This document shows, piece by piece, positions 1 through 64,000 of a stretch of 64,000 bases of DNA. Position 1 is the stretch's first letter. The number at the start of each line of letters is the position of its first letter. This DNA is from Bactericera cockerelli (taxonomy: Eukaryota > Arthropoda > Insecta > Hemiptera > Triozidae), in the NCBI GenBank assembly GCA_024516035.1, contig CM044959.1, positions 9,801,665-9,865,664 of the forward strand, given 5' to 3'. Under the pieces are notes generated by a model that saw only the letters and a list, made by a program, of their open reading frames with translations, was not told the origin of the DNA and did no database searches. The translations under genes were made by a program, and so were the position numbers.

Positions 1-1470
1 CTTTTATAGTCGAAAGCACAAAAGCCTCAGTTTTGAAAAGAGACAATACATAAATACCTGATGGAGATGCTGAACCTCCCCTCTCCTTACTCACTGACTC
101 ACTGATGAACCAACTTTCACGTGTGATCAATATCCTTGTATGTTTTCCATTGATTGCCGTGTCGCTGAAGTCTATTCTGGAAGAGGTTACGATAATTTTG
201 AAACTGAAATTTGGTAAAAATTTATTGTGTCTACATTTTAAAAACCATTTTTTATTCGTTTTGAAATTAACTGATTGGCCAAAAGAATGAATCCATGTTC
301 ATTGTTCATAAATATTCGAATTGTTTTTTATCGGCCAGCTATCTTCTTTCACTTTGTGTTTTCCCAAACATAATTATTGGGGTCGACATTGCTCAACCTT
401 TTTGTTATGATTGAGGTTGTTTGGGTCTCGTTATCCTACTTCTATATTTTACAGCTTGATGCCCTACCGAAACAAATATTAGAATAGAAAAACAGCTGTG
501 ATGGGTACAGTGCCTCATTCCTCTGACTCGCAATTTATATTTTATAAATATAGTTAATTTTTTTTTTTTTTTGTAGTTGTGAAACAGATATATTCAAATA
601 TATTCTCCTTAAACCTCGGTATAAGAATAGAATACCTAAACAAATATATATGTAGACTATTAGAATATTCGAATGTAGACCAGAAGGAAGAGAAAGACCA
701 AGACAAATACACCATAGCCGAAATAGCTAAAACAAGAGGAAAAACCTGTCTCAGCACATGTTTATTTGTTTATCCGTAACACTTGTAATTAATAAGACTA
801 ATAAGTACACTATAAATGCATGCGATTGTAAAAAAAAATACCCTGAGAAAACGCCCAGTCTTTCCGCTTCTTAAGCCTTGAGTCTTATATTGATGCTGTA
901 AGCGTTAGAGCATCAATATCAGTAGATACAAATGAATAAAAGAAAAACAGCAACTCCTTGGTACATTTAAGTATGGGAGCCAAGTCATGATTGTCGGAAG
1001 AAAACCTGCCGATTGCAATGCAAATTATGGCATTGTTATGAAGTTATGTAAGATAAGATTTAATTGTAATAAATTAATAATTTTTTACAAAATTATGAAG
1101 TTATGTGTACCTAAACTAACTATGAATAAATCTTAAACCAATTGGCATGCTAATACCATTATTGTCACACCAGAATTGCATCTAGAATATCAGTTTCCAC
1201 GCAAATTTCTTGGCTCGCTAAATAATCCTGTTCTTTGGGTAGGTAATTGTTTAACATAAAACTAATGAATAGGATGAATTTATTTATTTTTTCACAAGAC
1301 AAACGGACTGGTCAAGATACCCATACTGGCTACTCGTTAAAAGTAGGTAAGCACTTGCCATATAAGAGCGTGTTCTGTGATAGGTGAAAAATTCAAGCAG
1401 CTCGAATTTACTACCAGCCGTAATGGAGAATTAGGTAACGTCCCATTAGAGCTCGCGACTAAACAATGGT
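1..1470. other. non-coding flank, probably laminin intron
   Basis: No exon is recognised. About 380-475 resembles the 3' half of the SINE family seen complete at 4795-4995 and 50345-50600 (GGTCGAC, then CTCAACC, then GATGCCCT at matching spacing), but it is diverged. A 67-codon open frame at 579-779 has no family resemblance and lies in AT-rich sequence, so I do not call it a gene. Confidence 0.4.
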
Positions 1471-1590
1471 CGTCCGTTGGTTTGAATCGCACCCAGTGCA
1501 TGAATTTTTCCTGATTAATTTGAGTTTGTGAGCACGTAATAAAGAGACTCGTGGTTACCTTCGACTAAAGAGTGTTATTATTATTATGTT
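1470..1590 (+). repeat. SINE family C fragment (tRNA-like head, AAT tail)
   Basis: The stretch has the family C order: TTGGTTTGAATC (box B-like), CACCCAGTGCATGAATTTTT, TTTGAGTTTGTGA, ACTAAAGAGTGTTATTATTA. Other copies are at 4650, 5237 (-), 12640, 27253 (-), 45440 (-) and 55695. It lies only about 15 bases upstream of the 3' splice site of the laminin exon. Confidence 0.65.
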
Positions 1591-1604
1591 TGTATTGTCC
1601 TCAG

Positions 1605-1735
1605 GAATTCGTCACAGCGACAGAAGTGCGGATCACTCTCAACCGCCTCAACACCTTCGGAGACGAAGTGTTCCAGGATCCCCAGGTGCTGAAGTCTTAC
1701 TTCTACGCCATCGCTGACATTTCCGTGGGAGCGAG
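1605..1735 (+). CDS. LanB2: laminin gamma subunit, internal exon (end of laminin N-terminal domain)
   Basis: The exon is preceded by a TTGTCCTCAG acceptor and followed by a GTAAGT donor. It translates as [20 protein letters not shown], then [20 protein letters not shown] and VGAR. The stretch [13 protein letters not shown] is characteristic of the end of the laminin N-terminal (domain VI) region in gamma chains. The protein is a secreted basement-membrane trimer subunit, and domain VI mediates laminin polymerisation. The exon ends two bases into a codon (AG), completed by the G that opens the exon at 3103, so the two exons join in frame as [13 protein letters not shown]. Earlier exons lie outside the window. 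Confidence 0.9.
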
Positions 1736-1902
1736 GTAAGTTCGTAATTATTATGCCTCTTAATTTTCTCTATCACTGAAAGTTAAGGGATAGTGTCCAC
1801 TGAGATTAACTAATCCTGTTTCAAATTTGGTCCTTAAGATTTTTTATTCTTATATATTGGTTCGACTCTATGATTTATTACCTGTTATAATGTATTGTAT
1901 TA

Positions 1903-2056
1903 TTAGGTATATGTAATTTTACATAAAACTAGGATTCTTTAAATTTTCACTCACCGACTTAAGTTTCGCCTAACTCGTAGGCTTGATCAGGCGAAACTTA
2001 AGTCGGTGAGTGAGATTTAAAGAATCCTAGTTTTATATAAAATTACATATACCTAA
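1903..2056. repeat. palindromic MITE-like hairpin
   Basis: Two arms of about 68 bases (1903-1971 and 1989-2056) are near-perfect inverted repeats around a 17-base loop. The arm begins TTAGGTATATGTAATTTT and its complement ends the element. No ORF. It lies in the laminin intron. Confidence 0.75.
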
Positions 2057-2195
2057 CAGTAGATACTTTGGATTTCTAATATGAACCTAATAACAAAGTA
2101 TTGTATGATGATGGATATGTCAAGAATAACTTTGCTTAACACATTGCATATATCATGAATTTGCCAGGCGTTTTGAACTGATGCGATTTCTGTAG

Positions 2196-2366
2196 CCCGT
2201 TCCAGAAACACTCTCCACTCTCAAAGTCCCCGAATATCCGTTTCAACCGTCACACAACGCACTCTGATTGGTTATTGCGTTCAAATGAACCAATCAGAGT
2301 GCGTTGTGTGACAGTTGAAATTGAGATTAGGAGGTTTTGAGAGTGGAGAGTGTTTTTTGAACGGGG
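2196..2366. repeat. palindromic MITE-like element
   Basis: The ends CCCGTTC and GAACGGGG are complementary. The inner stem holds CACAACGCACTCTGATTGG against CCAATCAGAGTGCGTTGTG around a loop of about 10 bases. Arms are about 80 bases with a few mismatches in the middle. Non-coding. Confidence 0.7.
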
Positions 2367-2383
2367 TACTAGTGTCTTTCTCC

Positions 2384-2618
2384 TTAACACGTATGAGACG
2401 GCGTGCCCACCGGTGGGTCACGTTTTTTTTTTTCAATTTCCCTTGTAACGTGACCCACCGGTGGGCACAGATAATGCTATTAATAATATATTTTTGTACT
2501 CGCCCGTCCCAATTTTTTTTTTTTTTTTTTTTTTTTTCATATTTGGAACACATACCCTAATTTGAAGCCGTCCCAGCGTACAAACTATAGAAAATAGGAC
2601 CCGTCTCATACGTGTTAA
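2384..2618. mobile_element. piggyBac-type MITE (TTAA duplication)
   Basis: TTAA at 2384 and at 2615 flank inverted termini: CACGTATGAGACGG at the left and CCGTCTCATACGTG at the right. TTAA target duplication is the hallmark of the piggyBac superfamily. An internal hairpin holds GTGCCCACCGGTGGGTCACG against its complement around a T run. There is a T-rich tract at 2511-2537 and no transposase. Confidence 0.75.
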
Positions 2619-2795
2619 AGTTGTTGTAGGTAACTACTGGCCCCGTGATCAGTGGGAATTCTTCGATATTACTTCTAGTTACAAACCTGGGAAGCTTGAT
2701 CGAAAAAGGCGGTGATAACTTCTCGTGTTTCATAGCTTGTGTGGTTCTCGAGATACAAGGGGTAGGGTTTTAATTTAGGCTGTCCCACAAAACAA

Positions 2796-2985
2796 GTTAT
2801 TATATCTGTGTTAATCACAATCGTGATATCACAACTACTCAAACAAGCTTTACTAAATATTTGCTTGGTTTTAGACTTGAACCACCCACCCAGTGGCGTG
2901 GGGGGTTTGTCACCAAACCCCCCCTGGCTACGCCACTGCTGATCCACCTCCGATCACACGTCCGCCGCCTTATACATCAAACTAC
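2796..2985 (-). repeat. SINE family B copy interrupted by a 46-base hairpin
   Basis: On the minus strand this matches family B (tRNA-like head with AAGGCGGCGGAC, tail with GTGATATCACGA). The head is split at 2892-2937 by a palindrome with ends AGTGGCGT and ACGCCACT, so the inserted piece is visible against the other family B copies (for example 49675). Confidence 0.6.
2892..2937. repeat. miniature hairpin insertion
   Basis: The 46 bases form a hairpin: AGTGGCGT, then GGGGGGTTTG, a short loop, then CAAACCCCCC and ACGCCACT. It sits inside the head of a family B SINE. Related AGTGGCGTAGCC ends occur at 7131 and 7288, and GGGCGTAGCCAGG at 11935. Confidence 0.55.
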
Positions 2986-3102
2986 TGTGGTTGTTAACTT
3001 GATCGTCCCAATAAACATTATAATCACAATATTCAACACTTTCACTCCTTCCACGCCCGCGCGCTTTTTTTTCATCAGCCCTTAACACGCTCACTCCCTC
3101 AG

Positions 3103-3284
3103 GTGCAAATGCAACGGTCACGCCAGCGAGTGTCCCCTGATCCGCTCCTATGACGGCACGCAATCGCGTCGGGTGTGCCAGTGCGAGCACAACACGGCGG
3201 GCCCCGACTGTAACGAGTGTGCGCCCTTCTACAATGATGCGCCCTGGAAGCGGGCGAGCGCGAGCGATGCACACGAGTGTAGGG
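3103..3284 (+). CDS. LanB2: laminin gamma subunit, internal exon (first LE domain)
   Basis: The acceptor is CTCCCTCAG and the donor is GGTAAGTG. Joined in frame to the exon ending at 1735, it reads [19 protein letters not shown], then [20 protein letters not shown] and [20 protein letters not shown], ending CR. The cysteine spacing (CKC, EC, CQC, DCNEC, ECR) and the NxxPFxNDxPW motif are those of LE domain 1 of laminin gamma chains. It ends one base into the next codon, so a further exon is required, but none is recognised downstream to 15.8 kb. Confidence 0.92.
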
Positions 3285-3404
3285 GTAAGTGTCCATTTTT
3301 TGAAAAATCATTTGTTTTATTTTTCATTTCTTTTTTATATAGAGGACCCATCTCAAACCATTTTAATTTTACAACTGACAATGTAAGCCTACTTTATTAC
3401 ATGA

Positions 3405-3490
3405 CAATGTCTGCTCCAGCCAAGATTCGAACCCACAATCTTTGAGTCAGTAACCAACGCTTTCAACCACTGAGCCACGGAGATCAGCAA
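3405..3490 (-). repeat. tRNA-like SINE head (family K)
   Basis: On the minus strand it has CCGTGGCTCAGTGGTTGAAA (box A-like) and GGGTTCGAATC (box B). The same module, also minus, is at 12165-12255. No acceptor stem can be closed, so it is a SINE rather than a tRNA gene. Confidence 0.55.
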
Positions 3491-3664
3491 AATGGATCTA
3501 ACTTTATTGGATGTTATTTGATTTAACTGGGTATTTAGAAATGTCCTTAGACTAGTGTTTCATCGCACATTGCATATACAAAATTTAAACGAGTGTGAGT
3601 GCATTAATTGGATGAATATTGTCTGTACCGGAAGTGCGTAAAGATAGCACCCGACATTGAAGCT

Positions 3665-3875
3665 TGTCCCGGTAGCTCAGTGGTAAAGGCGGCGCTCTGT
3701 GAATCAAGAGATTCCGGAGGTCGTGGTTTCGAAACCCAGCCGGGACATGACAAGTTATCCTCCCATTTGGGATTTTTACCACATAATAATATGGTTGGGC
3801 TTACTGCTGGAATAATGGGACTTTAGTAGTCTTAATCTGACAGTATAAATAAGGCGATATTATTATTATAATAAT
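3665..3875 (+). repeat. SINE family A, near full length
   Basis: The tRNA-derived head carries CCCGGTAGCTCAGTGGTAAA (box A) and GTTTCGAAACCCAGCCGGGA (box B). The body reads TATCCTCCCATTTGGGATTT, TTACTGCTGGAATAATGGGA and ATAAATAAGGCGATATTATT, with an ATT-type tail. Other copies: 17945 (-), 25616 (-), 26225 (-), 34330 (-), 41790 (-), 55365 (-), 61500 (-). Confidence 0.85.
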
Positions 3876-4324
3876 TATGTTCCATTTGTTCCACCGCACT
3901 TTACGTTACGTCAGTGACGTGTGTATTAATTTTCAATATGATTATTTTAATGTTTACCTACAGATTGCAGGGTCACTAAACGACTGATTCATTCGCGGAC
4001 ATAATATGTTGGGCGATTAGTCCTTTGATTGTGAATCAAATTGTTTGTCAAGTCCGTGATTAAATCTGTCCATTAACATTTATGCACTTAAATTTCGTAC
4101 ATATCTGCGAGTTATATGTTCCATTGCACATTGCCTATACAGAAATGAACAAACAGGCGTTTTTTTACTTTTCGAAATAACAAGGAAGTTGGCAAGGAAT
4201 TTCCACCAATTTTTGGACAATGGTGCTCTGTGATTGGTGAAAAGCCCTTGCTCCCTGTGAGCCAGTAGCCAGCATGAGTATCTTTTCGCAGCCATTTAAA
4301 AAGTAATGTCCAATTTCGGAAATT
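3876..4324. other. non-coding, no feature recognised
   Basis: No exon is recognised. A stretch near 4240-4300 (AGCCAGTAGCCAGCATGAGT) recurs in diverged form at about 13410 and 13555, so it is probably an old interspersed repeat. Confidence 0.4.
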
Positions 4325-4445
4325 ATTTTTAAAAATGAGTGTTTCACAGCATTTTTTATTTCGTAGCCATGAAACAGCAGCTATTGTAGACCCTTGCAGT
4401 CTGTGTTGTAGCTTGCACATCCTGTAGTATGGCTCCCCTTTGATG
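4325..4445 (-). repeat. SINE family H, 3' part
   Basis: The minus strand reads ACTACAGGATGTGCAAGC, GTCTACAATAGCTGCTGTTT and CATGGCTACGAAATAAAAAA, matching the tail of the fuller family H copy at 59740-60030. Confidence 0.55.
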
Positions 4446-4461
4446 GGCTAGAATTGACATA

Positions 4462-4535
4462 CTTTTACTGGAATAATGGGACTCAGGCCTAATGGGGCAG
4501 TATACCTAAATAAGGCGATATTATTATTATTAATT
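4462..4535 (+). repeat. SINE family A tail fragment
   Basis: TTACTGGAATAATGGGACTC and AAATAAGGCGATATTATTAT match the 3' end of family A. The head is missing. Confidence 0.6.
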
Positions 4536-4649
4536 CACACAATTATTCTTCCTATTAAATTACGAGAAGTTATAGAACAAATTTCTTTCCTGAAAATATT
4601 TAACGGCATCACGTATCCATTGGTGATTTTAACTCAATTAAGATGCTAC

Positions 4650-4770
4650 GGTCAAGTGCTCAAGGCGCTGCGAGCTGGTCTGGTAATCCAGGTAGCGTAG
4701 GGATCCGTTGCTTCGAATCTCACCCAGGGCATAGAAATTTCCTCATTTATTTACTTCCTTCACTGTGGTA
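4650..4770 (+). repeat. SINE family C, head part
   Basis: GGTCTGGTAATCCAGGTAGC, GTAGGGATCCG and CTTCGAATCTCACCCAGGGC match the family C tRNA-like head, followed by the TTTCCTCATTTATTT body. It runs directly into a family F element. Confidence 0.65.
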
Positions 4771-4794
4771 GTTTTCCTTTATTACAGGCCCTAC

Positions 4795-4995
4795 CCAGGC
4801 TAGATGAGGTTAATGTGGGTAGCTGGTACGATTCCCAGCGAATAGATGGTAAAACCCCCCGTCCTAATCCAGGACGTTGAATCGCTGGCGTTAGGAAGGG
4901 CATTTAGCCGTAAAAATGTGCCAAACCCAACCAAACTCGAACAGCGTCGATCCTGCTGAAGCGGGATAAGACAGAGTAAAAAAAGAAGAAGACTG
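4795..4995 (+). repeat. SINE family F (V-core type), 3' region
   Basis: AGGTTAATGTGGGTAGCTGG, ACGATTCCCAGCGAATAGAT and GTCCTAATCCAGGACGTTGA are followed by a tail with GCGGGATAAGACAGAGTAAA. The minus-strand copy at 50345-50600 matches along its length. The GAGGTTAATGTGGGTAGC core is shared with the 5S-derived SINE (family E). Confidence 0.7.
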
Positions 4996-5236
4996 TGGTA
5001 CTGTATCTGAGGGCGACATTTATAAAAAGAATTAAATGTAATCTAAGCCTGACACACCCTCAAATTGGAGTTTTTAACCATTTACAGCGCACTATAGCCA
5101 AGGAACAGCGCACCGAGTTAAGGAATATTGTCCACTCAGATTAAATCTAATCCTGTTTTTCATTTATTTGAGACGTTAACCTCTCATATGATTTCTCTTC
5201 TTTTATTCTACCTTCTATCAAAACTAATGATAATAC

Positions 5237-5440
5237 TCTTTAGTGGAAGGTTAAACCACCAAGCAAGGTTAATGCTCAAAGCATTTTCTGTCACCTAACC
5301 CTCAGAGTCTTATTATTATGTGTTCACAAACTCAAATTAATGAGGAAAAATTCATGCACAGTGTGGTATTCGAACCGACAGATCCCTACGCAACATTGAT
5401 TACCAGACCAGCGCGCAGCGCCTTGAGCACTTGAGTTAAC
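5237..5440 (-). repeat. SINE family C copy
   Basis: Reading the minus strand gives the order head (GTGGTTAACTCAAGTGCTCA, GGTTCGAATACC), GTGCATGAATTTTTCCTCAT, GAGTTTGTGAACACATAATA, GGTGGTTTAACCTTCCACTA, with an AGTATTATC tail. Confidence 0.75.
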
Positions 5441-5524
5441 CACTTGACTACCCGTGTACATGCTTTTGAAGGTAATATTGGTAGCCCCATTAGGAAGCTC
5501 TTATCAGGTAGTCTTGTGTCTTGA

Positions 5525-5612
5525 CAGTTGTGGGCAGCTGCTACGATTCCCAGCGAATGGAGGGTAAAACCCCCGTCCTGACTATCTAAAGTCATGACGT
5601 TAAAACCAAATA
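5525..5612 (+). repeat. SINE family F fragment
   Basis: GTGGGCAGCTGCTACGATTC and GAATGGAGGGTAAAACCCCC are followed by GTCCTGACTATCTAAAGTCA, as at 7724-7815. Confidence 0.55.
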
Positions 5613-5710
5613 GAATCAATGGACATGAAAGGAGCCTAGACATTGGATCTGGGCGTCCATATAATCCTCTCACCACCGTGATTTAGGCATCTGTCCCTAT
5701 CTCAAGGACA

Positions 5711-5893
5711 CGGAATTATTACACAGTACACAATTTCTTTTTCGACAAAATAATTGGCGGCACCCTGTATGATCGCGTCAAAAGAGAGTTGGCCAGTTAG
5801 TCTCGTGTCTTGACAGTTCACACAGCACACAATTTCTTTTTCGACAAAATAATTAGCGGCACCCTGTATGATCGCGTCGCAAGAGAGTTGGCC
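5711..5893. repeat. two-copy tandem repeat, 99-base period
   Basis: ACACAATTTCTTTTTCGACA, then GGCACCCTGTATGATCGCGT and AGAGAGTTGGCC, occur at 5718-5792 and again 99 bases later with three substitutions. Confidence 0.75.
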
Positions 5894-6529
5894 TGTGAGC
5901 GGTGCGGAATCCCGTTCCCCTCCTGATTAGGGAAGACAGGTTCCAGGATGAGATACTCTGGCGTAAGTTCACAAGACTTGGGGATAGCGAGTACTACTAT
6001 ACGCCAGTAGTGGAACCGCGACAAGGATGAATAAGTAAATGGAGAACTCGTCATGCCTCAGACCTGTCCCCTAAAATCGGCCATCTTCGTTAGTTTTAAC
6101 ACAGAGGAAATAATATATAATCGTTCCATTTGGGATTTGACACTTATTAATAATAAAATAACGTTGAATATATTTGTATCAACAACTGAGATCTCGTGTT
6201 GTTTGCCTAAAGACACAGTAGTACATAGTTTTGTTTTGTGATTTTGAACATTAATAGTGGTGGGTGATTTTCTTTTTTTATATATACATTTTTTTTGGTG
6301 TTTCGTTGTATAGATGGTTATGGATGATCTTGCAAGAACCTCTAATACATCTTGGGCTTACTATTGAATATTGTTAAATGATGGGATTAAATGGACAATG
6401 GACATACATATTAAGTGCTAGGACAGAATTGATAGACGTTTTTCTAATACCTCTGTGGAGCTAAGTCTAGATTTTGCGTATTGTCTTTGATGGGGAAAAC
6501 TAATGCTCAGTCATGACTCAAGATCTCGA
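5894..6529. other. non-coding, nothing recognised
   Basis: AT-rich sequence with scattered short open frames and no splice-flanked conserved exon. I see no known repeat family here. Confidence 0.4.
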
Positions 6530-6605
6530 TTCGATCGGGTGGGATTCGAACCAACGGGAATCTCTACGCTACCTCTATTATAAGACTAGCGCGTTAACCA
6601 CCACC
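6530..6605 (-). repeat. SINE family C head fragment
   Basis: Minus strand: GTGGTTAACGCGCTAGTCTT and CCCGTTGGTTCGAATCCCAC. Same head as 5237 and 27253. Confidence 0.5.
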
Positions 6606-6865
6606 TCCTTAACTATGTATGTACAATATGTACAATTGTACATATATGTTATACCTATGTATGTATATTAGCTGGAGCCGTCGGGAAGACGTCTAATCAG
6701 CCTCATGTGTTTGGAGCAACTGCAGCAAAATTAGCATAACAATGCTGCCAAAGCAAGCATTACTTCAGCAGTCGGCTATTTCTGTGTCTAATGCTAGATC
6801 CAATACCTGGGTGATTTATTTCAGCCCGCCTTTCATGTTCGGTTCTCGTACAGGTACACTGTATC

Positions 6866-6971
6866 GGTCAGTCGTAGTCGCTCAGTCGTAGTAGCTCAGT
6901 CGTAGTCGCTCAGTCGTAGTAGCTCAGTCGTAGTAGCTCAGTCGTAGTAGCTCAGTCGTAGTCGCTCAGTC
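6866..6971. repeat. minisatellite, 12-15 base units
   Basis: CAGTCGTAGTCGCT and CAGTCGTAGTAGCT alternate about eight times. Confidence 0.85.
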
Positions 6972-7128
6972 CCAGGAACTAGTCCCAGGTGTATTCAATG
7001 TGCCGTCCACGCGGGACTCAACAAAATGTATGGTCGGGTTGAGATGCGCCTGCAATGTTTCTGCATTTACATGAGCATCAGGGACCTGGCAAGCGCATCT
7101 CGACCCAGCCATTAGGCTAACTAATGAC

Positions 7129-7303
7129 CAGTGGCGTAGCCAGGGGGGGGGGTGTTTGGGGACAAAACCCCCCCCCCCCCCCCCCGAAATTAATTTGCAA
7201 GAAACCCCAGCAAATATGGAATATACGTTAGGCGAGATTTCTGAACCACCCCAACCCCCCCCCCCCCCCCCCCGAAATGTAGGTCTAGGTACGCCACTGC
7301 TAC
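7129..7303. repeat. C-rich MITE-like element with AGTGGCGTAGCC ends
   Basis: The left end CAGTGGCGTAGCC faces the right end GGTACGCCACTG. The interior has two C homopolymer tracts (7166-7186, 7254-7274) and GAAATTAATTTGCAAGAAAC. No coding potential. Flanking duplication is not clear. Confidence 0.45.
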
Positions 7304-8293
7304 TGGCATAAGTCACTTCGCTACGCTACACTTCCAGTTGCGATGGCGGTCAATGCCACTGAAGACGCTTCTCTGAATCGTTTCTGTTGAGATGAAACCA
7401 TTCAGATAGCCGATTCCCGTTCGCCTTACTATCGACACCTGTTCTTGCCGCTAGTCTAAGCGACCGCCTCCGCCTACGCCTGCCATCATGAAACGTCTGA
7501 TTAAGTGCGAGACCCACGCCAAGTCTTGTGTGTGTGTGAAGTGAAGGCCCGGTGGATTATGAAGTTCATATAGCTCTTGAAATTGAACTTGAATTGGAAG
7601 TTTTAGAGGACACGCCTCCGTTTTGAATGAGTTTCGCGTTTGTGTGGATGACCGCATGTAGGTTTTTTTTTAAATGAAAGTTCAAACGTACTTAAAGTTT
7701 ATTCGGAAAATACAATTACATGTGGGTAGCTGGTACGATTACCAGCGCTTGAAGGGTAAAAATCCTGTCCTGACTATCTCAAATCAGGACGTTTAAACCA
7801 AATAAAATCAACTGGGGTCACAAATCGCAATAGATCTCATTATGTAGATCGCAGTTTTAATCATGAGGGTTTCACTAAAAACGCTTTTGCCAACCCAAAT
7901 GTTTTAGGAAGGTGTTAACAGCCCCCAGCTGAGGAGGGCCACTAGGCAGAAACAGATATCCTGGAGTGTCTGGAGCTCAGAGAACCGATGATTCTGATTC
8001 AGTACCATGAAGGCAAAGATATTCTATAATCTTCGTTTGAAAGGCATTAGAAAGTAGAAGCATAATTATACGCTTTTTATATCAAGTCACACTACATTTT
8101 CTGAAGAAATATAGCAAGAATTTCATTAAGAGCTTCTTACCCAATCACACTCAGCTAAGATCTGGATGACTAATTGACTATGGAGGCGAGATCACTCACC
8201 AGCTACAATCTGGATGAGTATCGAGACGACGTTGCTATCAAATTTAATTAAATTCCAATGTTAATTACCTACCTCTTCAATCAATTTACCCCG
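7304..8293. other. non-coding stretch with one SINE F fragment
   Basis: At 7724-7815 on the + strand is a family F fragment (GTGGGTAGCTGGTACGATTA, CCTGTCCTGACTATCTCAAA, GGACGTTTAAACCAAATAAA). Nothing else is recognised. Confidence 0.45.
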
Positions 8294-8510
8294 AATATAG
8301 GAGAACCTGTCCAATTCGGACCCGTTACCCGTTATAGTCTGTTCATGTTGGGCTTACCCGATTTCGTAAATATAGGCGAACGTGTTCAAATCGGACCCGT
8401 TACCCGTTATATTCCGTTAATGTTGGTCTTACCCGTTTTCGTAAATATAGGCGAACGTGTTCAAATCAGGCCCCTTACCCGTTATAGTCCGTCCATCTTG
8501 GGCTTAGCCA
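8294..8510. repeat. three-copy tandem repeat, about 75-base period
   Basis: AATATAGG(A/C)GAACGTGTTC, CGGACCCGTTACCCGTTATA and TTGGGCTTACCCGATTTCGT recur three times, with the last copy more diverged. An in-frame 97-codon ORF runs through it only because of the repeat. Confidence 0.75.
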
Positions 8511-9149
8511 TTTTTGTAAATATTCTGGTCACATATCTCGCAAATTCATAGATATACATTATTATTATTATTATTATCAGAGGTATATAGGTATTATGTA
8601 TGTACTATAATATGTGTATTATGTTATGTGGGTACTCTGTATCTGTGTATATCAAAGGTACAACAGAACATAGCGCACTGTGTGATAGTTTGTATGTAAA
8701 TCCGACGCGCCTATCAATCTTCCATCTATCACGCAATCTATTTGCATAAATTATGCTCGGGCCATGTGCTTTTATACATACAGGGTGTCACAAGATTAGG
8801 TGAATCACAATATTTTTGTGAGATAGGTACATGCATACAAAAATGCGCCTAATATGATTTAAGGCCGAGTTATGAAGGTGGCTTGGATATTAATCTAAGC
8901 CTGTCACGCCCTCTAGTGGAAATTTATTGCGCTGTGATTGGTTGGAATTCCCAATCACAGCGCAGACGTACCTGTTCGAATCGGTTGAAATTATCAAAGA
9001 AATTAAGTGCGTCAGTCCCATATTAAAATTCAAGACTATTTCATAATTACAAACCAAAAATAATAAGACCAAATATAGAATTACAAACCGGGTTAGCCAT
9101 CAGACTACCATCCCCCAAATCGGAGTTTCAACCAATCACAATGATAGAA
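8511..9149. other. non-coding, possible MITE end
   Basis: ACAGGGTGTCACAAGATTAG at 8782 resembles the CAGGGTG ends of the MITEs at 26629 and 58248, but no partner end was found. A short hairpin GCTGTGATTGG/CCAATCACAGC lies at 8931-8963. Confidence 0.35.
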
Positions 9150-9595
9150 AGACAAAAGATGGTCCACGGTATTATGGTCCTAGTGTTTCATGACCGGCCC
9201 AACTCAGGCCGGGTGAGTGTATAAGCATATCTGGTTTAGCCGCTGTTTCCACCCTGTTCAGTTTACGCTACGCCAGAAGGCAGAAGATAGTCCATTGTAT
9301 TATGGTTCTTGAGCGGCCCATCTCAGGCCGGGTGAGGGTATAAACGTATCTAGTCTAGTTCACTATCAAGCCGATATTTGTTAGTCAATCCTGTCAAGTT
9401 TACGCTAAACCAGATGGCAGAAGATACCTAGTCTATTTTATTATGGTTCTTGACCGGCCCATCTCAGGCCGGGTGAGGTTATAAACGTATCTTGTCTAGT
9501 CCACTATCAAGCCGATATTTGTTAGTCCACCCTGTCAAGTTTACGCCAAGACAGAAGATAGTCCACGGTATTATGTTCCTAATGTTTCATGATCA
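9150..9595. repeat. tandem repeat, about 140-base period, three copies
   Basis: Each copy holds AGAAGATAGTCCA, TATTATGGTTCTTGA, CGGCCCATCTCAGGCCGGGT, GAGGGTATAAACGTATCT and CAAGCCGATATTTGTTAGTC. Copies are diverged by substitutions and small indels. Confidence 0.75.
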
Positions 9596-9702
9596 GAAAG
9601 TTAGATTGTGCCTTAATGTATATCGCGTTCGTCTTGCAAACATTACAAATAAATAGAGGCTCTCGTAAAACTCGTCCTAGGAAACAAGATATTTAGGAAA
9701 AA

Positions 9703-9913
9703 AATAGCTGTGGTTAAGCACTCGCTTGCGATGCGGAAGGTCCCGGGTTCGAACCCCCGCGCCGACAAAAAATTGTAGTAAAAATTGGTTACAATTGTTT
9801 GTAAGGGATACCTTCCGGTGCGCTCGTGTTGACCCAGCACCTAAATGGGAAGTATTTTGTCACTTCTCGCCCATCAGAGGGGAGCCATACTACAGGCTAC
9901 GGGATGGTCAGGA
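9703..9913 (+). repeat. SINE family H copy
   Basis: The head reads ATAGCTGTGGTTAAGCACTC, GCGGAAGGTCCCGGGTTCGA and ACCCCCGCGCCGACAAAAAA. The body reads GGATACCTTCCGGTGCGCTC, ACCCAGCACCTAAATGGGAA and GCCCATCAGAGGGGAGCCAT. It matches 59740-59950 but breaks into a GA microsatellite. Confidence 0.75.
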
Positions 9914-9966
9914 GAGAAAGAGAGAGAGAGAGGGAGAGAAGAGGAGAGAGAGGAGAGAGAGAGGAG

Positions 9967-10045
<79 letters not shown>

Positions 10046-10150
10046 AAGAGGGAGAAAAGAAAGAAAGAAGTGAGAGAGAAAAAGAGACGAAAGAGAGAGA
10101 CAGTAGGGTAGAGAAGAAGAGAGTGAGAAAGAGACACAGAAAGAGGACCA
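9914..10150. repeat. (GA)n-rich microsatellite
   Basis: Near-pure AG/GAG repeats, which create long spurious open frames on both strands. Confidence 0.95.
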
Positions 10151-11000
10151 AATGACAAGACTCTGTAGGACCCGACCTCCCAAGATACCCGCGTCCTATC
10201 TCTGCCATGCATACAGCAACATTAAGTACTACTATCGTATAGTCCCACAGAGGGTGGACTGTCGTAAGCACATAATTGACTGTCGAAGTGAATTCAGGTT
10301 TTTCGATATCACCAAAAAGAAAAGAAGCAGAAAATCACCCAAAGCTATGAGACTGTTCTTAATTTCTTTTTTCTTTAAATTATGTTCAAACGCAACGTGT
10401 GTCACAGCAATTAAATGAACTTAATAAATAACCTAGGTAGGATTAATATTTTATAAACCTAGTTGTTGATTACATTCTTTTTTAAAGATATTTTACAATA
10501 TTTGAAAGGTCCAATTTAGAGGAGTCTTGATTGTATACTGTACCAAGCAGATTTTTTTTTTTAAATACCTACACTTTAAAGTTATATATTATAACAATTA
10601 AACAATAACTGGTATGCTAATTTATTCACTCATTCATTCACACATGTACGAGTATTCATTTAACGAGATCGGGTTGTTGGGGCATATTGTTGAAAAAGCT
10701 TGATCGATTGTTGAATCGATCAAGCTACTGGGGTTGATAAATCACCCCATTTATGAACAAGTTACTGGGGGTTAAACTTTTCTTTGTCAACAATTTTTTT
10801 CTCATTGAGAATTTCATTTTGCCTCTCAGCGGACTAGCAGCGGTGAATTTCATTAGAAATGCGTAAACCTCTTAAACCCATTGTTTCTCTTTTGACCAGT
10901 AACCTTGTTGTTGTGAGCCCAGGCCGTGGTCTGAATAATATATCTGGCTCCCAGGATTCATTAGAGAGGTTATCTTAACGTCCCATCTGATCTTCAGGTT
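10151..11000. other. non-coding, nothing recognised except a small hairpin
   Basis: An 88-codon frame starting at 10152 has no recognisable family and no splice context. AGCTTGATCGATT and its complement AATCGATCAAGCT form a hairpin at 10698-10726. Confidence 0.4.
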
Positions 11001-11029
11001 TTTATTAGTTCTTTATCATCATTATCATT

Positions 11030-11640
11030 TTCAATTACAACAATATTACTAACATCATCATGTTCTACATTTACAGTAATACTAACAACATCATCTTCAA
11101 TTACAATAATACTAACAATCATCGTGTTCTTGATTTACAACAATATTAAAAATAGGATCAACATCTTCTTCTTCAACAATATTAACAACATCTTCTTCTT
11201 GATTTACAACAATACTGATAACATCATCGTCTTCTTCATTTATAATAATATAAGCTACATCTTCTCTTCATTTACAACAATATTAATAACATCATTGTCT
11301 TCTTCATTTACAATAATATTTACAACATCATCTACTTCATTTACAAAAATATTAACAACATCACCTTCTTCATTTACAACAATATTAATAACATCATTTT
11401 AAACAATAATATCATTTTAATCTTCATTTACAATACTATTAACCCATAACTGCCTTTTATTATCATCATTTTAAAATCATTATAATATTCATTTAAAACA
11501 ATATCAACATCATCATTGTAATTAATAGCACCATTAGAATCTTCACTTGGAAAAATGTTATCAACATTATCACCATTATTGTCATCAATAACAACTTCAA
11601 AGCCATCATTATTGGCATCATAATTATTATTATTAAGAAC
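11030..11640. repeat. degenerate minisatellite, about 30-base units
   Basis: Units of the form TTCATTTACAACAATATTAA followed by CAACATCATC repeat about 18 times with substitutions. The 92-codon frame at 11124 is a by-product. Confidence 0.8.
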
Positions 11641-12064
11641 TCGTCTCTGAGTTTAATGTTTTTCTAATTAACCATTAAACCCTTTTCTTTCAGTTTTATG
11701 TAGTCGTCTTTCTCTTTCTTTATTCTAGGTATTTACGAGTATGTCTGGTTTCATTATCCACATAGTTGTTAAATATGTTGGGTTGGGTGATAATTACAGA
11801 AGATGAAACTTAAAGGAGTTAAAACTAGGCATCGTCTTCTTGGTCTATAAATTTAGGTTAAATATCTATGGTTGAGGAAGGATTAACGAAGGATTTTGGG
11901 ACGTTTGGCGGATTAGATACAATGTCCAGGGCATGGGCGTAGCCAGGATTTTGGCTAGGGGGGGCAGCTGATGAGGAAAATCAATAATACCTAGTGAACA
12001 ATCAATAATACCTAGTGTTGCATATTCGCTGGAATTTTCTAGGGGGGGCAATAACGAAAGTATT
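11641..12064. other. non-coding; GGGCGTAGCCAGG repeat end
   Basis: AATACCTAGTG...AATCAATAATACC is repeated twice at 11986-12015. GGGCGTAGCCAGGATTTTGG at 11935 resembles the hairpin/MITE ends at 2892 and 7131. Confidence 0.35.
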
Positions 12065-12255
12065 GTATTTTAAAGGTAACTGTGCCCCAGAACCACTTTC
12101 GTATTACTTCAGAACACTTTACCTTTACATCCATGCCATTGCGGAAACGGAAAATTTCGGTCAATATTTTCCGCTCCAGCCGGGATTCGAAATTTGGAAC
12201 TCGCAACCTTCGGGTCAGTAACCAATGTTCTTAACCACTGAGCCACGAAGATCGG
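12065..12255 (-). repeat. composite SINE (families K and J)
   Basis: The minus strand carries a tRNA-like head (TTCGTGGCTCAGTGGTTAAG, then TCGAATCCCGGCTGGAG). The distal part contains the complement of TGTGCCCCAGAACCACTTTC, a module also present at 33358 and 35468. Confidence 0.6.
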
Positions 12256-12639
12256 CAACCTCTACTATTGGTACTTTTACTTATGTCAAGCACGCTTTCA
12301 TCGTCAATCCATCCGATCCAGGATCTAGCAGAGCTGTTCAGATCACCCTCGGGGGATTAACAGGATCCGAATACCTACTTTTACCTGATTAATTACCCTT
12401 TGGCACGACAAAGCTGTACCACATTTTTTTCTGCCAAAGCTATTATGGTCGCCACACAAAGCAGACAAGATAAAGTTATTAAGTGCTTTATAAAACTGCT
12501 GGCCAGAAGTAGTCCTGGGAGCAATTTAATTTCCTCAGTAACTTCTTTAATGTTTCATGCATGAGTTGATGCACTTGCATTGATCAGTGGGGGACAAAGT
12601 GGACACTTCCTGTGTTGATCTTCTTCATCGTGCAGTGGT

Positions 12640-12835
12640 AGTCAAGTACATAGTTAAAGTGTCTGGTAATCCAGGGAGCGTAGAGATCCGTTGGTTTGAA
12701 TGCCACCCAAGACATGAATTTTTCGACATTTATCTATACTTATTTAAGTATATGAGCACATAATAATAAGACTCTGTGAGTTAGGTGGTAGAAAATGCTT
12801 TAAGCATGGGTTAGCTTCCACTAAAATAAATTATA
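12640..12835 (+). repeat. SINE family C, near full length
   Basis: TAGTCAAGTACATAGTTAAA, GTCTGGTAATCCAGGGAGCG, GTTGGTTTGAATGCCACCCA, AGTATATGAGCACATAATAA and GTTAGCTTCCACTAAA appear in the family C order. Confidence 0.75.
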
Positions 12836-12984
12836 TTCCACGCAAACTCTTTTCGACTGAGTAAATTAGAGTTTGTATTGAGCAGTTCATCTTCTGTTCG
12901 TTACTAGGCCGATTGCAGGCATATGTATAATGTGAGCGATGTCAAACTCCACTAAATTTTTTGCTGTTATCAAATTATTTGTGT

Positions 12985-13110
12985 TCATAACAATCCTGAT
13001 ATCACAACTGCTCAAACTCGTTTCATTAAATATTTGCTTAAATTGGGACTTGAACCACCGACCTCCTATTTCAAGTCCGCCGCCTTATCGATCAAGCTAC
13101 TTACGTAGGT
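12985..13110 (-). repeat. SINE family B copy
   Basis: Minus strand: GTAAGTAGCTTGATCGATAA, GGCGGCGGACTTGAAATAGG, GGTTCAAGTCCCAATTTAAG and TTGATATC-like tail, matching 49675-49820. Confidence 0.75.
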
Positions 13111-13594
13111 TACAACAGGTATAGTTCGTGTAGTTTGGGAAATATCCAACGCCATCACTACATTCTTGTCCGACATTTAGACAAACGTGAGATTCACAAG
13201 TCTGGTGAGATCCACTATGACCGTGTCTGATATGGCTCAGATCTCATTGCACCATCACAAGATGCATTTACACTCTTCTCGGAGTTGTCATCAAGATTAG
13301 CCTGATCGTGTCTGATGCCAGCACGCGTACACGATGCATCGTGTAACCTGATCCTGCCACAGGATAACGTTCTTCCCTCACGATTGTCTAATAGCCCGCT
13401 TGAAAGGATCATGCTGGCTACTAGCTGAAAGCGGGCAAGGACTTTCCACCACGGTGTTTAGTACTTGCGTCCAGCCGCGATGTAGGGCAATGAGTAAGCT
13501 CCTTGGATGGAGCCTTGTGATTGTGGAAAAGTCCATGCCAGCTTTGAGCTGTTATCTAGCATGGGTATCTCGATCCAGCCATATTACAAAAATT
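13111..13594. other. non-coding, possible old repeats
   Basis: GCACGCGTACACGATGCATC and neighbouring words hint at internal duplication (GATTAGCCTGATCGTGTCTG against ACCGTGTCTGATATGG), but no family could be assigned and no exon is seen. Confidence 0.3.
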
Positions 13595-13750
13595 GCAACC
13601 GATCTCAGTAGCTTGATCGATAAGGCGACGGAGTTATAACCTGGAGGTCGGATGTTCAAGTCCCGGTTTCAGCATAGATGTAGTAAAGTGAGTTAGAGTA
13701 GTTGTGATATCACGAAAGTGATTAACACAAATAGTGATTAACTAAAATTG
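13595..13750 (+). repeat. SINE family B copy
   Basis: AACCGATCTCAGTAGCTTGA, TCGATAAGGCGACGGAGTTA, TAACCTGGAGGTCGGATGTT and CAAGTCCCGGTTTCAGCATA are followed by GTTGTGATATCACGAAAGTG. Confidence 0.85.
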
Positions 13751-15112
13751 CTCAAATACTATTCTTAACTTAGGGTGTCTCCCCAAACTCAAAAGCTGTT
13801 CATCCTTAGAATTTTCGTCGGATATTCAGAGCAGTGAGTCTCACTTCAAAGGTTTTATTATTCCATGAGATGGTATTGTTGTTGTTCTTTTTTCTTTTCA
13901 TCATTATTGTTTTTAATATTTTGCGCAAGATTGCTATCGTATTGTTTATTTCTTTATATTATTGTTTTGCCACGGATTACGGCACGAAAGAGTCATAATC
14001 TTTCGTCGTACACCTGTACTTCGTGCAGTTCTTTGTTTTTTAGCATGGTCAATTCTTGTATTCAAAATCTTTTTGTTCGATAAAAGTATGGTTATTCGAG
14101 TGACTCCTGAGATTCCGGAACTATGACCACCTTCTGCTTTTCAAACCAATCCAACCGATTCTTTCAGCACTCCATATGAATTGAAACAGTCACAAAAGAA
14201 CTAAAAACAAGAATAAGGGATTGGGTATTGACTATATCTTTTGAACACACAAGTAATGTGCAAAAATTTTCATATTTCTACAGATTTCTTTGAATAGTGC
14301 GACGCATTTCTTTGCCATGCAATTGCGAAACTGATCAATAACCAACCAATAAAGATAGTATGATTGATCACCTTAATCAAGAAATTTGATGGTGACATAC
14401 TCGTACATAGCTATAAAAATTCTCTTTTTTTGGCCATGAGAATCACCCCAAAAAGTTAGCATTAGCTTAGGTTAGGGATGTAATTTTTTTAATAATAAAA
14501 AATGAAATATAAATAAATGATTTTTTTTCAGAATCGCCAGTTGACATATTATTGAAAATTATTACCTACTTACATGATTGCAAATTTTTATTTAAGTTTT
14601 TTTCCAAAGGTGTGAATGAACCATAAAACTTACTTTCTTTTTCCAAGAACATGTTCTCTAGCCCTTGTCTGTGATGCCTAGTAATATATACAATACCTCC
14701 TATTAAAATGTAAACTGTCGTCCTTTTTATGAGCCAGTTGTCAAGCGTTGAGTTGATTTTTTACGATGCCGCCCTACCAAAGCTAATATTTACTTTGATT
14801 CTTTTTTTTTAACAAAACTATTTTAAAATAATATTCTTTTCGGCACTTAAGTTCATCCTATGTACATATTACAAAAGAAAACTGGTTTGGTAAGAAGCCT
14901 CGTTTCAAGCTAAAAGAATGTTTTTACACATTCAATTGTGAGTCAAGACCCGAGTCGACTTCTCATTTTGTGGATCTCCTCTTTTTCGCTTTGTTTCAAT
15001 GACTTTCATATTTAACGGTTACTGTTTTTGTATTCACTCCAGGTTATGTTTACTTTTGTATGTTGTGGTATAATAATTCTTTGTCCGTGAGATGGGCACA
15101 GGTATTATTATT
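13751..15112. other. long AT-rich stretch without recognisable features
   Basis: No conserved exon, SINE head or inverted termini seen. Short T-rich and A-rich runs only. Confidence 0.45.
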
Positions 15113-15290
15113 ATATTATGATTTATTAGGTAAGACAAATTAAAATATATACAGTTAAATACAATGAAAATATAAAGAAAAAATAAATAGATTGAACAAA
15201 GAAACAAGAACAAAAAAGAGAATAAAGCTAATGTCCTACCTAAAGGGCGGAGTTATTGCCTGTGGCAACCTCTTCCACCCAACCCTTACA
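15113..15290 (-). repeat. SINE family D copy
   Basis: The minus strand begins AAGGGTTGGGTGGAAGAGGT, then TGCCACAGGCAATAACTCCG and CCCTTTAGGTAGGACATTAG, and ends in an AATAAATCATAATATAATAA-type tail. Other copies: 17515, 19314 (-), 31352, 33900, 34120, 38283, 43944, 46055 (-), 48274 (-), 48898 (-), 56806, 59388 (-), 60492. Confidence 0.8.
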
Positions 15291-15544
15291 TCTATCGGTG
15301 GTGGAAGGATTATATGGACGCCCGGATCAAATGTCTAGGCTCCAGACAAAATATTAAGAAAATTTGTCACAATGAAGGTTAACCCCGTCAAAACCCAACG
15401 CTTATTGATGAGATATTATTTCGGGGGATTTCGGCCTTAACGCCGAGAGCGTATTTTGCCGAATTAGTATGAAACTTGGTACTTTTAACCATTGTTATGG
15501 CACAATTCTCGCGCTCTCTCGATTTCTCCCCTGATCAATATCAT

Positions 15545-15745
15545 ATCATAGGGTGACGTCATCGTGAACGATGGTAGCCAGACAGTAGAGGAATGACTCA
15601 GCACTTCTACCACTGTCTTTAAAAGCAGACTAATAATTGACAAGGGGCCCCAGAACCAAGCCAATGCTGATCTCCTCCCTGTTTATAGTCCCCCAGCCAG
15701 ACTGCTGGTCTACTCCCTGTTTATAGTCCCCCAGCTAGAGTGATC
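15545..15745 (+). repeat. interspersed repeat family G
   Basis: GGGTGACGTCATCGTGAACG, ATGGTAGCCAGACAGTAGAG, GAATGACTCAGCACTTCTAC and GCTGATCTCCTCCCTGTTTA, with the last module (TACTCCCTGTTTATAGTCCC) internally duplicated. Other copies: 35608, 41203, 43528 and 62715 (-). Confidence 0.8.
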
Positions 15746-15831
15746 AATATACATATGATTTAAACTACAACTTCTTCATTCAAATTCACTCTGCTAATCA
15801 CTGGAAACTGTTTTTTTTTTTTTTTTTTTTT

Positions 15832-16020
15832 AAAGTCCACGAAAAAGTTCGATGTATGTTTCAAAATAAAAAAGCTTTGTTGTTACCAAACTCAGATGCC
15901 TTTAAGATAATTATGCAAGATTCTATTTTTTACAAATAAAAAGTCCACGAAACGTTCGATATTTGTTTCAAAATAAAAAGGCTTTGTTGTTACCAAACTC
16001 AGATGCCTTTGAGATATGCA
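15832..16020. repeat. two-copy tandem repeat in the 3' UTR of the TPX2-like gene
   Basis: AAAGTCCACGAA, GTTTCAAAATAAAAA, GGCTTTGTTGTTACCAAACT and CAGATGCCTTT occur at 15832-15905 and 15940-16012 with small differences. A 21-base T run precedes the first copy. Confidence 0.75.
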
Positions 16021-16033
16021 AGTTGTAATTAGT

Positions 16034-16327
16034 TCAAACTGAATCATTTGAATCGCTCAAGAGGGATCCCTTTCTTTTCAAAGGCACAGCTTTCGCTTCA
16101 GCTTCAGGCGATTTCAAATTGAAATTTGTTACGGGTTTCAAAATTGTTTTCGCTCTAGGTTTGACATTGTCGTCAGCATTTCGACGAGTGGTCAACTTCT
16201 GCTGTATTTCAACGATGCTCTCGTATAGGTGGTTGTAGTCGATTCTCTTCACTTCGGCTTTCACCTCTATCTTGTGATCATCATCCAACACGACTGTTTT
16301 GAGGTTTTCCAGGGAATTCTTTGGAGC
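16034..16327 (-). CDS. TPX2/FAM161-like protein, terminal exon
   Basis: On the minus strand an acceptor (TTTTTATCAG) at 16328 opens an exon reading APKNSLENLKTVVLDDDHKI, then EVKAEVKRIDYNHLYESIVE, ending in PLKRKGSLLSDSNDSV and a TGA at 16034-16036. It is 98 codons including the stop and in phase with the exon at 16576-17100. The region is lysine-rich and low in recognised domains, as expected for the tail of a microtubule-associated protein. The upstream AT-rich sequence to 16519 is open but is intron. Confidence 0.7.
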   Translation of the reverse strand, partial: APKNSLENLKTVVLDDDHKIEVKAEVKRIDYNHLYESIVEIQQKLTTRRNADDNVKPRAKTILKPVTNFNLKSPEAEAKAVPLKRKGSLLSDSNDSV

Positions 16328-16575
16328 CTGATAAAAATGCAATTTTACCTTATTATTAATTTCTAACAACCAACCATGAAAAAGAAAAAGTTGACCAATA
16401 CCGACCACAAGTAGTAAGTTTTGGAAAAGACAAAGTGAAAGACGAAGAAGAAGATTTTCTACAAATCGGCACAAACATATTATACTGTTGAATGTATCAA
16501 AAAATGAATCTATCCGCACGGCATTAAGGGTAAAAGGTAAAATTAAGGGTAAAAGTAAATATTTTCTAGTCTTAC

Positions 16576-17100
16576 CGCTGGTATTTCAGTTTTGAGCAGG
16601 ACAACGTCATCTAGTGAAACTGATCTTTCTCTTGACGGTTTCATTAGATCTTCAAGTATCTCACAAGATACATGTTTTGCTGGAAGATTTTTTTCACGAA
16701 GAACTTCTTTTGCTTTCACAATCTGTTGAACTTTGTTTACTGGCCTTACTGATTTTGATTTTACAGGATCAATCTTGGGCGGTTTTGGTGCACAACTTGG
16801 TATCTTCTTCTGTTCGAAGATTTTAACTTTAGTTGGTTTCTTTTTTAACTCGAAATTTTGTTGATTTTGAGTGTTTACCTTTGGTTTATTTACATCCGTT
16901 CGTTGTTTAACTGGGTTAATAGAGCTAGACTTCAGTTTCAACGTACCATTGTTCAAGCCTGGAGCGCTAGGGATGGAAGGAGCAGGACATGTTGGAACAG
17001 TTGAGATCTGTTTTTGGTCTCTGTTTTCAAGTTTGATGGGAGACATATTGTGCTCTGCTTTTGACCGCATCAGCATAACCTTCCGGTCTTGTTTATTGCT
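16576..17100 (-). CDS. TPX2/FAM161-like protein, internal exon
   Basis: The exon is flanked on the minus strand by TTTTCTCTAG and GTAAGACT and is exactly 175 codons, phase 0 at both ends. It reads SNKQDRKVMLMRSKAEHNMS and ends VVLLKTEIPA. The composition is basic and proline/lysine rich with no globular domain visible, typical of the linker regions of spindle or ciliary microtubule-binding proteins. The basic stretches KKKPTKVKIFEQKKIPS and KPPKIDPVKSKSVRPVNK could bind microtubules or importin; that is inference. Confidence 0.7.
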
Positions 17101-17264
17101 CTAGAGAAAAAGATAGGTAAGTTAATTTAGTTGTAATTTTCACAATTACTCTGTTAAAAAAAAAAAAAAAAAAATCTATGCATTGCGTTAGTACTTTGAA
17201 ATCTCGACCACGAAAAAGAAAAATCAATCAGAACGAATACAGAATAACTTCAGTCAGTATTTTG

Positions 17265-17490
17265 TCAGCGTCGATGGCGCGTTTAATGCACCAATTCTCG
17301 TAGGATCACCGAAGTTTTGCAACGTCCAGAAAGGTGAAGTCTTCGTGATGCTGGTATTCCAATCCAACCCAAGCTAGGTGAGGTTATTGTGGGTAGCAAA
17401 TTTGTGATTTCCTGCGAATGGAGTTTAACACCCCCGTCGTGATAAAACCATGCAGTTGAAAGCGACGTTAAACCCAAATTTAAAAAAACT
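17265..17490 (+). repeat. 5S rRNA-derived SINE (family E)
   Basis: The head GTCAGCGTCGATGGCGCGTT, TAATGCACCAATTCTCGTAG and GATCACCGAAGTTTTGCAAC follows 5S rRNA. The body reads TGAGGTTATTGTGGGTAGCA and GCGAATGGAGTTTAACACCC, and the tail has AAAGCGACGTTAAACCC. Copies: 41510, 48674, 49905 (-), 60640. Confidence 0.7.
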
Positions 17491-17514
17491 GAGTCAGAAG
17501 ATGATATAAAAAAA

Positions 17515-17692
17515 AAATTATATCCTATGGGGTTCGGTGGAAGAGAAAGCCACAGGCTTTAACCTCGCCCCTTGGTTCACTACATATTCTTGATATTCTA
17601 TTGTGTTCTTTTTTTTTCATGTTATATTTTGTTGAATGTATCATGTAGTTGACCAATAAAGTGTTAAATAATAATAATAATAATAATAGGAG
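17515..17692 (+). repeat. SINE family D copy
   Basis: GGGGTTCGGTGGAAGAGAAA, GCCACAGGCTTTAACCTCGC and CAATAAAGTGTTAAATAATA, with an (AAT)n tail ending just before the splice donor of the next exon. Confidence 0.7.
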
Positions 17693-17704
17693 GTATGACT
17701 ATAC

Positions 17705-17929
17705 CTCTTCTGACAATTTCTCAGTCAACGCTTTCTTCTGCAATATTTTCTCCTCGAACAATTTCTCGGCTGTTTCTTTGGTCACTGTCGGGGTGTTGCG
17801 GGGGTTGCGGGGCTTCTTGCGGTGACTTTGCAGGGTCCTCATCTCGGGGGAGGAGAGGCGGTACCTGAAGATCCAGGAGGGCACAGGACGCGCGTGGTAC
17901 TCCCGGAGTTTCTTCTCTTCTTCGAGGAT
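17705..17929 (-). CDS. TPX2/FAM161-like protein, internal exon
   Basis: A minus-strand exon of exactly 75 codons between TGTATTTCAG and GTATAGTC. It reads ILEEEKKLREYHARPVPSWI, then FRYRLSSPEMRTLQSHRKKP, then a predicted coiled coil TKETAEKLFEEKILQKKALT ending in LSEE. The YHARPVPSWIF motif repeats FKARPVPRHSF of the upstream exon. FxARPxP followed by a PFxFxxR block is the arrangement in TPX2-family and FAM161 proteins, which bind microtubules in the spindle or cilium. Confidence 0.7.
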
Positions 17930-17944
17930 CTGAAATACATAATA

Positions 17945-18122
17945 AATAATAATATCCCCTTATTTATACTGCCCGATTAGAACTATTAAAGTCCCATTAT
18001 TCCAGCAGTAAGCCCAAGACATATTACTATGTGGTAAAATCCCAAATGGGAGGATAACTTGTCATGTCCCGGCTGGGTTTCGAACCCACGACCTCTGGAA
18101 TCTCTGGATTCACAGAGGTCGT
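17945..18122 (-). repeat. SINE family A copy
   Basis: Minus strand: GGTTTCGAAACCC-type head with CCAGCCGGGACATGACAAGT, TATCCTCCCATTTGGGATTT, GGGCTTACTGCTGGAATAAT and an ATTATTATT tail. It begins about 15 bases inside the intron upstream of the exon at 17705. Confidence 0.8.
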
Positions 18123-18145
18123 GTATTTAAGTCGTGGATAAAATA

Positions 18146-18583
18146 ATACCGATAGAGGATCCTCAAGGTCGGATATTTGCTGGATTTCTCAAGAGACGAT
18201 GGGAAATTATCTGAATAAATATAATGATAAAATCAACTCCTTATTTAATTTAACTTATTTATCATTTCAACCGTCTGAAATACATAAGTTTTATAAAATA
18301 AAAGAGTCCATGATGGTTGATCGCACATAGAAATATGTGGTTCAGAACGAGCCAACTTTGAAATAAAGTTGGCTGAAGACCATCACTCACCCCTCCAGCT
18401 GTAGCCAAGCTGGCTACGACAACAACATAAAATAAATTTATAAGTTATATAAAAAAAAAATAATACAAGAGGATCCTCAAGGTCAGTATTTGCTGGATTT
18501 CTCAAGAGACGATGGGAAATTATCTGAATAGGTAAAATTATGAAATCAACTCCTCATTTAATTTAACTTATTTATCATTTCGA
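18146..18583. repeat. intronic duplication flanking an interspersed repeat
   Basis: AGAGGATCCTCAAGGTC, TTTGCTGGATTTCTCAAGAG and ACGATGGGAAATTATCTGAA occur at 18160-18262 and again at 18470-18583. Between them, 18300-18440 holds GTTGGCTGAAGACCATCACT and AGCTGTAGCCAAGCTGGCTA, which recurs in reverse at 51015-51150. Confidence 0.7.
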
Positions 18584-18584
18584 C

Positions 18585-18730
18585 CGACCTCAACAGCGTG
18601 ATCGATAAGGCGGCGGACTTGTAACCTGGAGGTTGGTGGTTCAAGTCCCGGGTTCAGCGTGGATTTAGTAAAGCAAGTTTGAGATGTTGTGATACCACGA
18701 AAGTGATGAACACAAATATGATACCTTTCA
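18585..18730 (+). repeat. SINE family B copy
   Basis: GACCTCAACAGCGTGATCGA, TAAGGCGGCGGACTTGTAAC, CTGGAGGTTGGTGGTTCAAG and GTTGTGATACCACGAAAGTG. Confidence 0.85.
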
Positions 18731-19313
18731 GGCGCGACCAGTGCTAAGGAGCTGCGGAACTGCAGCACTCCCAGATAAAAAGAGTTTTTTCAAGTCCTAC
18801 CTCGTTTACAGTGAAAATTATTACACATTTCTAGAATAATTAATTTATAATTATAATGATTGGCATGGTAAATAAACTCGAACTCCGTTAGGTACTAAAA
18901 TAGGGACTCAAGATCAGTTGCAACAAAACTTTTAACTTTGCCTCTACATCATACAACATCTTTTGAAAAATCTTTCCAGATATGCACAGTCCGACTTTGG
19001 AATTCGTTGCCATCTGAAATTAGAAACTTACAAAACCTAAGTTTGTTCAAATCTGAAGTGGTTCGTTACTTGAAGCTTGAGTAAAGAGCCGCTTCTCCAT
19101 CGCTTGGGTGGAAGAGCTCATTCATGAGAACCCTGCCACAATAGGAAAGCCAAAAAAAAAGACTGTATAAATCCTATTTCGGTCTGGTTTATGAGGCAGC
19201 ACCCCTAAACCATTTTCCCACCGGCCGCGCCTGATTCCTTTGTAAAATTATTTTACTTCCGAGAAATTTCTAATATTAGAATCGGAAGTATTTTTTTTTT
19301 TTTTTTTTTTTTT
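18731..19313. other. non-coding intron; retroelement-like relic possible
   Basis: TTTCCAGATATGCACAGTCC, GACTTTGGAATTCGTTGCCA and TACTTGAAGCTTGAGTAAAG at 18970-19085 read on the + strand as TVRLWNSLPSEI and similar words, which look like the last residues of LINE reverse-transcriptase proteins. It is probably a short LINE 3' relic. Confidence 0.4.
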
Positions 19314-19487
19314 AAGCTTTATAAGGTAGAACAGAAAATATATACACTAAAACACAATGAAATATAAAGAAAAACAAAAAGATTAAACAAATATACAAGA
19401 AGGAAAAAAAAGAGAGAAATGTCCTACCTAAAGGGCGGGGTTATTGCCTGTGGCAATCTCTTCCACCCAACCCTTTACCTTTAACGC
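19314..19487 (-). repeat. SINE family D copy
   Basis: Minus strand: AAAGGGTTGGGTGGAAGAGA, TTGCCACAGGCAATAACCCC and GCCCTTTAGGTAGGACATTT, ending in a poly-T (poly-A sense) near 19290-19313. Confidence 0.8.
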
Positions 19488-19504
19488 AAGGTAAAAATTT
19501 TTAC

Positions 19505-19693
19505 CTTGCGAAGGCGTTCGCTCTTCTTCCTCTCGATGTCCTTGTCTCGCTCATGGAAGCTGAAGGGTTTCACCTCGGTCACGTGCAGGGTCTTCTGTCT
19601 GGGCGACCTCTGCTTCCAGGTGAAGGAGTGTCGGGGCACGGGGCGGGCCTTGAACACGAACTTGGGCGGGTCCCACTCGGGGTGTCTGTGATA
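19505..19693 (-). CDS. TPX2/FAM161-like protein, internal exon
   Basis: A minus-strand exon of 63 codons between CCCCCGTAG and GTAAAAAT. It reads YHRHPEWDPPKFVFKARPVP, RHSFTWKQRSPRQKTLHVTE, VKPFSFHERDKDIERKKSER and LRK. FKARPVP, then T-V-T-E-V-K-PF-S-F-H-E-R-D, then a charged helix is the repeat pattern of TPX2 C-terminal domains and of FAM161. The exon runs in frame into ILEEEKKLREYHARPVP of the next exon. Upstream exons are not found; the LINE and an assembly gap lie beyond. TPX2 (mei-38-like) and FAM161-like are the two alternatives. Confidence 0.7.
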
Positions 19694-19979
19694 CTACGGG
19701 GGAGGAATCAAAGGAAAGTTGACATTAGGGGCGAAATTAATGGACGTTTTTGTAATACCTCTGTGGCGCTAAGTCACAGATTGCGTACTGTGTAAGATAG
19801 GGAAAACCGACACTTAGCAAGGACTTAAGTTATTGATGTTGTCTATTGATTCCGCCTTAGATCTTAAGTTCCCATCGGGGGGGCGTAAAAGCAAGCCAAA
19901 GGGGGCGCGAAGGCTTTCATATAAGGAAATAAGGGCACAGTATCAAAATTTATGGTCACACCTGAGAGGATATCTCAAG

Positions 19980-20120
19980 TGGTTGAAGTGTCGGGGAAAT
20001 GACGGGTTATCCTCCCATGTGGAATTTCGACCCCATAATAATACATCTTAAGCTTACTGTTACAGTAATGGAACTCATTAGAGTCATTAGTCTTGATCGG
20101 ACATTGTAAATAACGCAATG
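19980..20120 (+). repeat. diverged SINE family A copy
   Basis: AAGTGGTTGAAGTGTCGGGG, GACGGGTTATCCTCCCATGT and TTAAGCTTACTGTTACAGTA follow family A order but with many substitutions. Confidence 0.45.
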
Positions 20121-20380
20121 TTATATATATATCTTTATTTGTATTATGATGTTACAATTTTTTTTTTTTTTTTTTTTTTTTTTGTGATAACAATTAAAAA
20201 ACAACATGATTACTATAAATTTTGAAAAAAAAGAACATGAAAGATAAACATATAAAAATTTACAAAATTAGAAATAAATAAATGATACTCAATTACAATG
20301 AAAGAACAACTAATACATTTAAATACTAACTACCTAACCTAGTACAACCTCTCACTTTTCTGTTTATACTGATATACTGA

Positions 20381-23300
20381 CTAAACAGGGTTCTCTAGAA
20401 TAAAGTTTCTTTCACTTGCTACAGTCATGTAGTATGAAACAATATTATCCATCACAACATTTGAGGTGATAGATTTGAGATCAATCAAAAAATTATGAAG
20501 GCTGACAATTTCTGCACCCAGGTATCTTTTACGAACATTTTTGAAAACTGGACAGGAGCAAAAGAAATGCCATACAGTATCCATCAATTTTGAATTGCAT
20601 ATTGTACAAAAACTTTTTCCTTCAAATTTAGACTTCAAACTACCATAGGAAATAACAGCAAATTCGTCCCCTGATAGTCGCAGTTGACAGAAAAACCTTC
20701 TCTTATGCAGAGTTACCTCAGGGGATGTAAGCCAAACTGATGCCCCCAAACCTATGGGATGAGTGACCAGACATTTGAAAGTCGAACTGTAGAGCGACTC
20801 CTCCACTCTTTTGATGTCATTTGCCCGCAATCTAGATACTAGTTCGTCTAGGATCTCTGGTATAATATTTTTGATAGTTTCTATATCCTGGTTTACCCAC
20901 ATATTGTCAAAACCAAGATCACTGATCACCCATTTTAACTGTTTGCACCAATTGTACCTTACATCCACAATCCTGTCAATATTATTACATTGCTTCAAGA
21001 GTTCTAAAAAGCAAATTTTTGGATAACGATCATTAGACATTGAGAGGATCTTGCACCACCAATTTAACATTTTTTGGAGAACTAATTTTTTCAACATAAC
21101 AAGCCCTAACTCCATTCTGAGGTAATGACCGGGTGTTGATCGGGTGAGGTAAAGAATTGATTTGTAGAAGAAAGTTTGTACTCTTTCCAAGTCCTCCACG
21201 TACCTCCACGCCCATACTTCAGCACAATAGAGGGCAGTGGCCAGGACAACTGAATCAAAAAGTTTTTTCCAAACTTCCAAATCAGCTACTTTAGAACTCT
21301 TAACGATCTCAGATATCCTGGCCGTTGCCGCCTTGCCCTTAACATATGCGTGCTCGCTTGCAATACGAAACAACCCAGAACTGGAAAATTTTATTCCTAG
21401 GTACGTAAAGTCTTTTACAATTTCCAAATTTTCCCCATTATAGGAGAACTGACAACTCCTAGGGTACCCACCCTTTTTTCTAAAGATAACAATTTTTGTC
21501 TTGTCTACATTTACAGTCAAAGTGAACATATCACAATATTTCTTAAGAAGATTTAATTTTCTTTGTAAATCAATCTGTGAGGAACCAAACAAAACAAGGT
21601 CATCTGCATAGAATAGAACCACCAGATCAATATGACCGTCTACGTTTAAGCCAGTGGCACCGTTTGCTCTCAGGAATTCCTCAAAGTCAGAAACAAAAAG
21701 ACTGAAAAGGAGTGGTGAAATCGTATCACCTTGCAAAATACCCTGCTGAACATTAATAGGCTTAGTTAGGGTGCGGTTATAATCAACCTGGCTAAGGACT
21801 TGTTCAAACTCATCTAGGACTGCTTCCTGACGTTCACCTTCTCTTGCTTTTGGCTTTGTTATTTTAACCTGAACCTTTGCATTGCTGTACAAATTTCGCA
21901 AAATATTTATGAATTTAACACTCACCCCAAGCTTGAAAAGTTTGTACCATAGAACATCATGAAGCAGTCCATCAAAAGCTTTACGGAAATCCACAAAGGC
22001 CGCAAAGACCTTTGATTTAGGCAGTCTAATGTTCAAGTGTACAACAGAGCTCAAAGTGAACACCAAGTCTGAGCAGCACCTACCCGCCCGAAACCCGCAC
22101 TGGTTCTCTGGCAAGACACCTGCCTCCTCGCAGTAAGCTGTTAACCTGTTTGTTAGAATTTGAGTGAATAGCTTGCATATAACGTTTATTAATGAAATGC
22201 CACGATAATGGTCAATATTACTAACATCACCCTTCTTAAAGAGAAGGAACATGAGTATGTTTGACCAGCTCTGAGGAACAACTTCAGTTTGAATGATTTT
22301 ATTAAAGAGTGCCACTACTCTGGCAGTTAACTGCTCTGGCATGTGCTTAAATAACTCATAAATGAGTAAATCCTCCCCACCAGCCTTATTGTTTTTACAA
22401 TTCTTAAGGCAGAAATCAAACTCCTCGGTAGAAACATCCCCATCTAACATAATGTTAAATACACCTAAAGCGTTCTCCACCTGTAAAACCTCAACTTTAA
22501 TGACATCACTAACAGGACTTTTCATGGAGAAAACCTCCCTGAAATGAGACTCAACCTCCCCAATATCCAGCTCAGGTGTTCTTTGCTTTCTAGAGCCATA
22601 TCTTTTTATGGTTTTCCAGAACTGTGCCGAATTTTTAACATCACTTAGAGCAGATAACATATTTGTTTCAAATTTCACCCTTTTGTCTGTTAGAAGTTTT
22701 AAGTACCTTTTTTTTGCTTCGAGGAAGACCTCAACATAAGGTGAAGAAAAATTTACTCTTTTGGCTGCTCTCAAATGATGATTCATAAAGAATTTAGCAC
22801 TATGACACTCCTGATCATACCAAAGTTTTTTAAATAAATTACCTTTGCATTTTGTACCATCTTTATAAAGGCTTAACTCTTTACAAACCAAAATTAACAA
22901 GTTTCTAATATAATGATATTCTTGCTCAGTGGTAAAATAGGAAACATCAACCATCAGGTTTAGAGACTCAAGAGCGCTGTAGTACTGCTCAGACTTAGCC
23001 TGGGACCAAATTATTTTTGGACCATTAGAAATAAATGATACCTCATCTTTCAATAGATTACTTTTAAGACTAACAGTAATAGGTAAATGATCAGATGCCA
23101 AAAAGAAATCGGACACTTTGAAATCGGTAATAATACTGAGTGTACTCAAACTACACCAAACCAGGTCCACACAGCTCTGCCCTCGGTGCCCCACGTAAGT
23201 GTAATTAGCAGGAGAATCATTAACTGACCTACCATTTAAAACCACACACCCAATATCCTGCATGACACCCACAATGTGACGACCGGAAGCATTGCAAGTG

Positions 23301-23836
23301 ACGTCCCTGGTAAGGCGCTCGTGGTACAGAGAAGAACCCTCAAACCATTCTTCATCTCCTTGGTTTAGTGACCCGATACGCGCATTCATATCACCCCCAT
23401 AGATTTGCTTGCAAGGGTGAGAGTCTCCGATTTCTTCTAAAGCAAATTGTAAGTTCTGAAAAATGGGGAGAGGTGTATTAGGGGGAAGATATATGTTCCC
23501 AAACACCAAGTCCAGTTCTTTAACATACATAAACAGCCAGTATTCATTAGAAAGTACCAGATTGACATTAAAGCTCTTATTGTATATGCAAACTAAACCC
23601 CCTTTAAACCTTCCGAGATTTCCAACTCTTGTTGCTTGAACAGATAAAAAGTTGTATGTATCACCTAAAACTGAATTCAGATGGAAATCCCTTACCCAGG
23701 TCTCAGATAAGAAAATAAATTCAAATTCTAATAACTCATTACTACTCAAGAGCAAATTTAACTTCTTTGGTCCGTTAACGTTCAGCCACAGGACGTTCAA
23801 GTTTCTTTTTTCCTTATCAAATTTGTTTGTTATCAA
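20381..23836 (-). CDS. LINE ORF2: endonuclease / reverse transcriptase
   Basis: A 1151-residue open frame. The N-terminal apurinic-type endonuclease is shown by NVLWLNVNGPKKLNLLL, FIFLSETWV, YGGDMNARIG and LASDHLPITVSL. The reverse transcriptase follows: NNKAGGEDLLIYELFK, FLLFKKGDVSNIDHYRGISL, CGFRAGRCCSD, FVDFRKAFDG, QGDTISPLLFSLF and the catalytic FYADDLVLFG. The C-terminal segment holds a cysteine/histidine knuckle, CTICNSKLMDTVWHFFCSC. It nicks chromosomal DNA and primes reverse transcription of its own RNA. Key residues are all present, so the protein could be active. The start is the first methionine after the ORF1 stop. Confidence 0.95.
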   Translation of the reverse strand: MITNKFDKEKRNLNVLWLNVNGPKKLNLLLSSNELLEFEFIFLSETWVRDFHLNSVLGDTYNFLSVQATRVGNLGRFKGGLVCIYNKSFNVNLVLSNEYWLFMYVKELDLVFGNIYLPPNTPLPIFQNLQFALEEIGDSHPCKQIYGGDMNARIGSLNQGDEEWFEGSSLYHERLTRDVTCNASGRHIVGVMQDIGCVVLNGRSVNDSPANYTYVGHRGQSCVDLVWCSLSTLSIITDFKVSDFFLASDHLPITVSLKSNLLKDEVSFISNGPKIIWSQAKSEQYYSALESLNLMVDVSYFTTEQEYHYIRNLLILVCKELSLYKDGTKCKGNLFKKLWYDQECHSAKFFMNHHLRAAKRVNFSSPYVEVFLEAKKRYLKLLTDKRVKFETNMLSALSDVKNSAQFWKTIKRYGSRKQRTPELDIGEVESHFREVFSMKSPVSDVIKVEVLQVENALGVFNIMLDGDVSTEEFDFCLKNCKNNKAGGEDLLIYELFKHMPEQLTARVVALFNKIIQTEVVPQSWSNILMFLLFKKGDVSNIDHYRGISLINVICKLFTQILTNRLTAYCEEAGVLPENQCGFRAGRCCSDLVFTLSSVVHLNIRLPKSKVFAAFVDFRKAFDGLLHDVLWYKLFKLGVSVKFINILRNLYSNAKVQVKITKPKAREGERQEAVLDEFEQVLSQVDYNRTLTKPINVQQGILQGDTISPLLFSLFVSDFEEFLRANGATGLNVDGHIDLVVLFYADDLVLFGSSQIDLQRKLNLLKKYCDMFTLTVNVDKTKIVIFRKKGGYPRSCQFSYNGENLEIVKDFTYLGIKFSSSGLFRIASEHAYVKGKAATARISEIVKSSKVADLEVWKKLFDSVVLATALYCAEVWAWRYVEDLERVQTFFYKSILYLTRSTPGHYLRMELGLVMLKKLVLQKMLNWWCKILSMSNDRYPKICFLELLKQCNNIDRIVDVRYNWCKQLKWVISDLGFDNMWVNQDIETIKNIIPEILDELVSRLRANDIKRVEESLYSSTFKCLVTHPIGLGASVWLTSPEVTLHKRRFFCQLRLSGDEFAVISYGSLKSKFEGKSFCTICNSKLMDTVWHFFCSCPVFKNVRKRYLGAEIVSLHNFLIDLKSITSNVVMDNIVSYYMTVASERNFILENPV

Positions 23837-23923
23837 TATTTCTTCATCCTTGTTTACATGTGTAAAGTTAGCATTAATTAAGTTTCCTTGCGTTTTGATC
23901 TGTTGGGGTGGTTGCCGTGGTTG

Positions 23924-24466
23924 CTATGTTTCCTCTTCGGTCCTTTTTTCCTCCTTGCCGTCGTCTTGTTTATTCGACTCTGTTGCAGCTTGTGAACTTC
24001 CTGCATGGGTGATACTTGGTGACTGTGGCTGTTTGGTGGTGAGTTTGTCAACAAGTTTAGCTACTTCTGGTCCCAGGATATTAGCTCCTACTGAATTCGA
24101 TCGTTGCCTTCCTAGACTTGAGTTGAAGAATTTGTTGATCGTGGTCTGTTTCGATGTTGTTGGTGGTTGTTTTTTAGATTTTCTTCCTGTTTTCCCCTGG
24201 ACTTCATCTGATGGAGATCTCGATCTTTTCATGTTAGGAGTATTTTTATTACCTCGCGTCTGTGCATCTTCTTTCATTTCCACATCTTCGTCTTCTCCCG
24301 TGTCTTCGTTTTCATTCTTCTTTGTTTGATCCTCTTCGTTGGACCAGAGAACACCATCCACCCAGAGTTTGTCCTGTCTCAGGTATACCTGTGTTTTTCC
24401 TCCCTCTTTCAAGGACTTCATTACTTTCTTTAGCTCTTTTCGTTTTTCTACCACTTCCTTGCAGAA
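23924..24466 (-). CDS. LINE ORF1, C-terminal part
   Basis: The frame runs from the gap edge to a stop at 23924. It reads FCKEVVEKRKELKKVMKSLK (helical, charged), then TQVYLRQDKLWVDGVLWS, an acidic stretch NEDTGEDEDVEMKED, a basic stretch KRSRSPSDEVQGKTGRKSKK that could be a nuclear localisation signal, and KQTTINKFFN. ORF1 proteins of LINEs are RNA chaperones of the retrotransposition particle. QTTINKFF fits the PCNA-interacting (PIP) consensus. The N-terminus lies in or beyond the N run; the open frame beyond the gap is GA-repeat sequence and not part of the protein. Confidence 0.7.
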   Translation of the reverse strand, partial: FCKEVVEKRKELKKVMKSLKEGGKTQVYLRQDKLWVDGVLWSNEEDQTKKNENEDTGEDEDVEMKEDAQTRGNKNTPNMKRSRSPSDEVQGKTGRKSKKQPPTTSKQTTINKFFNSSLGRQRSNSVGANILGPEVAKLVDKLTTKQPQSPSITHAGSSQAATESNKQDDGKEEKRTEEET

Positions 24467-24566
24467 NNNNNNNNNNNNNNNNNNNNNNNNNNNNNNNNNN
24501 NNNNNNNNNNNNNNNNNNNNNNNNNNNNNNNNNNNNNNNNNNNNNNNNNNNNNNNNNNNNNNNNNN
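24467..24566. other. assembly gap (100 N)
   Basis: Exactly 100 N, a conventional length for a gap of unknown size. It separates LINE ORF1 from GA-rich sequence, so the true distance and the LINE 5' end are unknown. Confidence 1.
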
Positions 24567-24800
24567 AGAAAGAGAGAGAGAGAGGAATAAAAGAGCAGAG
24601 AGGGGTTAAAAAGAGGAGTGAGGGAGAGAAAGAGAGAGAGAGAAAGCGGAGAGAGGGAGATAATGAGGAGAAAGGGAGAGAAAGGGAAAGGAAAAGAGAG
24701 AGCACATAGAGGAATAGAAAGAGCAGAGAGAGGGAGAGAAAGAGGAGAGAGGGAGAGAAAGAGGAGAGAGAGAGAGAGAAAGAGAGAGGTGAAATAGATA
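24567..24800. repeat. (GA)n-rich low-complexity tract
   Basis: AGAGAGAGAGA and GGAGAGAAAG repeats with interruptions; likely the cause of the gap beside it. Confidence 0.95.
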
Positions 24801-25380
24801 GGTATAGGGCAGAGAGGGGCAAAAGTTCGGATGGGACAAGAGGTTATGATAAATGGCGACAGAAAGCGCAAAAGAAATGGAAGCAAACAATTTAGAGAAG
24901 AATCGAAAGCGGGAAATATTTCAGACTAATACATAATATTTCAATAACTAATTTCATATTTTCCGAAAGAAAAACATTTTGGAACGCTACCAAAGTTAAC
25001 GAAACTCGTTCTCTCGTGAGTTTGTTTCTTTTATGTTTTTTAATTGCAAAATGTTGTAAGTTGTAAATGAAATTTTGTCAGCTGGAATTGTTTTCAAACC
25101 ATGGCTCACTATTCTGAGGAAAAGGCGTTTTTAAAAAGCTATTATTTTTGCTTAATATTTCTTTTTTTTTTAATGATATTTATTAACAGAGGAGACTTAA
25201 CAATCAGAGTCCTTGCTCCTAACATTTCTTTAAAACTATGGTTAATTATTCTGGGCAGGGTTTTTTTGTATCCACACTTCGCGGGGAACCTGTAAATCTG
25301 CTACCCTTATCAACCTCAACCAGCCTTGGTTGGGCCGGAAATGGCGAGAGAGACTCGAAGGTTGAAATTTGCGCATTTAC
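24801..25380. other. non-coding, nothing recognised
   Basis: GGCTCACTATTCTGAGGAAA at 25101 and GGTTAATTATTCTGGGCAGG at 25240 hint at a diverged duplication of about 140 bases. No gene is seen. Confidence 0.35.
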
Positions 25381-25443
25381 CTCGTCTCCCTTCTGTATCT
25401 CAATGCTGATTCTCTGATATAAGTACCGCCCAGCCATCTTCAT
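25381..25443 (-). CDS. candidate short first exon, unidentified
   Basis: On the minus strand MKMAGRYLYQRISIEIQKGD ends in E just before a GTAAATGC donor-like site. Two nearby methionines and the abrupt donor suggest a first coding exon of 21 codons, phase 0. No family is recognised. It is upstream of the TPX2-like exons on the same strand and could belong to that gene or to another. It may equally be chance. Confidence 0.25.
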
Positions 25444-25615
25444 TCCACATTTATCTACCAACATTAAGTACTCCTATTTCTTGAACAAAAAATATAATAA
25501 TTTTATTTAAACATTTTTCACAATCGAAAATTCAAAGTAGTGTTGCTCGTGCAAGGGAAAACAATCAATAAAAGAAGGCATGTCCACAAAAAAATCTCGA
25601 AAAGTTTTTCATAAA

Positions 25616-25823
25616 TAATAATAATATTGCCTTATTTATACTATCCGATAAGGATTATTAAAGTCCCATTATTCCAGCAGTAAGCCCAAGACATATTATT
25701 ATGTGGTAAAAATCCCAAATGGGAGGATCACTTGTCATGTCCCGGCTGGGTTTCGAACCCACGACCTCTGGAATCTTTGGATTCACGGAGTGTCGCCTTT
25801 ACCACTGAGCTACCGGGACAGAC
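25616..25823 (-). repeat. SINE family A, full length
   Basis: Minus strand: TGTCCCGGTAGCTCAGTGGT, AAAGGCGACACTCCGTGAAT, GGTTTCGAAACCC-type box B with CCAGCCGGGACATGACAAGT, then body and ATTATTATT tail. Confidence 0.85.
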
Positions 25824-26224
25824 TAAACAAGGTATAACTGACAATAATAATAAACAAGGTATAACTGACAAAATAAACAACTTATTTATTTAAAAATCAA
25901 CAGTATAAAGTTTCAACAACAAAATAAATGTAAATCACAAAAATAATCAATAGAAAATACAGAAGGTTTAATCAAAATAATTTGAAGATAAAAAAACACT
26001 TGCTTTTTTTTCAATAGCCAAGTGTTCTCTATCTTAAAATTATTTTGATTTTTATTTGTTTACTATAGCATAAAATTTATTTAATTCGACCACTGTTACA
26101 CATAAGCAAAATACTCTCTCTCTCTCTCTCTCTATAACGATACCTATAAAATTGTAAAATAAAACGAATAGAAATAGTCTGATTCGATTAAGTGGTTTAC
26201 AATGAAATAATAATAATAATAACA
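25824..26224. other. AT-rich non-coding with (CT)n
   Basis: AACAAGGTATAACTGACA is repeated twice at 25825-25870. (CT)9 lies near 26115-26132. No gene is seen. Confidence 0.45.
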
Positions 26225-26425
26225 CTGTCAGTAGAACGTACTAATAATAATAACATCGCCTGAGTCTAATGAGTCCAATTATTCCAGCAGTAAGCCCAAG
26301 ACGTATTATTTTGTGGTCAAGATCCCGAATGGGAGGATATCTTGTCATGTCTAGGCTAGGTTTTGAAACCACGATCACTGGATTACCAGTCAGACATCTT
26401 GACCACTGAGCTACTGGGAACGAAC
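26225..26425 (-). repeat. SINE family A copy, diverged
   Basis: Minus strand: TTCCCAGTAGCTCAGTGGTC, AAGATGTCTGACTGGTAATC, then GACATGACAAGATATCCTCC, ATTCGGGATCTTGACCAC and an AATAATAATAA-type tail. Confidence 0.75.
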
Positions 26426-26628
26426 TATGTTTAATACTCAAATAAAAGACCAAACTAATATACAAAAAATTATTTCAACATCTTTTGACATTAAAAGATA
26501 AAAAAATGGATCTAATTAGTTTGGTTTTTAAGATTATTTTTTAACGTGTGACATGAATACATAATTATTTCTAAATCTCTCTCACTTTAACGCACACGCA
26601 CAAAGTGTCATTGTCTCGCATGGCTAAA

Positions 26629-27570
26629 CAGGGTGTTTCTTTTTATGCGAATTAGCGCGATTACTAGGCCCCTGTTGGAAATACAAGAAATCTATTCCGA
26701 GATCATTTCCATTAGCTCAAAAGGGGACATGTTATGATGACCTTTGCAGATATGTAAAATTTGCGCTTCAAGGTTGTTTCAATGTCAACTTCAAAATATT
26801 TAATGAATCGACCTGAATTTTATTGCATATTCCGATTTGCCATAAAAAATTGACTACATTCAACTATTTACAACAAAACCTCGTTTAACTTATTTTCTCG
26901 GTTTCCTTGAAATTGATTGCACCATTATTTCAGAAATCAATTTCAACAGACGCCTTTAAATATCTATTATTATTATTTTGATATTTTCTCATTCAGTATG
27001 ACAAGACCTTTATTTTCATACGACACACATGTGCAAGTTTGAGATGAGAAAATGAACTTGAAAAAAAAAACGGGAAAAATTTAAAATAAAAATATAATGT
27101 AAATAGTTTAATGAAGTTAAATGTCCATGGAAAATCTGAATATGCAATAAAATTCAGGTCGATCTGTTTAAGATTTTAAAGTTGACCTGGAAATAACCTT
27201 GAAGGATGTCCCCTTTTGAGCTATGAAAATGATCTCGGAATAGATGCTCTAAAGCACTTTCTACCACCTAACCCTCAGAGTCACATTATTATGTGGTCAC
27301 AAACTCAAATTAATGAGGAAAAATTCATGCACTGGGTGGGATTCAAACCAACGGATCCCTATGCTACCTGGATTACCAGTCCAGCACGTTAACCACTTGA
27401 CTACCAGAGCACGCTATTTTTTGTATTTCCAACAGGGGCCCAATACTCGGGCTGGTTCACTTGAAAGTCCCTAAAAGTACAAAAGTATTTAAAGGGATTT
27501 TCTTCACTAAGAGAGACGATTTAAGAAATGTTGAAATAAATCTTTTTAAAAAAAAAAATGAGACACCCAG
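26629..27570. mobile_element. long palindromic MITE (CAGGGTG ends) with a nested SINE
   Basis: The left end ACAGGGTGTTTCTTTTTA is complementary, with mismatches, to the right end AAAAATGAGACACCCAGT. Inside, GGCCCCTGTTGGAAATACAA (26672) pairs with TTGTATTTCCAACAGGGGCC (27423), TCTATTCCGAGATCATTT with AAATGATCTCGGAATAGA, and TCGACCTGAATTTTATTGCA with TGCAATAAAATTCAGGTCGA. A family C SINE at 27253-27415 interrupts the right arm. CAGGGT-type ends are typical of Tc1/mariner-derived MITEs; no transposase remains. Confidence 0.7.
27253..27415 (-). repeat. SINE family C nested in a MITE
   Basis: Minus strand: GTGGTTAACGTGCTGGACTG, GTAATCCAGGTAGCATAGGG, ATCCGTTGGTTTGAATCCCA and CCCAGTGCATGAATTTTTCC. 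It splits complementary arms of the surrounding palindrome, so it arrived later. Confidence 0.8.
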
Positions 27571-27604
27571 TATACATCTTTCTTTCTCTTTCTCACTATC
27601 GTTC

Positions 27605-28937
27605 GCGCGCTCCTTCACGAATGAGTCACTCACTCAATCACTACCAAGAATCGGCTCTGTCACCATCCGAATGAGTCACTCAATCACTACCAAGAATCGG
27701 CTCAGTCACCATCCGAATGAGTCACTCACTCAATCACTACCAAGAATCGGCTCAGTCACCATCTTGTCTCGCGTGGCTAGGTACTCCTGTCTCTCTCTCT
27801 CTCGTTCGCGAGCTGCTTCACGAATGAGTCACTCACTCAATCACTACCAAGAATCGGCTCGGTCACCATCTTGTCTCCTGTGGCTAGATACGCCTGTCTC
27901 TCTCTATCCTTCACGAATGAGTCACTCACTCAATCACAACCAAGAATCGGCTCAGTCACCATCTTGTCTCGCGTGGCCAGATACTCCTGTCTCTCTCTCT
28001 CTCGTTCGCGAGCTGCTTCACGAATGAGTCACTCACTCAATCACTACCAAGAATCGGCTCGGTCACCATCTTGTCTCCTGTGGCTAGATACGCCTGTCTC
28101 TCTCTATCCTTCACGAATGAGTCACTCACTCAATCACAACCAAGAATCGGCTCAGTCACCATCTTGTCTCGCGTGGCCAGATACGCCTGTCTCTCTCTCT
28201 CTCGTTCGCTAGCTGCTTCAAGAATGAGTCACTCACTCAATCACTACCAAGAATCGGCTCAGTCACCATCTTGTCTCGCGTGGGTAGATACGCCTGTCTC
28301 TCTCTCTCTCTCGTTCGCGAGCTGCTTCAAGAATGAGTCACTCACTCAATCACTACCAAGAATCGGCTCAGTCACCATCTTGTCTCGCGTGGGTAGATAC
28401 TCCTGTCTCTCTCTCTCGTTCGCGAGCTGCTTCACGAATGAGTCACTCACTCAATCACTACCAAGAATCGGCTCAGTCACCATCTTGTCTCGCGTGGCCA
28501 GATACGCCTGTCTCTCTCTCTCTCGTTCGCGAGCTGCTTCACGAATGAGTCACTCACTCAATCACTACCAAGAATCAGCTCAGTCACCATCTTGTCTCGC
28601 GTGGCTAGGTACACCTGTCTCTCTCTATCCTTCACGAATGAGTCACTCACTCAATCACTACCAAGAATCGGCTCCGTCACCATTTTGTCTCGCGTGGCCA
28701 GGTACGCCTGTCTCTCTCTATCCTTCACGAGCTGCTTCAAGAATGAGTCACTCACTCAATCACTACCAAGAATCGGCTCAGTCACCATCTTGTCTCGCGT
28801 GGCTAGATACGCCTGTCTCTCTCTCTCTCGTTCTCGAGCTGCTTCAAGAATGAGTCACTCACTCAATCACTACCAAGAATCGGCTCAGTCACCATCTTGT
28901 CTCGCGTGGCTAGGTACGCCTGTCTCTCTCTATCCGG
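27605..28937. repeat. minisatellite of about 100-base units overlapping the PDPR stop codon
   Basis: Units read GAATGAGTCACTCACTCAAT, CACTACCAAGAATCGGCTCA, GTCACCATCTTGTCTCGCGT, GGCTAGATACGCCTGTCTCT plus (CT)n and CGTTCGCGAGCTGCTTCA. About 14 copies, some lacking the last module. The right edge lies inside the last PDPR exon, whose stop codon is in the first unit. Long + strand frames here come from the period. Confidence 0.95.
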
Positions 28938-29078
28938 ATACTTGGTGGGCAGGATGGGCGAGTGAAGATTCACCTTGGCCGGGTATCGAATCCCCGCTAT
29001 GTCCACCTCGTAGTCGCCTGAGAGAATGTAGTCGTTCGTGACCACCTGGCCTTTGTTCTGGACGAACCCTAGACACAC
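28863..29078 (-). CDS. PDPR: PDPR terminal exon (end of GCV_T C-terminal domain)
   Basis: The acceptor is TTGATTTCAG. The exon reads VCLGFVQNKGQVVTNDYILS, GDYEVDIAGIRYPAKVNLHS, PILPTKYPD, then RERQAYLATRDKMVTEPILG and SD before TGA. The part up to ILPTK is the normal end of the barrel-like C-terminal domain. The last 20 or so residues are encoded by the minisatellite, so the natural C-terminus has been replaced by repeat-encoded sequence. Confidence 0.88.
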   Translation of the reverse strand: MCLGFVQNKGQVVTNDYILSGDYEVDIAGIRYPAKVNLHSPILPTKYPDRERQAYLATRDKMVTEPILGSD

Positions 29079-30800
29079 CTGAAATCAATCATTTTTTTGT
29101 GAACTATTTTTATGAAGGATATACATTTGTTCTGGACAAACCCTAGATACACCTGAAATCAATAATTTTTTTGTGAACTATTTTTATGAAGGATATACAT
29201 TTGTTCTGGACAAACCCTAGACACACCTGAAATCAATCATTTTTTTGTGAACTATTTTTATGAAGGATATACATTTGTTCTGGACAAACCCTAGATACAC
29301 CTGAAATCAATAATTTTTTTGTGAACTATTTTTATGAAGGATATACATTTGTTCTGGACAAACCCTAGACACACCTGAAATCAATCATTTTTTTGTGAAC
29401 TATTTTTATGAAGGATATACATTTGTTCTGGACAAACCCTAGATACACCTGAAATCAATAATTTTTTTGTGAACTATTTTTATGAAGGATATACATTTGT
29501 TCTGGACAAACCCTAGACACACCTGAAATCAATCATTTTTTTGTGAACTATTTTTATGAAGGATATACATTTGTTCTGGACAAACCCTAGATACACCTGA
29601 AATCAATAATTTTTTTGTGAACTATTTTTATGAAGGATATACATTTGTTCTGGACAAACCCTAGACACACCTGAAATCAATCATTTTTTTGTGAACTATT
29701 TTTATGAAGGATATACATTTGTTCTGGACAAACCCTAGATACACCTGAAATCAATAATTTTTTTGTGAACTATTTTTATGAAGGATATACATTTGTTCTG
29801 GACGAAAACTAGACACACCTGAAATCAATAATTTTTTTGTGACCTATTTTTCTGAAGATTATATCGTCGGCTGGAAGGTAAAACTGACCATCTGCATTTG
29901 GACCATCGCCATTTGGTCATTGAAATCTCCACCAGTCTTTCAGGTAAAAATTGTTTTTTTCGTTTTTTTCCGCGCATATGTTTAAATACTACCGAACTTT
30001 TGATTTTTAGCCAATAGTTAGGTTAATATCCGACCAGAATAACGAAAAATCGAGAAATGACCAACTGTCACTTGGTCAGTTTTACTTTCTAGCCGACGAT
30101 ATATTATGTACATTTTTTCTGGACGAATCCTAGACACACCAAAAATCAATTTTTTTTGTAAACTATTTTACCAGACACAATGCCAACACTTTCTCCTCAA
30201 TAGTTCACATCATACTTGCACAATGTTCTCCTTATTTTTTCAGAATGTCTGATTTTCTTCCGTTTTTATTTCTTAATGTAATCAGAAGTGAACAACCAAA
30301 AATGGACGCATCTGATTTATCAAGGTTGTGGATTCTTGGGCTTTTCAAAGTGGACCGATTGAACGTCACATCTTACGGGAATTTTGAATGTTGAGGAAAA
30401 TTTGGAAAAAATAAAATAAAAAATAATAATAATAATATCGTATAATAATAATATTGCCTTACTTTTACGCCCACAACTTACCTGTTTCTTGAACGTGAAC
30501 CCTTACCATATATCTCCGTTCCTGTAGATGGGCTCGCCCCCCCCCCCCCCCCACGTAGCTTGCCCATAGGATAGTAAACAAGCGCCCACAACTTTTTCTT
30601 CTGTTGAATACCATTTTATACACATCAATTTTTTCTATTGTGAATGAAATTGAAAAAAAAAAAAAAAAAAAAAAATATTATTATACATACTATTATTTTG
30701 AACTCCCCACCTTCAGCACAAGATTTTTATCTTTTGAAGGTGGGTATACCTTCATAGTTTGTTGAAGATGATAATGTAAAAAATAAATAAATGGAAACTT

Positions 30801-30842
<42 letters not shown>

Positions 30843-31512
30843 TACCTGTTTCTTGAACGTGAACCCATACCCCGCCGTGGTGGCGGTGCCCACATACTCT
30901 CCGTTCCTGTAGATGGGCTCGCCCCCCCCCCCCCCCACGTAGCTTGCCCATAGGATAGTAAACAAGCGCCCACATCTTACCTGTTTCTTGAACGTGAACC
31001 CATACCCCGCCGTGGTGGCGGTGCCCACATACTCGCCGTTCCTGTAGATGGGCTCGCCCCCCCCCCACGTATCTTGCCCATAGGATAGTAAACAAGCGCC
31101 CACATCTTACCTGTTTCTTGAACGTGAACCCATACCCCGCCGTGGTGGCGGTGCCCACATACTCGCCGTTCCTATAGATGGGCTCGCCCCCCCCCCGCGC
31201 CCACAACTTACCTGTTTCTTGAACGTGAACCCATATCCCGCCGTGGTGGCGGTGCCCACATACTCTCCGTTCCTGTAGATGGGCTCACCCCCCCCCCCCC
31301 CCCCCCCCCCAGTAGCTTGCCCATAGGATAGTAAACAAGCGCCCACAACTTAGGGTTGGGTGGAAGAGATTGCCACAGGCAATAACCCCGCCCTTTAGGT
31401 AGGACATTATTGTTGTATTCTTTTTTTTTACTTATTTATTTTGTCATTTGTTTGTTTTTCTTTTTCTTTTCTTAATTTTATACTGTTACTTGTACTTTGT
31501 CCTCCTAATAAA

Positions 31513-31546
<34 letters not shown>

Positions 31547-32492
31547 TTACCTGTTTCTTGAACGTGAACCCATATCCCGCCGTGGTGGCGGTGCCCACAT
31601 ACTCGCCGTTCCTGTAGATGGGCTCGCCGCCCCACGCCCACAGCTCCGTGTCCGTGTCATGCTCGCCCACCAGCAGCTGGATGTACATTCGCTTCACCCC
31701 CTCCTCCCGCTGGCGGAGCAGGGCGTCCTTGCCGATGAAGTTGATGCCTTTCTGTAATACAATACAGTACCATACAATACAATTCACAATATCATACAAT
31801 ACAATAAAATTCTCAGGTAGAATTATCTTAGGGGAGGTGTTACATCGTGTACCAATTGTACCATACTAATGTTAAATTTTTTTTTTATCATATTTGTGTT
31901 CATCACTTTTGTGATATTACAACTACTCAAACTTGCTTTACTAAATCTACGCTGAAACCGGGACTTGAACCACCGACCTCCAGGTTACTTGTCTCCTACC
32001 TTATCGATCAAGCTAATGAGGTCGGTGTTATACAATACAATACAATACTCTGTTTATCATGCGAGAATGAGACCAAGGTCTGACTTTTAAAACAGGCTTA
32101 AAATCACAGAGGCGATAAAAATAGTTGTATTAAAAATTGGTTTGGTCAATTTGTTTCTTAAGTAAATTTTCATTAATTTGTTGTTGAGGCTTTTCTCACT
32201 GTACAGATTCAGCAGATAAGCTGAATTGGAAACTATGTATTGGTATTGGTATAAGTAGGGCTGTCGGCTACGAAAGCTCTTTGTCACTGCGACCTTAAAT
32301 AGATCTTTTGTGACATGCCCCTGTAACTCTAAAAGAGATCAAAGCTATTAATGTAGCTTAAGATTTTTTTAGGACTGATTTCGGTGACTTCCTTAAGTGT
32401 TAAGATAAGCCTTGAGAAGTGTTTCAGTCGAGCGTGTGAGGCTGCTCCACATTCACAGAGAATGTGTTTTGCTGTCTTTATGGCCTTTTTAC

Positions 32493-32523
<31 letters not shown>

Positions 32524-35500
32524 GGCAAACACAGATTACTTACATCGCCACAACTCCTCGGCCAAAATAGTCCATCAATTCATTGCCCTCAATTATAATC
32601 TGATTAAATATAAAACAGAATATTTCAAGTACCACCCTGAACCTATTTTGGAAAATACAATAGCAAAATTATACTGGGACACAACAATTATAACCGACCG
32701 AAGAATCGAAGCAAACCGGCCAGACATTGTTTTCCTTGACAAAATAAACAAGAAAGTCAAGTTGATCGACATCGCTCATCCCGCGGATCACAACATCACC
32801 ACGACCACCGCTGTCAAGATCCACAAGTATCAAGATCTGGCCATAGAGATATCCAACATGTGGAATGTGGAATCTGTCGAAAAAGATCCCAGTCGTCATG
32901 TCTACCAATGGTCTGATTCACCCAAGCTTCTACATCCACTCGAAGAAAATTGCACTACCACCTTCCCTTGTCCACCAGATCCAGAAATCAATTCTTCTTG
33001 AAAACTGCCGTCTTGTTCGCAAATTTCTATCACATTCTCCTGACTCCTGACTCAAATCAATAATTTAATCTATGTTTGCTATGAAAATAGCCCATAGATT
33101 CAAAATGTAACATACCATTGTAATATGAGAAATAAAATGAAATAGTAATAATAATAGAAAATCATATAAGGGCAAAGTTTTATAAGTAAAGCTATTAAGC
33201 CCAGAACTGCATTTTACAGGGACTGCATTTTAGGTCTTGAGCAATGCCCATTTGTTTAGACGGTAGTTAACTTATCCATTTCAGGGTTTGTTTCGTTCTC
33301 AATATACGCAATGCTCCTCAGTCTCACTCTTTTTATTATTATTTTTAAAGGTAAATGTGCCCCGGAACCGCTTTCGCATTACTTCAGGTAATGACTCAAT
33401 GGGTTCTAAAAAAGGCTGTGAACACTCATTTATTTTTACTGTAGGTATTTTAACTTATCCATCTCAGGGTTTGTTTCGTCCGCAATTCACGACTCCTCAG
33501 TCCCACTCACATCGAACTTGACCCGCCAGGACCGCCCACACTCGAGCGGCGTCGTGGCGGTGTCCAGATCCTGGCCCCAGAAGGCGTACAGCTTCTCCAC
33601 TCGGAGTGCCCGCATGGCGTAGTAGCCGCTGTGGCGGATGGCGTACTGGCGGCCGGCGCTCATCAGACTCGTGTACACGTGCAGGGCGAACTGGAACCAA
33701 GGAAATGATAATAATATTTGAGGGGGTTAGGCGCCAAGTGACATAAAGTTAAATTTGAGTATTTCGAGGCCAAAGTTTTTTTATTACAGTAATTGAGTCA
33801 TTTCAAGGATAGGGTTTTACTTATTACAGTCTCATCAGTTAGATAAAATTCTATTTCCTCTTGCTACATAATAAAATTCAGTCTCATCTTTCCAGTGGTA
33901 TACAGTGGAAGAGAATGCCGTTGGCATTAGCACCGCCCTTGATCAAGTTTTGTTTTGTTAATTTTAATTTCTATGTATGTATATATTCTATGTTATTTGT
34001 AAATAAAACTTGATCAAATATGTTTAATAATAATAATAATACATAACTCAGTTTCTCAAAAAATGTCACTTGTACCCCTTGGCGCCTAAACCTCTCATTT
34101 AGTAAAGTAATAATGGAATAGATTGGTGTCGGCATTAGCACCGCCCTTGATCAAGTTTTGTTCTATTAATTTCATTATCTATGTATTGTATATATTCTAT
34201 GTAAATAAAACTTGATCCAAAATGTTTAATAATACCTATGGATTGGGTTGGATGGTAGAGATTGCCTTAGGCAATAATCCCGCCCTTTGTGATTTATGTA
34301 AATAAATTTCAATAAAGAGTTTACTACTACCTATATCACCTAATTTGTACTGCCTGACCAGGACTATTAAAGTCCCATAATTCCAACAGTAAGCCCAAGA
34401 CATATTATTATGTGGTAAAAATCCCAAATGGGAGGATAACTTGTCATGTCCCGGCTGAGTTTCGAACTCGCAATCTCTGAATTACCAGACCGACGCCTTG
34501 ACCAATGAGTAACCGCTAATTTTTTTTTTAAATTGATCTGTTTTCACCGGGAAATTAACTTCTTTTTTTCACCTTAGATGGGGGTTGTAACATATAAAAT
34601 CCAATAATTTTGAGGTGCTGATTACGAATTTGACATTGGTTTTTAGCTAACTATTACCTTTGAGTCATTAGTGTCTGAATTTGACTTATTTTTGAGTGAT
34701 AAGGATAGTCGTGTGGTGTCACACCAGATTATTTAAATCCATTTTAAGAACTAGATCATTTCGAGATCATTTTAGTCACCGTGGCCGGGTAGCCAACTAG
34801 CTTCACACGCAGGTTCGATCCCTAAAAGGATACATTTTTTTTGCTGTGAACTCAAAAGTTACCGAGTCCACCCATACATAATATACAGGAAGTATAAAAC
34901 TCACCTCGTTAGGAATATACAGAACGTATCCCAGTTCTCCTGTATGAGTGAGGTTCATGGCTCGAATACCATTGGCTAACCCAACGTCCAATTCCTGGAA
35001 AAAAAGCATGCCAGGTTAAAAGAAAAGTTATCATATTTGTGTTAGTCACTTTCGTGATGTCACAACTACTCAAACTCGCTTTACTAAATCTACGCTGAAA
35101 CCGGGACTTGAACCACAGACCTTCGGGTTACAAGTCCGCGTTATTAATGATCAAGCTACTGAGGTCGGTAGGTTAAAAGAAACGGATGGCAGAATAGCCC
35201 TCTGATTGCAAAGAGCCAGCATTCATGACCCAGAAGAAACGTTTGTCTGGCTGTGGGACGTTAGGAAGACCAGTGGCTTTTTAACGTCCCCTCCCTAAAG
35301 GGCGGGGTTATTGCCTCTGGCAATCTCTTTATTATAATTATGCATCAGTTGATTATAATTATTTTATTTTTTTATTATAATTATGCATCAAAATCCTAGA
35401 AGTTTCTTAGGATTTTGTTGTGCGGTTTCATAAGTTTTTTTTGTCATTTTTATTTTAAAATTAGTTGTGCCCCGGAACCGCTTTCGCATTACTTCAGGGC

Positions 35501-38500
35501 ACTACCTTGTATTCATGGATTTTGTAATTTATTTGCTGTCAGTATTTGTTTGTATTTGTCCTTCGAATAAAGAATTCAATAATAAAAATACAGTATAATG
35601 TATTATCATCATCACAGGGTGGCGTCATCGTGAACGATGGTAGCCAGACAGTGGAGGAATGACTCAACACTTCTAGCACTGCTTTACAAAGAGGCTAATA
35701 ATTGACAAGGGTCCCCAGAACCAAGCCAATGCTGGTCTACTCGCTGTTTATAATCGCCCAGCCAGACTGCTGGTCTGCTCCCTGTCTATAGTTCTCCAGC
35801 TAGACTGCTTGTCTACCCCCTGTTTATATTCCCCCAGCCAGACATTTGTCGTGTCCCGGTTGGTTTTTGAACCCGCGATCTCTGGATTACCAGACATACA
35901 TATTTATTTTCAAATACCTTTTCATATAAGTAATAATGTCGTGTAATGCAAAAGTTCGCTGAGTTTTTAGATACCTAACAAATTTTAAGAAATATTTTTC
36001 AAGTCTTCAGTTTTAAGTCTTTTCAACACACTACACACTATAGTCACTACACACTACACATTCATGTACACCATACACTACACACTGGACATGGAAGGAG
36101 CCCAGAACAATGGTTCTGGGCGTCCAAAGGGTTCACTCATATCAATCCTTCCACCACCATGACATAACACATGGACACGGAAAAAAAAAAAATATAAGTA
36201 ACATACCTTGTAGGTGAAGAACGGGAAGTTCTCCGGACTGAGGTCCACCTCCGTGAGCTGGGAGAGGAGGGCGCGGGTGAAGGGGCCCATGATGCAGATG
36301 GCGGTGTAGGAGGAGGTGACGTCATTCACCGTGACGGAGCCATCCGCCGGCAGGTGGCGCTCGATCCACACGCGACAGCGCGTCTGCTGGATGGTGGGCG
36401 CGATCATCATGTAACTGACAGAATAAATAAATAATTGAATGTTCCGATCATCATGTAACTGACATGATAAATAAATAATAAATGTTAAGATCCACACCCG
36501 ACAGCGCGTCTGCTGTATGGTGGGCGCGATCATCATGTAACTGACAGAATAAATAAATAATAAAGCGATCATCATGTAACTGACGTAATAAATAAATAAT
36601 GAATGTTAAGATCCACACGCGACAGCGCGTCTGCTGTATGGTAGGCGCGATCATCATGTAACTGACATAAAAAATAAATAAAGAATGTTAAGATCCACAC
36701 TCGACAGCGATCATCATGTAGCTGACATAATAAATAAATAATGAATGTTAAGATCCACACGCGACAGCGCGTCTGCTGTATGGTGGGGGCGATCATCATG
36801 TAACTGACATAATAAATAAATAAAGAATGTTAAGATCCACACGCGACTGCGCGTCTGCTGTATGGTGGGAGCGATCATCATGTAACTGACATAATAAATA
36901 AATAATAAATGTTAAGATCCACACTCGACAGCGCGTCTGCTGTATGGTGGGCGCGATCATCATGTAGCTGACAGAATAAATAAATAATTAATGTTAAGAT
37001 CCACACTCGACAGCGCGTCTGCTGTATGGTGGGCGCGATCATCATGTAACTGACATAATAAATAAATAATAAATGTTAAGATCCACACTCGACAGCGCGT
37101 CTGCTGTATGGTGGGCGCGATCATCATGTAACTGACATAATAATTAAATAATAAATGTTCCAACCTCAGTAGGAAGGTAATCGCGTCTGCTGTATGGTGG
37201 GAGCGATCATCATGTAACTGATGTAATAAATAAATAATAAAGCGATCATCATGTAACTGACATAATAAATAAATAATAAAGCGATCATCATGTAACTGAC
37301 ATAATAAATAAATAATAAAGCGATCATCATGTAACTGACATAATAAATAAATAATAAAGCGATCATCATGTAACTGACATAATAAATAAATAATAAAGCG
37401 ATCATCATGTAACTGACGTAATAAATAAATAATAAAGCGATCATCATGTAACTGACATAATAAATAAATAATAAAGCGATCATCATGTAACTGTAATAAT
37501 AAATGTTCCGAGAACAATAATAATTGAATGGGTGAGTAGAAGAACCAGGAATGTCAAAAATCAATTTTTTTTTCTTTGTAGAATAAGAATGAATGTACTC
37601 TTTTCTATCATCTTTGTGAATATGAAGGAGAAATACCCCTTAAAAGTATAATTTTTTTCGATTTTAAAGTGGGGGAAGCGGAAAAAAATGTGATGTAAAA
37701 TAAGGAATGTAACAAAATCACTGACCATTTTTGCTAGCGGTATTAGTACCTAGTTGTGAGAATCTTGTCGAATAACAAGGAATGTAAAATTTAATTTTAT
37801 TATACTCATTAGCATCAGGAAAGCAAAAATAAGACAAATCTTATTTTTGCTTTCCTGAAAAGTCGATTTTTGACATTCCTGGTTCTTCTACTCACCCATT
37901 CAATTATCGATCATTCGGGCTGTCCCTCTGCTCGCAGCCGTATTTATGAACAGAAAACGCCGTTTGAGCATGGTCTGAAGCATGATTTCCTTTAATATTA
38001 TTGGCCAATTCCTTGCTTGAGACATTGCTCAGACAAAATTCGCTGTTCATAAATACGGTGTTAGACTCAGAGGTACTAGAAAAACTGTAAGGAGTCTACC
38101 TTATGAAGATGGAGCTGGATTACCAGTGATCTACTGTTAACTTGTATACCATTATTTCTTCTTTAAAGCGAAAAAAAATAATTATGGAACATAAATTTTC
38201 CTTTAACTGCGAAGTATTTTTTCGAATAAAGTTACAAATTTCTTCTGCATTTTTCTTTATAAAAATAAATGTGTCCGACCTCAGTAGGAAGAGAATGCCG
38301 TTGGCATTAGCACCGCCCTTGATCAAGTTTTGTTTTATTAATTTCAATTTCTATGTATGTATAAGTATATTATTATATTCTATGTCAATTGTAAATAAAA
38401 CTGGATCGAATAATAGCTTGATCGATAAGGCTGCAGACTTGTAACCTGGAGGTCGGTGGTTGAAGTCCCGTTTTCAGCGTAGATGTAGTAAAGAGAGTTT

Positions 38501-41500
38501 GGGTAGTTGTGATACCGCGAAAGTGATTAACACTAATATGATAAATTTAACTTTAAATAATAAATGTTCTAATTTCAGTAGCTTCATCGATAAGGCGGCG
38601 GACTTGTAACCTGGAGGTCGGTGGTTCAAGTCCCGGTTTCAGCGTGGATTGTGTAGTTGTGTTTGTGTGAAGCGAATTCAAGTAGTTATCGAGCTCAGAG
38701 CGCGCGATTAGCTCAGTGGTTAAGACTAGCGCGTTAAACCACTTAGACTACCAGTGCACATACTTACTGGTTATGAGCCAGACTGCAGTCATTCTCATAT
38801 CCTCCGTCATGGTTCTGCATGCCCGTGTGTATTCTACTTACTGGTTAGAAGCCAGACTGCAGTCATTCTCATAGCCTCCGTCATGGTTCTGCATGCCCGT
38901 GTGTATTCTACTTACTGGTTAGAAGCCAGGCGCACCAGACTGCAGTCATTCTCATAGCCTCCGTCATGGTTCTGCATGCCCGTGTGTATTCTACTTACTG
39001 GTTAGAAGCCAGACGCACCAGACTGCAGTCATTCTCATAGCCTCCGTCATGGTTCTGCATGCCCGTGTGTATTCTACTTACTGGTTAGAAGCCAGACTGC
39101 AGTCATTCTCATAGCCTCCGTCATGGTTCTGCATGCCCGTGTGTATTCTACTTACTGGTTAGAAGCAGACGCACCAGACTGCAGTCATTCTCATAGCCTC
39201 CGTCATGGTTCTGCATGCCCGTGTGTATTCTACTTACTGGTTAGAAGCACGCCCCAGACTGCAGTCATTCTCATAGCTCCGTCATGGTTCTGCATGCCGT
39301 GTGTATTCTACTTACTGGTTAGAAGCAGACGCACCAGACTGCAGTCATTCTCATAGCCTCCGTCATGGTTCTGCATGCCCGTGTGTATTCTACTTACTGG
39401 TTAGAAGCCAGACTGCAGTCATTCTCATAGCCTCCGTCATGGTTCTGCATGCCCGTGTGTATTCTACTTACTGGTTAGAAGCCAGACGCACCAGACTGCA
39501 GTCATTCTCATAGCCTCCGTCATGGTTCTGCATGCCCGTGTGTATTCTACTTACTGGTTAGAAGCCGACGCACAGACTGCAGTCATTCTCATAGCCTCCG
39601 TCATGGTTCTGCATGCCCGTGTGTATTCTACTTACTGGTTAGAAGCCAGACTGCAGTCATTCTCATAGCCTCCGTCATGGTTCTGCATGCCGTGTGTATT
39701 CTACTTACTGGTTAGAAGCCAGACGCAGACTGCAGTCATTCTCATAGCCTCCGTCATGGTTCTGCATGCCCGTGTGTATTCTACTTACTGGTTAGAAGCA
39801 GACGCACCAGACTGCAGTCATTCTCATAGCCTCCGTCATGGTTCTGCATGCCCGTGTGTATTCTACTTACTGGTTAGAAGCTAGACGCACCAGACTGCAG
39901 TCATTCTCATAGCCTCCGTCATGGTTCTGCATGCCCGTGTGTATTCTACTTACTGGTTAGAACAGACACCAGACTGCAGTCATTCTCATAGCCTCCGTCA
40001 TGGTTCTGCATGCCCGGTGTATTCTACTTACTGGTTAGAAGCCAGACTGCAGTCATTCTCATAGCCTCCGTCATGGTTCTGCATGCCCGTGTGTATTCTA
40101 CTTACTGGTTAGAAGCCAAGACTGCAGTCATTCTCATAGCTCCGTCATGGTTCTGCATGCCCGTGTGTATTCTACTTACTGGTTAGAGCAGACGCACCAG
40201 ACTGCAGTCATTCTCATAGCCTCCGTCATGGTTCTGCATGCCGTGTGTATTCTACTTACTGGTTAGAAGCCAGACTGCGTCATTCTCATAGCCTCCGTCA
40301 TGGTTCTGCATGCCCGTGTTATTTACTTACTGGTTAGAAGCCAGCAGACTGCAGTCATTCTATAGCCTCGTCTGGTTCTGCATGCCCGTGTGTATTCTAC
40401 TTATGTTAGAAGCGACACAGACTGCATCATTCTATAGCCTCCGTCATGGTTCTGCATGCCTGTGTATTCTACTTACTGGTTAGAGCAGCAGACTGCAGTC
40501 ATTCTCATAGCCTCCGTCATGGTTCTGCATGCCGTGTGTATTCTACTTACGGTTAGAAGCAGAGCACCAGATGCAGTCATTCTCATAGCCTCCGTCATGG
40601 TTCTGCATGCCCGTGTGTATTCTACTTATGGTTAGAAGCCAGACTGCAGTCATTCTCATAGCCTCCGTCATGGTTCTGCATGCCGTGTGTATTCTACTTA
40701 CTGGTTAGAAGCCAGACTGCAGTCATTCTCATAGCCCCGTCATGGTTCTGCATGCCCGTGTGTATTCTACTTACTAGTTAGAAGCCAGACGCACCAGACT
40801 GCAGTCATTCTCATAGCCTCCGTCATGGTTCTGCATGCCCGTGTGTATTCTACTTACTGGTTAGAAGCCAGACTGCAGTCATTCTCATAGCCTCCGTCAT
40901 GGTTCTGCATGCCCGTGTGTATTCTACTTACTGGTTAGAAGCCAGACGCACCAGACTGCAGTCATTCTCATAGCTTCCGTCATGGTTCTGCATGCCCGTG
41001 TGTATTCTACTTACTGGTTAGAAGCCAGACGCACCAGACTGCAGTCATTCTCATAGCCTCCGTCATGGTTCTGCATGCCCGTGTGTATGATACTGCCCAC
41101 TGGAACATCCACGTCATTGCTGCATAGGTACTGGAGAAGGTCCACCACTTCCAAACCTGGCGACTGAAAATATAGATGAGATTTTTTGGGAATCAACTTT
41201 TCATCATCATCATCATAGGATGGCGTCATCGTGAACGATGGTAGCCAGACAGTAGAAGAATGACTCAGCAGTTCTACCACTGTCTTTACAAGCAGGCTAA
41301 TAATTGACAAGGGCCCCCAGAACCAAGCCAATGCTGGTCTACTCTCTGTTTATAGTATCCAGCCAGACTGCTGGTCTACTCCCTGTTTATAGTCCCCCAG
41401 CCAAATGTTTCATGAAACATTAATGTTGGTATATGAAGATGGAAACGACCAGTTGAGAAGACAGTGATTTGAAAAAATGTTTTTTAGTTCACTGTTGAAT

Positions 41501-44500
41501 AGAATTTTACTGTCAGCGTCGATGGCGCGTCGAATACATCGGTTCTCGTAAGATCACCGAATTAAGTAAAGCCCAGCGAGGTGAAGACCCCCGTCCTGAC
41601 TATTTTGAATTCAGAACGTTAAAACCAAATAGAATCAACTGGTCACAGTAGATCTAATAGAGGTCGGTGTGGTAATTGGGGCTTCAATTGTGGAACTCTA
41701 ACCAGTTTATAATAATAATAATCAAGTGCACCGACTAATATCCTCCCCACGTTGTAAACAGAACAACACCCAGAGACTTGATCATAGATAATAATATCGC
41801 CTTATTTATACTGCCCGATTAAGACTATTGAGTCCCATTATTCCAGCAGTGAGCCCAAGACGTATTATTATGTGGTAAAAATCCCAAATGGGAAGATAAC
41901 TTGTCATGTCCCGACTGGGTTTCGAACCCGCTACCTCTGGAACCCCTGGATTCACAGAGTGCTAATCTCTTCCACCTAACTAAGGGTTGGGTGGAAGAGA
42001 ATTAGGTCATAATTATGTATCTATTTTGTTTATTTTTTTTTCTTGTTTATATTATTAATATCGTCAATTTTTATATTTAATTTGTACCATTATTTGTCTG
42101 TATATATGTTCTTCAGCCTATCAGAATTCTAAAACTGTAAATATGAGTATAATGTAAAATAGGCATTTTATAATATTTTGATAATTATATAAACTTAGAT
42201 TATTATTTTGTTACTACCTATTTTGCCACCTATTTTGGCTAAAAAGAGATAACTTTAGTAGGTATATTTTGAAACCCTTTTGTTTGTAAATTTATTTAAA
42301 TGATTAACTCTTCAATAAAGGCTATTTTATTTTATTTATTTATATATGTTCTACATTGTTGTATGTTCTACCTACTAATAAAGAGTTTCTAAATAAATAA
42401 ATAAATAAGCTACCGTGACAGACATCCTGATGAGAAAATCTCGATTAATAATAATAATAATACCTCTAGATCTAGCTTAGTGAACGAGGAGTAGTCAATG
42501 AGGCCCACAGATTAATAATAATAATACTCACCTCTAGATCTAGCTTAGTAAACGAGGAGTAGTCAATGAGGCCCACAGATTAATAATAATAATACTCACC
42601 TCTAGATCCAGCTTAGTAAACGAGGAGTAGTCAATGAGGCCCGCAGATTAATAATAATAATACTCACCTCTAGATCCAGCTTAGTAAACGAGGAGTAGTC
42701 AATGAGGCCCACAGATTAATAATACTAATACTCACCTCCAGGTCTAGCTTAGTAAATGAGGAGTAGTCAATGAGGCCCACAGATTAATAATAATAATACT
42801 CACCTGTAGATCCAGCTTAGTAAACGAGGAGTAGTCAATGAGGCCCACAGATTAATAATAATAATACTCACCTCTAGATCCAGCTTAGTAAATGAGGAGT
42901 AGTCAATGAGGCCCACAGATTAATAATAATAATACTCACCTCTAGATCCAGCTTAGTAAACGAGGAGTAGTCAATGAGGCCCACAGTTTAATAATAATAA
43001 TACTCACCTCTAGATCCAGCTTAGTAAATGAGGAGTAGTCAATGAGGCCCACAGATTAATAATACTAATACTCACCTCTAGATCCAGCTTAGTAAATGAG
43101 GAGTAGTCAATGAGGCCCACAGATTAATAATACTAATACTCACCTCTAGATCCAGCTTAGTAAACGAGGAGTAGTCAATGAGGCCCACAGTTTAACACTT
43201 AGACGACCGGGTGTACCACCGGTGGTACACGCATGTACTACGCCTGTGAATAGCCTAAACATCGCCGGTCCCACGGGAGAATTCACTAAAAACATGCCGG
43301 TCGTCTATGTGTTAATAATACTAATACTCACCTCTAGATCCAGCTTAGTAAACGAGGAGTAGTCAATGAGGCCCACAGTTTCCCGGCAAGCTTCGTACTC
43401 GTCCGCCACTAGGTCGAACCAGTGGGGCTTCCCGAAGGTGCCCGTGTAGGCACTGTGGCACTTGGAGGACTCATCCGCCGGCCATTCTGGGGAAACATGA
43501 TAGTTGGACATTATTTCTATTATTTTTCAAACTTCATCATCATAGGGTGGCGTCATCGCGAACGATGGTAGCCAGACAGTGGAGGAATGACTCAGCACTT
43601 CTACCACTGTCTTTACAAGGAGGCTAATAATTTACAAGGGCCCCCAGAACCAAGCCAATGCTGGTCTACTCCCTGTTTATAGTCCCCCAGGCAGACTGCT
43701 GGTCTACTCCCTGTTTATAGTCCCCCAGCCAGACTGCTGGTCTACTCCCTGTTTAAAGTCCCCCAGCTAGACTTTCAAACTTACATATATAAAATAAAAT
43801 AATAAAAGTTATCTCTTGTCTCTGAACATGAAAAATATTTCCGATTTCTAATATTAGAAATTTTCGGGAGTAAAATCAACATTAACATCATACACGTAAA
43901 TGCAATAATTGTATTATTGCGAGTGTATGATGTTAATGTTCAAGGGTAGTGTGGAAGAGAATGCCGTAGGCATTAGCACCGCCCTTCATCAAGTTTTGTT
44001 TAATAATTTCAACTTTGTTTCTTGTAAATTGTACATATTATACTATATTTTGTTAATAAAACTTGATTAAATCTGTTTAATAATAATAAAAGTGTATGCA
44101 AAAAAAGAGTACTCACTTTCAGCAAAGGACGGATCAAACCAGGTGGGCCTCTCGTACCCCATCACCTGCCCAAACACCGCCCCCGCTTCCTTGAGCTTGG
44201 GGAAGATAGGGGACATGCGCAGGTTGCGGCCAGTGGTGAACTCGTGAAAGGGATAGTGCAGCCCGTAGTGCAGACCTGAGCAGATATAAGTATAGGGGAC
44301 ATACAGTTGTAGGTATAGGGGACATATAGGTATAAGTATAGGGGACATACAGGTGTAAGTATAGGGGATATACTGGTGTAAGTATAGGGGACATGCGCAG
44401 GTTACGGCCTGTGGTGAACTCGTGAAAGGGATAGTGCAGCCCGTAGTGGAGACCTGAGCAGATATAAGTATAGGGGACATACAGGTGTAAGTATAGGGGA

Positions 44501-47075
44501 TATACAGGTGGAAGTATAGGGGACATACAGGTGTAAGTATAGGGGATATACTGGTGTAAGTATAGGAGATATACAGGTGTAAGTATAGGGGACATACAGG
44601 TATAAGTATAGGGGACATACAGGTATAAGTATAGGAGATATACAGGTGCAAGTATAAATATAGGGGAAGATAGGGGACATGCGCAGGTTGCGGCCAGTGG
44701 TGAACTCGTGAAATGGATAGTGCAGCCCGTAGTGGAGACCTGAGCAGATATAAGTATAGGGGAAGTACAGGTGTAAGTATAAATATAGGGGATATACAGG
44801 TGCAAGTATAAATATAGGGGATATACAGGTGCAAGTATAAATATAGGGGAAGATGGGAGACATGCGCAGGTTGCGTCCCGTAGTGAACTCGTGCAAGGGA
44901 TAGTGCAGCCCGTAGTGGAGACCTGAGCAGATAGAAGTATAGGGGACATACAGGTGTAAGTATAGGGGACATACAAGTGTAAGTATAGGGGACATACAGG
45001 TGTAAGTATAGGGGACATACAGGTATAAGTATAGGGGACATACAGGTATAAGTATAAGGGACATACAGGTGTAAGCATAGGGGATATACAGATATAAGTA
45101 TAGGGGACATACAGGTACCTATAAGTTTATGGGGACATACAGGTACCTATAAGTATAGGGGACATACAGGTGTAAGTATAGGGGACATACAGGTATGAGT
45201 ATAGGGGATATACAGGTGTAAATATAGGGGATAATATACAGGTATGCATATAAGTATAGAGGACATCGGCTTGGAAATCTTCGATAAGACCCTCAAAGCA
45301 ACTATTTTTTTTGAGGAGTGTAGGACTGATATCATGGCACGCGCTACCTCATTCTGTTATGGTAAAACCAATTAACTGATACTGTAGAACCACTTCACGG
45401 ATTCTGTAAAACCACCTAGGGCACTTATAATAATAATACTTTTAAGTGGAATGTAACCACCAGGCGAGGTTAATGCTCAAAGCATTTTCTACCATCTAAC
45501 CCTCAGAGTCTTATTATTATGTGGTCACAAACTCAAATTAATCCATTAAAGCCTAGCGTTGCCATATGGCAACGATGGAAGCAGTGCAAGTTTCTGACCT
45601 ATTAGTTCAATACGGTACATGTTACCACTTTATAACATTATAGTTCTCATTGTTGACAATGTTTGCTACCTTCTAAAATTTTACTAGACAGTTCTATCAG
45701 TTTTTCTATCAGAAGTTTTGATACTTATTTTTTCAAAATGGATCAACATTTTCCAACAGTTCAGGCGTTAATGGGTTAGTGAGGAAAAATTCGTGCACTT
45801 ACCTGGCACTTCTCTGACCCGGTCTCGCAGGAACTTCCGATTGTTGTGCAGTCCGATGAACCGGGAGATGTCCAGTTCGTACATGTCGAAGGGGACTGGC
45901 CGGTGACGATTCTCTCGGCCGTGGCCTTGCCCACGCCCCCGGCGGCCGAGATACCCACCGTCTTCATGCCGGCCGCCACGTAGTGGTTCCGCACCTGGTG
46001 AGGGGCGGATTAAGAAAAAGTTCAATGGTTACCGTTTTCGGGGATGCGAAGGGTATTATTTCTCAACACTTTATTAGATATAAATGGACATATTCGCCTC
46101 TGACAACACAAAGAGGCGTGAACAACATTTTCAAAATTTTACAGGAGAGCCAAAATGAGTTTTCTTGTGCATAAATTTTCTGTTCACGGTAGGAACATTA
46201 TCACTTCCCTGTACCCGTGAATGACCATACGAACTTTTTCTGTTGCCAAATTTGATTATTTAACTGTGACTATCGATTTACGCCTATTTGATTTGTCTGA
46301 AAAAGAGAAAATGAGGGATACGCCTGATTTCAATTTTTTTTGTATCTTTTCTTTGGATTATATTTGGGTTACGTCTATTTGTGAGAACAAAATATAGCAC
46401 AAGGAGACTCAATCTAAGCAATAAAAACGATTTCAAAAATTTGTGGTTTACGCCTCTTTGTGTTGTTAGAGGCGATATTTATGTACAATACAAATAATAA
46501 TTTTAACAATGAAAAAAATGGAAACAATAGGTATATACAATAAAAATAAAATAGAAAAATATATAGAAACATATTTCCTAACTAAAGGGCGGTGTTATTG
46601 CCTATGGCAGTCGTTGTTTTGTTGGAAAGGAAAAACAATTACTGTAGTATATTTATTAGTGACAAAGGTGAGTTTTATTGACATTATTTTATAGTTAGGT
46701 GTTTGTACGTTGTCAAATCACATTAAATTCTATTCAAGTAATAACCTAGTAATGTATCACACGGTTCCGGGATCTCCTACGTTTTCTGAGGATAGATTTT
46801 TAGTGGGTAAAAATCATACACCCCAGAATGTGAGGTGGCTCGGTGTCTTTAGAAGATTTTAATAATAATACCCTAATCTTAACACTGGCCTCAGGGCCTT
46901 CTCACCTCTGAGGCCTGGCCCAGTATCCACTTGCAGTCGGGAGAGAAGGCCTCGGGCCCATTGGTCAGCTGGTCAAGTTCTGCGGCCGCTAGACTCGGCA
47001 CCCTGTGTAGCATCTCCTTGAGGAGAACACCGAAGTGGTCCCAGTCCTCAGGTAGGCGCTTCTCCCCGGGGAAGT
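28863..47075 (-). CDS. PDPR: PDPR, pyruvate dehydrogenase phosphatase regulatory subunit (ten exons, N-terminus missing)
   Basis: Gene-level entry. Exons on the minus strand: 47075-46906, 45994-45803, 44275-44117, 43486-43332, 41163-41015, 36414-36207, 34994-34905, 33690-33511, 31751-31551, 29078-28863. All phases agree if one base is restored in the second. The product is about 570 residues of a family usually near 880. Diagnostic words include PEDWDHFGVLLKEMLHRVPS, GMQNHDGGYENDCSLVRL, THTGELGYVLYIPNE and EKLYAFWGQDLDTATTPLEC. PDPR is a flavoprotein homologue of dimethylglycine dehydrogenase; in the mitochondrial matrix it binds the PDP catalytic subunit and tunes its activity on the pyruvate dehydrogenase complex. 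The N-terminal FAD-binding half is not found up to 64 kb. Sarcosine or dimethylglycine dehydrogenase is a less likely alternative. Confidence 0.9.
29079..30170. repeat. acceptor-side array of the PDPR last exon (higher-order dimers)
   Basis: Eleven units of about 74 bases from 29079 to about 29850, each (on the minus strand) containing TTTATGAAGG complement, TGATTTCAG and the exon start GTGT(C/A)TAGGGTTTGTCCA. Two variants, one with GACACACCTG and CAATCAT, one with GATACACCTG and CAATAAT, alternate regularly, giving a dimeric higher-order period of about 148 bases. A further unit at 30110-30170 lies beyond an inserted MITE. Confidence 0.9.
29861..30102. mobile_element. MITE inserted in the exon-edge array
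   Basis: ATATCGTCGGCTGGAAGGTA, AAACTGACCA at the left is inverted at the right as TGGTCAGTTTTACTTTCTAG, CCGACGATAT. The interior has no ORF. Array sequence resumes on the far side, showing insertion after the array formed. Confidence 0.8.
30171..30471. other. PDPR intron, nothing recognised
   Basis: Unique-looking AT-rich sequence ending in an AAT-rich tract. Confidence 0.4.
30472..31350. repeat. donor-side array of a PDPR exon with poly-C junctions
   Basis: Five copies (about 30480, 30841, 30975, 31106, 31208) of the minus-strand piece GGCGAGCCCATCTACAGGAA to TTCAAGAAACAG plus the GTAAGT donor. Each is joined through a C run of variable length (7-25) to GTAGCTTGCCCATAGGATAG and AAACAAGCGCCCACA. 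The copy at 30480 is degenerate. An A tract separates two blocks (30650-30675, 30803-30840). Confidence 0.9.
31352..31525 (+). repeat. SINE family D copy
   Basis: AGGGTTGGGTGGAAGAGATT, GCCACAGGCAATAACCCCGC and CCTTTAGGTAGGACATTATT, ending CCTAATAAAGATTTAAAAA with a poly-A run that touches the splice donor of the exon at 31551. Confidence 0.85.
31551..31751 (-). CDS. PDPR: PDPR internal exon (GCV_T to GCV_T_C)
   Basis: A 67-codon exon, phase 0 at both ends, between GTATTACAG and GTAAGTTT. It reads KGINFIGKDALLRQREEGVK, RMYIQLLVGEHDTDTELWAW, GGEPIYRNGEYVGTATTAGY and GFTFKKQ. KGxxFIGKDALLRQ and GGEPIYRNGxYVG are conserved in PDPR and dimethylglycine dehydrogenase. Its 3' half plus donor is the unit amplified at 30472-31350. 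Confidence 0.92.
31885..32030 (-). repeat. SINE family B copy
   Basis: Minus strand: GACCTCATTAGCTTGATCGA, TAAGGTAGGAGACAAGTAAC, CTGGAGGTCGGTGGTTCAAG and TCCCGGTTTCAGCGTAGATT. Confidence 0.85.
32290..32500 (-). pseudogene. LINE C-terminal relic
   Basis: The minus strand reads KTAKHILCECGAASHARLKH and FSRLILTLKEVTEISPKKIL, resembling the C-terminal cysteine-rich end of insect LINE reverse transcriptases (E/K-T-A-K-H-I-L-C-E-C). Only about 55 codons are left. An (AAT)n tract separates it from the next fragment. Confidence 0.6.
32524..33050 (+). pseudogene. relic of a LINE with restriction-like endonuclease (R2/R4-group)
   Basis: The + strand reads HNSSAKIVHQFIALNYNLIK, ILENTIAKLYWDTTIITDRR, then EANRPDIVFLDKINKKVKLI, DIAHPADHNI and KYQDLAIEISNMW. 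The RPDI....D....DIA.P.D pattern followed by K..KY..L is the restriction-like endonuclease seen at the C-terminus of R2-group LINEs. The reading then shifts frame near 32880 to continue NGLIHPSFYIHSKKIALPPS and RLVRKFLSHSPDS before a stop, so the copy is broken. Confidence 0.65.
33263..33505. repeat. duplicated donor-flank sequence with a family J module between
   Basis: TTAACTTATCCATTTCAGGG, TTTGTTTCGT and GCTCCTCAGTCTCACTC at 33268-33329 recur at 33452-33510, where the copy directly adjoins the PDPR donor at 33510. GTGCCCCGGAACCGCTTTCG at 33357 is the module also found at 35467. Confidence 0.65.
33511..33690 (-). CDS. PDPR: PDPR internal exon (GCV_T domain)
   Basis: A 60-codon exon, phase 0 at both ends, between TTGGTTCCAG and GTGAGTGG. 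It reads FALHVYTSLMSAGRQYAIRH, SGYYAMRALRVEKLYAFWGQ and DLDTATTPLECGRSWRVKFD. YAxRxxGYYAxRxLRxEKxYAFWGQDL and TPLECGR are strongly conserved in the family and line the folate-type pocket of the aminomethyltransferase fold. GC-rich relative to the introns. Confidence 0.95.
33900..34330 (+). repeat. cluster of SINE family D copies
   Basis: Three partial copies in tandem: 33905-34045 (GAGAATGCCGTTGGCATTAG, CACCGCCCTTGATCAAGTTT, AAATAAAACTTGATCAAATA), 34128-34230 (the same subtype) and 34233-34325 (GGATTGGGTTGGATGGTAGA, CAATAATCCCGCCC). The first two are the TTGATCAAG subtype. Confidence 0.7.
34330..34512 (-). repeat. SINE family A copy
   Basis: Minus strand: GGTTACTCATTGGTCAAGGC, GTCGGTCTGGTAATTCAGAG, GCCGGGACATGACAAGTTAT and GGGCTTACTGTTGGAATTAT. 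Confidence 0.75.
34905..34994 (-). CDS. PDPR: PDPR internal exon (GCV_T domain)
   Basis: A 30-codon exon, phase 0 at both ends, between GCTTTTTTTCCAG and GTGAGTTT. It reads ELDVGLANGIRAMNLTHTGE and LGYVLYIPNE. G.A.GIR.M..THTGE.G..LYIP is a signature of PDPR. No edge array is seen beside this exon. Confidence 0.93.
35025..35172 (-). repeat. SINE family B copy
   Basis: Minus strand: ACCTCAGTAGCTTGATCATT, GACTTGTAACCCGAAGGTCT, GTGGTTCAAGTCCCGGTTTC and AGCGTAGATTTAGTAAAGCG. Confidence 0.85.
35290..35580. repeat. SINE D fragment (-) and family J module (+)
   Basis: 35293-35335 minus: GAGATTGCCAGAGGCAATAA and CCCCGCCCTTTAGGGAGGGG. 35465-35580 plus: TTGTGCCCCGGAACCGCTTT, CGCATTACTTCAGGGCACTA, ending CGAATAAAGAATTCAATAAT. 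Confidence 0.6.
35608..35900 (+). repeat. repeat family G fused to a family A head
   Basis: AGGGTGGCGTCATCGTGAAC, ACCAAGCCAATGCTGGTCTA and TAGACTGCTTGTCTACCCCC, then TGTCGTGTCCCGGTTGGTTT, TTGAACCCGCGATCTCTGGA from the minus-strand tRNA-like head of family A. Confidence 0.7.
36207..36414 (-). CDS. PDPR: PDPR internal exon (GCV_T domain)
   Basis: The acceptor is TATTCTGTCAG and the donor GTATGTTA. With the two bases CA carried from the previous exon it reads HYMMIAPTIQQTRCRVWIER, HLPADGSVTVNDVTSSYTAI, CIMGPFTRALLSQLTEVDLS and PENFPFFTYK. The (F/Y)MMIAPTxQQxxCxxWI start matches the PDPR segment after the NDCS strand. It has 208 bases and ends in phase 0. Its first 19-55 bases with the acceptor are the unit of the array upstream. 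Confidence 0.93.
36415..37505. repeat. acceptor-side array of a PDPR exon, two unit types
   Basis: Nearest the exon, about nine units of 80-95 bases hold (minus strand) TTATTTATTTATT(C/A)TGTCAG, TTACATGATGATCGCGCCCA and CCATACAGCAGACGCGCTGT. Farther upstream, eight units of 39-40 bases hold only TTATTATTTATTTATTATGTCAG-type tract plus TTACATGATGATCGC. Both unit types include the 3' splice site and exon start. Confidence 0.92.
37521..37906. mobile_element. MITE with 47-base inverted termini
   Basis: AATTGAATGGGTGAGTAGAA, GAACCAGGAATGTCAAAAAT at the left is inverted at the right as ATTTTTGACATTCCTGGTTC, TTCTACTCACCCATTCAATT. An internal repeat GGAATGTAA occurs twice. No ORF. Confidence 0.8.
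37937..38061. repeat. short palindromic MITE
   Basis: CCGTATTTATGAACAG and CTGTTCATAAATACGG are 16-base perfect inverted ends; next to them GTTTGAGCATGGTCT faces AGACATTGCTCAGAC imperfectly. Confidence 0.7.
38283..38412 (+). repeat. SINE family D (TTGATCAAG subtype)
   Basis: GAGAATGCCGTTGGCATTAG, CACCGCCCTTGATCAAGTTT and GTAAATAAAACTGGATCGAA. Its 5' edge carries CGACCTCAGTAG, the first bases of family B, so it lies inside or beside a family B copy. Confidence 0.75.
38408..38680 (+). repeat. two SINE family B copies in tandem
   Basis: First copy 38410-38545: AGCTTGATCGATAAGGCTGC, ACCTGGAGGTCGGTGGTTGA, GTTGTGATACCGCGAAAGTG. Second copy 38575-38650: AGCTTCATCGATAAGGCGGC, GGAGGTCGGTGGTTCAAGTC, truncated after TTTCAGCGTGGATT. 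A family C-like head remnant follows at 38700-38757. Confidence 0.75.
38755..41014. repeat. donor-side array of a PDPR exon, about 30 units
   Basis: Units of about 73 or 82 bases. On the minus strand each contains the exon end GGGCATGCAGAACCATGACG, GAGGCTATGAGAATGACTGC, AGTCTGG, TTCTAACCA and then the donor GTAAGTAGAATACACAC. Short and long forms differ by 9 bases (GTGCGTCTG). Units around 40180-40560 carry many single-base losses. Three strong 5' splice-site words per 230 bases result. Confidence 0.95.
41015..41163 (-). CDS. PDPR: PDPR internal exon (GCV_T domain)
   Basis: The acceptor is ATATTTTCAG and the donor GTAAGTAG. It reads SPGLEVVDLLQYLCSNDVDV, PVGSIIHTGMQNHDGGYEND and CSLVRLASN plus two bases. 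EV.DLLQYLC.NDVDVPVG and TGM.N..GGYENDCSLVRL are near-diagnostic for PDPR. The end of this exon with its donor is the unit repeated about 30 times in the next 2.2 kb of intron. Confidence 0.95.
41203..41410 (+). repeat. repeat family G copy
   Basis: ATAGGATGGCGTCATCGTGA, ACGATGGTAGCCAGACAGTA, AGGGCCCCCAGAACCAAGCC and CTCCCTGTTTATAGTCCCCC. Confidence 0.85.
41510..41645 (+). repeat. 5S-derived SINE (family E), internally deleted
   Basis: TGTCAGCGTCGATGGCGCGT, CGAATACATCGGTTCTCGTA, AGATCACCGAATTAAGTAAA and GCCCAGCGAGGTGAAGACCC, then a family F type tail CCGTCCTGACTATTTTGAAT, GTTAAAACCAAATAGAATCA. The 5S head is fused to the F tail. Confidence 0.75.
41790..41965 (-). repeat. SINE family A copy
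   Basis: Minus strand: GCACTCTGTGAATCCAGGGG, GTAGCGGGTTCGAAACCCAG, TCGGGACATGACAAGTTATC and TATAAATAAGGCGATATTAT. Confidence 0.85.
41966..42429. other. AT-rich intron with SINE D-like remnants
   Basis: AAGGGTTGGGTGGAAGAGAA at 41982 starts a decayed family D copy. TTCAATAAAGGCTATTTTAT at 42310 and CTAATAAAGAGTTTCTAAAT at 42376 look like further SINE tails. Confidence 0.45.
42430..43331. repeat. donor-side array of a PDPR exon, about 11 units
   Basis: Units of about 69 bases. On the minus strand each holds CTGTGGGCCTCATTGACTAC, TCCTCGTTTACTAAGCTGGA, TCTAGAG, the donor GTGAGTATTATTATTATTAA. One unit is split by a 124-base TTAA-flanked MITE at 43192-43315. Confidence 0.95.
43192..43315. mobile_element. 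piggyBac-type MITE inside an array unit
   Basis: TTAA at 43192 and 43312 flank the termini CACTTAGACGACCGG and CCGGTCGTCTATGTG. A central GTACCACCGGTGGTAC palindrome recalls the CCCACCGGTGGG palindrome of the element at 2384. The neighbouring identical array units supply the empty site. Confidence 0.85.
43332..43486 (-). CDS. PDPR: PDPR internal exon (start of GCV_T domain)
   Basis: The acceptor is TTTCCCCAG and the donor GTGAGTAT. With one base from the previous exon it reads KWPADESSKCHSAYTGTFGK, PHWFDLVADEYEACRETVGL and IDYSSFTKLDLE. KPxWFDxVxxEYxACRExVGLIDYSSFTK is the family signature that opens the aminomethyltransferase-like half. The exon end is the array unit downstream. Confidence 0.95.
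43528..43780 (+). repeat. repeat family G copy with triplicated module
   Basis: GGGTGGCGTCATCGCGAACG, CCAGAACCAAGCCAATGCTG and three successive TCTACTCCCTGTTTATAGTC/AAAGTC modules. Confidence 0.85.
43944..44098 (+). repeat. SINE family D (TTGATCAAG subtype)
   Basis: AGGGTAGTGTGGAAGAGAAT, GCCGTAGGCATTAGCACCGC and AATAAAACTTGATTAAATCT, with an AATAATAAT tail ending about 20 bases from the PDPR donor. Just before it, CATTAACATCATACAC and GTGTATGATGTTAATG at 43881/43922 form a hairpin. Confidence 0.75.
44117..44275 (-). CDS. PDPR: PDPR internal exon (FAD-dependent oxidoreductase central domain)
   Basis: The acceptor is ATATCTGCTCAG and the donor GTGAGTAC. Starting with a base carried over, it reads GLHYGLHYPFHEFTTGRNLR, MSPIFPKLKEAGAVFGQVMG and YERPTWFDPSFAE. 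GRNLR.SPI...L...GAVFG..MG.ERP.WF is the conserved join between the flavin domain and the GCV_T half. The first 80 bases with the acceptor are repeated three more times upstream. Confidence 0.92.
44276..45270. repeat. acceptor-side array of a PDPR exon plus 18-24 base satellite
   Basis: Three extra exon-start copies at about 44393-44458, 44676-44744 and 44855-44925, each with the TCTGCTCAG acceptor. Between and beyond them lie dozens of GTATAGGGGACATACAGGTG units. The short unit resembles the exon word GGGGACATGCGCAGG, so the satellite may have grown from the exon itself. Confidence 0.92.
45440..45800 (-). repeat. SINE family C split by a TTAA-type MITE, abutting a splice donor
   Basis: Minus strand from 45800: AGTGCACGAATTTTTCCTCA, then the insertion, then TTAATTTGAGTTTGTGACCA, CATAATAATAAGACTCTGAG, GGTTACATTCCACTTAAAAG. 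The tRNA-like head is missing. The SINE starts three to four bases into the intron. Confidence 0.8.
45539..45777. mobile_element. probable piggyBac-type MITE in a SINE
   Basis: TTAA at 45539 and TTAG at 45774 bracket CCATTAAAGCC and GGCGTTAATGG. Removing the insert restores the SINE sequence CAAATTAATGAGGAAAAATT found in other copies. GTTGCCATATGGCAAC is an internal palindrome. Confidence 0.6.
45803..45994 (-). CDS. PDPR: PDPR internal exon with a one-base frameshift
   Basis: The acceptor is CCCCTCACCAG and the donor GTAAGTGC. The first frame reads VRNHYVAAGMKTVGISAAGG, VGKATAERIVTGQSP; a second frame continues FDMYELDISRFIGLHNNRKF, LRDRVREVP. Homologues run straight through this point (AGGxGKxxAExI, G, then LDIxRFxxL). 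One C missing from TCCCCTTCGAC near 45892-45895 explains the shift, and restoring one base also makes the phases of the neighbouring exons agree. It is most likely a sequencing error; a real null allele is possible. Confidence 0.88.
46055..46610 (-). repeat. SINE family D copy containing a MITE
   Basis: Flanks match 59388-59562: TTTATTAGATATAAATGGAC at the left, ATGTACAATACAAATAATAA, CTAACTAAAGGGCGGTGTTA and TTGCCTATGGCA at the right. The insert occupies 46095-46474. Confidence 0.75.
46095..46474. mobile_element. MITE with about 30-base inverted termini
   Basis: CGCCTCTGACAACACAAAGA, GGCGTGAAC faces GTTTACGCCTCTTTGTGTTG, TTAGAGGCG. ATATT flanks both sides (46090-46094, 46475-46479) as a probable target duplication. 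A related CGCCTATTTGATTTG lies inside. Confidence 0.8.
46906..47075 (-). CDS. PDPR: PDPR exon, most upstream found (FAD oxidoreductase domain)
   Basis: The acceptor is CCATTCCCAG and the donor GTGAGAAG. After two carried bases it reads FPGEKRLPEDWDHFGVLLKE, MLHRVPSLAAAELDQLTNGP and EAFSPDCKWILGQASE. LPEDWDHF..LL.EMLHRVP and L.NGPE.F.PD...ILG are characteristic of PDPR and the dimethylglycine dehydrogenase family. About 300 residues, including the Rossmann FAD-binding motif, should precede it; no such exon is seen on the minus strand from here to 64000. Confidence 0.92.
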
Positions 47076-47285
47076 CTGGGAATGGAATAGAATAGAATAG
47101 AATAGAATAGAATAGAATAGAATAGAATAGAATAGAATAGAATAGAATAGAATAGAATAGAATAGAATAGAATAGAATAGAATAGAATAGAATAGAACCA
47201 GACTCGGCACCCTGTGTAGCATCTCCTTGAGGAGAACACCGAAGTGGTCCCAGTCCTCAGGTAGGCGCTTCTCCCCGGGGAAGTC
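47076..47285. repeat. (AATAG)n and duplicated PDPR exon start
   Basis: AATAG repeats about 24 times at 47082-47198. Beyond it 47199-47285 repeats the exon start (acceptor, DFPGEKRLPEDWDHFGVLLK, EMLHRVPSL), almost identical to 46997-47079. The upstream copy lacks the rest of the exon. Confidence 0.95.
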
Positions 47286-47580
47286 TGGGAATATCGAGAA
47301 TTTGAGAATTTAAATAGATTTCCCAGAAATATTAAAAAAAAAAAAAATACGGGATCCAGAATTCATAGTGGGCGATTACGAACTCCACCTAATTGACCTT
47401 TGCATACTCGAACTCCACCTAAATGAACATTTTCGCATGTCGCACTCCACCGATTTCAAAAAAGGTTGCAATACGAACTCCACCGATTTGTATTTTTCTA
47501 CACCCCGTATAAGGTTTTTTTTACTTTAGTTCATTCATTCTCATGCATAGATTGGAGCTTATATACTTTAATAAATACTA
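47286..47580. other. intergenic or intronic, nothing firm
   Basis: ACGAACTCCACC occurs three times at 47378-47490, and CGGTGGAGTTCG recurs inverted at 48176-48198, so 47370-48200 may be one element enclosing the 45-base repeat. Confidence 0.4.
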
Positions 47581-47584
47581 AGAA

Positions 47585-48015
47585 GGCCATGCCTCAAGAA
47601 TATAGTAGGGTTAGGTAAAATACATAGAAGGCCATGCCTCAAGAACATAGTAGGGTTAGGGATCATACATAGAAGGCCATGCCTCAAGAATATAGTAGGG
47701 TTAGGTAAAATACATAGAAGGCCATGCCTCAAGAATATAGTAGGGTTAGGGATAATACATAGAAGGCCATGCCTCAAGAATATAGTAGGGTTAGGTAAAA
47801 TGCATAGAAGGCCATGCCTCAAGAATATAGTAGGGTTAGGTAAAATACATAGAAGGCCATGCCTCAAGAATATAGTAGGGTTAGGTAAAATACATAGAAG
47901 GCCATGCCTCAAGAATATAGTAGGGTTAGGTAAAATACATAGAAGGCCATGCCTCAAGAATATAGTAGGGTTAGGTAAAATACATAGAAGGCCATGCCTC
48001 AAGAATATAGTATAG
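47585..48015. repeat. minisatellite, 45-base units in an open frame
   Basis: AGAAGGCCATGCCTCAAGAA, TATAGTAGGGTTAGGTAAAA, TACAT repeats ten times. Because 45 is a multiple of three the minus strand keeps a 144-codon frame with a 15-residue period (RHGLLCILPNPTIFL). No start context or homology supports a gene. Confidence 0.95.
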
Positions 48016-48273
48016 TGCTGACATTACTGTTAGAATTAAATAAAATATATAAATGTGTGTCTCCGAATCATAAAATCCATGTTTTCTTCTTTTTACCTAA
48101 TTCAAAATCGGTGGAGTAGGTATAATAAAAAAAGGGGAAGTTCGTATGAGACACTTTGAGGGAGTCCCTTTTTCGGTGGAGTTTTCGGTGGAGTTCGATG
48201 CTGCCCTTCATAGTATCCATTTGAATCCGAGCCCAAAGTCTCATAAAAAAATATTTTATTATTATTATTATAG

Positions 48274-48449
48274 TAAGCTTTATTAGGTAGAGCTTTATAA
48301 AATATATACAGATATTAAAATAGAATGAAATTATAAAGAAAAACAATAAGATTAAGCATAGATACAAGAAAAAAAAAAAGAGAATGAAGTTAATATCCTA
48401 CCTGAAGGCGGGGTTATTGCCTGTGGCAATCTCTTCCACCCAACCCTTA
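48274..48449 (-). repeat. SINE family D copy
   Basis: Minus strand: AAGGGTTGGGTGGAAGAGAT, TGCCACAGGCAATAACCCCG and CCTTCAGGTAGGATATTAAC, ending in CTAATAAAGCTTACTATAAT. Confidence 0.85.
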
Positions 48450-48673
48450 ATGTTTTTTCCCAGAAATGTATTTAAAAACAGCCAGCGTCAGCTTACAATT
48501 CTGATGGTTTAGGGTGTATTATTATTCCGATGTAATAATCTGTAATATTGGTTCGATAATAAAAAAAAAATGAGTTGTAAATTTATTATGAACTTCCAAA
48601 ACAAACAAATTATCAACGTAATGAGAATGCAATACGTATAATACTGTGAATATATAATACTGACTAGTGCCTA

Positions 48674-48905
48674 GCCAGTGGCATCGTAGCGATAGCACGT
48701 TGAATGCACCGGTTCTCGTGGGATCACCGAAGTTAAGCATCGTCCAGCGACGCGACGTTAAGACTTCGCGATACTGTCATTCTAGCCCAACCCAGTATGG
48801 GTGAGGTTAATGTGGGTAGCAGGTTTATAAGTTTCTCGCGAATGGAGGGTTACACCCCCGTCGTATATGACCAAACAGTTGAAAAACGACATTAGAAAAG
48901 AAAAA
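48674..48905 (+). repeat. 5S-derived SINE (family E), best copy
   Basis: GCCAGTGGCATCGTAGCGAT, AGCACGTTGAATGCACCGGT, TCTCGTGGGATCACCGAAGT and TAAGCATCGTC follow 5S rRNA from its 5' end through box A. Then AGCCCAACCCAGTATGGGTG, AGGTTAATGTGGGTAGCAGG, GCGAATGGAGGGTTACACCC, and the tail CAGTTGAAAAACGACATTAG. Confidence 0.88.
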
Positions 48906-48990
48906 GAATAGAAAAATATACATAAACATAATATGTCCTAACTAAAGGGCGCGGTTATTGCCTATGGCAATCTCTTCCACCCAACCCAAC
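48898..48990 (-). repeat. SINE family D fragment
   Basis: Minus strand: GGGTTGGGTGGAAGAGATTG, CCATAGGCAATAACCGCGCC and CTTTAGTTAGGACATATTAT. Confidence 0.75.
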
Positions 48991-49670
48991 TGGCATGATA
49001 GAGGAAAGGAAAAAAATGAAGGACATGGGTTATATCTTTTTGAATTTGGACAATCAAAGTTGTGCACTGTAGCGTTAGTCCTAAGGCGACATTACTAGAC
49101 AAAATCGACAAGTTAAGTCATTGCTTAGCATCGGTTTTCCCTATCTTACACAGTACGCAATCCGAGACTCAGTACCACAGAGGTATTACAAAAACGTCTA
49201 TGAATTCCGCCCCTAGCTTTTTATCTTTGTTTTATAATTTAAATATTTTTCCGTTTCAAATTCGGAAAAGAAAAGATAAAAGAAAACTGTCCGCTGTTAA
49301 AAATTCTTTTTTAAAAAGGAAGGAATTGTCATTTGACAAATTTGTCTTTTATGTCACATAATTGAGCATGCCAAAGACTCGTGCATAATTCTTTTGACTT
49401 TAAACAGATAAGTGTTCAGCAAAGTTTAAAAATACATAAGTTCACTATTAGATATTAGACAAGAAACATAATTTTCCTGTTGCTTTAAGTAGTATTAAAG
49501 AACTTTTCGTTTCAATAGTTAAAGACTTGAGGATACTTGGTGCACATTATTGGTGGTTTGGGTTATCTTTATGTTTGATCTTGACTTCTTACTCTCTCGT
49601 AAACAATAGGCAGTAGACTCGTAACCTGAAAGTCAATGGTTCGCGTCCTGAGCATGGCAAATATTAGAGA
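48991..49670. other. non-coding, nothing recognised
   Basis: A 99-codon + strand frame at 49062 has no recognisable family; GCGTACTGTGTAAGATAGGG-type words shared with 19783 (inverted) suggest an interspersed repeat at 49080-49205. Confidence 0.4.
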
Positions 49671-49674
49671 TACG

Positions 49675-49825
49675 AACCGACCTCAGTAGCTTGATCGATA
49701 AGGCGACGGACTTGTAACCTGGAGGTCGGTGGTTCAAGTCCCGGTTTCAGCGTAGATTTAGTAGAGCGAGTTTGAGTAGTTGTGATATCACGAAAGTGAT
49801 TAACACAAATATGATAACTTTATTA
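49675..49825 (+). repeat. SINE family B, reference-quality copy
   Basis: CCGACCTCAGTAGCTTGATC, GATAAGGCGACGGACTTGTA, ACCTGGAGGTCGGTGGTTCA, AGTCCCGGTTTCAGCGTAGA and TGATATCACGAAAGTGATTA. Confidence 0.9.
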
Positions 49826-49904
49826 GAGATACGGGTTTGAGGAATAGTAACATCAGACATCAATGTTATGATTAACACATATATTAAAATCATTTTCCTT
49901 ATTA

Positions 49905-50140
49905 TGTTTTTTTTTTTAATTTTGGTTTTAACGTCGCTTTCAACTGCATGGTCATATTACGACGGCAGTTTTACCCTCCATTTGCAGGAAACTCACAAAC
50001 TTGCTACCCAGATTAACCTGACCCAGCCTGGGTGAGGTTAATTTGGGCCGGAATGCCAGCATCACGAAGTCTTCACCTCGCTCGGCGTTGCTCAACTTCG
50101 GTGATCCTACGAGAACCGGTGTATTCCCAATTCTATCGAA
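49905..50140 (-). repeat. 5S-derived SINE (family E)
   Basis: Minus strand: TACACCGGTTCTCGTAGGAT, CACCGAAGTTGAGCAACGCC, GAGCGAGGTGAAGACTTCGT, GATGCTGGCATTCCGGCCCA and TAACCTCACCCAGGCTGGGT (sense), ending CAGTTGAAAGCGACGTTAAA. Confidence 0.85.
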
Positions 50141-50344
50141 CATCGTTTAATATTGAGAAGAGGCGGTGAAAGTGTGACTGACTTATTTTCGTTTAAAATT
50201 TTGAGCAAGCAATGGACAGTAAAATGAGGCCCCACAGGATGAGAATCAAAGGGTTTGTTTAAGAGGTACTTGTGTTGCATCAAAGAAAAAAGGGTTTCAG
50301 AAGCCATTGCAATTTGTGTGTAGACGGTGGTCATACGAGACGAT

Positions 50345-50600
50345 GATTCGGTCGGGGTCGTCTAGTTTCTTTTACTTTGTCTTAACCCGCTTGAGCAGGG
50401 TCGACGTTATTCAACCTCATGGTTGACGTTGGTTGGTTTTGGTACATTTTTACGGCTGGATGCCCTTCCTAAAGCCAACGATTCTACTTGATTTAACGTC
50501 CTGGATTAGGACGGGGGTTTTACCCTCCATTCGCTGGGAATCGTACCAGCTACCCACATTAACCTCACCCAGCCTGGGTAGCCTGGGTCGGAGTAGTCTA
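50345..50600 (-). repeat. SINE family F copy
   Basis: Minus strand: ACCCAGGCTGGGTGAGGTTA, ATGTGGGTAGCTGGTACGAT, TCCCAGCGAATGGAGGGTAA, ACCCCCGTCCTAATCCAGGA and GAAGGGCATCCAGCCGTAAA. Confidence 0.8.
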
Positions 50601-51348
50601 GTTTGATTTTTTAAAAGAAAACTTTTTCAGGACCGAATTAAAATGGGCTTACCAAAAAAATTGAATTCGGAGTTTCAAAAACACTACACTATAACCCGAC
50701 TTGAGATACGGTCTGGCATAAGACGTTAAATCAATTATATAAAAAATCTTTGTTCTAATCTCATTTTATATTTCGGCACAAACAATCTCAACAGCATTCA
50801 TTAAGTTAGTATCACATTTTTATTTTCTTTTCATTTCGGATATACCCACAAAACAGTTTCATAAATCCCACTGAAATGTAAGCTTAGTAAAGCATTAGAA
50901 AATGTTTTTTTAGAGAAGTAAACCAAAATATAAAAACTCAACACCAAAATAAAGAGCTGGAAGATCTCAAATGTGAGAAAACTGCCACTTTTTAGAAAGC
51001 CAAAAAATAAAATAAAATAATGTTGTTGTTGTAGCCAGCTTGGCTACAGCTGGAGGTAATGATGGTCTCCAGCCAACTTTATTTCAGTTGGCTCGTCCTG
51101 AAACCACATATGTATTTTTATGTGCGTTTGGCTATCATGAGGACTTGGACTTTTCCTTTATAAGCCATTAAACCCTTGGGAAACTGTAAGCTAGCCTAGC
51201 TTGCAAGGGTTGGCTAGTCAGTTCTCTGTTTATAATCCTCTAGCGAGACACTGGTCTTCTTCCTGTTTAACGTCCCCCAGCCAGACTCAAATAAAAAAAA
51301 TAGTTCCGATTTCTAATTTTAGAAATTTCTCTGAATACTAACATTCAC
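50601..51348. other. upstream flank of the receptor gene with two repeats
   Basis: 51015-51150 is the inverse of 18300-18440 (TAGCCAGCTTGGCTACAGCT, GGTCTCCAGCCAACTTTATT). 51163-51290 (AAGCCATTAAACCCTTGGGA, CTCTGTTTATAATCCTCTAG) recurs at 61930-62052 and is distantly like family G. No TATA box or initiator can be assigned with confidence. Confidence 0.5.
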
Positions 51349-51558
51349 ATGGATATCAATGCCAACGCTTGGGACGAATCAGCACTGAAGCATCGCCTCG
51401 TCACCAGAGTCCAGCCTGTGAGTCAGCAGGCTGAAATACATCGGAGTGACGATTCGCACCCTCATGCCAATCGGTCAAGCTCGGAGGTACTCGAGAATCA
51501 TGGCAATGATCAGCGAGATGCAAGAAACGTCGCCCCGGAAAATTTGGGAGCAGTTCCG
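51349..51558 (+). CDS. odorant receptor, probable first exon
   Basis: An ATG opens 70 codons ending at a GTAAGAAA donor in phase 0, matching the phase of the exon at 52923. It reads MDINANAWDESALKHRLVTR, VQPVSQQAEIHRSDDSHPHA, ending VAPENLGAVP. It is hydrophilic, as an intracellular receptor N-terminus would be, but longer than usual, and it has no conserved motif. The call rests on splice phase, position and codon openness; a different first exon remains possible. Confidence 0.5.
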
Positions 51559-54111
51559 GTAAGAAATATTGTACCAAAAAAAGCATAATAAAATTATTAA
51601 GACACTAATATAAAGCGCGAGGGACTGTCTCTCTGGATGTAGTGCCGGATTAAGCCTTGGCATTTTCAAGGCGCGGGACCCCAAAATTGTACTGAGTTTT
51701 TCCTTGAAATCGAAGCCTTGAAGGTTGATCCATAATAGTATCCAAAAGCGCTTAGACATAGCACCACAGGCAACAATTTTCTTAAAAATTGTATAAAATG
51801 TCTTGAAAAATGATCCAAAAGTGTACGAAAAGAACCTTTGAAATCGCCTCAGTTGACTTATAGTCATACAGATAAGATGTGTAGAAAGTAGATCATCGAT
51901 CACTCTGAAGACATTTTGATCTGGAGGAAAATATTGATTTCTATTCCCTGTTTGTTGTCTATTCTATGCTAGTATAAGAAATTTTATTTTATTCCTCAGG
52001 CGGATTACATCAGGTTCATAGAAAGATGCCGTGGTAAAATGTTCAGTTCTATTCTAGTCAATGCCATTCCATTGCATGCCTTTTATAGTCTATTCGTCTA
52101 TTGCATTCTATTCTATTCCACAGGCCACTCAAGTTACCTCCATAGTAAACTTAGGTTCCCATGATCAGAAAGAATATCTAGAATCTAGAGAAAAATGTTC
52201 AGTCTTATTCCAGTCCATGCCATTCCATTCATTACAATTCCATATTGTTCTTAACTATTGTTCTGTTGTCTTTTCATGTCTTCTGTATGCCTTTTATAGT
52301 CTATTGCATTCTTTTCTATTCCACAGGCCACTCAAGTTACCTCCATAGTAAACTTAGGTTCCCGTGATCAAAAAGATGATCTGGAATCTAGAGAAAAATG
52401 TTCAGTCCTATTCCAGTCCATGCCATTCCATTCATTACAATTCCATATTGTTCTTAACTATTGTTCTGTTGTCTTTTCATGTCTTCTGTATGCCTTTTAT
52501 AGTCTATTGCATTCTTTTCTATTCCACAGGCCACTCAAGTTACCTCCATAGTAAACTTAGGTTCCCGTGATCAGAAAGATGATCTGGAATCTAGAGAAAA
52601 ATGTTCAGTCCTATTCCAGTCCATGCCATTCCATTCATTACAATTCCATATTGTTCTTAACTATTGTTCTGTTGTCTTTTCATGTCTTCTGTATGCCTTT
52701 TATAGTCTATTGCATTCTTTTCTATTCCACAGGCCACTCAAGTTACCTCCATAGTAAACTTAGGTTCCCGTGATCAGAAAGATGATCTGGAATCTAGAGC
52801 AAAATGTTCAGTCCTATTCCAGTCCATGCCATTAGATTCGTTACTATTCCATATTGTTCTGTGGTCTTTTTATGTCTTTTGTATGCCTTTTATAGCCTAT
52901 TGCATTCTATTCTATTCCACAGGTCACTCAAGTTACCTCCATAGTAAACTTGGGTTCCCGTGATCAGAAAGATGATCTGGAGCAAATGTTTGCTCACAGT
53001 GAGTTCAAAGCTTTGTCCAGCTCTTGCAAGTACGAGTGTTTCCTCATCAACTTCAAGCTCTTTCATTACATCGGGCTGTGGCGGGAAGATGATGGCTCTC
53101 AGGTTAGATTTTTTCCCCTTTCAACAAATAACTTTTATTTATTTACATTTTTGTGTTATTTAAAATGCATGAAAAAAATATAAATATCAACAAATACAAC
53201 ATTTTAAATCATAAGTAGCTCATAGCCTAATTTACTTATTAAGAATAAGAATAACTTTTATTTGGTATTTTCGCCACAAAAGCTGCTACAGTAGGAAAGC
53301 CAAAAAAAGTCTTTTATTTGGTATTTTCGCCACGAAGGCATTCCAATGGTCAGGTACTATACAATAAAATACATCAATACAAAAAAATACAGACCATCAT
53401 TTTTGTGATCTTCTTCATTTGTTTTCAGCTGTACACCCTCTACAGCGGTACAGTCTACGGTCCCCTAGTGATCTTCTTTATTTGTTTTGTTGTTTATACT
53501 GTTTTCAGCTATACACCCTCTATAGCGGCACAGTCTACGGTCTCCTAGTGGTCTTCTTCATTTGTTTTGTTGTTTATATTGTTTTCAGTTGTACACCCTC
53601 TACAGCGGCACAGTCTACAGTCTCCTAGTGGTCTTCTTCATTTGTTTTGTTGTTTATATTGTTTTCAGCTGACCACCCTCTACAGCGGCACAGTCTACAG
53701 TCTCCTAGTGGTCTTCTTCATTTGTTCTGTTGTTTATATTGTTTTCATCTGAACATCCTCTACAGCGGCACAGTCTACGATCTGCTAGTGATCTCCTTAA
53801 TTTGTTTTGTTGTTTATATTGTTTTCAGTTGTACACCCTCTATAGCGGCACAGTCTACAGTCTCCTAGTGTTCTTCTTCATTTGTTTTATTTTTTTCATG
53901 CAGCTGTACACCCTCTGTAACGGCACACTCTACGGTCTCCTAGTGATCTTTTCTTCATTTGTTTTGTTGTTTATAATATACTAGCGGGTTACACCCGCCG
54001 CTTCGCCAGCCCATCAAACACACACACAACGCCACACGACAAACACACACCCACCACACACACCACACAACCACACACACCCCACACACACACACAACAC
54101 ACACCACAACA

Positions 54112-54174
<63 letters not shown>

Positions 54175-54203
54175 ACACACACCAACACACACACACACAC
54201 ACA

Positions 54204-54242
<39 letters not shown>

Positions 54243-54243
54243 A

Positions 54244-54290
<47 letters not shown>

Positions 54291-54414
54291 AACACACACA
54301 CACCAACCACCACACACACACACACCACACACACACCACCAAAACACACCACACACACCACACACACACACAACACCACACCACACACACCCCCACCACA
54401 AACACACACCACAC

Positions 54415-54445
<31 letters not shown>

Positions 54446-57400
54446 TCATTTAGGTTTGAAAAAAAACCTGAATATTTTTTGTAGCCCATCTATTTTCTGG
54501 TCTTCCCCGGCGTAGCTCAAGAATGGCTCATCAGAATTTCGCGATCAATATGTCAAATGAAAGCCTAAACCCTTACCTAAAACTTTCTCGCTCTGAGTTG
54601 ATAGGTCGTCACTTCAAATTTCGAGAAAAAATGTCATTTAGGTCAAAAAACGTGAATATTTTACATGTTACCCATCCATTTTTTTACCTTACCCGGCGTA
54701 GCTCAAGAACGGCTCATCAGAAATTCGCGATCGATATGTCAATTGAAAGCTCGAACCCTTGCCTAAAACTTTCTCGCTTTGAGTTGATAGGTCGTCGCGA
54801 CAAATTTCGAGAAAAAATGTCATTTATGTCAAAAAACGTGAATTTTTTTTGCGTCACCCATCCATTTTTATCCTTACTCATTGTAGCTTAACCTCAGGGA
54901 GATATAATCTAGCCTAGAAGAATTTCCTGATCCAAAGGGACCTATGTGCAAAATTTCAGGTTTCTCGGTCAAACGGTGTGGATTTGTATAAAGAACATAC
55001 ATACATACATACACACATACACACATACACACATACACACATACAGACAGCTTTCTTTTATAGATATAGATTGTTTTCAGCTGTACACCCTCTATAGCGG
55101 CACAGTCTACGGTCTCCTAGTGGTCTTCTTCGTCCTCTCTCTGTTCCACACCATCCAGTCCTTCTCCCACTTCGAGCTCTTCACCCAGCTCATGGTGGAG
55201 ACGATCTTTGTGAGCACCTGCTTCGTCAACATCTCCACCTTCTTCCTTCTCTCCAGAAGGATCAAGTCTCTGCTGCACATCATGAAGAATGATTTCCTCT
55301 CCGTGCAGGTACGTTAACAGAACTTCGGTTTGGTTGGTAGAAAGGAATGCCAATATTAATAATAGTAATATCGCCTTATTATACTGCCCGAGTATTGAGT
55401 CCCATTATTCCAGCAGTAAGTCCAAGACTTATTATTATGTGGTAAAAATCCCACATGGGAGGATAACTTGTCTTGTTCCGGCTGGGTTTCGAACCAGTGA
55501 CCTCTGGAATCTCTGGATTCACACAGTGCCGCCTTTACCACTGAGCTACCGGGACAGAATATTAAGTTGAAGGTGTTATCTACAACTGTACGGGAATGAA
55601 CGTCACTGTTGCATAAATTGTAATGTAGAGGGTCTATTGTTGACCAACTACTAATTGACATCGATACAACAGATTAGGGAACATCAAAACAACTGAGAGT
55701 CAAGTGGTTAAGGCACTTGTCTGGTAATCCAGCGTAGGGATCCGTTGGTTCGAATCTCACCCAGTGCATGAATTTTTCCTCATTAATTCGAGTTTGTCAC
55801 CTTACAATAATGAGACTCTGAGGGTTAGGTGGTAGAAAGTGCTTAGATTATTAACCTCACCAGTTGGTTACCTTCCACTAAAGAGTGTTATTACTATAAT
55901 AAATAAATGTGTTACTTTGTGTTTTTAAATCACAATTTTTGTGGGTAGCGCAGAATTATAGGACTTTTCCATATTTTTAATATCCCAATATCTTATTTTT
56001 GCTTATAATTCCGCCACTGGTCGCTGCTAACAATAAAGCAGCTACTCATTTTTCCTCACGAGGTATGTGTGGACCCCGAACACACAAGTTCAGAGCAGAA
56101 AAAAAAATTGTTCAAGATTCGTAGAACCGACCATAAATTAAACTTGAAAAAATGAATAGATTAAATACCACTCGTTTCGATTTTGCAGAGTGAAATTACA
56201 AGGAATTGCATTCGGCTGGAGAAGTTCATCTGTATTGTGTCTTGTATTTTGGCTGTCACCACTTACTATGCGTTGGTTCGAGAGAAAATATTTGGTACTC
56301 CCACCATCAGGGAAGTTAATATATTGAAGAAGGTCAGTTATAATATATTTTAATTATGACACACACAACTTTGTTTTACAAAGTTGAAATTAAGACAAAA
56401 TTGGATTTACAATTTTGAGTCACTTAATTTTTTTTCCATTAACCCTTTTGAAGCAGCTGATTTTTGAATATTATTTTCTGATGTAGAATGATGAGTTAAA
56501 CTCAAATCTGTTTTTTTTTTAAATCTAAACTGAACACCTGGGGAATTATACCTAGGCCTCTAAAGTTCATGTAAACAGGAGTTCACTTTTGTGACGTATA
56601 TTGATAATATTGATACCAAGTTCCCACCAGATCTACAATCATTTGTCGATCCAACGGGGAAATTCAAACGCTGTGCTGAATACCATGCCCCAGAGTAAAA
56701 GTATGCAAAGCGAGATTGATTAGTATTTTATTTTTTAAACATTTCATCTGTACAATTTAAATAAAACATGATTAACATTATATATGTTCCACAAAAAGTA
56801 AAATAAAATAGGGTTGGGTGGAAGAGATTGCCAAAGGCAAGAACTCCGCCCTTTAGTTAGGACATATCTCGTATTATGTACAGGGTGCGGCGCGGTTATG
56901 TCCCATTTTGAGTCGCCCAGTGTGAAGCCGCACTTCTAATTAGACAAATTCGAACAAAGTTAGAAGATGCACAAACTACTAATTTTTTCGATTCAATTCA
57001 GCTCAGTTGTCAAAATGATTTTATCAAAGCAACAGAAAGCTTATTGCGTGGAGAGTTATTTTTCGAAAAATAAGTGTATCGTAGCAGTGCAGCGAAAGTT
57101 TGACATTGCACACCAAACTGTAACTCGATCTGCATGGAGGGAGTTTTCATGAAGTTCCCTAGGGTTGTTGTCACTCCAATAACGCATATTTTGTTTATTA
57201 ACACAGCCTGTGTCAACCCCCAAAACGTTGAACGAGTACGTGAGGCGATATTGCGGTCACCTAGGCGCTCAGCTCGCAAGCATGCTGCTGCTCTTGGCAT
57301 ATCAGACCGTTCATTGCGGAGGATACTTCATAAAGAACTGCATTTTCATCCCTACAAAATGGTAGTGGTGGAGGAATTGTTCGAGCGAGACTTTATTCAA

Positions 57401-60400
57401 CGACAAAATGCATGTGAAATCCTGATTGACTCCCTACTTCCAGATGCGATAGTTTTCTTCAGTGATGAAGTCCATTTTCACATTTCAGGCTGTGTTAATA
57501 AACAAAATATGCGTTATTGGAGTGACAACAACCCTAGGGAACTTCATGAAAACCCCCTCCATGCAGATCAAGTTACAGTTTGGTGTGCAATGTCAAACTC
57601 CCGCTGCGATGCTACGATACACTTATTTTTCGAAAAATAACTCTCCACGCAATAAGCTTTCTGTTGCTTTGATAAAATCATTTTGACAATAGAGCTAAAT
57701 AGAATCGAAAAAATTAGTAGTTTGTGCATCTTCTAACTTTGCTTGAACTTGTCTAATTAAAGGTGCGGCTTCACACTAAGCGATTCAAAATGGGACATAA
57801 CCGCGCCGCACCCTGTATATATATATATTTTTTTTCTTCTATTATATTGTACTTTAAATTGTAATTATTTGTGTTGTATGTAATATGTCCTATTAATAAA
57901 GTGTAAATAAATAAAATGAACTATTTCAAGAAGAAGGGGGCATTTGAAAATGTTCATAAACTCACAAGCGAGAGTATATTTATTGAGAAAAAAAAAAAAA
58001 AAAATATCCATAGTAGTTTCTGAATTTCCCGCCAGATCTACAACCGCACACACCCAGAGCGTCGACTGCCCGTGCGTCTCTACAGCGGCCCACTGGACTA
58101 CACCCTCTCCCCTACTACGAGGGCGTGGCTCTCTACGACGTCATTCTCCTGGGCGTCTGCTTCTACATTCACTACATGGCCATCTCCACTTTATTTATTG
58201 TTTATTTATTGAGAAAAAAAAAAAATATATATATATATACCTATATACAGGGTATTAATCCCAAATAAAAAATTAAAAAAACTCGGTTTTAAAAAAAAAT
58301 CAAGTCATTATTTCACTTGTGAACCACACTGTATAAAATTTTTTGGCATCAAAAAATTATATTCATTTTTTTTTTTTTTTTTGATACAAAAAAAAAATTG
58401 TATTAAAAAAAAACAGTGCATGTATTCATTACACAAACACTTTCTATTCTTGTTATCGAAAAAATTAAACGAACTTGAGCTATTCGAGATTTAGAAAAAA
58501 ATTGGTCGAAAAAAAACCATCCTGCTGTATGTAAATTTTTTGTTTAAAAAAGTACTCAGGAACCATTTAGAAGTAAAATTATCAAATAAAATTCAGGTCG
58601 ATCCATTTAGAAATCGAAAGTTGACACCTCAATTTCTGACTTTTGAACCACCCTGTATATAAAAAAAATTCATGGCTGAAACCGCATAATTAGGACATGT
58701 ACCCTAGGATTTTTTATTTTTAAAAAATCTTTCAGGGGCCGAGTAATTCGAGGTGTCCAACTTTGGTGGGACACCCTGTATATATATTTATCCATATTCA
58801 CTGTATCACTGTATGGATCTGTAATATCAACACTAGAGTTTGTCTCTCCAGTGTTGCAGATCGCATGACCGCCATCCTTCTCTGTCTTGGGCTTTCCTCA
58901 TCCATGTATTACTCGCTATTTTTCTTATTGCGTCGTTCCATCTCGTTGGTGGATGTCCTCTTCCTCTGTTTCCTTCTCTCGGGTACCACTCTGTCACTCG
59001 TTTTGTCCATCTATTGTCTTTTGTTCTTTTCCATATTACATTTTGAATATATATTTATCCATATTTCCCGCCAGATCTACAACCGCACACACCAGAGCGT
59101 CGACTGCCCGTGCGTCTCTACAGCGGCCCACTGGACTACACCCTCTCCCCCTACTACGAGGGCGTGGCTCTCTACGACGTCATTCTCCTGGGCGTCTGCT
59201 TCTACATTCACTACATGGCCATCTCCACCGTGCCGATCTTCTGCGTCCACATCGCGGGCCAACTGAGGACCCTGTCCAAGCTGGCCGAGTCCAGCCGCCC
59301 GACGGACTCCGAGTCGAGAAACTTGGCCCTGATCAAGCACCACATTGGCATTATCAAGTAGGACCAAGCATTATTATTATTATTATTATACAACGCTTTA
59401 TTAGGTATAAATGGACATTATGTACATACAAATAATTAATTTAACAATGAAAAAAATGGAAACAATATATACAATGAAAATGAAAAAGAATAGAAAATAT
59501 ATAAAAACACAAGTCCTAACTAAAGGGCGGGGTTATTGCCTATGGCAATCTCTTCCACCCAAGCATTAAGTGGCAGAGAATGCCTAAGGCATTAACTTCG
59601 CCCCGGATTACAAGTAGATTTGAATTTAAATATTTTTTTTTCTTCTATATTTTATTTTGTAAATATTGTTAATTTTTTTATCTCTGTTAATAATTTATGG
59701 TTGATTGTTTTGTATAAAAAAATAAAGTGTAAATAAATTGAGCGCACGAATAGCTCAGTGGTTAGGCACTCGCTTGCCATGCGGAAGGTCCCGGGTTCGA
59801 ACCCCCGCGCCGACAAAAAATTGTATTCAAAATTTGGTTACAGTTGTTTGTAAGGGATACCTTCCGGTGCCCTCGTCTTGACCCAGCACCTAAATGGGAA
59901 GTATTGTGTCACTTCTCGCCCATCAGAGGGGAGGCATACTACGGGATGGGCAGGCTACAACACAGACCACAAGCGTCTACAGTAGCTCCTGTTTCATGGC
60001 TAGGAAACAAAAAAGGCTGTGAAACACTCATCAAACAAAAAAAAAACACAAAAAAAAAAAAAAAAAAAATAGCCCCCTACTACGAGGGCGTGGCTCTCTA
60101 CGACGTCATTCTCCTGGGCGTCTGCTTCTACATTCACTACATGGCCATCTCCACCGTGCCGATCTTCTGCGTCCACATCGCGGGCCAACTGAGGACCCTG
60201 TCCAAACTGGCCGAGTCTAGCCGCCCGACGGACTCCGAATCGAGAAACTTGGCCCTGATCAAGCACCACATTGGCATTATCAAGTAGGTCCAAGCATTAA
60301 GTGGCAGAGAATGCCTAAGGCATTAACTTCGCCCGGATTACAAGACAATTGTAAATTTGAATTTGAATATTTTTTTTCTTCTATATTTTATTTTGTAAAT

Positions 60401-63215
60401 ATTGTTAATTTTTTTATCCCTGTTAATAATTTATGGTTGATTGTTTTGTATAAAAAAATAAAGTGTAAATAAATAAATAGGTCCTTGATAATGCCGTTGT
60501 GAAGAGACTGCCGTTGGCATTAGCACCGCCCTTGATCAAGTTTTTTTTTTATTATTAATTTCAACTTCTATGTATGTAGTTATTTTATGTCATTTGTAAA
60601 TAAAACTTGATCGAACATGTTTAATTTTTAATAGCTCCGATAAGCCAGAGTCGACGGCACGTTGAATGCACCAGTTCTTGGTCTATCACTGAAGTTATAA
60701 TATTAAAAATAATACCAAACTTATCTATACTTATAAAAGAGAGTTTCACTCACTGACTGACTCACTGATTCATCACTGTTTCTCCGAACTGGTAAGTCCT
60801 AGGACGCTGAAATTTGGTAGGTAGCTTTGTCTTATAGTCTATATGTGCAATATGACGGGCTTTTTCGAAATTCCCACTACAACACCTGCCATTGGCGAAA
60901 AAGGATTTTTTGCTTTACGGCCATGCCTCGGACCGCAAAGCGGGCGACAGCCCGCTAGTTCCATATAAAGGTTTATTTATTGATTTCGCCCTTAATTTTT
61001 CCAGATATTTCAAGGAGTTCGAAACGATTTTCCGTCCAGTGTTCATGATCAAAGTGGTGCTCCGCCTCATCTTCATAACCCTGGAAATCGTGCAGCTTTC
61101 TCTCCTCAAGTCGATCACCGACCCCCGGTTCACAAGGACCATGATTCAGATGACCATCGGGTTCACGGACTTTCTGTTCTTCTGCGCAAGCTCCGAGGTG
61201 GTCAACAATGGAGAAGAAACTCTGTTCCGATCCATTTATAAGAGTCGATGGTAATTTTTTTATTTATTATTAATAATAGTAATAAGTTTTCTATTGACGT
61301 TAAGAGTCTATTTATAAGAGTCGATGCTATTTTTTTTTTATTATTATTAATAATAATAATAAGATTTCTATTGACGTTAAGAGTCTATTTATAAGAGTCG
61401 ATGGTATTTTTTTAATTATTATTATAAATAATAATAATAAGTTTTCTATTGACGTTAAGAGTCCATTTATAAGAGTCGATGGTAAGTTTTTTTATTAATA
61501 TTAATAATAATGCTTTATTTATACTGCCCCATAAGGACTATTAAGTCCCATTATTCCAGCAGTAAGCCCAAGACGTATTATTATGTGGTAAAAATCCCAA
61601 ATGGGAGGATAACTTTTCTTGTCCCGGCTGGGTTTCAAACCCGCGATCTCTGGATTCACACAGTGCCGCCTTTACCACTGAGCTACCGGGACAAAATAAG
61701 TTTTCTATTCTAATAATAATAAGTTTTCTATTGACGTTAAGAGTCTATTTATAAGAGTCGATCGTAAGTTTTTCTTATTAATAATAATAATAAAATATAT
61801 AAGTTCTCAGGAAAACTAATACATAAACACAACTCTTGGTAAAACAAATTAAAATCTTCAAATTATTTCGAATGATAATAAGTTTTTTATTGAAGTTAAG
61901 AATTGCCATGCAGCCGTAACAGCTATGTCCTATCAAGCCATTAAAACCTTGGTGAACTACAAGCTAGCCTGGCTTGTTAGGGTGAGCTAGTACGTTCTCT
62001 GTTTATAGTCCTCTAGCGAGGCACTGCTCTTCTTACTGTTTAACATCCCCAATACTCTTGAAAATAGTTTGGTGTTATAAGGCAAGGTTATCTTAATTTA
62101 AATATTAAATATAATTAAACTAAGAAATAATGTTAGATTACCTGGAAACCCTCCTGAAAAATGCCAGAATAAAGCGGAAAGCAGAAAAAAAAAAGATTAA
62201 ATACATTAATATTGACATACATAATTACACAGGCAGTACATTTTTTTTTTTTTTGCAATAACCTAGTTGTCGAAAAGGAACTCAATGAGATTTTTTTCTT
62301 TTCCTTTTTTCTCCTCCCGTCGTGATATCTATCATCATTTTTTAATTGAATATTGGGTTACTTTATTTTGTAAAAAATAATAATTACATAAATCAATAAT
62401 ATTAATGAAAATAACTATAGTTAATTAATGTAAAATTAATAAAAATAGGTAGGTAATATGAAACGGCAAAAAAAAAACAAAAAAATATTAATAGAATTGA
62501 ATTGAATATTTTTTAAGGTGCTTTCAAAAAACATTTTGAAACATTTTTTTTTTACGGTGCTTTCAAAAAACATTTTGAAAGCATAGTAAAAAAATAAGAT
62601 ATTTTTTGTCTTTTATTGAAACGCCTTTTTGTTGAACAACTGTTTTACACCAGAGGTCATTTCGAGAGGGGTTGAAACCTCATCGATTTTTTTTTTTTTC
62701 AATGACATTTTTCTATAAACAGTCTGGTTGGGGGATCATAAACAGGGAGGAGACCAGCATTGGCTTGGTTCTGGGGGACCTTGTCAATTATTAGCCTCCT
62801 TGTAACGACAGAAGTAGAAGTGCTGAGTCATCCCTCCACTGTCTTTTTTTTTTTTTTTTTTTTTTAAGATCCCTCCATCCACCCCTGTTAGGCGATTGAA
62901 AGGGGGCACCTGCTGGCAATAGCCTCAATCCCCCGTTCAAACCTCCATACAGTCATCTTACTTTTTTTTCTCTCTCTCCACTGTCTGGCTACCATCGTTT
63001 ACGATGACGCCACCCTATGATGATGATTTTTCTATTCCAGGTACGAGACCAGTCCTCACAAACGACAGCGGACCAGCATGATGCTCGAATATCTGAAGCG
63101 CCCTCTCAAGTATTCGTTCTACAGCACTTTCCTCATCATAGACATGAGCACCTTCATAGGGGGCATGCGTCTCGCCTACTCCGTGTTCACGCTCCTGCGG
63201 TCTTTCATAGAATAG
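51349..63215 (+). CDS. insect odorant receptor (7tm_6), seven exons
   Basis: Gene-level entry. Exons 51349-51558, 52923-53102, 55081-55308, 56189-56332, 59075-59357, 61005-61250, 63041-63215. All splice phases agree and the coding length is 489 codons if one base is restored in exon 5. The protein is a multi-pass membrane receptor with inverted topology that would form a ligand-gated channel with Orco in sensory neurons. The end, GFTDFLFFCASSEVVNNGEE, SRWYETSPHKRQRTSMMLEY and TFIGGMRLAYSVFTLLRSFI, has the E/Y-W-Y and TFxxxxRxxYSxFTLLR pattern of the odorant-receptor C-terminus. The gustatory TYhhhhhQF motif is absent. Ligand unknown. Confidence 0.82.
51559..52122. other. receptor intron 1, nothing recognised
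   Basis: No repeat family assigned before the exon-edge array; 52040-52120 is TATTCTATTCC-type sequence continuous with the array units. Confidence 0.4.
52040..52922. repeat. acceptor-side array of receptor exon 2
   Basis: Four extra exon starts at 52124, 52327, 52530 and 52733, exactly 203 bases apart, then the true exon at 52923 (190 later). Each has TATTCCACAG, CCACTCAAGTTACCTCCATA, GTAAACTTAGGTTCCCGTGA, TCAGAAAGATGATCTGGA. The copies diverge from the true exon immediately after CTGGA. Confidence 0.95.
52923..53102 (+). CDS. odorant receptor exon 2
   Basis: A 60-codon phase 0 exon between TATTCCACAG and GTTAGATT. It reads VTQVTSIVNLGSRDQKDDLE, QMFAHSEFKALSSSCKYECF and LINFKLFHYIGLWREDDGSQ. 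F..NFKLFHYIGLWRxDDG is the usual start of the receptor core just before transmembrane helix 1 (ILNxxxLxxxGLWP in many receptors). Confidence 0.82.
53103..53429. other. receptor intron 2, nothing recognised
   Basis: TCTTTTATTTGGTATTTTCG, CCACAAA/CCACGAAGG occurs twice at 53255-53340, a possible old repeat. Confidence 0.4.
53430..53977. repeat. acceptor-side array of receptor exon 3
   Basis: Seven units of 76-80 bases: TTGTTTATATTGTTTTCAG, then CTGTACACCCTCTACAGCGG, CACAGTCTACGGTCTCCTAG, TGGTCTTCTTCATTTGTTTT. Each has the 3' splice site and about 58 coding bases. Confidence 0.95.
53978..55070 (-). mobile_element. retroelement-like insertion in the last array unit, with expanded (CA)n
   Basis: It starts ATACTAGCGGGTTACACCCG, CCGCTTCGCC and ends TTTCTTTTATAGATATA. 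The body contains two copies of GGCGTAGCTCAAGAA...GTCATTTA (54508-54660 and 54690-54840), AAATTTCAGGTTTCTCGGTC and (CATA)n. The + strand copy at 60730-60958 ends with the complement (GCGACAGCCCGCTAG). Such GCGGG...TATAGAT elements are short non-autonomous retroelements; the class is not certain. Confidence 0.6.
54022..54441. repeat. (CA)n / (CACAC)n microsatellite
   Basis: About 420 bases of CA with CC and AA interruptions; it creates three overlapping spurious C/V-rich frames on the minus strand. Confidence 0.98.
55081..55308 (+). CDS. odorant receptor exon 3 (transmembrane helices 1-2)
   Basis: A 76-codon phase 0 exon between TTGTTTTCAG and GTACGTTA. It reads LYTLYSGTVYGLLVVFFVLS, LFHTIQSFSHFELFTQLMVE, TIFVSTCFVNISTFFLLSRR, IKSLLHIMKNDFLSVQ. 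Two hydrophobic segments are separated by a short loop. The first 58 bases are the unit of the array at 53430. Confidence 0.85.
55365..55560 (-). repeat. SINE family A, full length
   Basis: Minus strand: TGTCCCGGTAGCTCAGTGGT, AAAGGCGGCACTGTGTGAAT, GGTCACTGGTTCGAAACCCA, then body and tail AATATTATTATT-type. Confidence 0.88.
55695..55900 (+). repeat. SINE family C, full length
   Basis: GTCAAGTGGTTAAGGCACTT, GTCTGGTAATCCAGCGTAGG, GATCCGTTGGTTCGAATCTC, GTGCATGAATTTTTCCTCAT and TTGGTTACCTTCCACTAAAG, tail TTATTACTATAAT. Confidence 0.9.
56189..56332 (+). CDS. odorant receptor exon 4
   Basis: A 48-codon phase 0 exon between CGATTTTGCAG and GTCAGTTA. It reads SEITRNCIRLEKFICIVSCI, LAVTTYYALVREKIFGTPTI, REVNILKK, with one hydrophobic segment (FICIVSCILAVTTYYAL). 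No edge array here. Confidence 0.82.
56333..56805. other. receptor intron 4, first part
   Basis: AT-rich, no repeat family recognised. Confidence 0.4.
56881..57815 (+). mobile_element. Tc1/mariner-type element with 330-base inverted arms
   Basis: TA at 56879-56880 and 57816-57817 flank the element. The termini are CAGGGTGCGGCGCGGTTATG and its complement. The inverted repeat continues for 330 bases on each side (56881-57210 and 57486-57815) with few mismatches. The 275-base loop holds the middle of a transposase frame. Because the arms include coding sequence in both orientations, the transposase is scrambled and the copy cannot be autonomous. Confidence 0.9.
57009..57640 (+). pseudogene. broken mariner-type transposase
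   Basis: The start region reads SKQQKAYCVESYFSKNKCIV, AVQRKF as in mariner N-termini, then runs into inverted sequence. From about 57205 the frame reads NVERVREAILRSPRRSARKH, AAALGISDRSLRRILHKELH, then IVFFSDEVHFHISGCVNKQN, RYWSDNN and VTVWCAMS. The SDEVHFHISGxVNKQNxRYW block includes the second catalytic acidic residue. The DNA-binding domain is not continuous with it. Confidence 0.8.
57916..58035. other. receptor intron, A-rich spacer
   Basis: No feature beyond an A run at 57989-58003. Confidence 0.4.
58036..58187 (+). pseudogene. partial upstream copy of receptor exon 5
   Basis: It repeats 59075-59228 with the acceptor TTTCCCGCCAG. It keeps the C missing from the downstream exon (CACACCCAGAGCG) but lacks one C later (CTCTCCCCTACTAC). 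It stops abruptly after ATGGCCATCTCCACT. Confidence 0.85.
58248..58778. mobile_element. MITE-like element with CAGGGT ends
   Basis: TA-flanked CAGGGTATTAATCCCAAAT at the left and GGTGGGACACCCTG at the right; only about six terminal bases pair. The interior AAATTCAGGTCGATCCATTT, GAAAGTTGACA is shared with the palindromic MITE at 26629, supporting a common family. Confidence 0.45.
59075..59357 (+). CDS. odorant receptor exon 5 (helices 4-5), one base short
   Basis: The acceptor is TTTCCCGCCAG and the donor GTAGGACC. The frame that continues to the donor reads LYSGPLDYTLSPYYEGVALY, DVILLGVCFYIHYMAISTVP, IFCVHIAGQLRTLSKLAESS, RPTDSESRNLALIKHHIGII. The first codons, IYNRTH, are in another frame; one C missing from CACCAGAG at 59091-59096 (present in the copy at 58036) accounts for it. 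Length is 283, needing 284 to keep phase with both neighbours. Confidence 0.85.
59388..59562 (-). repeat. SINE family D copy
   Basis: Minus strand: TTGGGTGGAAGAGATTGCCA, TAGGCAATAACCCCGCCCTT, TAGTTAGGACTTGTG, ending TACCTAATAAAGCGTTGT and an (AAT)n tail. Confidence 0.88.
59572..59738 (+). repeat. SINE family D copy (variant head)
   Basis: TAAGTGGCAGAGAATGCCTA, AGGCATTAACTTCGCCCCGG and AATAAAGTGTAAATAAATTG. A second copy at 60297-60480 came with the exon duplication. Confidence 0.75.
59740..60040 (+). repeat. SINE family H, full length
   Basis: GCGCACGAATAGCTCAGTGG, TTAGGCACTCGCTTGCCATG, CGGAAGGTCCCGGGTTCGAA, CCCCCGCGCCGACAAAAAAT, then CCTTCCGGTGCCCTCGTCTT, CATCAGAGGGGAGGCATACT, CTCCTGTTTCATGGCTAGGA and GGCTGTGAAACACTCATCAA. 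A/B boxes are intact but the tRNA acceptor stem does not close. Confidence 0.85.
60074..60480 (+). pseudogene. partial downstream copy of receptor exon 5 with its intron
   Basis: 60074-60286 repeats 59149-59357 (CCCCTACTACGAGGGCGTGG to ATTATCAA) with two or three substitutions and its own GTAGGT donor. The following intron, including the variant family D SINE, is duplicated too. It lacks the exon start and acceptor. Confidence 0.9.
60492..60635 (+). repeat. SINE family D (TTGATCAAG subtype)
   Basis: TGAAGAGACTGCCGTTGGCA, TTAGCACCGCCCTTGATCAA and AATAAAACTTGATCGAACAT. Confidence 0.8.
60640..60705 (+). repeat. 5S-derived SINE head fragment
   Basis: GCCAGAGTCGACGGCACGTT, GAATGCACCAGTTCTTGGTC and TATCACTGAAGTTA match the 5S head of family E, then end. 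Confidence 0.6.
60730..60958 (+). mobile_element. short retroelement related to 53978-55070
   Basis: CTATACTTATAAAAGAGAGT, TTCACTCACTGACTGACTCA, TAGGACGCTGAAATTTGGTA and GCGGGCGACAGCCCGCTAGT. The last part is the complement of the start of the element at 53978. Confidence 0.6.
61005..61250 (+). CDS. odorant receptor exon 6 (helix 6 region)
   Basis: The acceptor is TTTTTCCAG and the donor GTAATTTT. It reads KYFKEFETIFRPVFMIKVVL, RLIFITLEIVQLSLLKSITD, PRFTRTMIQMTIGFTDFLFF, CASSEVVNNGEETLFRSIYK, SR plus two bases. The hydrophobic FTDFLFFCASSEVV stretch followed by E.L...IY.S.W is the conserved odorant-receptor segment around helix 6. It ends two bases into the tryptophan codon completed by exon 7. 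Confidence 0.9.
61251..61790. repeat. donor-side array of receptor exon 6, with a nested SINE
   Basis: Units of about 75-80 bases: TTTCTATTGACGTTAAGAGT, C(C/T)ATTTATAAGAGTCGATG, GTAA(G)TTTTTTTATTATTATT. The exon end with donor occurs at 61302-61332, 61380-61406, 61458-61486 and 61736-61770. A family A SINE (61500-61695) splits one unit. Confidence 0.9.
61500..61695 (-). repeat. SINE family A, full length
   Basis: Minus strand: TGTCCCGGTAGCTCAGTGGT, AAAGGCGGCACTGTGTGAAT, GCGGGTTTGAAACCCAGCCG, body GGGCTTACTGCTGGAATAAT, tail ATTATTAATA. Confidence 0.9.
61791..62710. other. receptor intron 6
   Basis: 61930-62052 repeats 51163-51290 (AAGCCATTAAAACCTTGGTG, CTCTGTTTATAGTCCTCTAG). 62515-62585 has GGTGCTTTCAAAAAACATTT twice, 49 bases apart. 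The rest is AT-rich with nothing recognised. Confidence 0.5.
62715..63030 (-). repeat. repeat family G split by a retroposon
   Basis: Outer parts match family G in reverse: TCTGGTTGGGGGATCATAAA, TTGGCTTGGTTCTGGGGGAC and CCATCGTTTACGATGACGCC. The insert is at 62845-62975. Confidence 0.85.
62845..62975 (-). mobile_element. short retroposon with poly-A and 11-base target duplication
   Basis: CTCCACTGTCT at 62834-62844 recurs at 62976-62986. The insert starts with a T run (poly-A on the minus strand) and holds AAGATCCCTCCATCCACCCC, GGCGATTGAAAGGGGGCACC, GCTGGCAATAGCCTCAATCC. Confidence 0.8.
63041..63215 (+). CDS. odorant receptor exon 7, C-terminus (helix 7)
   Basis: The acceptor is TCTATTCCAG. 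It completes the tryptophan codon and reads WYETSPHKRQRTSMMLEYLK, RPLKYSFYSTFLIIDMSTFI, GGMRLAYSVFTLLRSFIE before TAG at 63213. L..L.RPL......F..ID..TF.......YS.FTLLR is the signature of the last helix of insect odorant receptors. Confidence 0.92.
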
Positions 63216-64000
63216 AAAGCGCTTAGAATTACAGTAGAATCCCGCTAGCTCGAAATTCAAGGGACTCGTACCTTATTTCGAGTTATTGAGAGTTTCGAGA
63301 AACCGGGATTTCGACTTATAGGGAGAGCATAAATGAGAATTCGAGATATCGGGAGTGAAAAATACATAATGTACATACATTTGTTCATGTATTTTTACAA
63401 AGAAAGTAGGTAGACACACATACAAATCAGGTGCTACTTAAGTCACTGTATTTTAAAAGCTTAGGGAACTAGGTACCTACCTACCTAGGTACTTTTAAAG
63501 TAGTCTGTAATTTTCTTTAGAACGAATGACTGTCCTTGAAGCTTTTTTTGAGCTAGGGAAAGGGTTTTGAGTACCCTACGTTTACTGATTTTCGAACTCA
63601 TTCTCACACTTTACTCACAAAACTAAGAAAGTAAGAAACGTCTACCTCTACGTACCGGACAAACTGAAATCTAAATGCAAAAGTGATAGATTTTACTATT
63701 GTTTCTGATTCCCTGCATAAACTTTTCTGAACTTGTCCGGATCCTCTGTCCAGCAATTTCATGAGAAGAAAATTTCGAGGTATATGACGTCACGGTATTG
63801 AATTTCGAGTTATAGGGAGTATAGTTGAAAAAATATTTCGGCTTATCGAGAGGACTTTTTTACATGCATTTCTTTCAATTTTTTTCGACTTATCCAACGG
63901 CCGAAGGATTCTTTCGACTTATCGGGATTTTCGACTTACCGGGATTTCGAGTTTAGCGGGATTCTACTGTATATTCATAGAATAGACAGCGCTTAGAAAT
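63216..64000. other. 3' flank of the receptor with duplicated end
   Basis: TTTCATAGAATAGAAAGCGC, TTAGAATT at 63204-63230 recurs as TTCATAGAATAGACAGCGCT, TAGAAAT at 63974-64000, on the other side of the MITE. The window ends there, so the repeat count is unknown. Confidence 0.7.
63232..63969. mobile_element. pogo/Tc1-type MITE with CAGTAGAATCCCGCTA ends
   Basis: TA flanks both ends. The left CAGTAGAATCCCGCTAGCTC, GAAAT faces the right TCGAGTTTAGCGGGATTCTA, CTG. Subterminal TTTCGA(G/C)TTAT words recur many times in both orientations. No transposase frame; 738 bases. Confidence 0.85.

Follow-up and report, generated by a model that had tools for sequence, protein, structure and literature searches.

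Mirage minisatellites at coding ends in many genes of a psyllid

Mirage minisatellites are known from amphioxus, where tandem arrays consist of copies of intron–exon boundaries taken from the 5' and 3' edges of exons. The accessible parts of the papers describing them report such arrays in Adh3, the globin genes BflGb6 and BflGb9, troponin C and PGBD5, with units of 10–160 bp and with the exon itself intact (PMC3087553, PMC3902484). In the same parts of these papers, many copies keep the AG or GT of the splice site, copy number at BflGb6 varies between haplotypes, splicing of the globin genes was checked by RT-PCR, and somatic instability is reported for Adh3 (PMC3087553, PMC3902484).

Two further systems are close. 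The 31-bp VNTR of human CBS, c.1444_1467+7(16_21), comprises by its name 24 exonic and 7 intronic bases including the donor site, with alleles 16–21 in the portion of the source consulted (PMC2630376). The AGGT model, as set out in the available portions of its sources, has introns gained by tandem duplication of coding DNA that carries splice signals and is tolerated through splicing (PMC2891723, PMC3443670). Our search of the open-access literature, a scope beyond which most subscription papers lie, found no report of mirages in an insect and no genome-wide test.

The arrays of the psyllid Bactericera cockerelli are an insect instance of mirage minisatellites, and one that extends over many genes. 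Our starting point was a window of 64,000 nucleotides, the whole stretch of DNA analysed, to which all plain coordinates refer. The repeat units in it span exon–intron boundaries, copies occur at both exon edges (seven acceptor, five donor), all 64 copies counted lie on the outer side of the whole exon, and 82 of 86 ungapped copies keep the splice signal.

The PDPR and odorant receptor genes and their repeated edges

The genome assembly comprises 565 Mb in 1,032 contigs. Two genes in the window carry the arrays. PDPR is identified by protein matches (among them one from Diaphorina citri, with 91% identity to the translated gene) and by the Pfam domains GCV_T and GCV_T_C, both above cut-offs. 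Ten of its exons lie within the window on the minus strand, and a TGA stop codon closes the last at 28863. Its N-terminal exons lie at 65.9–71.5 kb (numbering continued past the window), to the right of a seven-exon odorant receptor gene on the plus strand (Pfam 7tm_6), so that a PDPR intron holds the receptor gene in opposite orientation. The reading frames of both genes are open in the window, except in PDPR exon b. The exons were placed by exon mapping (PDPR) and self-BLAST (receptor):

46906–47075, minus strand: PDPR exon a
45803–45994, minus strand: PDPR exon b, with a 1-bp frame break that is missing from the other copy of the locus and is probably a consensus error
44117–44275, minus strand: PDPR exon c
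43332–43486, minus strand: PDPR exon d
41015–41163, minus strand: PDPR exon e
36207–36414, minus strand: PDPR exon f
34905–34994, minus strand: PDPR exon g, un-duplicated here, with a 34-bp donor array in the other copy only (also self-BLAST)
33511–33690, minus strand: PDPR exon h, with a donor array in the other copy only, 100-bp unit (also self-BLAST)
31551–31751, minus strand: PDPR exon i
28863–29078, minus strand: PDPR exon j, the last coding exon
51351–51559, plus strand: receptor exon 1, without copies
52923–53102, plus strand: receptor exon 2, refined by a 1-base check of the AG
55081–55309, plus strand: receptor exon 3
56189–56332, plus strand: receptor exon 4, without copies
59075–59357, plus strand: receptor exon 5
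61005–61250, plus strand: receptor exon 6
63040–63217, plus strand: receptor exon 7, including the stop codon

An initial annotation of this DNA had named about a dozen splice junctions in these two genes as tandem arrays. All twelve have local copies by TRF, self-BLAST and anchors: seven acceptor edges (29078, 36414, 44275, 47075, 52923, 55081 and 59075) and five donor edges (31551, 41015, 43332, 59357 and 61250). Nine are indeed arrays; those at 47075, 59075 and 59357 proved by self-BLAST to be single duplications. A thirteenth edge is no splice site at all, its array (27587–28936) lying across the PDPR stop codon. PDPR and the receptor thus have 13 coding edges with local copies, ten as arrays and three as single duplications. 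That two genes bear arrays was also correct, with the amendments that they are nested and that one array more lies at a stop codon. The copies and arrays are:

27587–28936, minus strand: stop-spanning array with units of ~107 bp (also ~50 bp) made of ~70 bp from the end of the PDPR coding sequence, the stop codon and 3' sequence; the same array is in the other copy (TRF)
29052–29857, minus strand: exon j acceptor-edge array, 74-bp unit × 10.9, 27 exon and 47 intron bases (TRF, anchors)
30482–31300, minus strand: exon i donor-edge copies, TRF units of 130 and 101 bp, ~80–95 exon bases (TRF, self-BLAST)
36363–37504, minus strand: exon f acceptor-edge array, 82-bp and nested 39-bp units (TRF, self-BLAST)
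38761–41088, minus strand: exon e donor-edge array, 73–83-bp units, 29 BLAST copies besides the exon; missing from the other copy (TRF, self-BLAST)
42443–43195, minus strand: exon d donor-edge array, 68-bp unit × 11.1 (TRF, self-BLAST)
44206–45266, minus strand: exon c acceptor-edge array, 178/183-bp units with nested ~23-bp repeats, three exon-edge copies (TRF, self-BLAST)
47080–47284, minus strand: exon a, single acceptor-edge copy and (GAATA)n at the junction (TRF, self-BLAST)
52096–52981, plus strand: receptor exon 2 acceptor-edge array, 203-bp unit × 4.4 (TRF, self-BLAST)
53419–53975, plus strand: receptor exon 3 acceptor-edge array, 80-bp unit × 7, ~1.1 kb off the exon (TRF, self-BLAST)
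58037–58189, plus strand: receptor exon 5, single acceptor-side copy (self-BLAST)
60073–60285, plus strand: receptor exon 5, single donor-side copy (self-BLAST)
61234–61511, plus strand: receptor exon 6 donor-edge array, 77-bp unit × 3.6 (TRF)
63974–64000, plus strand: start of the receptor exon 7 stop-spanning array, 30-bp unit, running on past the window end

The receptor stop codon is separated from its array by an insert of ~750 bp (63225–63973) with terminal inverted repeats ACAGTAGAATCCCGCTA.

Copies of acceptor edges lie upstream and copies of donor edges downstream of the intact exon, as the initial annotation had it. Counted with 30-base anchors within 1,500 bases, 64 copies in the window lie outward of the exon and none inward; the corresponding counts are 56 and 0 in the other copy of the locus, 56 and 0 in myosin genes, and 4 and 0 in CCT genes. 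This order needs no particular process: when a segment reaching from an exon into an intron is tandemly duplicated, one whole exon is left with its site and the added copies fall on the intron side. Candidate decoy splice sites are the rule: GT or AG is kept in 82 of the 86 ungapped copies in the window, so that the claim of a usable site in every unit is nearly right as far as the dinucleotides go, and an AG precedes receptor exon 2 and each of its four copies.

Laminin and TPX2-like junctions in the window had been singled out as lacking copies. They do lack them—none of 12 edges, with exon boundaries placed by eye, has a copy by 30-base anchors—but about one would be expected at the rate of 11/119 found elsewhere, so the absence carries little weight.

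Other repeats lie in the window. A long non-LTR retrotransposon-like stretch occupies 20200–24466 on the minus strand; we read in it an FYADD motif that we take to be that of a reverse transcriptase. The palindromic sequence at 57000–57790 is, by our reading, presumably a folded-back mariner-like element. A very noisy (AC)n tract (54018–54440) lies beside a 186-bp duplication, between receptor exon 3 and its copies. A 38-bp unit belonging to a dispersed element recurs at 15665–15739, 35730–35843 and 43659–43773 (2–3 copies each), and the homologous block described below holds ~21 of them (stretch L005, ~9704980–9705773).

A second copy of the locus and the turnover of arrays

A homologous PDPR–receptor block of like orientation is found ~135 kb to the left; its exons are 92–99.5% identical to those of the window. 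The homology begins no more than 5 bases from the end of an N gap (24467–24566) and extends past the window. The laminin exon likewise recurs, at 9977354 and in inverted orientation at 9918463, and several exons of CCT and kinesin genes occur twice on one contig. Unpurged haplotypes probably account for these duplicates, tandem paralogy being a possible alternative.

The two copies share ten edges with local copies: those of exons c, d, f and i, the acceptor and stop of exon j (the acceptor with a single remnant unit in the other copy), the acceptors of receptor exons 2, 3 and 5, and the receptor stop. Four edges are repeated in the window only (the exon a acceptor and the donors of exon e, receptor exon 5 and receptor exon 6) and two in the other copy only (the donors of exon g, with a 34-bp unit, and of exon h, with a 100-bp unit). 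Unit numbers differ between the copies as well. Edge arrays therefore turn over fast: edges gain and lose them between copies a few per cent apart. Near-identical myosin loci also differ in their arrays (L030 and L031; L035 and L037).

Exon g provides the one clean pre-duplication state. In the un-duplicated copy, CTGTATATT occurs at its donor both in the exon and in the intron, 34 bases apart, which is the unit length of the array in the other copy. This 9-base chance direct repeat is a possible seed. A 9-base homology is also the 95% point of random comparisons, so the evidence for a seed is weak.

Could the arrays have been made or inflated by errors of long-read assembly? The initial annotation had raised this explanation, and we consider it very improbable as the source of the pattern. 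It draws on real blemishes. Variation among the units of the exon e array consists of small deletions, with hardly any substitutions: each of the 22 pieces scored, of 26, has 0–2 substitutions and lacks up to 10 bases. Nine of these bases are perhaps a true variant, as their loss is common to many units. Frame breaks of one and two bases occur in PDPR exons (exon b in the window, exon a in the other copy), and the homology between copies starts beside the N gap. Against this, repeats were assembled at the ten shared edges in both copies of the locus, where their unit numbers differ; unrelated loci on other contigs bear arrays of this kind; and the type of error points to unpolished long reads that spanned the array. 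We infer that the exon e deletions and the PDPR frame breaks are marks of imperfectly polished long reads. Since arrays occur at many unrelated loci, such errors leave the unit numbers, which we give as assembled, uncertain, and not the arrays themselves.

Recurrence in other genes and the excess at coding edges

Exon-edge duplication is recurrent, as had been proposed: the same structure occurs in myosin and CCT genes and, by match tables, at two kinesin exons. The myosin set consists of the 30 best of 77 myosin-head matches with 1,500 bases on each side and is not a random sample; three stretches, L032, L033 and L044, which we take to be Mhc alternative exons, were set aside, and 27 were used. 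Self-BLAST found copies of one exon edge in eight stretches; in one of them, L021, the array does not overlap the exon and lies in the intron. Refined splice sites add edge-spanning arrays at L030, L040, L041 and the donor of L028; that at L025 is uncertain. The CCT set, likewise not random, consists of 33 of 68 matches, 31 of them in the array-seed tests after two were lost at a stretch end. Among five CCT stretches, L047 and L051 have donor arrays, L048 an acceptor duplication and L049 a donor duplication and, separately, a borderline edge overlap of 3 bases; self-BLAST of the stretch found no edge copies in L050. For kinesin, three matches on contig C11 (8013127, 8013443 and 8013734) and a further two (10314239 and 10314579) correspond to the same end of one model stretch (match table only). 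Roughly one in ten of the exon edges examined in this genome has copies, at uneven density (11 of 34 edges in the window versus 3 of 65 in CCT genes).

Is the edge favoured over the intron? Because the window was picked for being striking, we place the weight on the myosin and CCT sets. There, 12 of the 45 arrays called by TRF extend across a refined edge by at least 3 bases, where random placement of seeds would give 2.2, a 5.6-fold enrichment that none of 5,000 simulations reached. The figure is 11 of 38 against 2.0 when one of each near-identical pair is dropped, and 10 of 36 against 1.9 when L025 is removed as well. Most of the signal is in myosin (9 versus 1.05); CCT alone is not significant (3 versus 1.06, P 0.09).

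The raw share of duplicated anchors, the comparison that the initial annotation had named as its own test, gives no excess: edges (myosin 8/54, CCT 3/65, window 11/34, other copy 9/34) are no more often duplicated than non-exonic positions (0.182, 0.065, 0.333 and 0.233, respectively). This measure counts every array copy as an intronic anchor, and we therefore replaced it by one count per repeat family. Pooled, 11 of 119 edges then have copies against 0.037 (P 0.005), with 8/54 against 0.045 in myosin (P 0.003) and 3/65 against 0.022 in CCT (P 0.17); these counts, like the raw ones, include L021, and the P values ignore the linkage of edges within one gene. The PDPR–receptor part of the window gives 11/34 against 0.068, the other copy 9/34 against 0.114 (P 0.012), and the left part of the window 0/12 against 0.024. 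Local permutation by touch, leaving out arrays of the dispersed 38-bp unit, places 7 of 15 arrays at an edge in the PDPR–receptor part (1.5 expected, P 0.00035) and 6 of 19 in the other copy (1.1 expected, P 0.00025). The proposed enrichment over random intronic anchors thus appears with one count per family, at 2.1–2.6-fold, and not in the raw share.

It is possible, though we lean against it, that the apparent excess is mostly ascertainment, with constrained exons diverging more slowly from their intronic copies and transposons diluting the introns. The drop from 5.6-fold in the seed test to 2.5-fold in the anchor test fits such a bias, as do the raw anchors and the young copies (at most one mismatch in 30), which give 7/119 against 0.028, a 2.1-fold ratio with P 0.054. 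Yet the pooled ratio stays at 2.6 (P 0.004) when dispersed repeats are masked, and at least four edge arrays (those at 29052, 30841, 42443 and 52096) have units matching at 95–96%, too young for a large divergence effect. The three measures differ in magnitude; we read the edge excess as real and moderate, two- to sixfold, and as coming mainly from the myosin set.

The initial annotation had read the arrays as the product of a process anchored at splice junctions, in which splicing or transcription amplifies splice sites, for example by template switching at a nick or at the edge of an R-loop. The seed excess, which persists when near-identical pairs and L025 are removed, is what such a process would give, and so is the position of the innermost array ends in myosin: seven fall in the last 50 exon bases against ~0.8 per 50-base intronic bin (unrefined match ends, L021 included). 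Several observations argue the other way. Arrays also lie across stop codons, which involve no splicing: they do so in PDPR and the receptor (in both copies) and in the CCT gene of L049, three of the five genes whose stop codons were examined, the CCT gene of L051 having a stop codon without an array and that of L048 a likely one without. There is no clear bias between donors and acceptors, either in the two PDPR–receptor copies (seven distinct edges of each kind) or among the control arrays (eight donor, four acceptor). The CCT set has no in-exon peak of innermost ends, 33 of the 45 control arrays are wholly intronic, and the direct repeat at exon g is a possible ordinary seed. We regard a junction-anchored process as improbable.

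Ordinary duplication and comparison with known systems

The arrays at three of five stops, the lack of clear bias and the automatic orientation favour a simpler explanation, which we consider probable: these mirage-type minisatellites are ordinary tandem duplications, tolerated where they straddle a coding end. The boundary that matters seems to be that between the end of coding sequence and the noncoding sequence beside it. Replication slippage or short-homology joining would copy a segment of ~30–200 bp that starts in the exon and ends in adjacent noncoding DNA. One whole exon would keep its place along with its splice site or stop codon, so that the message could remain as it was. Such a duplication could drift as a near-neutral variant and then expand or shrink like any minisatellite, growth coming from slippage or unequal exchange. 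Duplications wholly within exons would be purged by selection, and those spanning a boundary would form the visible rim of exonic duplication. Wholly intronic duplications also survive, and the 33 such arrays in the control sets contradict the suggestion that selection leaves only duplications seeded at exon edges to be seen.

Uniform birth and purifying selection predict 2.2 edge-spanning arrays where 12 are seen, so some further factor must add to the number at edges. It may be that exon-derived copies remain recognisable for longer, that exonic DNA is more prone to duplication, or that a boundary-linked process is at work. A stronger version, in which tandem duplication has genuine hotspots at coding boundaries, be they splice sites or stops, with rates several-fold those of introns owing to some boundary-linked feature of chromatin or composition, and in which the whole genome provides a still segregating supply of duplicated splice sites, seems to us rather doubtful. 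If it were true, new introns and exon ends could arise from that supply. With roughly one in ten of the examined edges duplicated and homologous copies that differ, the psyllid would offer direct measurements of intron growth, tolerance of decoys and intron gain by tandem duplication. There is also a warning for annotators, since partial exon copies can inflate gene models.

How do these arrays relate to the systems described before? Introners, where one element family occurs in many genes, do not account for them: within the examined stretches, the exonic portion of every unit corresponds to the exon next to it. The AGGT model creates a new intron within a continuous exon, whereas existing introns grow in the psyllid. 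The human CBS repeat, polymorphic in length, is a single mammalian locus and is not known to belong to a genome-wide class. Amphioxus mirages are the nearest relatives, and the psyllid arrays resemble them in all testable features: units span the exon–intron boundary, both edges of exons are involved and the exon remains whole. The two homologous psyllid copies, be they alleles or tandem paralogues, differ strongly in their arrays. The psyllid differs in being an insect and in the involvement of stop codons; its arrays were compared with intron seeds, and their splicing is predicted from sequence, where that of the amphioxus globins was checked by RT-PCR. The mirages in the accessible parts of the amphioxus papers are in a few genes (PMC3087553, PMC3902484), whereas in the psyllid the pattern recurs across many unrelated genes.
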